Source: an uncultured Collinsella sp. (GTDB lineage Bacteria; Actinomycetota; Coriobacteriia; Coriobacteriales; Coriobacteriaceae). Taken from it: a stretch of 31,607 bases of DNA. Position 1 is the first letter of the stretch; each line of letters begins with the position of its first letter. Positions 1 through 31,607 of this stretch are shown one piece after another. The stretch spans positions 1 to 31,607 of the forward strand of contig CABUTH010000001.1 in NCBI GenBank assembly GCA_902494465.1, in the 5' to 3' direction. The notes beneath the pieces are model-generated. The model did not search any database, was not told the DNA's origin, and saw nothing but the letters and a program-made list of their open reading frames with translations. Made by a program: the position numbers and the translations under genes.

Positions 1-60
1 CCGTCCGGGGCGGTCGGCCAGCGACCACCGGTACGGCTCAATCGTATAGCCATGCAACGG

Positions 61-86
61 AAAAGAGCCGCCCTTTCGGACGACTC
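61..86 (-). terminator. Possible minus-strand intrinsic terminator
   Basis: Read on the minus strand, a 9-bp stem (78-86 pairing with 65-73, two G-U pairs) closes a GAAA tetraloop and is followed by TTTT. On the plus strand the same bases would give A-C mismatches, so the minus orientation is favoured. No minus-strand gene ends here within the window, so its purpose is unclear. The rest of 1-264 holds a repeat at 137-173 and the pyrE leader; no other gene was seen. Confidence 0.3.
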
Positions 87-136
87 AAACTGTAATGGGG
101 CTTTTTTAGCTGTTTTGGGCAGCCACTGCCAGCGCG

Positions 137-173
137 AACCACCACAAAGGGGACAGGCACCTTTGTGGTGGTT
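137..173. repeat. Palindromic repeat of the GGGGACAGG family
   Basis: A perfect 14-bp inverted repeat (137-150 and 160-173) encloses a 9-nt loop containing GGACAGG. The same architecture, with the word CCTGTCCC in the loop and arms of another sequence, occurs at 2163-2201 and 5884-5913. A degraded copy of this particular version lies at 31535-31567. It resembles REP/MITE-type elements mobilised in trans; no transposase is in the window. Confidence 0.7.
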
Positions 174-264
174 TTGACGGTTGACGACTCGGCAAAGCGC
201 ACCCGCAACGCGCCCTGCCTGCGCTAAACTGGAAGGCACGTACGCGATTACGAGAGGAGCCCGC

Positions 265-945
265 ATGGAGGCTTACAAGCAAGAGTTCATCAAGTTCATG
301 GTCGAGTCCGACGTCCTTAAGTTCGGCAGCTTTACGCTCAAGAGCGGCCGTCAGTCCCCGTTCTTTATGAACGCCGGCGCTTACGTGACGGGCTACCAGC
401 TCAAGAAGCTGGGCGAGTATTACGCCCAGGCAATCCACGATAACTTTGGCGACGACTTTGACGTGCTGTTTGGACCGGCCTACAAGGGTATTCCGCTGGC
501 CGTCGTGACCGCAATTGCCTACCACGAGCTGTACGGCAAGGAGGCCAAGTACTGCTGCGATCGCAAGGAGGCCAAGGACCACGGCGCCGACAAGGGCAAC
601 CTGCTGGGCTACGAGCCCCAGGACGGCGACCGCGTAGTCATGGTCGAGGACGTCACCACCAGCGGTAAGTCCATCGACGAGACCTATCCCAAGGTCAAGG
701 CTGCTGCTGATGTCGAGATCAAGGGCCTCATCGTGTCTCTCAACCGCATGGAGGTCGGCAAGGGTGGCGTGACCACCGCGCAGAAGGAGATCGAGGCCAA
801 GTACGGTTTCCCCGTCGCGAGCATCGTCTCCATGGCCGAGGTCGTCGAGACCCTCTACAACCACGAGATCGACGGCAAGGTCGTCATCGATGACGAACTC
901 AAGGCCGCTATCGACGCTTACTACGAGCAGTACGGAGTCCGTTAG
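265..945 (+). CDS. pyrE: Orotate phosphoribosyltransferase
   Basis: Transfers orotate onto PRPP to give orotidine 5'-phosphate, the penultimate step of UMP synthesis, in the cytosol. The 226-aa product has the type I phosphoribosyltransferase fold: the PRPP-binding stretch VVMVEDVTTSGKS lies about two thirds along, and the N-terminal part carries the orotate-binding FTLKSGRQSPFFMN segment. Length is normal for the family. The ATG at 265 is chosen because GAGGAG stands 5 nt upstream; the open frame extends further 5' but without a comparable ribosome-binding site. The gene stands alone, with no other pyr gene nearby. Its TAG stop directly abuts the hairpin of repeat element I. I see no clear PyrR-type leader. 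Confidence 0.95.
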   Translation: MEAYKQEFIKFMVESDVLKFGSFTLKSGRQSPFFMNAGAYVTGYQLKKLGEYYAQAIHDNFGDDFDVLFGPAYKGIPLAVVTAIAYHELYGKEAKYCCDRKEAKDHGADKGNLLGYEPQDGDRVVMVEDVTTSGKSIDETYPKVKAAADVEIKGLIVSLNRMEVGKGGVTTAQKEIEAKYGFPVASIVSMAEVVETLYNHEIDGKVVIDDELKAAIDAYYEQYGVR

Positions 946-1085
946 TTACGGCGTTTTACCAAACGCCGTAACTGCTCGACGCTACAAACCCGCCAGAGCG
1001 GCAATCTGCCTTTCAACTTCGGCGGCATGACCAGAAGGTCAATGCCGCCTTGTTTCAAGGCACCTTGCTCGCTCTGGCGGGCTTT
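946..1085 (+). repeat. Composite stem-loop element, copy I (after pyrE)
   Basis: It begins at the base after the pyrE stop. Part 1 is an 11-bp hairpin (946-956/961-971) with loop TACC. A 6-nt gap then leads to GACGCTAC (978-985). Part 2 is a large hairpin: outer stem 989-999/1071-1081, a middle stem TGCCTT/AAGGCA, and an inner stem 1021-1032/1037-1049 with one bulged A, closed by AGAA. Copies II (8973-9113) and III (28679-28865) have the same plan with compensatory stem changes. No U-tract follows, so a plain intrinsic terminator is not supported. The interval 946-1288 holds this element and two more palindromes, and no gene. Confidence 0.85.
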
Positions 1086-1130
1086 CGCTATCGTTGCCAA
1101 GACATCGGCACTCCCGTTGCTGGCGATGCG

Positions 1131-1185
1131 GCACTTGGGGACGTTCCTGTTTGACTAGTCGTTTAAGAACGTCCCCAATGAGTGC
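1131..1185. repeat. GGGGACGTTC inverted repeat
   Basis: GCACTTGGGGACGTTC at 1131-1146 is answered by its imperfect inverted copy at 1167-1185, giving a hairpin with a 20-nt loop. The core GGGGACGTTC recurs downstream of composite element II (9162-9179) and III (28904-28928), so it appears to be part of a larger conserved arrangement. Confidence 0.6.
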
Positions 1186-1194
1186 CTGTAAAAT

Positions 1195-1258
1195 GAGCGT
1201 GGAAAATCTCCCGTTTTTGGGCCGCATGCAGGCTCAAAGTGGGAGATTGTCCACGCTC
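1195..1258. repeat. Palindromic element at the 3' side of the RpiR gene
   Basis: GAGCGTGG...AATCTCCC (1195-1212) pairs with GGGAGATT...CCACGCTC (1241-1258), with a weaker inner stem. The word CGTTATTTGAG occurs at 1258-1268 and again at 1287-1297, where it contains the stop codon of the minus-strand RpiR-type gene. The last two codons and stop of that gene therefore lie in repeated DNA. Confidence 0.6.
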
Positions 1259-1288
1259 GTTATTTGAGTGTCCAATAATCCACTCTCG

Positions 1289-2143
1289 TTATTTGAGCCC
1301 GGGCAGGCGGGTGTACGGGAACGAGCGCTCTAAGAACTCGGAGCAGCGGGCGTAATCTTTGGCAAAGTAGCTGCTATAGAGCGAATCGAGCACGTATTGC
1401 ACGGCGATGTGGCTGGCGAACTGCGTGATGCGATGCGTCATGCTCTCGTGATCGCTCACCGTGAGATAGGCGGCAAAGCCGGGGTGAATGCGGGCGCAGT
1501 ATGGGGTGCCGATGACGATGACCGGGACATGTCGACTGCTAAGGACCGGCAAGATTTCCTTGAGGTTGGGGGCAAGGCCGCTGTAGGAGATGACGATTGC
1601 CACATGGTCGGGACCCGAGGCGAGCGCCGTGCGCACCTGCGCCTCGACACTGTCGTGGCACGTCGCGCTTTTGCCGGACGAGAGCAGGCGGTCGCGGAAC
1701 ATTCCCGCTGGATACAGGTTATGTGAGCCCGTGTAGATGTCCACGGCGCCGGCGCGCATGACGAGCTTGGCGGCCTGGTCGAGCTGTGCGGGGTCGAGCA
1801 GCTCCTGCGTTTCGGCCAAAGTGGTCTGGTAGAGCCCCTCCATGCGCTCCATGACCTGCGCAGGGGTGGAGGTGGCATCGAAGGGAAAGTTGATGTCCAC
1901 GTCGCGCCGGTTGCCCGCCTCGGTCGCCTGGCGGATGAGCTCGACCTTGAGGTCTTTGAATCCCTCGAGGCCGAGCTTTTTGCAAAAGCGGTGCACGCTC
2001 GCGACCGAAACGTTGGCGCACGCGGCAAATTCCTTGATGGAGAGTCCGCGGACGTCTTCGCCCATGGCAAGGGCCGAGATGCCGAGCTGTTGCTCGGTAG
2101 GGGTAAGGCCCTGTGCCTCGGAAATCTTGCGTTTGATATCCAT
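1289..2143 (-). CDS. MurR/RpiR-family transcriptional regulator
   Basis: A 284-aa sugar-phosphate-responsive regulator. The first ~75 residues form the RpiR helix-turn-helix (LSIKEFAACANVSVASVHRF is the recognition region), followed by a SIS domain (about residues 120-250, with the VDIYTGSHNLYPAG sugar-phosphate-binding region and a later VIVISYSG stretch). The start at 2143 is preferred over an upstream in-frame codon because GGGAG lies 7 nt before this ATG. It follows the GH106-like glycosidase gene on the same strand with a 42-nt gap occupied by a palindromic repeat, so co-transcription and control of that locus are likely but inferred. The effector cannot be deduced. Confidence 0.85.
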   Translation of the reverse strand: MDIKRKISEAQGLTPTEQQLGISALAMGEDVRGLSIKEFAACANVSVASVHRFCKKLGLEGFKDLKVELIRQATEAGNRRDVDINFPFDATSTPAQVMERMEGLYQTTLAETQELLDPAQLDQAAKLVMRAGAVDIYTGSHNLYPAGMFRDRLLSSGKSATCHDSVEAQVRTALASGPDHVAIVISYSGLAPNLKEILPVLSSRHVPVIVIGTPYCARIHPGFAAYLTVSDHESMTHRITQFASHIAVQYVLDSLYSSYFAKDYARCSEFLERSFPYTRLPGLK

Positions 2144-2162
2144 GCGAACTCCCACACTCAAC

Positions 2163-2201
2163 AAACCTGCCAAAAAGGGACAGGTTTATTTTGGCAGGTT
2201 T
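2163..2201 (-). repeat. GGGACAGG-loop palindrome overlapping the glycosidase stop codon
   Basis: A perfect 13-bp inverted repeat (2163-2175/2189-2201) with a 13-nt loop. On the minus strand the right arm and loop encode the last residues N-L-P-K and the TAA stop of the glycosidase, so the element has supplied the 3' end of that gene. A copy sharing 30 identical bases lies in the opposite orientation at 5884-5913. Confidence 0.8.
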
Positions 2202-4753
2202 TGCCCGCAAAGGGTAACGGGACCGAGGATGCCGCTCGGGGCGATGGGTTCGGTGAGGGCGAAGATGTCGGGAATCGCATGATCGAGCGTGTTGATGATG
2301 TCGACGGTGAGTTCGTGCGTGCCGGCAGCAAGCGGGTTGATGGCAAAGCGATAGGGCGGACAGATGCGTGTGCCGAGCGGGTGTCCGTCGAGCGTAAGTG
2401 TCGCGACTTCGTAGACATCTCCCAGGTCGATTGTGGCATCGGCAAGGACGCTCGCCAGCTCGAACAACGTGCGATAGCGGAACGTCCCGCATGCATTGGG
2501 GAATCGCTCAGCCGTGAGATCGCACAAGTGCTCGAGTTCCTGCGGGGTGCCAAAGGTTTCGCCGCCGGCAGGGGAGAGGGCGACGGTCCAAGGGCCGTTG
2601 ATGTCGAGGGCGAGCGCATCGCTCGAGCCCATGTCCGCGCCGTCCCTGGACTCAAGCTCGCCGTCCGTCTCCAAGGCAACGAAGCAGCTCTCGAAGGGTG
2701 CGAGCTCAAGCGTTCCGTCAAACGCAACGGGATCGGTGCCGTTCAACAGGTCGAGGCGCGTGCCGCAAAGTCGCTCGCCCTGCGCGAGTTTAACTGTGCA
2801 GTCGATGCGCTCGTGCGGGTGTTCGTTGACCAGCATGACGTAGGTCTCGCCGGCGTGCTCGTAGCGAAGCGCGCGCAACCAGGGCTGGGGCGTGTCGGTG
2901 ACAACCGTCTGCAGCCCAACGCTCGCCAGCACGCCCGCCATATCGGCAAACGGAGTCGCTGCAAGTTCACCCAGTTCAACCACGCCATCGGCGTCGTAAA
3001 GCGCGCTCGGCACCTCGTCGACGGCGAGGACCATAACTCCCGCATCCATCATGCGCCTTGCGGCCTGCGCCGTCGCCGAGCCAATAAATGAAGCTCTTGG
3101 CATAACAAACGCCTGGTAACGACAATCGTTTACGGTAAGCATTCCATCGGCAATCGAAACCTCGTAACGGTCCTCATCCTCAAAAGCCTCGGCGGGCACA
3201 AAATCAAAGTCGATCTGCGCACGTGTGAGCTCGGCAGCCACGCGCTCGATAGGCATGGCGCTGCCGGCCCACTCGGCATCGGCGTGGTACAGGATGGCGA
3301 CGGGACGCGCGGCGCTGCCTCCCGAAAGCAGCGTTGCCGTACGGTTCATATAGCTCATGAGCTGCCCAAAGTGTGGCCACTGCGGATTGTTGCCGTGCGC
3401 GTAAAAGTGCGGCGGGCAGTCCCAATCGGGGAAGGGCGCCATGCTAAATGCGTGCGGCGTAAACCAGTTAATACCGCGGACGAGCATGTGGTCGGCGATC
3501 CATTTCATCTCGCGAAGGCCCTCGTGCCAGCCGAAGGCGCCAAAGACCTCGGCCATGCAGCGCCCCTGCTTTTTTGGGTCGAGACGTGCGGCCGAAGAGC
3601 TCAGCTTGGCAAGTGCGTAGGTAAAGAACTCCATGTTCCACGCGCCGTGGAAGTAGCTGTAGCGCCCGTGGTCGACGCCGGGGGCAAGCTGGTTGATGAC
3701 AACGTCGATGCCCGCCATATCTTGTCCGGCGACCGCGCGGAAGTAGTGCCCGGCGCCCTGGCCCAGGCGCGTGTGGCAGCTTTTGTCCTCAATCACATGC
3801 CCGATGTGCATGACGCCGTGCTCACGGCACCAGTCGCCGATCTGCTCGTCAAAGCAGGTGCGGTAGAGTTGCGTGGCAATGTCCATGTAGGTGTGACGGA
3901 CTCGGGCACCATCTGCCTCGCGTGTCCAAAGGCCGCGCAGCTCGGCAAACCAGCTCGCGCCCAACGCCTCGTGCAAACGGCTGGCAAGCTCGTCCGACCA
4001 CGGCAGCGCCAGGTCACCTCTTCCGATAAAGCTGCTGGTAGAGGCGTCGTCGAGGGTGGTTCCCTTCTCGTTCATAAAGCTGGGCTCATCGGTAAAGAAG
4101 CCCAGGATGGTGCGGCCGAATTCGTCGCCCAGGTGCTCAAACGTGGGCTCGTAGACGGTGTCGATCAGCACGCGGCACGAATCGGCGTCGACCATATTGA
4201 TGTACTCATCGCGAAAGTCGGTCTTTTGGCTGGTGAGGTAGAGCTCGACGGTGGCGATGCCGTCGGGGGCGTCAAAACGCAGGCGGGCGGGGGTGCCGTC
4301 GGCCTGCTCAACGGAGAGCTCAAGGTCGAGCGGTGCGCCGGCGGCGTCGAAAGTCGCCGCGCCCACAAAGCGCTCCGTGGGATCCATAAGATTGCCAAGC
4401 TTAATGACCGTGGACGGCTGGGGACCAACGACCGTAACCGTGCGATGTTTGAGCACGGTCTTCCTAAGCGCGGGGTCGACGTTCTCGCCCGCAAGCGCGC
4501 CGTTGGTGTAGCCCGTGGGGAAATGGGCGTCGTCGAGTAGCCAGATCTTCAACCCCAAGCGCTTGCACTCGCCGATGATAAAACGCAGGTCAGCCCACCA
4601 GCCGTCGCGACAAAACTCGGGATGCGTGCGCGATTCGAGGCAGATCTCGCGGATGTCCGCACCGGCAATCTGCTCCAAGTATTCGGTAATCGTCTCGTGC
4701 GCCTCGCCCTTGAGCCACAAGAACGGAAGCACATGGTTGTCGTATGCCGCCAT
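2186..4753 (-). CDS. GH106-like glycoside hydrolase (putative alpha-L-rhamnosidase-like)
   Basis: An 855-aa cytosolic enzyme with no signal peptide. The N-terminal half reads like the TIM-barrel of GH106-type hydrolases: HVLPFLWLKG, then REICLESRTHPEF and GLKIWLLDDAHFPTGY, a later GFFTDEPSF with acidic residues, and HIGHVIEDKSC. A middle region (about 500-660) carries VAILYHADAEW, typical of the family's accessory fold. The C-terminal ~120 residues form a galactose-binding-like beta-sandwich (FRYRTLFEL, DLGDVYEVATLTLDG, PYRFAIN). The ATG at 4753 has GAGGAG 5 nt upstream; a GTG two codons earlier is too close to it. Divergent from an AraC regulator, and followed by an RpiR regulator. Substrate is uncertain; GH106 is a fold-level call made from remembered family patterns. 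Confidence 0.65.
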   Translation of the reverse strand: MAAYDNHVLPFLWLKGEAHETITEYLEQIAGADIREICLESRTHPEFCRDGWWADLRFIIGECKRLGLKIWLLDDAHFPTGYTNGALAGENVDPALRKTVLKHRTVTVVGPQPSTVIKLGNLMDPTERFVGAATFDAAGAPLDLELSVEQADGTPARLRFDAPDGIATVELYLTSQKTDFRDEYINMVDADSCRVLIDTVYEPTFEHLGDEFGRTILGFFTDEPSFMNEKGTTLDDASTSSFIGRGDLALPWSDELASRLHEALGASWFAELRGLWTREADGARVRHTYMDIATQLYRTCFDEQIGDWCREHGVMHIGHVIEDKSCHTRLGQGAGHYFRAVAGQDMAGIDVVINQLAPGVDHGRYSYFHGAWNMEFFTYALAKLSSSAARLDPKKQGRCMAEVFGAFGWHEGLREMKWIADHMLVRGINWFTPHAFSMAPFPDWDCPPHFYAHGNNPQWPHFGQLMSYMNRTATLLSGGSAARPVAILYHADAEWAGSAMPIERVAAELTRAQIDFDFVPAEAFEDEDRYEVSIADGMLTVNDCRYQAFVMPRASFIGSATAQAARRMMDAGVMVLAVDEVPSALYDADGVVELGELAATPFADMAGVLASVGLQTVVTDTPQPWLRALRYEHAGETYVMLVNEHPHERIDCTVKLAQGERLCGTRLDLLNGTDPVAFDGTLELAPFESCFVALETDGELESRDGADMGSSDALALDINGPWTVALSPAGGETFGTPQELEHLCDLTAERFPNACGTFRYRTLFELASVLADATIDLGDVYEVATLTLDGHPLGTRICPPYRFAINPLAAGTHELTVDIINTLDHAIPDIFALTEPIAPSGILGPVTLCGQNLPK

Positions 4754-4869
4754 ATCCACTCCTCTAAAACCAACCTTTTAAATCGATTGAAGTCAGAGTA
4801 CGCCGAGCGCGCCGTCCTGCTAATATCAAAACCACAGCAGAATATGACCGAATCAACGATTGTGATGCC
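4754..4869. promoter_or_regulatory. Divergent control region between glycosidase and AraC genes
   Basis: A 116-nt gap separates the two divergently read starts. It is more AT-rich than the flanking genes and contains a TAATAT -10-like word (4821-4826), but no convincing -35 box at the right distance on either strand. AraC-family activators usually bind in such gaps; no operator repeat could be singled out. Confidence 0.3.
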
Positions 4870-7498
<2,629 letters not shown>

Positions 7499-7533
7499 TC
7501 GACAATATGAGTGCCACCGGGGAAAAGCGTTGG

Positions 7534-7560
7534 GATGGGCTCGCGATTCGAGTCCCCATC
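7534..7560 (+). terminator. Weak stem-loop downstream of the GH1 gene
   Basis: GATGGG (7534-7539) can pair with CCCATC (7555-7560), extended by CTCG/CGAG across a bulge. Only a short T-poor stretch follows, so termination here is uncertain. A promoter for the next gene begins immediately downstream. Confidence 0.3.
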
Positions 7561-7589
7561 TTAGCATTTGAACCATTTGGCACTATAAT
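7561..7589 (+). promoter_or_regulatory. Sigma-70-type promoter for the PTS IIA gene
   Basis: A perfect TATAAT (7584-7589) is preceded, after a 17-nt spacer, by TTAGCA (7561-7566; 4 of 6 matches to TTGACA). Transcription would begin about 40 nt upstream of the IIA start codon. Confidence 0.6.
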
Positions 7590-7638
7590 CACCATAGGCA
7601 TGCGCATAACGTTGCGCTTAATCAAGAGGAGAAAACGT

Positions 7639-8175
7639 ATGGGTCTGTTTGACATGTTCAAGAAGAAGGCTGAGCCCGCGGCTGCCGCTGCTCCGTCCTC
7701 CATCTCTGCTTCTGCCGGCGCCGACGTGCTGTGCTCGCCCGTCAAGGGCAAGGTCATCAAGATGGCCGACGTGCCCGATCCCGTCTTTGGTGGCGAGGTC
7801 CTGGGCAAGGGCTGCGCCGTGTGGCCCGAGGACGATCTGGTCTACGCTCCCTGCGACGGCAAGGTGACCGTCACCATGGGTCACGCCGTGGGCCTGCAGT
7901 CCGATAGCGGCATCGAGGTTCTGGTGCACGTTGGCGTCGATACCGTCAACATGAACGGCGACGGCTTCGAGGGCTTCGTCAAGGCCGACGACGTCGTGAA
8001 GGCCGGCCAGCCCATGCTCAAGATCGACCGTGCCAAGATCGCTGCCGCCGGTTACAAGGACTGCGTCGTCGTGGCCGTGTCCAACACCGCCGAGTTTGCC
8101 GATGTCGAACTCGCCGTCGAGGCCGACTCCGCTGTCGCCGCCGGTGACGCCATCGTTAAGGTCGTCCGCAAGTAA
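7639..8175 (+). CDS. PTS glucose-type IIA component (IIA-Glc/Crr-like)
   Basis: A 178-aa soluble phosphocarrier that passes phosphate from HPr to a sugar-specific IIB domain and may also act as a regulator. The two active-site region histidines are visible in GHAVGL (near residue 81) and VLVHVGVDTV (near residue 96), 15 residues apart as in E. coli Crr (His75 and His90). The N-terminus is a basic helix (MGLFDMFKKK) followed by an Ala/Ser-rich linker of about 20 residues, suggesting membrane-surface association and a stand-alone IIA rather than a fragment of IICBA. The ribosome-binding site AGAGGAG precedes the ATG. It has its own promoter and a strong terminator, so is probably monocistronic. 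Its upstream neighbour uses phospho-beta-glucosides. Confidence 0.93.
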   Translation: MGLFDMFKKKAEPAAAAAPSSISASAGADVLCSPVKGKVIKMADVPDPVFGGEVLGKGCAVWPEDDLVYAPCDGKVTVTMGHAVGLQSDSGIEVLVHVGVDTVNMNGDGFEGFVKADDVVKAGQPMLKIDRAKIAAAGYKDCVVVAVSNTAEFADVELAVEADSAVAAGDAIVKVVRK

Positions 8176-8198
8176 ACTGCGACATCCAAAGGATGTGC

Positions 8199-8230
8199 AA
8201 AGGTGGTCGGGTTTTCCGGCCACCTTTTTT
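8199..8230 (+). terminator. Rho-independent terminator after the PTS IIA gene
   Basis: A 12-bp stem (8199-8210/8216-8227, one G-U pair) with loop GTTTT, followed by a T-run to 8230. A textbook intrinsic terminator 23 nt after the stop. Confidence 0.9.
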
Positions 8231-8316
8231 ATTGCACCGCGGGGAAGCGTTTTATTGCACGTTGGGCGGGCTTGCAAACCGTTCGGACGCTAAAACGAAC
8301 CGACCGCGCCTTCGCG

Positions 8317-8346
8317 TTGCCGAGGGTGTTCATAAGTGGATAGTAT
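8317..8346 (+). promoter_or_regulatory. Candidate promoter for the lipoprotein gene
   Basis: TTGCCG (8317-8322), an 18-nt spacer and TAGTAT (8341-8346). It lies 65 nt before the start codon in an otherwise featureless gap (8231-8411). Matches are moderate, so this is tentative. Confidence 0.35.
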
Positions 8347-8411
8347 GGGCTTACTTATTACAACGTGCGCCGCGTCTGGGAAGCGCGGTGCCGCTCATTG
8401 GGAGGAACAAC

Positions 8412-8969
8412 ATGAAAAAGAAGCTGCTGCTTGCGCCCCTCATGGCCGTCTTGGTTGCATGCGTGGTCGTGCTTTCCGGTTGTGGAGGCCCTTCGATCGA
8501 GGAACTCATCACCGAGGATCTTACGACTCAGTTTGACGAGGTCAAGAACGGTGGCGACGAGTTCCTTTCTGGTCTGGAGGAGGCTTCGGGCGACGAGTTC
8601 GAGCAGCTGGGTATCGATCCCAAGGAGTATGCCAAGACCTATCTCGAAGGCTTTGACTACGAGATCGGCGACGTGACGGTCGACGAGGACAAGGGTGTCG
8701 CGACCGCCGAGGTCTCCATCACCTGCAAGTCCATGAACAAGATTGTCGAGGACTTCTCCACCCAGTATCAGGAGAAGGTTGCCGCGCTTGATGCGGTTCC
8801 TTCCGATGACGAGCTGTACAAGATGGCAGGTCAGGTTATGGTCGATGTGACCAAGGCCACCGAGCCCAGGAAGACCACGGTTATCTTCAAGTACACCTGC
8901 AACGACGACGGCGAGTGGTCTGCCGATGACTCCGTCAACTCCGAGATGATGGATGCAATGCTGAGCTAG
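8412..8969 (+). CDS. Small secreted lipoprotein of unknown function
   Basis: A 185-aa product with a type II signal peptide: MKKK, a hydrophobic stretch, and the lipobox LSGC, so Cys24 should be lipidated and the protein anchored to the outer face of the membrane. The mature part is acidic and helical at first (ELITEDLTTQFDEVKNGGDEF), then holds a beta-rich segment (YEIGDVTVDEDKGVATAEVSITC) recalling DUF4878/DUF5105-type domains of Gram-positive lipoproteins. I recognise the style but not a specific family. GGGAGGAAC precedes the ATG at 8412. Single gene between a terminator and composite repeat element II, which starts 4 nt after its stop. Confidence 0.85.
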   Translation: MKKKLLLAPLMAVLVACVVVLSGCGGPSIEELITEDLTTQFDEVKNGGDEFLSGLEEASGDEFEQLGIDPKEYAKTYLEGFDYEIGDVTVDEDKGVATAEVSITCKSMNKIVEDFSTQYQEKVAALDAVPSDDELYKMAGQVMVDVTKATEPRKTTVIFKYTCNDDGEWSADDSVNSEMMDAMLS

Positions 8970-8972
8970 TTT

Positions 8973-9113
8973 GTTGCGGCGTTTTACCAAACGCCGCAAC
9001 TGCTCGACGCTGCGCGGGCACCAGAGCGACAACTTGTCATTCAAAGAGGACGGCATGACCAGAAGGTCTATGCCGTCCTCTTTTCATGCCAATTTGTTCG
9101 CTCTGGTGCCCGC
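8973..9113 (+). repeat. Composite stem-loop element, copy II (after the lipoprotein gene)
   Basis: Small hairpin 8973-8984/8989-9000 (12 bp, loop TACC), 6-nt gap after the conserved core, GACGCTGC (9006-9013), then the large hairpin with outer stem 9014-9027/9100-9113 (14 bp) and inner stem 9043-9060/9065-9083 closed by AGAA. Against copy I the outer stem reads GGGCACCAGAGC instead of CCCGCCAGAGC with matching changes on the other strand, and the inner stem is lengthened on both sides. The 487-nt gap 8970-9456 contains this element, a GGGGAC remnant and the triple palindrome, and no gene. Confidence 0.85.
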
Positions 9114-9161
9114 TCGCTGTCCGTCCTCTACCTGCGGCGTTGTCATGGTAGTCATTGGGGC

Positions 9162-9179
9162 GGCACTTGGGGACGTTCC
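9162..9179 (+). repeat. GGGGACGTTC element downstream of copy II
   Basis: GGCACTTGGGGACGTTCC matches the left arm of the 1131-1185 palindrome. It lacks the inverted partner. It is preceded by GTAGTCATTGGGG (9148-9160), a string also found at 28901-28913 after copy III, and another GGGGAC lies near 9195. Confidence 0.5.
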
Positions 9180-9246
9180 TTTTCTGCCGGCAGTCGGGGA
9201 CACTCTTTGGGCGCGGTTGGTGCATTGGCGTCGCATCGGGTGGTCG

Positions 9247-9415
9247 GGAAAATGCGACCCGGTTTTTGGCCGAATAGTGGGTCGCGGTTTCCGGATGGGT
9301 GGGTTGCGGAAAGTGCGACCCGGAATATTGCTCTGAAACGGGATGCCGTTTCCCCGACAAGGCTCAACCGGAAAGCGCATCCCGGAATCTGGCGCTAAAA
9401 CGGGATGCACTTTCC
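9247..9415. repeat. Three tandem 46-bp palindromes
   Basis: Units at 9247-9292, 9308-9353 and 9370-9415, each exactly 46 bp and separated by 15-16 bp. Each runs GGAAA, GCGACCC or GCATCCC, a variable centre, the inverted heptamer, TTTCC. The third unit is nearly perfect (GGAAAG.GCATCCCG against CGGGATGC.CTTTCC). Stems vary in matched fashion between units. A fourth, isolated member lies at 24093-24137. The array sits between convergent genes, just before the 3' end of the HAD phosphatase gene. Confidence 0.8.
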
Positions 9416-9456
9416 GTGCGGCAGAATCGCTACAGCCGCGTTGAGCGACAGCCCCG

Positions 9457-10125
9457 CTACTCGCCCAGAATCAGCGTCGCGAGCTCGTCCTGGGTGTCCA
9501 CCACGTAGTCGGCGCCGGCGGACTCCAGCTCTGCGCGGCCGCGGAAGCCCCAGCTGACGCCCGCGCTCTTAAGGCCGGCGTTGTGACCGGTCAGAACATC
9601 GACATTGGAATCGCCCACATAGAGCGTGGTCGATGGATCGGCGCCTAGCTCTTCCATCACATGCAGCGTAACAGGTGCCTCGGGCTTGGGAGGAAACGCA
9701 TCGACGCGGCCCTGCACCAGCGCAAAGCGCTCGGAACCAAAGTACTTCTCGATAAGCGGAGCCGCCGAGACGTGGTCCTTGTTGGTGAGCACGGCAAGCT
9801 GCACGCCCGCGGCACGCAGGCGGTCGAGCATCTCGATCGTGCCGGCGTACGGTGCGGTGTGGTCTTCCTTGTGCTCGCCGTAATAAGCCCTAAACTCGGC
9901 AAGCGTCTGCTCAAACATACGGCCGTCGCCCGCATGCTCGGCGGGCATAAAGCGCTCGACCAGCTTGAGCATGCCGTTTCCCACCTTGTAGCGGTACTCG
10001 TCTACAGCAAACGTGGGCCAGCCGTGCATCTCGCAGGTATGGTTGCCGGCGGCTGCCAGGTCCTCGAGCGTGTTGAGAATGGTGCCGTCCAGGTCAAAGA
10101 TCACATGGGAAAAAGCTGCTGCCAT
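9457..10125 (-). CDS. HAD-family phosphatase, phosphoglycolate phosphatase-like
   Basis: A 222-aa haloacid-dehalogenase hydrolase. Motif I FDLDGT places the nucleophile Asp at residue 11 and the acid/base Asp at 13; motif II is VLTNKD; the conserved Lys is in PPKPEAP; motif IV is LYVGDSNVD. A helical cap lies between about residues 18 and 85. This fits the Gph/PGPase group that dephosphorylates small phosphate esters such as 2-phosphoglycolate or pyrophosphate-type metabolites; the substrate cannot be fixed from sequence. The ATG at 10125 has AGGAG 5 nt upstream, better than the longer in-frame start. It lies 105 nt downstream of hypE on the same strand, so it may be the last gene of that transcript. 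Confidence 0.85.
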   Translation of the reverse strand: MAAAFSHVIFDLDGTILNTLEDLAAAGNHTCEMHGWPTFAVDEYRYKVGNGMLKLVERFMPAEHAGDGRMFEQTLAEFRAYYGEHKEDHTAPYAGTIEMLDRLRAAGVQLAVLTNKDHVSAAPLIEKYFGSERFALVQGRVDAFPPKPEAPVTLHVMEELGADPSTTLYVGDSNVDVLTGHNAGLKSAGVSWGFRGRAELESAGADYVVDTQDELATLILGE

Positions 10126-10230
10126 GGGTGCTCCTGCCGCTTGAGTTGTAAAACGCACCCCATGATACTGGGCATGCGTGCCGGGCATGTTTGGAATCTG
10201 AATATCTTTAATAGCCCTGAGCCTTTGTCG

Positions 10231-11265
10231 TTAGCAAATCCTCGGCAGCTGCTCTCCCACGAGCATGTCGAGGATGCGGGTCGAGCCCCAGCCGGTGCGT
10301 ACGCGCACGGCGGGACGGGCACTCTCGGCAAGTGGCAGCACGCGACCGACGATGGCGGCGTTCTCGCCGTAGCGGGCGACGCGCATGGCCGCCAGCGCGG
10401 CATCGGCCTGCTCAGCCGGCACCACGGCAACCATCTTGCCCTCGTTTGCCACCTGCAACACATCGTAGCCGAGCATCTCGCAGGCTGCCTGCACGTCGGG
10501 GCGCACGGGCACGGCATCCTCGTCGACCTCCATGGCAACGCCGCTGGCCTGGGCAAACTCGTTGAGCGTGGACGCCAGGCCACCGCGCGTGGGGTCGCGG
10601 AAGCAGCGTGTGTCGGGTGCTGCGGCAAGCACATCGGCAATCAGGTGGTTGAGCGGCGCGGCATCGCTTTCGATGGTGCTCGAAAACGCCAGGCCCTCGC
10701 GTTGGCTCATGATGGCGATGCCGTGGTCGCCGAGTGTACCCGACACCAGGATGATATCGCCAGGCTGGCAGTTGGCGCCGCTGAGCGCCACGCCCGCGGG
10801 CACCTCGCCCACGCCGGCGGTATTGATATAGACGCCGTCGGCCCCGCCGCGCTCGACCACCTTGGTATCGCCCGTGATTATGGACACGCCCGCCTCGCGC
10901 GCCGTTTCGGCCATGGTCTGCACGATTTGACGCAGCTTGTCCATGGGGTAGCCTTCTTCGAGGATAAAGCCGCATGAGAGGTAGCGCACGTTGGCGCCCG
11001 AGGTCGCGACGTCGTTAACGGTTCCGCACACGGCGAGTCGGCCGATATTGCCGCCGGGGAAGAACTGCGGCGAGACCACAAAGCTATCGGTCGACATGGC
11101 GATGCGCCCGCTCGCGGGCAGCGCGGCGACGCCGGCATCGTTGCCCTCGAGCAGCTCGGGCGACCCAAAGGCATCCAAAAAGACCTCATCGATGATGCGT
11201 TTCATCATCTGACCGCCAGAGCCGTGGCCCAACAGGACAGTGCTATCGGTGGCAGTACGGGACAT
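10231..11265 (-). CDS. hypE: Hydrogenase expression/formation protein HypE (carbamoyl dehydratase)
   Basis: Receives a carbamoyl group from HypF on its C-terminal cysteine and dehydrates it with ATP to a thiocyanate, the source of the CN ligands of the NiFe-hydrogenase active-site iron. The 344-aa protein has the AIR-synthase/PurM fold: LGHGSGGQMMKRII at the N-terminus, DSFVVSPQFFPGG, ITGDTKVVERG, DPTRGGLASTLNEFA, and it ends in PRIC with the required terminal Cys. It is separated from hypD by a palindromic module (11307-11344). The operon order hypF-hypC-hypD-hypE on the minus strand matches its partners in ligand synthesis. Length and termini are normal. Confidence 0.97.
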   Translation of the reverse strand: MSRTATDSTVLLGHGSGGQMMKRIIDEVFLDAFGSPELLEGNDAGVAALPASGRIAMSTDSFVVSPQFFPGGNIGRLAVCGTVNDVATSGANVRYLSCGFILEEGYPMDKLRQIVQTMAETAREAGVSIITGDTKVVERGGADGVYINTAGVGEVPAGVALSGANCQPGDIILVSGTLGDHGIAIMSQREGLAFSSTIESDAAPLNHLIADVLAAAPDTRCFRDPTRGGLASTLNEFAQASGVAMEVDEDAVPVRPDVQAACEMLGYDVLQVANEGKMVAVVPAEQADAALAAMRVARYGENAAIVGRVLPLAESARPAVRVRTGWGSTRILDMLVGEQLPRIC

Positions 11266-11306
11266 ATCGAAAACTCCAATCGTGGGTGGAATTATATGGG
11301 TGAGGC

Positions 11307-11344
11307 GCAGCGTCGACCGGTCCGCCGTTCGTTAGAACGGCGGA
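11307..11344 (-). repeat. Hairpin-N6-GACGCTGC module between hypD and hypE
   Basis: On the minus strand a 10-bp hairpin (11344-11335/11330-11321, loop TAAC) starts 5 nt after the hypD stop and is followed by 6 nt and then GACGCTGC (11314-11307). The hairpin is identical to the one at 28729-28752 in the same sense. It lies inside an operon, between a stop and the next start, so it must be read through by transcription of hypE. Confidence 0.75.
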
Positions 11345-11349
11345 ACCCA

Positions 11350-12462
11350 TTAGCCTCGGTAGCGGAAATATGCTGCGCAGCTGCCTTCGGAGCTCACCAT
11401 GCAGGGGCCGATGGGATGCTCGGGTGTACAAGCGTGGCCGAACAGAGGGCAGTCGCTCGGCGTAATGGCTCCGCGCAACACGTCGCCGCAGCGGCATCCG
11501 CGTGGCTCGACCGTCGGCTCGATGGACACGTCAAAGCGCATGCTGGCATCAAAGTGCGAAAACTCGGGACGAATGGCGAGTCCCGAAGCCGCAATCGATC
11601 CCAGCCCGCGCCACGTGGTATCGCACGGCTCAAATACCTGCTCGACCAGCTGGCGCGCCACAGGATTGCCGTCGGCATTGACGCCGCGACGGTAGGCGTT
11701 GTCGATCGCGGGCTGCCCCTCAACAACCATCTGGACCAGCATGCAGATGCCCTGCAAGATGTCGACCGGTTCAAATCCCGTAACCACGCCCGGGGTCTTA
11801 AACTCGTCGACCAAAAAGCTAAAGGGCGCCAAACCCGTGATAGTGGCGACGTGGCCCGGCAGGATAAAGCCGTCGATAGTGGTCTCGGGATCGTTGGCGA
11901 TAGCGCGCAGCGCCGGCGGCGTGGTCTTATGGGCGCAGTAGACCGAGAAGTTCTGCAGCCCGCGTGCGTCTGCCTCCAGGATGGCGGCGGCGATGGTGGG
12001 CGTTGTGGTCTCAAAGCCCACACCCATAAAGATGACCGGGCGGTCGGGGTTTTGCTCAGCGATGTCGAGTGCGTCGAGTGGTGAGTAGACGATGCGGATG
12101 TCGCGCCCTGCCGCCTTTTGCGCGGCGAGTGAGGTGGACGATCCGGGAACGCGCATCATATCGCCAAAGGTGGTGATGATGGCGCCGTCTATGTTGGCGA
12201 GCGCGATTGCATGGTCTATATCGCGGTTGGCGGTAACGCAGACGGGGCAACCCGGGCCGCTCAGCAGCTTGAGTCCCGCCGGCATAATGGAGCGAAAGCC
12301 ATAGCGACCGATGCTCACGGTGTGCGTGCCGCAGACTTCCATAAGGTTGATGGTGCGGTTGCCGACGAGTTCACGGATGCGTTCGGTGAGCTCGCGGGCC
12401 AGCTTGGAATCGCGAAATGCCGAAAAGTCGATACCGGAGCGAGCCGGCTGTCCGGCCGCCAC
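11350..12462 (-). CDS. hypD: Hydrogenase maturation protein HypD
   Basis: Iron-sulfur scaffold on which the Fe(CN)2CO unit is assembled together with HypC and HypE. The 370-aa product carries the family motifs CGTHT, GPGCPVCVT, FMGVGFETTTPT, and CAHKTTPPAL, and the C-terminal cysteine group that binds a [4Fe-4S] cluster (CRCGDVL, SDCPLFGHAC, GPCMVSSEGSC). A GTG start at 12462 is chosen because it overlaps the hypC stop in TAGTG, giving translational coupling; the frame stays open upstream through hypC but has no sensible start or homology there. Ends 5 nt before a palindromic module that precedes hypE. Confidence 0.95.
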   Translation of the reverse strand: MAAGQPARSGIDFSAFRDSKLARELTERIRELVGNRTINLMEVCGTHTVSIGRYGFRSIMPAGLKLLSGPGCPVCVTANRDIDHAIALANIDGAIITTFGDMMRVPGSSTSLAAQKAAGRDIRIVYSPLDALDIAEQNPDRPVIFMGVGFETTTPTIAAAILEADARGLQNFSVYCAHKTTPPALRAIANDPETTIDGFILPGHVATITGLAPFSFLVDEFKTPGVVTGFEPVDILQGICMLVQMVVEGQPAIDNAYRRGVNADGNPVARQLVEQVFEPCDTTWRGLGSIAASGLAIRPEFSHFDASMRFDVSIEPTVEPRGCRCGDVLRGAITPSDCPLFGHACTPEHPIGPCMVSSEGSCAAYFRYRG

Positions 12463-12722
12463 TAGTATGCCTCGGCCGGGTTGCTGGCCAGTTGGTCTTC
12501 TTCGACCAGTTCGGTCATGGTGTTGACCAGGTCGAGCGTCTCCTGCGCTTCCTGCTCGTCGACGATCTGGATGCCAAATCCAGCGTGCACCAGAATATAG
12601 TCGCCTACTTGTGCCGTCGGCACGAGTCGTAGCGACACCGGACGCTCGATGCCCATCATGTCGACGGTGGCCTTGAGGTCGTCGTCGCGTTTGACTACTT
12701 TGCCGGGAACGGCAAGGCACAT
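12462..12722 (-). CDS. hypC: Hydrogenase assembly chaperone HypC/HupF
   Basis: An 86-aa chaperone that delivers the iron unit from HypD to the hydrogenase large subunit. It starts MCLAVPGKV with the essential Cys2, and has the conserved GDYILVHAGFGIQ segment with the His used in binding. The C-terminal tail (EEDQLASNPAEAY) is slightly longer than usual. GGGG lies 6 nt upstream of the ATG. Its stop overlaps the hypD GTG by one base. The 133-nt gap to hypF (12723-12855) shows no gene or firm promoter. Confidence 0.95.
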   Translation of the reverse strand: MCLAVPGKVVKRDDDLKATVDMMGIERPVSLRLVPTAQVGDYILVHAGFGIQIVDEQEAQETLDLVNTMTELVEEDQLASNPAEAY

Positions 12723-12855
12723 ATTGTTCCCCTTTTATACGCTTTGCGCTGGATAGGCGCTTGATAATCCATTGCTTGATGGTAGCGCTCGCGGGGTTCG
12801 CGGGCAAACGCGTTACGCCCGTGAGACAGTTGACACGGCGACGAGCAAGATCGGG

Positions 12856-15321
12856 CTACTGTGATGCGATCTGCGCGAGGTGGGCGCGCGCGATCGCCGC
12901 CTGACCGTAGGCGATGCAGCCGTCGTTGACGGGTACGGAGTGGGGAACCAAGACAGTAAGACCCCTGCTTTTGAGCTCGCGGGTGAGGAGCTGGAGCAAA
13001 AGTCGGTTCATGAACACGCCGCCCGAGAGCGCGACGGTGTCGAGGCCTTCACGGGCGCAGATCTCGCTGACGATGCGTGCCGACGCGTGTGCGATGGTGA
13101 CGTGGAAGTCGAGCGCGAGCCTGCCGGCGGGCACGCCGGCCCTGGTTCCCTCCAAAAGCGCCTTAATAAGCGGTCTGGAGTTCAGAACATGGCAGTCGTC
13201 CGGACGGGATGATTCGGTTACGGAAAAGCTGGCCATATTGTCGGTGGGACAGGTGCTTTCGCTGTCGAGCGCGTGCCAGGCGGCTGCTTCAAGCTCGATG
13301 GCGGGTTCACCCTCGTAGGTCGCCTGGCCGCAAATGCCCAGGATCGCGGCTGCGGCATCAAACAAGCGACCCATACTGCTGGTGCGCGGGCTGTTGATGC
13401 CGCGTTCGATCATCGTTGCCGTCACGCTACGTGTTTGCTCGTCTAGGCCGCCCAAGAGCCGCTCGGCGCCCGGGTGTTCAAGCAGGCCGAGCTCACTGAG
13501 CAGGGCAAAGGCGTTGCGGCGGGCGTCACGCACGGAGGCCGCCCCGCCGGGGAGCGCCCAGGTGCGCAAATGCGCGGCGCGCTCAAAGCCGCCAAGGCTG
13601 GCAACAAGAAACTCGCCGCCCCAAATGGTCCCATCGGTGCCGGCGCCGGTGCCGTCAAAGGCGATGCCAAGGACGCGCGCGTCGGTTGTAAGCTGGCCCG
13701 CGGCGATAGCCTCGGCCATTACGCTCGCGATATGCGCATGATGGTGCTGCACCTCGACGAGCGGCAGATTGCATTTTCGCGCCTGCTCGCGCGCCCACTG
13801 GCTCGATAGATAGCTGGGGTGTAAATCGCAGGCCAAGGCGGCAGGCGCCAAGTCAAAGAGATCTTCCAAGCGCGTGCGCGCGGCGTTCCAGGCATCGAAG
13901 GTCCCGCCGTTTTCAACATCGCCGATATGCTGCGACACAAAACAGGCTGCCTCGCCGCTCGCGTCCTCGCGCGTGAATGCGATCGTTGCCTTTTGCTGTG
14001 GCCCGCAAGCGAGCGTGCAGGGCGCAGCGCCGTTGAGCGCCGGCAACGACAACGGTCGCGGCGCATATCCGCGTGCGCGACGCACAGGCATGACGGTGCC
14101 GTCGACCACACGTACCACGGAGTCGTCGTAGCGCGAGAGAATCGCGCGGTCGTTGCCGAGCAGCGCATCGGCGATGCCGGGGGCAACGAGGTGTTCCCAA
14201 GCGAGGCCGTCATCAGTTTCGATAGGTTCCTCGCTCAGGTTTCCGCTGGTCATGACCAGCGCGTGCATGTCATGCGACGCGGCCGCGGCGAGCAGTAAAT
14301 GTTGAAGCGGGGTGTAGGGGAGCATGACGCCGAGCTCGGGTAAATCGTGCGCGACGGATGGCGCGAGTGTAAGGGCGTCGGGGGAATCTCCCTCGCCAAC
14401 AGCACGCCGGCGCAACAGCACGATGGGGCGGATGCTGCCGGTTAGCAAGCCACGCTCGGCGTCGTCGACATGGCACAGGCGTTCAGTGTCGGCAAGGCTG
14501 CGCACCATAACGGCAAGCGGCTTGTTGCTGCGGCGCTTGCGACGGCGCAGCTCGACCACCGCCTGCTCATTGGCGGCGTTGCAGGCCAGATGGAATCCGC
14601 CCAGGCCCTTGATGGCGACAATACCGCCGCTGGCCAGCAGCTCAACACAGCGGTCGATAATGGCATCGCTGGTTTCGCGCGTGCTGCCGACGGCTGGCGT
14701 CGCCCCCGGGCCTTCGGGCCCCATGTCGCCCGCCGCCTCGCGCCAGGTAATATGTGGCCCGCAGTCAAAGCAGGCATCGGGCTGCGCATGAAAGCGCCGG
14801 TCAAGCGGGTCGCCATACTCTGCGGCGCACTCGGGGCACATGGGAAAGCAATCCATCGACGTGGCCGCTCGGTCATAAGGCAGCGACCGGATGATGGTAA
14901 AGCGCGGCCCGCAGTTGGTGCAGTTGATAAAGGGGTAGTGAAAGCGTCGGTCGGCGGGGTCGAACAGTTCGCGCAGACAGTCGTCACAGGTGGCGATATC
15001 GGGGGAGATGAGCGTCGTGTGCATGGTCTGATCCTGCGACGCTACGATGCGAAAGGCCTGCTCATCGTCGGCATCCCAAGCGTCGGGCTCCAGGTCTGCG
15101 ACAGCGACATGCTCAACGCGGGCCGCGGCAGGCGCGTGCTCAGAAAGCGCGGTGACAAAGCCGTCGAGTGCCTCGACCGAAGCATGCGCCTCGATGTGCA
15201 CGCCATCGCCCGCGTTGAGCACCCAGCCGCAGATGCCATGCGCCATAGCCTCGCGATACACAAATGGCCGCATGCCAACGCCCTGCACGATGCCCGTCAC
15301 ATGAATATGCACATGCCGCAT
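12856..15321 (-). CDS. hypF: Carbamoyltransferase HypF
   Basis: Converts carbamoyl phosphate and ATP to carbamoyl-AMP and transfers the carbamoyl group to HypE. The 821-aa protein has all expected domains in order: acylphosphatase (GIVQGVGMRPFVYREA, ~1-90), two zinc-finger-like segments (CDDCLRELFDP..., CTNCGPRFT, CPECAAEYGDP, CFDCGP, ~105-190), a YrdC-like domain (IVAIKGLGGFHLACNA, ~220-400), and a Kae1/TobZ-like domain with the metal-binding HHHAHIASVMAE and the nucleotide-binding LSGGVFMN. The ATG at 15321 is preferred to one five codons upstream because GGGGAG stands just before it. It begins 29 nt after nikR, so the two are probably co-transcribed. Confidence 0.97.
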   Translation of the reverse strand: MRHVHIHVTGIVQGVGMRPFVYREAMAHGICGWVLNAGDGVHIEAHASVEALDGFVTALSEHAPAAARVEHVAVADLEPDAWDADDEQAFRIVASQDQTMHTTLISPDIATCDDCLRELFDPADRRFHYPFINCTNCGPRFTIIRSLPYDRAATSMDCFPMCPECAAEYGDPLDRRFHAQPDACFDCGPHITWREAAGDMGPEGPGATPAVGSTRETSDAIIDRCVELLASGGIVAIKGLGGFHLACNAANEQAVVELRRRKRRSNKPLAVMVRSLADTERLCHVDDAERGLLTGSIRPIVLLRRRAVGEGDSPDALTLAPSVAHDLPELGVMLPYTPLQHLLLAAAASHDMHALVMTSGNLSEEPIETDDGLAWEHLVAPGIADALLGNDRAILSRYDDSVVRVVDGTVMPVRRARGYAPRPLSLPALNGAAPCTLACGPQQKATIAFTREDASGEAACFVSQHIGDVENGGTFDAWNAARTRLEDLFDLAPAALACDLHPSYLSSQWAREQARKCNLPLVEVQHHHAHIASVMAEAIAAGQLTTDARVLGIAFDGTGAGTDGTIWGGEFLVASLGGFERAAHLRTWALPGGAASVRDARRNAFALLSELGLLEHPGAERLLGGLDEQTRSVTATMIERGINSPRTSSMGRLFDAAAAILGICGQATYEGEPAIELEAAAWHALDSESTCPTDNMASFSVTESSRPDDCHVLNSRPLIKALLEGTRAGVPAGRLALDFHVTIAHASARIVSEICAREGLDTVALSGGVFMNRLLLQLLTRELKSRGLTVLVPHSVPVNDGCIAYGQAAIARAHLAQIASQ

Positions 15322-15350
15322 GTGGCTCCCCTTCATTGAAGTGTGTGCTG

Positions 15351-15863
15351 TTAGAGCCCCAAGCTCTGCTTGGTGGCGGCGCAGGTGAGCTCGCCGTGCT
15401 TAACGCCGCGCAGCCCCAGCAACCGGTCCGCCAGCTCGTAGACGCGTTTGCCGCGACCCTTGAGCGCCAGAATCTCCAGGCAGTTGTGGTGGTCCAGATG
15501 CACGTGCATGGTCGAGACAATCTCGTCGGTGTAGTCGTGCTGCACCTCGTCCAGACGGCGCGTCAGATCGCCGGTATGGTGGTCATAGATCATGGTGAGC
15601 GAACCGATGACCTGCTCGTCGGGCGTTCGCATCTGCTCCTTGGCGATCGAGGCGCGAATCAGATCGCGTACGGCCTCGGAACGGTTGGCCACGTCACCGC
15701 GGCGCGCGATCTGCTCGTCAAAGCGGCGCAGCAGGTCGTCGGGCGCGGTGACCGAAAAGCGGACCAGCTCGGAGCTGGAGCCGCTGCAGCGGCAGCTCGC
15801 ATCGCCAGTCGGCCCGTGCGAATGCTCGTGCTCGTGATCGCAGACGTGCTCGTGCTCGGCCAC
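15351..15863 (-). CDS. nikR: Nickel-responsive regulator NikR with a His-rich N-terminal extension
   Basis: A 170-aa ribbon-helix-helix regulator of nickel uptake or use. The DNA-binding segment is LVRFSVTAPDDLL...NRSEAVRDLIR (~residues 32-72). The C-terminal ACT-like nickel domain keeps the square-planar ligands: a His in the HDYTDE segment, and His, His and Cys in HVHLDHHNCLE, spaced as in E. coli NikR (H76, H87, H89, C95). Unusual is the first ~30 residues, HEHVCDHEHEHSHG followed by CRCSG, a metal-binding-type tail absent from typical ~135-aa NikR. The GTG start at 15863 is one base after the preceding stop, so it is translationally coupled to the 82-aa gene and has no strong ribosome-binding site of its own. 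Confidence 0.92.
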   Translation of the reverse strand: MAEHEHVCDHEHEHSHGPTGDASCRCSGSSSELVRFSVTAPDDLLRRFDEQIARRGDVANRSEAVRDLIRASIAKEQMRTPDEQVIGSLTMIYDHHTGDLTRRLDEVQHDYTDEIVSTMHVHLDHHNCLEILALKGRGKRVYELADRLLGLRGVKHGELTCAATKQSLGL

Positions 15864-15864
15864 G

Positions 15865-16113
15865 CTACACCAGTTTCACAGAGCCGACGGAGTTGTGGTC
15901 GGCCTCGATGGCCTCCTCGTAGCCCTCGAGCGCATCGTGCGCCTCGTGCAGCGCAGACATGGCGGCCTCGAGCTTGGCGCCAATGCGCTCCATGTCAAAG
16001 TTCTCGGTCGCATGCAGCAGCTGATGGCTCCACTCGTGAGCGAGCTCGATGGTGTCGTCGACCTGCTTGACGCTCATGGCAAGCTGGCTCATGTTCATTC
16101 CGACGTCATGCAT
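15865..16113 (-). CDS. 82-aa hypothetical protein, first gene of the nikR-hyp operon
   Basis: No family recognised. The product is acidic, almost wholly helical (MERIGAKLEAAMSALHEAHDALEGYEEAIEADH is a run of amphipathic helix), with six or so histidines and no cysteine, transmembrane segment or signal peptide. It begins MHDVGMNMSQL; HypA proteins also begin Met-His and use that N-terminus to bind nickel, but the HypA zinc site (CxxC pairs) is absent, so it is not HypA. GGAG lies 6 nt before the ATG at 16113. Its stop is one base before the nikR GTG, which implies coupled translation and a nickel-related role by context only. Confidence 0.75.
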   Translation of the reverse strand: MHDVGMNMSQLAMSVKQVDDTIELAHEWSHQLLHATENFDMERIGAKLEAAMSALHEAHDALEGYEEAIEADHNSVGSVKLV

Positions 16114-16185
16114 GGGAATCTCCTTTTGCGTGGGGCGATATGGTGGTTCAGATTCTACTACGCCCGCCATGGGCGCCGCCGCATA

Positions 16186-16222
16186 AGAAAACGGGCGCGA
16201 GTCCGTCTGACCCGCACCCGTT
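16186..16222 (-). terminator. Intrinsic terminator for trxA (minus strand)
   Basis: On the minus strand AACGGG.GCG.GTC pairs with GAC.CGC.CCCGTT across 16222-16190, followed by TTTTC. It stands about 110 nt past the trxA stop. The stretch in between (16223-16333) has another small hairpin at 16288-16306 (7-bp stem) and no gene; it could be a long 3' UTR or hide a small RNA. The remaining 16114-16185 is the leader of the nikR-hyp operon, where TAGAAT (minus, 16157-16152) is a -10-like word without a -35 partner. Confidence 0.6.
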
Positions 16223-16333
16223 CACTGGGGGCTGTTTGTGTCTACCATACTATCCGCGGTCGCATGCCTTGCGTTTGGCACTCCGGCGAGCGGTGCGAAA
16301 CCGCTCATGGACGGCAGGCAAGTAACAAGCGTA

Positions 16334-16654
16334 TTACAGATGTTTCTCCAGCAGTGCCTGAAGTCTTGCCTTGGGTAAGGCGCCGACCGAGCGGTCGACC
16401 TCCTCGCCGTTCTTAAAGACGATCAGCGTGGGGATGCTCATGACGCCAAACTTCATGGCCAGGTCCTGGTTGTCATCGACGTTGCACTTGGCCACAGCCA
16501 GCTTGCCGGCCAGCTCGTCGGCAACCTCGTCTACGATGGGCGAGAGCGAGCGGCAGGGGCCGCACCACGGGGCCCAAAAATCAACCAGTACGGGCAGGCT
16601 GTCGTTGACGACAGCGTCGAAGTTCTCGGGGGTAATCTGCTTGATGTCAGCCAT
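16334..16654 (-). CDS. trxA: Thioredoxin
   Basis: A 106-aa cytosolic dithiol-disulfide carrier reduced by thioredoxin reductase. The active site WCGPC puts the redox cysteines at positions 31 and 34, inside LVDFWAPWCGPCRSL. The cis-proline loop is SIPTLIVFKNGEEVDR. Length and motif order are standard. The ATG at 16654 has GGAGG 5 nt upstream; the open frame continues 28 codons further 5' but without similarity. Divergent from the gene at 16791, with a 136-nt promoter gap, and followed by an intrinsic terminator, so monocistronic. No trxB is in the window. Confidence 0.95.
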   Translation of the reverse strand: MADIKQITPENFDAVVNDSLPVLVDFWAPWCGPCRSLSPIVDEVADELAGKLAVAKCNVDDNQDLAMKFGVMSIPTLIVFKNGEEVDRSVGALPKARLQALLEKHL

Positions 16655-16790
16655 GGTGACCTCCATAATGCGACGCGGCTCGGCCGCGTAAAACTCAGTA
16701 CGACCGTGCTTATACCCAGCGGCTCGTAAAGCAACCACTCGCGGGCGGCTCTTTTATATAATGGTGGGCACGCAAACGATTGGAGAGCGC
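16655..16790. promoter_or_regulatory. Divergent promoter gap between trxA and the UDG-like gene
   Basis: TATAAT at 16757-16762 (plus) is well placed for the rightward gene, and TATAAG at 16714-16709 (minus) for trxA. Neither has a good -35 box at 16-18 nt, so only the -10 words are visible support. Confidence 0.35.
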
Positions 16791-17366
16791 ATGCCCACGT
16801 CACAAAGCCAGAAAAAAGAAGCCATCGCTCAGGCGACCGAGCAGGAGCTCGCGTCGCTTGCAGATCGCGGTGTGCGTATCGCGGGCAACGCGTGCTCGCC
16901 GATTGTGCTGGTCAAAGGCGATTTGGATGAAGCCGAGTGCTCGGGCGGCGAGCTGGCTGCCGGCGCGGATGGCGCCGCGTTGCGCAAGGCGCTCGGCGCC
17001 ATTGGATATGCCCCCGAGGATTTTTGCGTGCTGGCAAGCGTCGCCGGCGCGGGCGACGGAGCGGTCGCGCCGGGCGAGGCCCTGACGTGCGACCTGTTCC
17101 GCGAGGCGCTGGAGACCTTGGACCCCGAGGCGGTGCTGCTGCTGGACAACAGTGCGGCCGATGTCATGCGCGAGACCTATGCCGATATGCTTGTGGCAAT
17201 TGATGACTTTGACACCGCCATGCTCAAGCCCGGCCTGGTCGCCCATGTGCAGGGGCGCCGCGTGCTGGCGCTCGACGGTTTTGAGGCGGCGCTCACCGAC
17301 AAGGCCGCCAAGCAGCGCATGTGGGCCTACATTAAGCAGCTGACCCCGGCGGCTGCACCGCTGTAG
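16791..17366 (+). CDS. Hypothetical protein with a degenerate uracil-DNA-glycosylase-like pattern
   Basis: A 191-aa soluble protein without a recognised name. Its order of motifs follows family 4/5 uracil-DNA glycosylases: a G..L-type helix then IGYAPEDFCVLASV (compare AIGLxREDVYITNVV), PGEALTCDLFREALETLDPEAVLLLDNSAAD (compare E...C.P.L..QL...PKVIVALG..A), and near the end ALDGFEAALTDKAAKQRMWAYIKQL (compare HPSALLR.P..KR.AW.DL). The catalytic GEAPG motif and the HPS triad are not visible, and the iron-sulfur cysteines are largely missing. If the relationship is real, it is likely catalytically dead. The ATG at 16791 follows GGAG by 5 nt. It is divergent from trxA and converges on the sensor kinase gene 18 nt away. 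Confidence 0.7.
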   Translation: MPTSQSQKKEAIAQATEQELASLADRGVRIAGNACSPIVLVKGDLDEAECSGGELAAGADGAALRKALGAIGYAPEDFCVLASVAGAGDGAVAPGEALTCDLFREALETLDPEAVLLLDNSAADVMRETYADMLVAIDDFDTAMLKPGLVAHVQGRRVLALDGFEAALTDKAAKQRMWAYIKQLTPAAAPL

Positions 17367-17384
17367 CGAGGCTGGCGGCAGCCC

Positions 17385-18662
17385 CTACATCACGGCGCGC
17401 AGCTCAAACCGGTCGCCGTTAATGCGGAACTGGCAGTTGCCGTTCATGCGCTCGACGGCAAGCTTAATGCTCTTGGTGCCAAAGCCGTGCCCAGTGTGCT
17501 GAGCCACGGGCATGCCGTCGACCATGTGCGGCGCACGGCCAAACGTGTTGGAAACCAGCAATAGAAGCTGACCGTCTTCGTAGCGAAGGTCCAGGTCGAC
17601 AAACCGCTTGCCTTCGGGGGCGGCGCTCGCCGCGGCGATGGCATTGTCCAGGGCGTTCGATACCACACTGAACAGATCGACATCGCCCACGTGGACGGTT
17701 TCGGGCACGGCGGCGCGCAGGTCGGCGGTGATGCCGTGCGCGTTGATGTCCGCGGAAAGCGACGAGAGCGCAATGTTGACCGTTTCGTTGGCGCAGTAGC
17801 GGCGCACGGCGGTGCGGTCGTTGGTCTCGCAGAGCGCGTCGATGCGCTCGAGCGCCTCATCGGTGCGACCCTCTTCGATCAGGGCCGCTAGACCGCGCAG
17901 GTAGTGGCGCATGTCGTGACGGAGAACCGAGAGCTCGCGTCCGGACTGGCGCCAGGCTTCGAGCTCTTTGATGGCCGCGCTGTCGCGGGTCGCGAGCATC
18001 CAGCGCTCGCGCTCGGCGATTTCCTTTGCCTCGTATTCGCGAAGGTAGACGGCAAGAAACATAAGGTAGAAGGCGCAGAGGGCGAACGCCAAAAACTCAA
18101 CGGTTACCACCGAGCCCGAGTGGAAGAGCGTGGTATAGACGTTGGTGGCGTAGTCGAAGATGTAGTAGACGAGCGGCAGGATGAGCAGAATCTCCAGCTC
18201 GGTGGGGCTTTGGATCGCCAGGCGGGGGCCAATCTCGCTTGCCCAATGCAACAAGACGGCAAAGACGCCGAGCGTGGTAATGATGCGCGCCACGTAGTAC
18301 GCGACCTGCGAATCGGTGGCGGCGAATGCGGCGATGCCCACCCAGTTGCTAAACTGGCAGCTCAGGTAGGCACTGGTAGCGCCCAGGATGGAGAGCAGCG
18401 GACTCAGGCGATAGCGTACGCACAGGTAGACGACAAGCGGCAGATGCACGACGAGCGGATAGACCTGTCGGGCAAACAGCTCACCGCCGACGAGGTTGGC
18501 AATCGCAAAAGCGGTGCCGGTTACGGCGCCGACCCCCACCAGTTCGAGCGAATGGCGGCCGTTGATCTCGACACCGCACAGCGCCGCCGAGGCAAAGACG
18601 CCAAAGAGCAACGTCGTCGCATGGTGGATTGCCCAAAGCACCAGTTCTGCCGAGGAAAGCAT
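17385..18662 (-). CDS. AgrC/LytS-type sensor histidine kinase (GHKL family)
   Basis: A 425-aa membrane sensor that phosphorylates the LytTR response regulator encoded just upstream. The N-terminal ~210 residues contain about six hydrophobic membrane segments, without an obvious extracellular sensing domain. The dimerisation/H-box is VLRHDMRHYLRGL (phospho-His near residue 248), typical of the HPK10 group that includes AgrC and ComD-like kinases. The ATP-binding part has an N-box (VVSNALDNAI) and a G-box (GHGFGTKSIKLAVERMNG). The ATG at 18662 overlaps the regulator's stop in TGATG and has GGGAG 6 nt upstream. Such kinases often sense peptides; no peptide precursor gene was found nearby. Confidence 0.9.
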   Translation of the reverse strand: MLSSAELVLWAIHHATTLLFGVFASAALCGVEINGRHSLELVGVGAVTGTAFAIANLVGGELFARQVYPLVVHLPLVVYLCVRYRLSPLLSILGATSAYLSCQFSNWVGIAAFAATDSQVAYYVARIITTLGVFAVLLHWASEIGPRLAIQSPTELEILLILPLVYYIFDYATNVYTTLFHSGSVVTVEFLAFALCAFYLMFLAVYLREYEAKEIAERERWMLATRDSAAIKELEAWRQSGRELSVLRHDMRHYLRGLAALIEEGRTDEALERIDALCETNDRTAVRRYCANETVNIALSSLSADINAHGITADLRAAVPETVHVGDVDLFSVVSNALDNAIAAASAAPEGKRFVDLDLRYEDGQLLLLVSNTFGRAPHMVDGMPVAQHTGHGFGTKSIKLAVERMNGNCQFRINGDRFELRAVM

Positions 18663-19384
18663 CAGCGTCTCCCGCCCTCGAACCGCACCGCAAAGTAGGC
18701 GTCTTGGAATCCCTGCTTGCAGCTGCGCGCGAGCGGTATGCACGCGCCCGAGCGCATGACGATTTCCGTGCGGTTAAAGTGGTCGATGCTGCGCAGATTG
18801 ACCTGGTAGCTGCGGTGGCATTTAAAGAAGACCGCGTTTTGCTCCAAGCGGTCCTCGACGCTGCGGAACGACTCGAGTGCCTCGATATCGCGTCCGTCGC
18901 GCAGGTGGAAGACCACGTGCTTGTTGCGCGCCTCGGCATATTCGATGTCGGACAGGCGCAGGGCGTGGTAGCCAAAGGACGTTTTGATCACGAGCTCGTC
19001 GGTTGCCGCCGGGCGCATGCTCGAAAGCTCGTCGAGTAATCGCGCCAGGCGTTCGTAAGTCACGGGCTTGAGCAGATAGTCGAAGGCGCGGACCTCGTAG
19101 GATTCCAGCGCGAACTCGGGCGACGAGGTGAGGAACACCAGGCGCACGGCGGTGTCGGCCTGGCGCAGTTCGCGTGCGGTGTCCATGCCGTTGACGAGCG
19201 GCATGATCATGTCGAGCAGAATGATGTCGGCGCGCGATGCGGCATGGCGGGCCAGCAGGTCCTCGCCACGCGTAACGAGCGCAACGTCGACCGCCGTGCC
19301 CGTCTCGCTCGACCAACGGTCGATCATTCGGTGCAGTCTATCTAGAAAAGCGACGTCATCGTCGCAGGCAATAATCTTGAGCAT
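18662..19384 (-). CDS. LytTR-family response regulator
   Basis: A 240-aa two-component regulator. The receiver domain (~1-120) has the acidic pocket DDD at residues 8-10, the phospho-acceptor Asp58 in IILLDMIMP, and the conserved Lys in YLLKPVT. The C-terminal LytTR DNA-binding domain runs from about 140 (SDIEYAEARNKHVVFHLRDG, FFKCHRSYQVNL). AAGGGGG precedes the ATG. Co-transcribed with the downstream kinase through a 1-nt overlap. LytTR proteins bind spaced direct repeats; a pair of GTGCGGACCG repeats lies 37-65 bp upstream of this gene, suggesting autoregulation. Confidence 0.92.
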   Translation of the reverse strand: MLKIIACDDDVAFLDRLHRMIDRWSSETGTAVDVALVTRGEDLLARHAASRADIILLDMIMPLVNGMDTARELRQADTAVRLVFLTSSPEFALESYEVRAFDYLLKPVTYERLARLLDELSSMRPAATDELVIKTSFGYHALRLSDIEYAEARNKHVVFHLRDGRDIEALESFRSVEDRLEQNAVFFKCHRSYQVNLRSIDHFNRTEIVMRSGACIPLARSCKQGFQDAYFAVRFEGGRR

Positions 19385-19418
19385 TCGGCCCCCTTAAGTA
19401 GTTCGATTTTGCCACATT

Positions 19419-19453
19419 GGGTGCGGACCGCTTGTGGGGGTGCGGACCGTTTG
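19419..19453 (-). promoter_or_regulatory. Direct repeats upstream of the LytTR regulator
   Basis: GTGCGGACCG occurs at 19421-19430 and 19440-19449, each followed by a pyrimidine and TTG, a 19-nt period close to two helical turns. Position and spacing fit a LytTR-type binding site for control of the two-component operon. This is inference from layout; the exact sequence is not one I recognise. The rest of the 292-nt gap 19385-19676 holds the nad operator and promoter, and no gene. Confidence 0.4.
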
Positions 19454-19591
19454 CGCCCCACGGCGTGCAACTCGCGCCGAGCGGTATTGCGGTGGCGAAA
19501 GATGCTTCCTGCGCTATCGAGAGCTCGGCTATCCTCAGCTTGCCAGTTCGAAAATGGACCTGCCATATGATTGAATCTTTATTTCAACTTT

Positions 19592-19635
19592 ACACCTAGG
19601 TTTACAGCTGTCTTGTCAGCTGTAAACCTAGGTGT
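19592..19635 (+). promoter_or_regulatory. Palindromic operator of the nad operon (probable NiaR site)
   Basis: A perfect 19-bp inverted repeat (19592-19610 and 19617-19635) around the 6-nt centre TCTTGT. It overlaps the -35 box and spacer of the nadA promoter. Because the last gene of the operon encodes NiaR, the niacin-responsive repressor, this is the natural operator. Perfect arms of this length and the absence of a following T-run argue against a terminator. Confidence 0.75.
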
Positions 19636-19641
19636 CATACT
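19613..19641 (+). promoter_or_regulatory. Promoter of nadA-nadB-nadC-niaR
   Basis: TTGTCA (19613-19618; 5 of 6), a 17-nt spacer and CATACT (19636-19641; 4 of 6). The operator palindrome covers the -35 box and the whole spacer, so bound repressor would exclude RNA polymerase. Confidence 0.6.
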
Positions 19642-19676
19642 AAAGCCCCAAGATTCGCCAAAAGAGAGGGGCCTTG

Positions 19677-20702
19677 ATGGCACAGAGCGCGAACATGGAT
19701 GCGTCGGAGCTTGCACGCGATATCGCGGCCGGCCTAGCATCGGCAACGACGGCAACGGAGCGCGCGGCACTGGTGCCCGCAGAGCTCGTCGAGGCCATTC
19801 AGCAACTAAAAACCCAACGTGACGCGGTGATCCTGGCGCACTATTACGTGGCGCCCGAGGTCCAAGCCGTTGCCGATTACGTCGGCGATAGCTTCTACCT
19901 GGCAAAGCTCGCCAAAAGCCTGCCGCAGCAGACCATCGTGTTGTGCGGCGTGGAGTTTATGGGCGAGAGCGCCAAGCTGCTCAATCCCACTAAGACCGTG
20001 CTGCTGCCCGAGCCGGGCGCGGACTGTCCCATGGCGCACATGGTCAAGCGCGAGACGGTCGACGCGGCGCGCGCCGAGTACGGCGACGACCTGGCTGTCG
20101 TCTGCTACGTCAACTCCACGGTCGAGATCAAGAGCTGGAGCGACGTGTGCGTCACCAGCTCCAACGCCGTTAAGATCGTGTCCGAGCTGCCGCAGCAGCA
20201 TATTCTGTTCATTCCCGACCAAAACCTGGGCCGCTTCGTAGCCGAGCAGGTGCCGCAAAAGCACGTCATCCTCAACAACGGCTACTGCCCGCGTCATCAC
20301 ATCATCACCGTCGAGCAGATCGTCGACGCGACGGAGGCCCACCCCGACGCGCTCGTGCTGGCGCACCCCGAGTGCAAGGCCGACGTTCTGGCCGAGGCCG
20401 ACTACATCGGCTCCACCGCCGGCATCATCAAGTATGCCGAGGAGTCCGACGCGAGCGAGTTCATTATCGTGACGGTCCGCGGCGTGCTCTACGAGCTCGA
20501 GCGCCGCTGCCAGGGCACCGGCAAGAAGTTCTACTTCCCCGCGGTGCAGCCCACCTGCGTCAACATGGATCTCATCACGCTCGAAAAGCTCGTGCGCTGC
20601 CTGGAGACGGGCGAGGGTGAGGTGCAGATCGGTGTGTCGGACGAGGCTGCCGACCAGGCCAAACTTACGCTCGACCGTATGCTCGAGTACGCAGCGCGCT
20701 AG
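19677..20702 (+). CDS. nadA: Quinolinate synthase
   Basis: Condenses iminoaspartate with dihydroxyacetone phosphate to quinolinate using an oxygen-sensitive [4Fe-4S] cluster. The 341-aa protein has the family's three cluster cysteines: Cys90 in LCGVEFMGE, Cys233 in HPEC, and Cys294 in PTCVNM. Other landmarks are ILAHYYVAPEVQ, DFVGDS-like DYVGDSFYLA, and CYVNSTVEIK. The ATG at 19677 follows GAGGGG by about 5 nt; an adjacent TTG is less well placed. First gene of the NAD operon, directly behind its operator. A 16-bp hairpin separates it from nadB. Confidence 0.97.
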   Translation: MAQSANMDASELARDIAAGLASATTATERAALVPAELVEAIQQLKTQRDAVILAHYYVAPEVQAVADYVGDSFYLAKLAKSLPQQTIVLCGVEFMGESAKLLNPTKTVLLPEPGADCPMAHMVKRETVDAARAEYGDDLAVVCYVNSTVEIKSWSDVCVTSSNAVKIVSELPQQHILFIPDQNLGRFVAEQVPQKHVILNNGYCPRHHIITVEQIVDATEAHPDALVLAHPECKADVLAEADYIGSTAGIIKYAEESDASEFIIVTVRGVLYELERRCQGTGKKFYFPAVQPTCVNMDLITLEKLVRCLETGEGEVQIGVSDEAADQAKLTLDRMLEYAAR

Positions 20703-20705
20703 GAC

Positions 20706-20740
20706 AATGTGGCATGAGGGATGGTCCCTTATGCCACATT
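20706..20740 (+). repeat. Intercistronic hairpin between nadA and nadB
   Basis: A 16-bp stem (20706-20721/20725-20740, one G-U pair) with loop TGG begins 3 nt after the nadA stop and ends just before the nadB ribosome-binding site. No T-run follows. It may stabilise the nadA message or tune nadB translation. Confidence 0.75.
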
Positions 20741-20757
20741 CAAGGGAGAGGATTCCT

Positions 20758-22134
20758 GTGGAAACCAAGCAATACCCCGATATGGAGTGCGACGTCGTCA
20801 TTGCCGGCTGCGGCGTGGCGGGCCTGTACGCGGCGCTCAACCTGCCGACGAGCACGCGCGTGATCATGCTCTCCAAGGGCGCGGTCGACGAGTGCGACTC
20901 GATGCTCGCGCAGGGCGGCATCTGCGTGCTGCCCGAGGGCACGGACTACGATGCCTTCTTTGAGGACACCATGCACGCCGGCCATTACGAGAACCGCCGC
21001 GAGAGCGTCGACATCATGATCCGCTCGAGCCGCTCGGTCATCAACGACCTGCTAGCGATGGGCGTGGATTTTGAGCGCAAGGCCGATGGCAGTCTCGACT
21101 TTACCCGCGAGGGCGCACACAGCCGTCCGCGCATTGCCTTCCATGCCGATATCACCGGCAAGGAGATTACGACCAATCTGCTTCAGGCTGTCCGCAAGCT
21201 GGACAACGTGCAGATTTTTGAGCACGTGGCCATGACCGACATCCTAACGGGCGAGCGTGACGGCGCCGCGGTGTGCACCGGCGTCGTCGCCGTTCCCGTG
21301 GACGAGAACAGCTCGGTTCGTCCTGCCGACGAGCTGGCAAATGCCGCCGAGGGCGTGCATGCCGGCGAGCCGTTTAAGATCCATGCCCGCCACACGCTGT
21401 GGGCGACGGGCGGCATCGGCGGCGTATACGACCATTCGACCAACTACCCGCAGCTCACGGGCGATGCCTGCTACATTGCTCAGGAGCATGGCATTATGAT
21501 GGAGCACCTGGACTACGTGCAGATCCACCCTACGGGACTGTTCTCACCGCAGCCGGGCCGCACCTTCCTGATCAGCGAGAGCTGCCGCGGCGAGGGCGCG
21601 ATTTTGCTCAACGCCGCTGGCGAGCGCTTTACCGACGAGCTTCAGCCGCGCGATGTGGTCGTCGCCGCCATTCGCGAGCAGATGAAGCAGGACGGCACCG
21701 AGCACGAGTGGCTGAGCTTTGCCCCCGTCGAGCGCGATGTGGTGACCGGGCACTTTGCCAACATTCGCGCACGTTGCCTGGAGGACGGCCGCGACATCTT
21801 GGACGAGCCCATCCCCGTTACGCCCACGCAGCACTACTTTATGGGCGGCGTATGGGTCGATAAGGACGGCCGCACCTCGATGCCCGAGCTCTACGCCGCG
21901 GGCGAGACGGCTTGCAACGGTGTTCACGGCAAGAACCGCCTTGCATCAAACAGCCTGCTCGAGGCACTGGTCTGGGGTCGTCGCGCCGCGTGGTATATGC
22001 GTACCGGCGAGTCGCTGGCCGTGGAGCAGGCGGGCGATCCCGCGCTCGATGGCCGTCATCGCGCCCTGAGCGCCGATACCCTGGCAATCGATGATTTGGC
22101 CCGTGCCGCCGGCACGCAGGCCGTGGAGGAGTAG
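20758..22134 (+). CDS. nadB: L-aspartate oxidase
   Basis: FAD enzyme that oxidises L-aspartate to iminoaspartate for NadA. The 458-aa product has the N-terminal FAD-binding VVIAGCGVAGLYAALNL, MLAQGGI, the substrate-loop ENRRESVDIM, HPTGL, and RGEGAILLNAAGERF, with the conserved C-terminal GRTSMPELYAAGETACNGVHGKNRLASNSLLEALVWG pattern of the family. It is shorter than the ~540-aa E. coli enzyme because most of the C-terminal helical domain is missing. A GTG start at 20758 is chosen for the GGGAGAGG 6 nt upstream; earlier in-frame codons run through the intercistronic hairpin. Separated from nadC by 3 nt. Confidence 0.95.
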   Translation: METKQYPDMECDVVIAGCGVAGLYAALNLPTSTRVIMLSKGAVDECDSMLAQGGICVLPEGTDYDAFFEDTMHAGHYENRRESVDIMIRSSRSVINDLLAMGVDFERKADGSLDFTREGAHSRPRIAFHADITGKEITTNLLQAVRKLDNVQIFEHVAMTDILTGERDGAAVCTGVVAVPVDENSSVRPADELANAAEGVHAGEPFKIHARHTLWATGGIGGVYDHSTNYPQLTGDACYIAQEHGIMMEHLDYVQIHPTGLFSPQPGRTFLISESCRGEGAILLNAAGERFTDELQPRDVVVAAIREQMKQDGTEHEWLSFAPVERDVVTGHFANIRARCLEDGRDILDEPIPVTPTQHYFMGGVWVDKDGRTSMPELYAAGETACNGVHGKNRLASNSLLEALVWGRRAAWYMRTGESLAVEQAGDPALDGRHRALSADTLAIDDLARAAGTQAVEE

Positions 22135-22137
22135 ACC

Positions 22138-22998
22138 ATGAATCCCATTACCATGAAGCTCGTCGTCGATGATCTGATTCTGCAGGCTCTGCGCGAGGAC
22201 ATTACCTTTGAGGACGTGAGCACGGCGAGCGTGTGTCCCACGGCGCGTCCCGCCACGGTGGAGCTTATCGCCAAGGCCGATGGCATCATCGCCGGCTTGG
22301 ATGTGTTTGCCCGCACCTTTGAGCTGCTGGATTCGCAGAGCTCGGTGCTGCTCGACGTTGCCGATGGCGACGAGGTGCACGCCGGCGACCATGTGGGTCA
22401 GGTGCGCGGCGATGCGCGCGTGCTGCTTTCGGGCGAACGCGTGGCACTCAACTACCTGCAGCGCATGAGCGGCATCGCTACCTACACGCACAGCATGGCC
22501 GCGGCGCTCGAGGGAACCAAGACCGTGCTCGTCGACACGCGCAAGACCACGCCGGGCATGCGCGTGTTTGAGAAGGCGGCGGTCGAGATCGGCGGCGGCA
22601 GCAACCACCGCTACAACCTGTCGACAGCCGTCATGCTCAAGGACAACCACATCGATGCCGCCGGTGGCGTGACGCGCGCGATCGAGATGGCGCGCGCCCA
22701 TGCGTCGTTTACCACGACGGTCGAGATTGAGTGCGAGAACCTGGACATGGTACGCGAAGCCGTGGAGGCCGGTGCCGACATTATCATGCTCGACAACATG
22801 ACCCATGACGACATGGCTGCCGCGATTGAGCTTATCGCCGGTCGCGCCAAGACCGAGTGCTCGGGCAACGTGGACGCCAGCAATATCCGTGCACTCGCCG
22901 ACCTGGGCGTTGACTTTATTAGCTCGGGGGCGCTGACGCACTCTGCGCCGATTCTCGACCTCTCGCTTAAGCACCTGCGTCTGCTGGACGGTAAATAA
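22138..22998 (+). CDS. nadC: Nicotinate-nucleotide pyrophosphorylase (carboxylating)
   Basis: Converts quinolinate and PRPP to nicotinate mononucleotide and CO2. The 286-aa enzyme shows the N-terminal REDITFEDVST, the GERVALNYLQRMSGIAT core, the active-site DTRKTTPGMR with substrate-binding Arg and Lys, GGGSNHRYNLSTAVMLKDNHI, and a late SGNVDASNIRALADLGVDFISSGALTHS, all diagnostic. Starts 3 nt after nadB and ends in TAATG, overlapping the niaR start by one base. Third gene of the NAD operon. Confidence 0.97.
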   Translation: MNPITMKLVVDDLILQALREDITFEDVSTASVCPTARPATVELIAKADGIIAGLDVFARTFELLDSQSSVLLDVADGDEVHAGDHVGQVRGDARVLLSGERVALNYLQRMSGIATYTHSMAAALEGTKTVLVDTRKTTPGMRVFEKAAVEIGGGSNHRYNLSTAVMLKDNHIDAAGGVTRAIEMARAHASFTTTVEIECENLDMVREAVEAGADIIMLDNMTHDDMAAAIELIAGRAKTECSGNVDASNIRALADLGVDFISSGALTHSAPILDLSLKHLRLLDGK

Positions 22999-23543
22999 TG
23001 GACGCCCGCGAGCGTCGCCGTGCCATCATGGGCGTGCTCGAGCGAGCCAAGGGCCCCGTCTCCGGCAGCGCACTTGCTCGTGAGGTGGGTGTGAGCCGCC
23101 AGATTGTCGTGCAAGACATCGCCCTGCTGCGCGCCGATGGGCACGATATCGTGGCGACCAATCGCGGCTACGTGCTGCAGGAGGCCCCCAGCAGCCCCGC
23201 TGTGCCCACACGCTTGGTCAAGGTTCGCCACGGCGTGGAGCAGGCAGGCGATGAGCTTACGAGTATCGTCGACGCCGGAGGCGCCGTGCTCAACGTGATC
23301 GTCAATCACCGCGTGTACGGTAAGATCACGGCCGACCTGGACATCCGCAATCGTCGCGATGTTGAGCGCTACCTGCACGATATCGAGAGCGGCAAGAGTT
23401 TCCCGCTGCTAACGGTGACGAGCGGCTATCACTTCCATCGCATCGCGGCGGAGGACGAGCAAACCCTCGACGAGATCGAGGCGATGCTCAAGGAGAAAGG
23501 CTACCTAGCAGACCTCATGCCTTACGAGGACGATCTATCGTAG
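22998..23543 (+). CDS. niaR: Niacin-responsive transcriptional repressor NiaR (HTH + 3H domain)
   Basis: A 181-aa regulator of NAD synthesis and niacin salvage. The N-terminal ~60 residues form a winged helix of the HTH_11 type (SALAREVGVSRQIVVQDIALLRADG), and the rest is a 3H domain named for its conserved histidines, seen in VNHRVYGKI, YLHDIESG and GYHFHRI. In characterised members nicotinate is the co-repressor. Its ATG overlaps the nadC stop, so it is made with the enzymes it probably represses, a feedback arrangement matching the palindrome at 19592-19635. Its TAG stop abuts a truncated copy of the composite repeat, then a strong terminator. Confidence 0.92.
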   Translation: MDARERRRAIMGVLERAKGPVSGSALAREVGVSRQIVVQDIALLRADGHDIVATNRGYVLQEAPSSPAVPTRLVKVRHGVEQAGDELTSIVDAGGAVLNVIVNHRVYGKITADLDIRNRRDVERYLHDIESGKSFPLLTVTSGYHFHRIAAEDEQTLDEIEAMLKEKGYLADLMPYEDDLS

Positions 23544-23581
23544 CCGACGCTGCAAACGCCCTTAAGCGGCAATCTGCAGCG
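23544..23581 (+). repeat. Truncated copy of the composite stem-loop element
   Basis: GACGCTGC at 23546-23553 and a 13-base string AGCGGCAATCTGC (23565-23577), identical to copies I and III, lie at the same relative spacing, but the small hairpin and the distal half of the large hairpin are missing. The remainder folds into its own hairpin, CGCTGCA (23549-23555) with TGCAGCG (23575-23581). It begins right at the niaR stop. Confidence 0.6.
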
Positions 23582-23599
23582 GTGCCAAATTAGTTATCC

Positions 23600-23648
23600 G
23601 CACAAAAAAGGAGGCCTCCGCGGCGATGCGGAAGCCTCCTTTTTGTGC
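23600..23648. terminator. Bidirectional terminator between niaR and the ferredoxin gene
   Basis: A long stem (23600-23621/23628-23648, one mismatch and one bulged A) with a 6-nt loop. The A-run on the left and T-run on the right allow it to end transcription of the nad operon rightward and of the ferredoxin gene leftward. Confidence 0.9.
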
Positions 23649-23682
23649 ACGGTGTACTTTTGAGTGCGCAGTGGGGGAGTTG

Positions 23683-23868
23683 TTACTCCTCGACGATCTC
23701 GGTGATCGCGCCGGCGGGGCAAGCGTCCTGGCAAGCGCCACAGGCGACGCAGGAGTCCTCGTCAGCGACGGTAGCGACGTCCTGGAGCTCCAGAACGCCA
23801 GCGGGGCAGGAGTCGACGCAAACGCCACAAGCGATGCACTCGTCGGCATCAATTACGGGATGAGCCAT
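23683..23868 (-). CDS. 2[4Fe-4S] bacterial-type ferredoxin
   Basis: A 61-aa acidic electron carrier. Two clostridial-type cluster motifs are visible, CIACGVCVDSCP and CVACGACQDACP, in the tandem arrangement of the family, and the C-terminus is acidic (EIVEE). Such ferredoxins serve pyruvate:ferredoxin oxidoreductase and hydrogenases in anaerobes. The ATG at 23868 follows GAGG by 8 nt; an upstream in-frame extension has no family similarity. Monocistronic, transcribed toward the bidirectional terminator. The functional link to the hyp operon in this window is plausible but unproven. Confidence 0.95.
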   Translation of the reverse strand: MAHPVIDADECIACGVCVDSCPAGVLELQDVATVADEDSCVACGACQDACPAGAITEIVEE

Positions 23869-24092
23869 GGTAGTTTCCTCTCTGTTGACCGACGCTACAG
23901 GCGATGCGCGCCGGTTTGATTCGGGCAAAAACATACCACGGGAGCGACCGTTTGCAATACCCTCTGGCCGGCATCTTCATACCGTTCGCCGAGTATGCCG
24001 CGGCTTACTAAAAAACATGCAGGTGAGGCCGTTGAGCTGCGCAAATGTTAGCTATAGGTGACTTGAAATATAGGGCGATTGAGCGTGCTTGC

Positions 24093-24137
24093 GGAACTCG
24101 CATCCCGTAATCCACGTCCAAAACGGGACACAGTTTC
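24093..24137. repeat. Solitary member of the 46-bp palindrome family
   Basis: GGAAC.CGCATCCCG ... CGGGACAC.GTTTC, the same plan and nearly the same length as the three tandem units at 9247-9415, but with weaker arms. Confidence 0.6.
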
Positions 24138-24213
24138 AGGCTCGCGCCTCAGTTAACTCTACATAGATCTCAATAGATCTGCCGAGAACTCAAACAGTGT
24201 ATCTACCTGCGCA

Positions 24214-24235
24214 TTTGAGAACCTAAACTCTCAGA
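24214..24235 (+). promoter_or_regulatory. HAIR-like imperfect inverted repeat before dnaK
   Basis: TTTGAGA (24214-24220), 8 nt, TCTCAGA (24229-24235), plus a half-site ACTCAAA at 24188-24194. HspR binds HAIR sites of the form CTTGAGT-N7-ACTCAAG; this match is partial in both sequence and spacing. It is offered only because hspR closes the operon. Confidence 0.35.
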
Positions 24236-24377
24236 GATAAGAAATCTTATATGAATTGACTTAGATTTTGTATATTCCGGCCCATAAGGGGATACACTAC
24301 ATCCTGAAAGACAAGCCGAAACACCGCTCGGCAGACCGCCGAGTCGGTGCAAACGCACAAGAGAGAGGGAATTTCTA

Positions 24378-26270
<1,893 letters not shown>

Positions 26271-26272
26271 TC

Positions 26273-27115
26273 ATGTCCGCCCGTAAAGCTCGCACGGAGG
26301 CGGCCGCCGCTGGCGCCGCCCCCGTTGACTCTGAGGAGAAGGACGTGAAGATTCCCGTAGGGGCCGTTGACGATACCGAGGCCAACGAGGCCCCGGCCGC
26401 CGAGGCTGCCGAGAACCAGGTAGAGGATTCCAACAAGGAGGCGACGATGACCGAGGACGAGATGGTGGAAGCCGCTATCCGCGCCGGTGAAGAAGCCGCC
26501 GACAACGACTTTAAGCTCAAGTTCGAGCAGGCCCAGAAGGAGCTTGCCGACGTGCGCCATGAGCTCGATGCTGCGGCAGAGGCTCAGAAGGCCGCCGAGG
26601 ACAAGGCAAAGGACGCCACGGAGCGTACCGCCCGTCTGCAGGCCGACTGGGAGAACTTCCGTCGCCGCACCGCCAACGAGCGCATTGGCGAGCGCGAGCG
26701 CGCGACCGAGAAGCTTGTCACCGCGCTGTTGCCGGTGATCGATGATATCGAGCGCGCGATCGACCATGCCCGTAGCCAGGAGCTTTCCGACGACTTTAAG
26801 CAGTTCGTCGACGGCGTCGACGCGGTGCATGCCAAGCTGCTCGATGTGTTTGCGCACGAGGGCGTTGAGCCCATCGACCCCAAGGGCGAGGCGTTCGATC
26901 CGCTCGAGCACCAGGCCGTGGGTCGCGTCGAGGACGCGTCGCAGTACGACGAGACCGTCAACGACGTGTACCAGAAGGGCTACCGCATGGCGGACCGCAT
27001 CCTGCGTTCCGCGATGGTGACGGTGACCTACGGTGGCGAGAAGCGCCCCGCACCGGAGCCCGAAGCGGCGCCCGAGGATGCTACGGCCGATACGGCCGAG
27101 AGCACCGAGGAGTAA
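26273..27115 (+). CDS. grpE: Nucleotide exchange factor GrpE
   Basis: Releases ADP from DnaK. The long 280-aa form has an Ala/Glu-rich, disordered-looking N-terminus (~1-85), the long coiled-coil (LKFEQAQKELADVRHELDAAAEAQKAAED...), the GrpE core RLQADWENFRRRTANER, ALLPVIDDIERAI, and the beta domain with FDPLEHQAV and GYRMADRILRSAMVTVTYG. Family members are usually about 200 aa. Two in-frame internal codons have better ribosome-binding sites than the first ATG: GTG at 26345 (GGAGAAGGAC) and ATG at 26447 (AAGGAGG, 5 nt), so shorter forms of 256 or 222 aa are possible. A hairpin follows the stop. Confidence 0.95.
   Translation: MSARKARTEAAAAGAAPVDSEEKDVKIPVGAVDDTEANEAPAAEAAENQVEDSNKEATMTEDEMVEAAIRAGEEAADNDFKLKFEQAQKELADVRHELDAAAEAQKAAEDKAKDATERTARLQADWENFRRRTANERIGERERATEKLVTALLPVIDDIERAIDHARSQELSDDFKQFVDGVDAVHAKLLDVFAHEGVEPIDPKGEAFDPLEHQAVGRVEDASQYDETVNDVYQKGYRMADRILRSAMVTVTYGGEKRPAPEPEAAPEDATADTAESTEE
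26435..26449 (+). promoter_or_regulatory. Strong internal ribosome-binding site in grpE
   Basis: AAGGAGG (26435-26441), 5 nt, ATG (26447-26449, codon 59 of grpE, in frame). It is the best Shine-Dalgarno match in the operon. Initiation here would give a 222-aa GrpE of near-normal length. Confidence 0.55.
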
Positions 27116-27120
27116 TTGAG

Positions 27121-27152
27121 AAGGGCCCCGGGGCAACACCCGGGGCCCTTTC
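27121..27152 (+). terminator. Stem-loop between grpE and dnaJ, possible partial terminator
   Basis: A perfect 12-bp, very GC-rich stem (27121-27132/27139-27150) with loop GCAACA and a short T-run (27149-27151). It may attenuate transcription so that dnaJ and hspR are made at lower levels than dnaK and grpE, or act as an mRNA processing site. Confidence 0.65.
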
Positions 27153-27223
27153 TGACCAAGTGCCATATGACAGCATGAGCCGCCGTCCTCAGGGGCGGCG
27201 GATGTAACAGGAGAGGAGCTACG

Positions 27224-28189
27224 ATGGCTGCAGGCAAAACCTTCTATGACATCCTGGGCGTATCCAAGAGCGCCTCCGACAAAGAGATCAAGAGCGCGTT
27301 TCGCAAGCTCGCGCAAAAATATCACCCCGATGCCGGCGGCGACGAGGCCAAGTTCAAGGAGATCAGCGAGGCCTACGAGACGCTTTCGGACGAGAAGAAG
27401 CGCAAAGAGTACGACCAGATGCTCATGTTTGGCGGTATGCCGGGCGCAGGCGGCGCGTATGGCGGCGGCTACGGTGCCGGCGCGGGTGCCAGCGGCTGGG
27501 GCGACATCTTCGACAGCATCTTTAGCGGCAACGGTGCCTGGGGTAGCGATTGGGGCTCGGGCTTTGCCGGGGCTGCGGGCGCTGCCGGTGCCGGCGCGGG
27601 TCGCAGCCGCGCTCGCAAGGGCGGCGACCTGTCGTTGACTGTCGACGTAACGGCCGAGGATGCGTTCCGCGGCGTGACGCACAAGGTCACCTACCGCATT
27701 CCCTCGACAGGCGAGCAGCAGACCATCACGGTCTCGGTGCCTGCGGGTGCGGTCGACGGCGGCAAGCTGCGCTACAAGCGTCGCGGCGAGTATGGCGTTG
27801 CGGGTGGCGAGCGCGGCGACCTGGTCGTGACCACGCATGTGGAGGAGCACCCGCTGTTTAAGCGCAAAGGCGCCGACGTGACCATGGAGGTACCGGTCTC
27901 GGTCTACGAGGCGGCGCTCGGCTGCACGGTGGACGTGCCGACGCCCGGCGGTGCGACGGTTCGTCTGAAGGTGCCCGCGGGTACCCAGACGGGCAAGAAG
28001 TTCCGCTTTAAGGAGATGGGCGCGCCCGACGTTAAGCACCGTGGCCGTACGGGCGCGCTGCTCGTCGAGATCAAGGTGCAGGTTCCCACGAACCTGTCCG
28101 ACGATGAGCGCGATGCCATGACCAGGCTGCGCGAGGCCGACACGCGCGATTATCGCGAGAAGGTCAACCGTTACAAGGCGACGTACTAG
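27224..28189 (+). CDS. dnaJ: DnaJ-type co-chaperone lacking the zinc-finger domain
   Basis: Stimulates the DnaK ATPase and delivers substrates. The 321-aa product has a J domain with the HPD motif at residues 34-36 (KYHPDAGGD), a long Gly/Ala-rich linker (~70-125, [15 protein letters not shown]...), then the two C-terminal beta domains ([67 protein letters not shown]). The four CxxCxGxG zinc repeats of classical DnaJ are absent, so it is a type II (CbpA-like) protein although it occupies the dnaJ position of the operon. GAGGAG lies 5 nt before the ATG. Confidence 0.93.
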
Positions 28190-28261
28190 GGCGGTCGTGG
28201 CGCACGCCCGCGCCCGCGGGCTTATGATGGACGATAACGAGACGGAAAGGGGTCAGGTAGC

Positions 28262-28678
28262 ATGGCCGAGGACAATAGGAACAAACCGCTGTACATGATC
28301 AGCGTGGCGGCCGAGCTGACCGGCATGCACCCGCAGACTCTGCGCGTCTACGAGTCCAAAGGCTTGGTGAATCCCCAGCGCTCGGGCGGCAACACGCGTC
28401 TGTATTCGCGTGCCGATATCGAGCGCCTGGAGCTCATCAACCAACTGACCGACGAGGGCATCAACCTCGCCGGCGTGGTGCGCATCCTCGATATGAAGGA
28501 GCGTGCCGAGGAGCGCGAACGCGAGAACGAGAAGCTCCGCGCCCGCGTACGCCAGCTCGAGGACGAGCTGCACGAGTACAAGATGCAAAAGAAGATCACC
28601 GCCCTGGCCCCGCGCGACGGCTCAGTTAACCCCGAGCAAGTCATGCGCAAGCTGCTGGGCGCCGGCGGGGATTTGTAG
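28262..28678 (+). CDS. hspR: Heat-shock repressor HspR (MerR family)
   Basis: A 138-aa repressor of the dnaK operon in Actinobacteria and relatives; it binds HAIR operators and is thought to use DnaK as co-repressor. The MerR winged helix spans about residues 10-80 (MISVAAELTGMHPQTLRVYESKGLVNPQRSGGNTRLYSRADIERL), followed by a charged coiled-coil (KERAEERERENEKLRARVRQLEDELHEYK) for dimerisation. Last gene of the operon, 72 nt after dnaJ. The stop TAG directly abuts composite repeat element III. A HAIR-like site upstream of dnaK is only partial. Confidence 0.93.
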   Translation: MAEDNRNKPLYMISVAAELTGMHPQTLRVYESKGLVNPQRSGGNTRLYSRADIERLELINQLTDEGINLAGVVRILDMKERAEERERENEKLRARVRQLEDELHEYKMQKKITALAPRDGSVNPEQVMRKLLGAGGDL

Positions 28679-28865
28679 TTACGCGGTTTTACCAAACCGC
28701 GTAACGGGCCGACGCTGCGCCCTTAGGTTCCGCCGTTCTAACGAACGGCGGACCAGTTGACGCTGCAAGCCCGCCAGAGCGGCAATCTGCCTTTCAACTT
28801 CGGCGGCATGATCAAAAGATCAATGCCGCCTTGTTTCAAGGCACCTTGCTCGCTCTGGCGGGCTT
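28679..28865 (+). repeat. Composite stem-loop element, copy III (after hspR), with an extra module
   Basis: Small hairpin 1 (28679-28689/28694-28704, 11 bp, loop TACC), 6 nt, GACGCTGC (28711-28718); small hairpin 2 (28729-28738/28743-28752, 10 bp, loop TAAC), 6 nt, GACGCTGC (28759-28766); then the large hairpin with outer stem 28767-28780/28852-28865 (14 bp) and inner stem 28802-28813/28818-28830 closed by AAAA with one bulged A. The loop-proximal pairs read GATC/GATC where copies I and II have GACC/GGTC. The 425-nt gap 28679-29103 contains this element, the GGGGACGTTC repeat and the leader of the next gene. Confidence 0.87.
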
Positions 28866-28903
28866 TCGCTGTCCGCGCCAAAACATCGGCGTTGTTATGG
28901 GTA

Positions 28904-28928
28904 GTCATTGGGGACGTTCTTAAATGAC
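28904..28928. repeat. GGGGACGTTC element downstream of copy III
   Basis: GTCATT (28904) and ATGAC (ending 28928) form short arms around GGGGACGTTC. The preceding GTAGTCATTGGGG is also found after copy II, and CATCGGC precedes it as after copy I, supporting common ancestry of the whole block. Confidence 0.5.
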
Positions 28929-29103
28929 TGGTCGGAAGGGGCACTCTTGTACCAAATCTGCCTGCCCACACCCGGCTCGTCCTTTACTTTACCGAGATAA
29001 AGTGAACGTGCAGATTCGTAACCCACTCGCAACCGTTCTATGGCACGATATTGAACGAATGTATGCTATGCGCCCGAGCCTTTCGGGCAGAGTGGGAGAC
29101 AGT

Positions 29104-31404
29104 ATGGTTAAGCTGTACGAGGACGGCATCTACCTGCGCGGCGGCAGCGAGATTGTGCCTGCGTCCGAGGCTGCCGAGCGCGGTATTACGCAGACACCCG
29201 AGGATGCCAAGCGTGGCACCATCGCGTATTCGATCCTCCAAGCACACAATACGTCCGGCAACCCCGAGGCGCTCAAGATTCGCTTCGATGCCATGGCGAG
29301 CCACGACATCACCTTTGTCGGCATCATCCAGACGGCGCGCGCCTCGGGCATGGAACAGTTCCCACTGCCCTACGTGCTCACCAACTGCCATAACTCGCTG
29401 TGCGCCGTGGGCGGCACCATCAACGAGGACGACCACGTCTTTGCCCTTTCAGCGGCCAAGAAGTACGGCGGCATCTTCGTCCCGCCGCACATCGCCGTCA
29501 TCCATTCCTTTATGCGTGAGAACTTCGCCGGTTGCGGCAAGATGATCTTGGGCTCCGACTCGCACACCCGCTACGGCGCCTTGGGCACCATGGCCGTGGG
29601 TGAGGGCGGCGGCGAGTTGGCCAAGCAGCTGCTGCGTGACACCTACGACGTCGCCTATCCCGGCGTTGTCGCCATCTACCTCACGGGCGCCCCGCGCCCC
29701 GGCGTCGGCCCGCACGACGTGGCGCTCGCCATCATCCGCGCCGTCTTTGCCAAGGGCTACGTCAAGAACAAGGTCATGGAGTTTGTGGGCCCCGGCATCG
29801 CGAGCATGACGACCGACTACCGTAACGGCGTCGATGTCATGACCACCGAGACCACCTGCCTGTCGAGCATCTGGGCCACCGACGAGGACACGCACACGTT
29901 TCTGACCATGCACGGCCGCGGCGACGACTACCGCGAGCTCAAGCCCGCCGATGTCGCCTACTACGACGGCTGCGTCGAGGTCGATCTGTCGAGCATCAAG
30001 CCCATGATCGCGCTGCCGTTCCATCCTTCCAACGGCTTTGAGATCGACGAGCTCAACGAGAACCTCGAGGACATCCTGCATGAGGTGGAGCTCGAGGCCG
30101 CTAAGATTGGCGAGGGCAAGACGCACTTTAGCCTGCTCGACAAGATCGTCGACGGCAAGCTGCACGTGCAACAGGGCGTTATCGCCGGCTGCTCGGGCGG
30201 CAACTACGACTCCGTGGTCCAGGCTGCCCGCGTGCTCAGGGGCGCCAACACCGGCTGCGGCGAGTTCTCGCTGTCGGTCTACCCCACGAGCCAGCCCGTG
30301 GCGCTCGAACTTACGCGCCGTGGCTATATCTACGACCTTATGGAGGCCGGCGCAATCGTGCGTACGGCATTCTGCGGCCCGTGCTTTGGCGCCGGCGACA
30401 CGCCTGCCAACAACGGCCTTTCGATCCGCCACACCACGCGCAACTTCCCCAACCGCGAGGGCTCCAAGCCGGGCAATGGCCAGTTGAGCGCGGTGGCCCT
30501 GATGGACGCCCGCTCCATTGCGGCGACGGCTGCCAACGGCGGCGTCCTGACGCCGGCGACCGATCTGCCTGAGGAGACTTGGGACGAGGCCTGCGAGTAC
30601 ACCTTTGACGACGCGCCGTACAAAAAGCGCGTGTACTGGGGCTTTGGCAAGGCGGAGCCTGCCGACGAGCTGGTCGAGGGTCCCAATATCAAGCCGTGGC
30701 CCGCGATGGAGCCTCTCGGCGACGATATCCTGCTCAAGGTGTGCTCCAAGATCATGGACCCGGTTACCACGACCGACGAGCTCATTCCCTCGGGTGAGAC
30801 GAGCTCCTTCCGTTCCAATCCGCTGGGTCTGGCCGAGTTTACGCTCAGCCGCCGTGACCCGGCCTACGTGGGTCGTTCCAAGGAGGTCGACGCCGTGGAG
30901 AAGCGCCGTGTTGCCGGTGAGGCCGCGGGCGACTTGGCCGCGCTCGATGCCGAGCTTGCCGGCGTGTTTAAGGCGCTGGCCGGCGCGGGCGTCGCTGCCG
31001 ACGCCAAGGCGACCGAGTACGGCTCTATGCTCTATGCCAAGAAGCCCGGTGACGGTTCCGCCCGCGAGCAGGCCGCGAGCTGTCAGCGCGTGATCGGCGG
31101 TCTGGCCAACATCGTCCACGAGTACGCCACCAAGCGCTATCGCTCCAACGTGATGAACTGGGGTATGGTGCCCTTCCAGATGGAGGCCGAGCCCAGCTTT
31201 GAGGTGGGCGACTATGTCTTTGTGCCGGGTATCCGTGCCGCGCTCGACGGTGACCTAAAGGACATCGCCGCCTACGTGGTGCGCGCCGACGGTGCGGTCG
31301 AGCAGATTGAGCTCTACATTGCCGATATGACGGCAGAGGAGCGTGCCATCGTCAAGGCCGGCTGCCTGATCAACTACAACAAGTTCAAGGCCGCTGCCGA
31401 GTAA
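29104..31404 (+). CDS. Aconitase-superfamily hydratase (YbhJ-like)
   Basis: A 766-aa [4Fe-4S] hydro-lyase related to aconitase; closest in style to E. coli YbhJ, whose substrate is not established, rather than to AcnA or AcnB. Cluster cysteines are visible at about 363 (IAGCSGGN), 424 and 427 ([10 protein letters not shown]), with spacing close to that of mitochondrial aconitase (358, 421, 424). Other conserved parts: [46 protein letters not shown] swivelling C-terminal domain is also present. The ATG at 29104 follows GGGAG by 5 nt; 60 further in-frame codons upstream overlap repeat DNA and are discounted. It stands alone, without citrate synthase or isocitrate dehydrogenase nearby, and is followed by a 23-bp hairpin. 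Whether it isomerises citrate is open. Confidence 0.87.
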
Positions 31405-31415
31405 CTCTGCTGTAC

Positions 31416-31487
31416 GCCCCGGCCACACCTTTCCCTCGTGCTCACGCGCTTCGCGAGGGTCGCCCGAGGGAAAGGTGTGGCCGGGGC
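31416..31487. terminator. Perfect 23-bp stem-loop after the hydratase gene
   Basis: Arms 31416-31438 and 31465-31487 are exact inverted copies around a 26-nt loop that has its own small GCGCTTCGCG-type hairpin. It starts 12 nt after the stop. No T-run follows, so it is either a non-canonical terminator, an mRNA-stabilising 3' structure or another palindromic repeat. Confidence 0.6.
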
Positions 31488-31534
31488 TACTGCGACGTTC
31501 TCGTTGGGTCTTGAGGGGCGCTAATAATTGACCG

Positions 31535-31567
31535 GGACCACCACAAAGTTGCCTGCCCGGCTGGTCC
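31535..31567 (+). repeat. Degraded copy of the 137-173 palindrome at the window edge
   Basis: ACCACCACAAAG.TGCCTG (31537-31555) matches the minus-strand reading of 137-173 at all but one of 19 positions, then diverges; short arms GGACCA/TGGTCC (31535-31540/31562-31567) remain. No gene is seen from 31488 to the end of the window. Confidence 0.45.
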
Positions 31568-31607
31568 TTATTTCGATGGGGTCCAGGTTATTTCATCGTC
31601 AAATAGC

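Follow-up and report, generated by a model that had tools for sequence, protein, structure and literature searches.

The window, i.e., the whole 31,607-nt stretch of DNA from an uncultured Collinsella sp. analysed here, contains pyrE (assigned by NCBIfam TIGR00336), a gene at 8193-8969 and hspR (assigned by NF047375), and direct reading confirmed the earlier note's observation that each of these three genes is followed by a copy of one composite element. As that note also held, these copies begin within 4 nt of the stop codon, with the hairpins of copies 1 and 3 overlapping the stop and that of copy 2 starting just beyond it. The name "lipoprotein" given to the gene at 8193-8969 was not supported, as Pfam and NCBIfam gave no match at E 1e-5, and the gene downstream of copy 3 encodes an aconitase-family hydratase. 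The features below were scored by cmsearch with a hairpin model (R1; 78 loci and the window) and a rod model (R2; 99 loci and the window), or read by eye where stated; the R1 scores of the window copies are high partly by construction, because R1 was built from these copies too.

945 to 972, plus strand: hairpin 1 of copy 1, after pyrE, its opening G being the final base of the stop TAG at 943-945 (R1 match 945-986, 65.6 bits)
977 to 1089, plus strand: CGACGCTAC motif and type A rod of copy 1, with end TTTCGCT (R2, 123.6 bits)
8973 to 9000, plus strand: hairpin 1 of copy 2, 3 nt past the stop TAG at 8967-8969 (R1, 67.3 bits)
9005 to 9118, plus strand: CGACGCTGC and type B rod of copy 2 (R2, 118.4 bits; 52 bits when scored on the minus strand)
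9115 to 9142, ends approximate, plus strand: tail CGCTGTCCGTCCTCTACCTGCGGCGTTG of copy 2 (direct reading)
11306 to 11346, minus strand: hairpin-only copy with CGACGCTGC and without rod, between hypD (stop 11350-11352) and hypE (R1, 56.6 bits)
23545 to 23577, plus strand: decayed copy with CGACGCTGC and the 5' part of the rod, without hairpin 1 (by eye; repeat family D3), the decayed rod beginning 1 nt past the stop TAG at 23541-23543 (assignment by eye)
28678 to 28705, plus strand: hairpin 1 of copy 3, overlapping the stop TAG at 28676-28678 of hspR (R1, 67.6 bits)
28727 to 28754, plus strand: second, tandem hairpin 1 of copy 3, GTTCCGCCG type, an extra unit missing from the earlier note and placed 49 nt on from the first hairpin (R1 match 28727-28767, 52.9 bits)
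28758 to 28870, plus strand: type A rod of copy 3 (R2, 130.8 bits)

The element runs from the stop codon through a 12-bp hairpin, a gap of 3-5 nt, the motif YCGACGCTGC and a rod of ~100 nt to a TCGCT tail. Hairpin and tail lie 136-142 nt apart in 146 of the 172 copies measured (193 copies minus nine chance palindromes or another repeat and 12 truncated at a locus end). The small hairpin often opens with the G that ends the stop codon, and the first of its 12 pairs is G-C in 168/173 copies. The larger structure had been described as a branched hairpin; its consensus is instead a single nested stack, a rod that does not branch but is interrupted by internal loops and bulges. By eye, GCGGCGTTG in Collinsella tails could pair with the linker CGACGCTGC, a pairing that we do not claim because the linker is nearly invariant and the Eggerthellaceae tails read are without GCGGCGTTG.

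Further copies in related genomes had been predicted, and a large family was found. With copy 1 as its only query, BLAST found 33 matches in G001, the strongest at E 3e-60 and a few of them one place matched on both strands, and 27 copies were counted in C. aerofaciens TSDC17.2-1.1, the nearest genome compared. Matches were present in 75 of 296 Coriobacteriia genomes (at most 21 candidates scored per genome), and a rod model whose training set was limited to G001 and the window picked up rods in Slackia and in Eggerthellaceae (E<1e-4). The element is a dispersed repeat family, detected in this analysis only in Coriobacteriia, and our literature search found no title or abstract opening describing it. 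The viral collection gave no hairpin match and the phage collection no DNA match; with 0 viral or phage matches, and a 900-kb C. aerofaciens replicon as the sole matching "plasmid", a phage or plasmid origin was rejected.

Compensatory changes in the window copies and in the wider alignments confirmed that the stems change together while the loops stay constant, as had been proposed. The hairpin is 99.3% paired, with double changes at 5 of its pairs, and the 39 pairs of the rod are 95.9% paired, with double changes at 22 as compared with 3-7 for slid partners. A tree-aware count on 80 of the 120 rows of alignment A6 (overlapping lower-scoring reverse reads, duplicates, and rows <100 nt dropped) yielded 146 pair-keeping double changes, versus a mean of 8.2 and a maximum of 22 for permuted partners. 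Such changes could be a mutational by-product, since template switching between arms gives double changes in one step and perfects palindromes without selection, and the stems are indeed long and near-perfect. However, template switching would erase mismatches, yet the internal loops recur in place and are polarised to one strand, while the fixed span and the stop anchoring require another cause; that mismatches and loop letters are conserved from family to family likewise argues against template switching acting alone, and we regard it as very unlikely.

The element is anchored on stop codons. The stop of a called sense gene lies within -10 to +3 nt of the hairpin start (observed -10 to +1) in 141 of 193 copies, these being 215 pattern matches minus duplicates and copies <100 nt from a locus start, with nine that look like another repeat or like chance palindromes inside genes (two in L076, the others in L148, L158, L167, L186, L241, L248, and window position 12987 on the minus strand) kept in the denominator; genome-scan loci used in the computations run up to L266. 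Where an upstream gene was called, it was sense-oriented in 169/182 copies, and the NCBI annotation of C. aerofaciens concurs, with rpoC, tyrS, lysS, queA, lacB, and others stopping ≤5 nt from the hairpin. The host genes are unrelated, as previously suggested, with 59 upstream gene families across 155 copies. A control repeat was near a stop at 0 of 60 sites, a comparison biased because its loci were selected for carrying the element, and unselected DNA (400 kb) offered only 1 usable control site, with 0 near a stop. There are exceptions: in L008, L198, and L170 what precedes the copy is not a stop codon but a terminator-like T-tract or non-coding DNA, and the rod in L011 lies 5 nt downstream of RNase P RNA.

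A location at gene ends would also suit a transcription terminator, with hairpin 1 and/or the rod tip stopping transcription; the inner rod hairpin of type B is followed by TTTTTC, and some element-free relatives in the genus have U-tract hairpins at this place (L108, L109, and L141; by eye). Against this, hairpin 1 is without a U-tract, the Eggerthellaceae rods read show none past the tip, the next gene can start no more than ~40 nt after the tail, and canonical terminators follow 3/5 elements versus 56/156 other gene ends (spacers >100 nt, 400 kb; a very small sample). We consider a terminator unlikely, and substitution of the element for terminators was not supported either (400 kb, only 5 elements). 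Regulation of the following gene, by attenuation or translational control, is suggested by some loci of G052 and Gordonibacter (L065, L073, and L148), in which element and tail take up all of the spacer as far as the ribosome-binding site of the following gene, but host genes are unrelated and 65 of 161 called downstream genes are convergent; we hold an intercistronic regulator to be highly improbable.

The earlier note offered a structured RNA, a mobile palindromic element and a nucleoid or polymerase site as possibilities; that most copies are anchored on stop codons and run in the sense direction suggests a role at gene ends, and our preferred, tentative reading (probability roughly 0.4) is a REP-like gene-end repeat whose retention would be owing to a function at the message end. 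As to mechanism, we infer that hairpin 1 would come within reach of the ribosome when the A site receives the stop codon and would thereby slow termination or stall ribosomes, by analogy with E. coli, for which slowed termination or ribosome stalling at REPs <16 nt from the stop is among the reports cited in PMC12306157. The rod, in turn, would block 3'-to-5' decay or act as a processing site. Copies that follow a T-tract or non-coding DNA are not explained by the ribosome mechanism.

The strand on which the element folds better counts against a role at the message end, as it is not that of the gene-strand RNA. The opposite strand folds lower than the gene strand in 128/130 distinct rods and 44/66 hairpins, and with DNA parameters the bottom strand is lower in 121/127. 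Internal-loop mismatches in the bottom-strand fold, given in gene-strand letters, comprise 650 C-T/C-C/T-T, 12 A-G/G-G/A-A, 30 G-T, and 1 C-G, so that the rod mismatches are chiefly pyrimidine-pyrimidine on the gene strand and the other strand folds better. Wobble asymmetry, used to ask which strand is RNA, gave a divided result: the rods show no excess of G-U pairs over A-C mismatches (93 versus 85; 85 distinct rows of the 120 in A6, with reverse overlaps and duplicates removed), a further point against the message-end role, whereas hairpin 1 does show one (20 versus 8).

This polarisation of mismatches, with a bottom strand that is lower with DNA parameters too, favours mobile or parasitic palindromic DNA whose bottom strand would be recognised as folded single-stranded DNA, perhaps by a RAYT-type transposase in trans; stop adjacency would then reflect insertion preference plus purifying selection, with orientation as a by-product. 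The patchy distribution within one genus fits as well, with matches in 25/35 genomes and none in the other 10 (match counts in genus genomes include opposite-strand palindrome matches, e.g., 34 versus 27 copies in G001). A PF01797 gene, from a family that includes IS200 transposases and occurs in 37/43 genus genomes, is present in 25/25 element-bearing genus genomes versus 5/10 without the element (Fisher p 0.0008), which fits mobility and counts against the message-end reading, though the co-occurrence may be shared ancestry because the element-rich genomes are close kin. However, copies of the element do not border PF01797 genes: among 20 loci around such genes (~1.5 kb each side) only L268 contains a copy, and this is because an IS200-like element is inserted in its rod, while the RAYTs in L282 and L285 are accompanied by other repeats. 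The lack of any match in the viral or phage collections and the mostly sense orientation, which random insertion does not produce, also tell against mobile DNA, which we rate as possible but somewhat doubtful.

Gene ends that are orthologous carry differing versions of the element. At hspR and pyrE, the genes are ~95% identical between relatives and the element only ~71%, because versions are exchanged; this count omits 4/30 pyrE loci (L088, L091, L092, and L094) and 3/30 hspR loci (L117, L123, and L129), unreadable at the expected place. Near-identical rods occur after different genes within one genome, and L007 and L014 hold differing versions and hybrids at fixed sites, observations that again favour mobile DNA. 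The empty-site comparison at ygeW-arcC argues the other way, as it revealed no clean insertion site or insertion boundary, the spacer being replaced rather than cleanly split. Under the message-end reading, copies would probably be overwritten by other copies through gene conversion or transfer, with breakpoints perhaps at the invariant loops. A Coriobacteriia-specific exchangeable gene-end cassette, set and replaced precisely at gene ends by a putative enzyme, is an account to which we give a low probability; the gene-template strand would fold via recurrent G-A mismatches into the rod, which the enzyme would recognise as single-stranded DNA or as antisense RNA, making this a gene-end-directed element unlike the RAYT/REP, IS200, and integron arrangements described so far.

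The significance lies in a structured element that is abundant in common human gut bacteria and sits on the stops of core genes such as rpoC, tyrS, and lysS. Should its action be on termination or on the ends of messages, it would constitute a genome-wide post-transcriptional layer in this group, and if it is enzyme-placed, that enzyme targets gene ends; for either reading, the version swaps beside near-identical genes represent a natural experiment.

With respect to known systems, the earlier note knew no named family with this plan, and Rfam at the gathering score indeed gave 0 matches in the window; in the regions of copies 1 and 3, searched with E allowed up to 10, only sub-threshold matches appeared, the best having E 0.22 for copy 1 and 0.44 for copy 3, and membership of an Rfam family was rejected. 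Integron attC sites follow stop codons, keep structure while sequence varies, fold better on the bottom strand, and have single-base bulges, all features that the element has in common with them. An attC assignment was rejected, as housekeeping genes are in place and the element ends do not match the core-site boxes of attC; integron integrase was above the TIGR02249 cut-off in 0/43 genus genomes and likewise in 0/14 control genomes, which therefore gave no positive control. Enterobacterial intergenic repeat units such as ERIC/IRU are ~127 bp and form long hairpins near gene ends; in our element, by contrast, a stop-codon hairpin belongs to the unit. Collinsella-1 RNA (Rfam RF01700), named in PMC2864571, comes from the same host group but had no match in the window at the gathering score and none near copy 1 or copy 3 with E allowed up to 10. 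CGTC REPs, as PMC3733652 describes them, are likewise short palindromes without a dedicated transposase, and the bottom-strand linker of the element contains CGTC; they were rejected because the stem is 12 bp versus 8-9, the first pair is G-C versus A-T, and CGTC does not adjoin the stem. The REP/BIME elements of enterobacteria and pseudomonads, including GTAG REPs, are similarly dispersed, intergenic, palindromic, and 3' of coding regions, and a minority of those in E. coli, 446 of 4,072 according to PMC12306157, are found no more than 15 nt from a stop. A RAYT-associated GTAG REP is nevertheless disfavoured, given the absence of an invariant GTAG tag (the letters ahead of the hairpin vary; of 141 copies, 30% have G at position -3 and 50% have A at position -1) and RAYT genes that are not flanked by the element in the 20 PF01797 loci, although the genome-level co-occurrence with PF01797 may still reflect a RAYT link. 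In contrast to GTAG REPs, the element is a fixed composite of a hairpin and a ~100-nt rod, mostly in one orientation and mostly on the stop codon, and it is REP-like in the broad sense of an imperfect palindrome with covarying stems and many intergenic copies after unrelated genes.

Direct reading of the sequence bore out the three composite copies that the earlier note had described in the window, with some details corrected. The order is stop codon, hairpin 1, 3-5 nt, YCGACGCTGC, an unbranched rod of ~100 nt and a TCGCT tail, with hairpin 1 reading GTTACGCGG-TTT-TACC-AAA-CCGCGTAAC and variants (12 pairs). The distance from hairpin start to tail motif was 136-142 nt in 146 of 172 copies, and the motif was absent from that range in the other 26. 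The window features are as follows.

After pyrE, after the 8193-8969 gene and after hspR: copies 1, 2 and 3
Between hypD and hypE: hairpin-only copy, matched by R1, a hairpin model built partly from window copies
After the 3H-domain/HTH gene at 22998-23543: decayed rod, assigned by eye
1128-1191, 9160-9193 and 28895-28934: a different repeat with TTGGGGACGTTC behind each composite copy, the one after copy 1 having an inverted partner
2165-2202 and 5876-5913: inverted repeat pair with GGGACAGGTTTATTTTGGCAGG (38 nt, 95%)
151-172 and 31537-31558: GGACAGGCACCTTTGTGGTGGT-like repeat, inverted copies close to both window ends
19592-19635: ACACCTAGGTTTACAGCTG, perfect 19-bp inverted repeat with a 6-nt centre
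31416-31487: near-perfect, terminator-like 26-bp inverted repeat, 11 nt past an aconitase-family gene

Repeats resembling the TTGGGGACGTTC type trail many Collinsella composites among those displayed. The GGGACAGGTTTATTTTGGCAGG pair is likely a further REP-type family, and a similar letter string was found 3' of pyrE in one relative (L106). Separately, a non-coding leader, TTTAGGAG...TCAAGGTACCAAACT with variants, lies 5' of the element in six Collinsella loci (L009, L161, L172, L202, L204, L256), and neither L009 nor L256 gave an Rfam match.

A scan of relatives, named beforehand as a test of the three-copy element, yielded many more copies. In Collinsella aerofaciens TSDC17.2-1.1 (G001), the nearest genome compared, copy 1 as query gave 33 matches and R1 gave 27 scoring over 38 bits, along with weak echoes on the reverse strand. 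Among 58 relatives, R1 had matches in 26, of which 25 belong to a set of 35 genus genomes; across the class it matched 75 of 296 genomes, all 75 belonging to two families (f1 and f2). Hosts among the loci listed (at least 80) included Collinsella, Gordonibacter, Slackia, Parvibacter, and other Eggerthellaceae. Neither viral contigs searched for the exact hairpin 1 sequence nor phages searched with copy 1 as DNA gave a match.

Among 193 pattern-found copies, the upstream called gene was sense in 169, antisense in 13, and absent in 11, and the stop ended -10 to +1 nt from the hairpin start in 141, most often at +1 (46 copies), a position at which the final G of TAG doubles as the hairpin's opening G. 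This overlap at least partly explains the excess of TAG stops (101 of 141 element-bearing genes versus 550 of 1,058 called genes). NCBI-annotated hosts on the G001 replicon are rpoC, tyrS, lysS, queA, DAHP synthase, lacB, hexose kinase, SDR oxidoreductase, M20 peptidase, and D-2-hydroxyacid dehydrogenase, and proB carries a rod only. In 400 kb of unselected sequence, four of six pattern-found hairpins lay within 3 nt of a stop by gene calling, and the other two follow genes that the caller missed and whose NCBI-annotated ends lie 2-4 nt away; perfect stop-adjacent hairpins of at least 9 bp occurred at 14 of 346 gene ends there, five being the element by a strict rule. A comparison repeat, TTGGGGAC[AG]TTC, had 77 sites in the element loci, 60 with an upstream sense gene and none of these near the stop, and one usable site in the 400 kb, also not near a stop; this control is weak because the loci were picked for carrying the element, so that stops there are often already taken by it, and because the unselected site is single. 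Some copies follow terminator-like hairpin T-tracts or non-coding DNA (L008, L167, L168, L186, L241, L198, L170) and one rod lies 5 nt past RNase P RNA, which counts against a pure stop-codon rule.

The RNAalifold consensus of the rod has 39 pairs, with double changes in 22 (versus 3-7 for slid partners) and 95.9% of cells paired; hairpin 1 was 99.3% paired, with double changes in five pairs. Both alignments (27 and 26 rows, respectively) draw on two close genomes, which makes relatedness among the rows a caveat. Counting along a tree of 80 rods from several genera supported the covarying stems claimed earlier, with 146 branch-level, pair-keeping double changes spread over 35 of the 39 pairs; permuting the partners 200 times gave a mean of 8.2 (maximum 22), and sliding them gave 4-8. 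This evidence for rod covariation is strong but not final, since the alignment was fitted to the structure and block exchange among rods violates the tree assumption.

Of 130 distinct rods, 128 had the lower-energy fold on the bottom strand, opposite the gene strand, by a median of 10 kcal/mol; the same held for 121 of 127 rods with DNA parameters and for 44 of 66 hairpins. In gene-strand letters, symmetric internal loops of the bottom-strand fold held 528 C-T, 112 C-C, 10 T-T, 30 G-T, and 1 C-G, with only 5 A-G, 4 G-G, and 3 A-A on the purine side; those of the gene-strand fold held 339 C-T, 120 C-C, 34 T-T, and 114 A-C, with 2 A-G, 5 G-G, and 2 A-A. Mismatches in the 127 to 130 distinct rods of the fetched loci are thus strand-polarised, mostly pyrimidine-pyrimidine on the gene strand, which accounts for the better bottom-strand folding. 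G-U versus A-C stood at 20 to 8 in hairpin 1 stems and 93 to 85 in rods. Mainly because of the rod polarity, we did not settle on an RNA-only reading, and the main rival to our own is a mobile palindrome recognised as folded bottom-strand DNA.

As to partner proteins, PF01797 genes (the family holding RAYT and IS200 transposases) occurred in 37 of 43 genus genomes; among 35 scanned for both, they were present in 25 of 25 with the element versus 5 of 10 without (p 0.0008), a co-occurrence that kinship among carriers may explain. The element did not flank the fetched PF01797 genes, L268 apart, and no integron integrase scored above cut-off in 43 genomes. At L268 (1203-2110), an IS200-like TnpA element interrupts a stop-adjacent copy within its type C rod, and the repeats on either side of the RAYT-like genes in L282 and L285 are of the GTAGCTAATTTGGGACGGGGCTTTTTTAGCTAC type, with no relation to the element.

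At orthologous gene ends, read by eye, pyrE carried the element in 16 of 26 readable loci (one remnant, nine without) and hspR in 12 of 27 (six remnants, nine without), all element-less loci coming from lower-scoring gene matches. Across element-bearing loci plus the window (13 for hspR, 17 for pyrE), median identity with gaps counted was 95.6% and 95.2% over the 3'-terminal 399 nt of the gene versus 71.8% and 71.0% over the 175 nt beyond; with gaps excluded, the element reached 82.5% and 85.0% versus 95.6% and 95.5% for the gene. The lower identity of the element reflects alternation between hairpin types and between types of rod (A, B, C, and D-like sequence versions), and hybrid rods with mismatched outer arms occur in L007 and L014. 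Between ygeW and arcC, three genomes carry the element, which is absent in six others inspected, their spacer being different throughout.

The literature text consulted, including that of PMC12306157, PMC2864571, PMC8040213, and PMC3733652, does not describe the element. Our best reading is a REP-like gene-end repeat that may be retained for an effect at the message end. The steps from stop-adjacent position to such an effect would follow the precedent of REPs closer than 16 nt to a stop, which, according to PMC12306157, can reduce translation and stall ribosomes.
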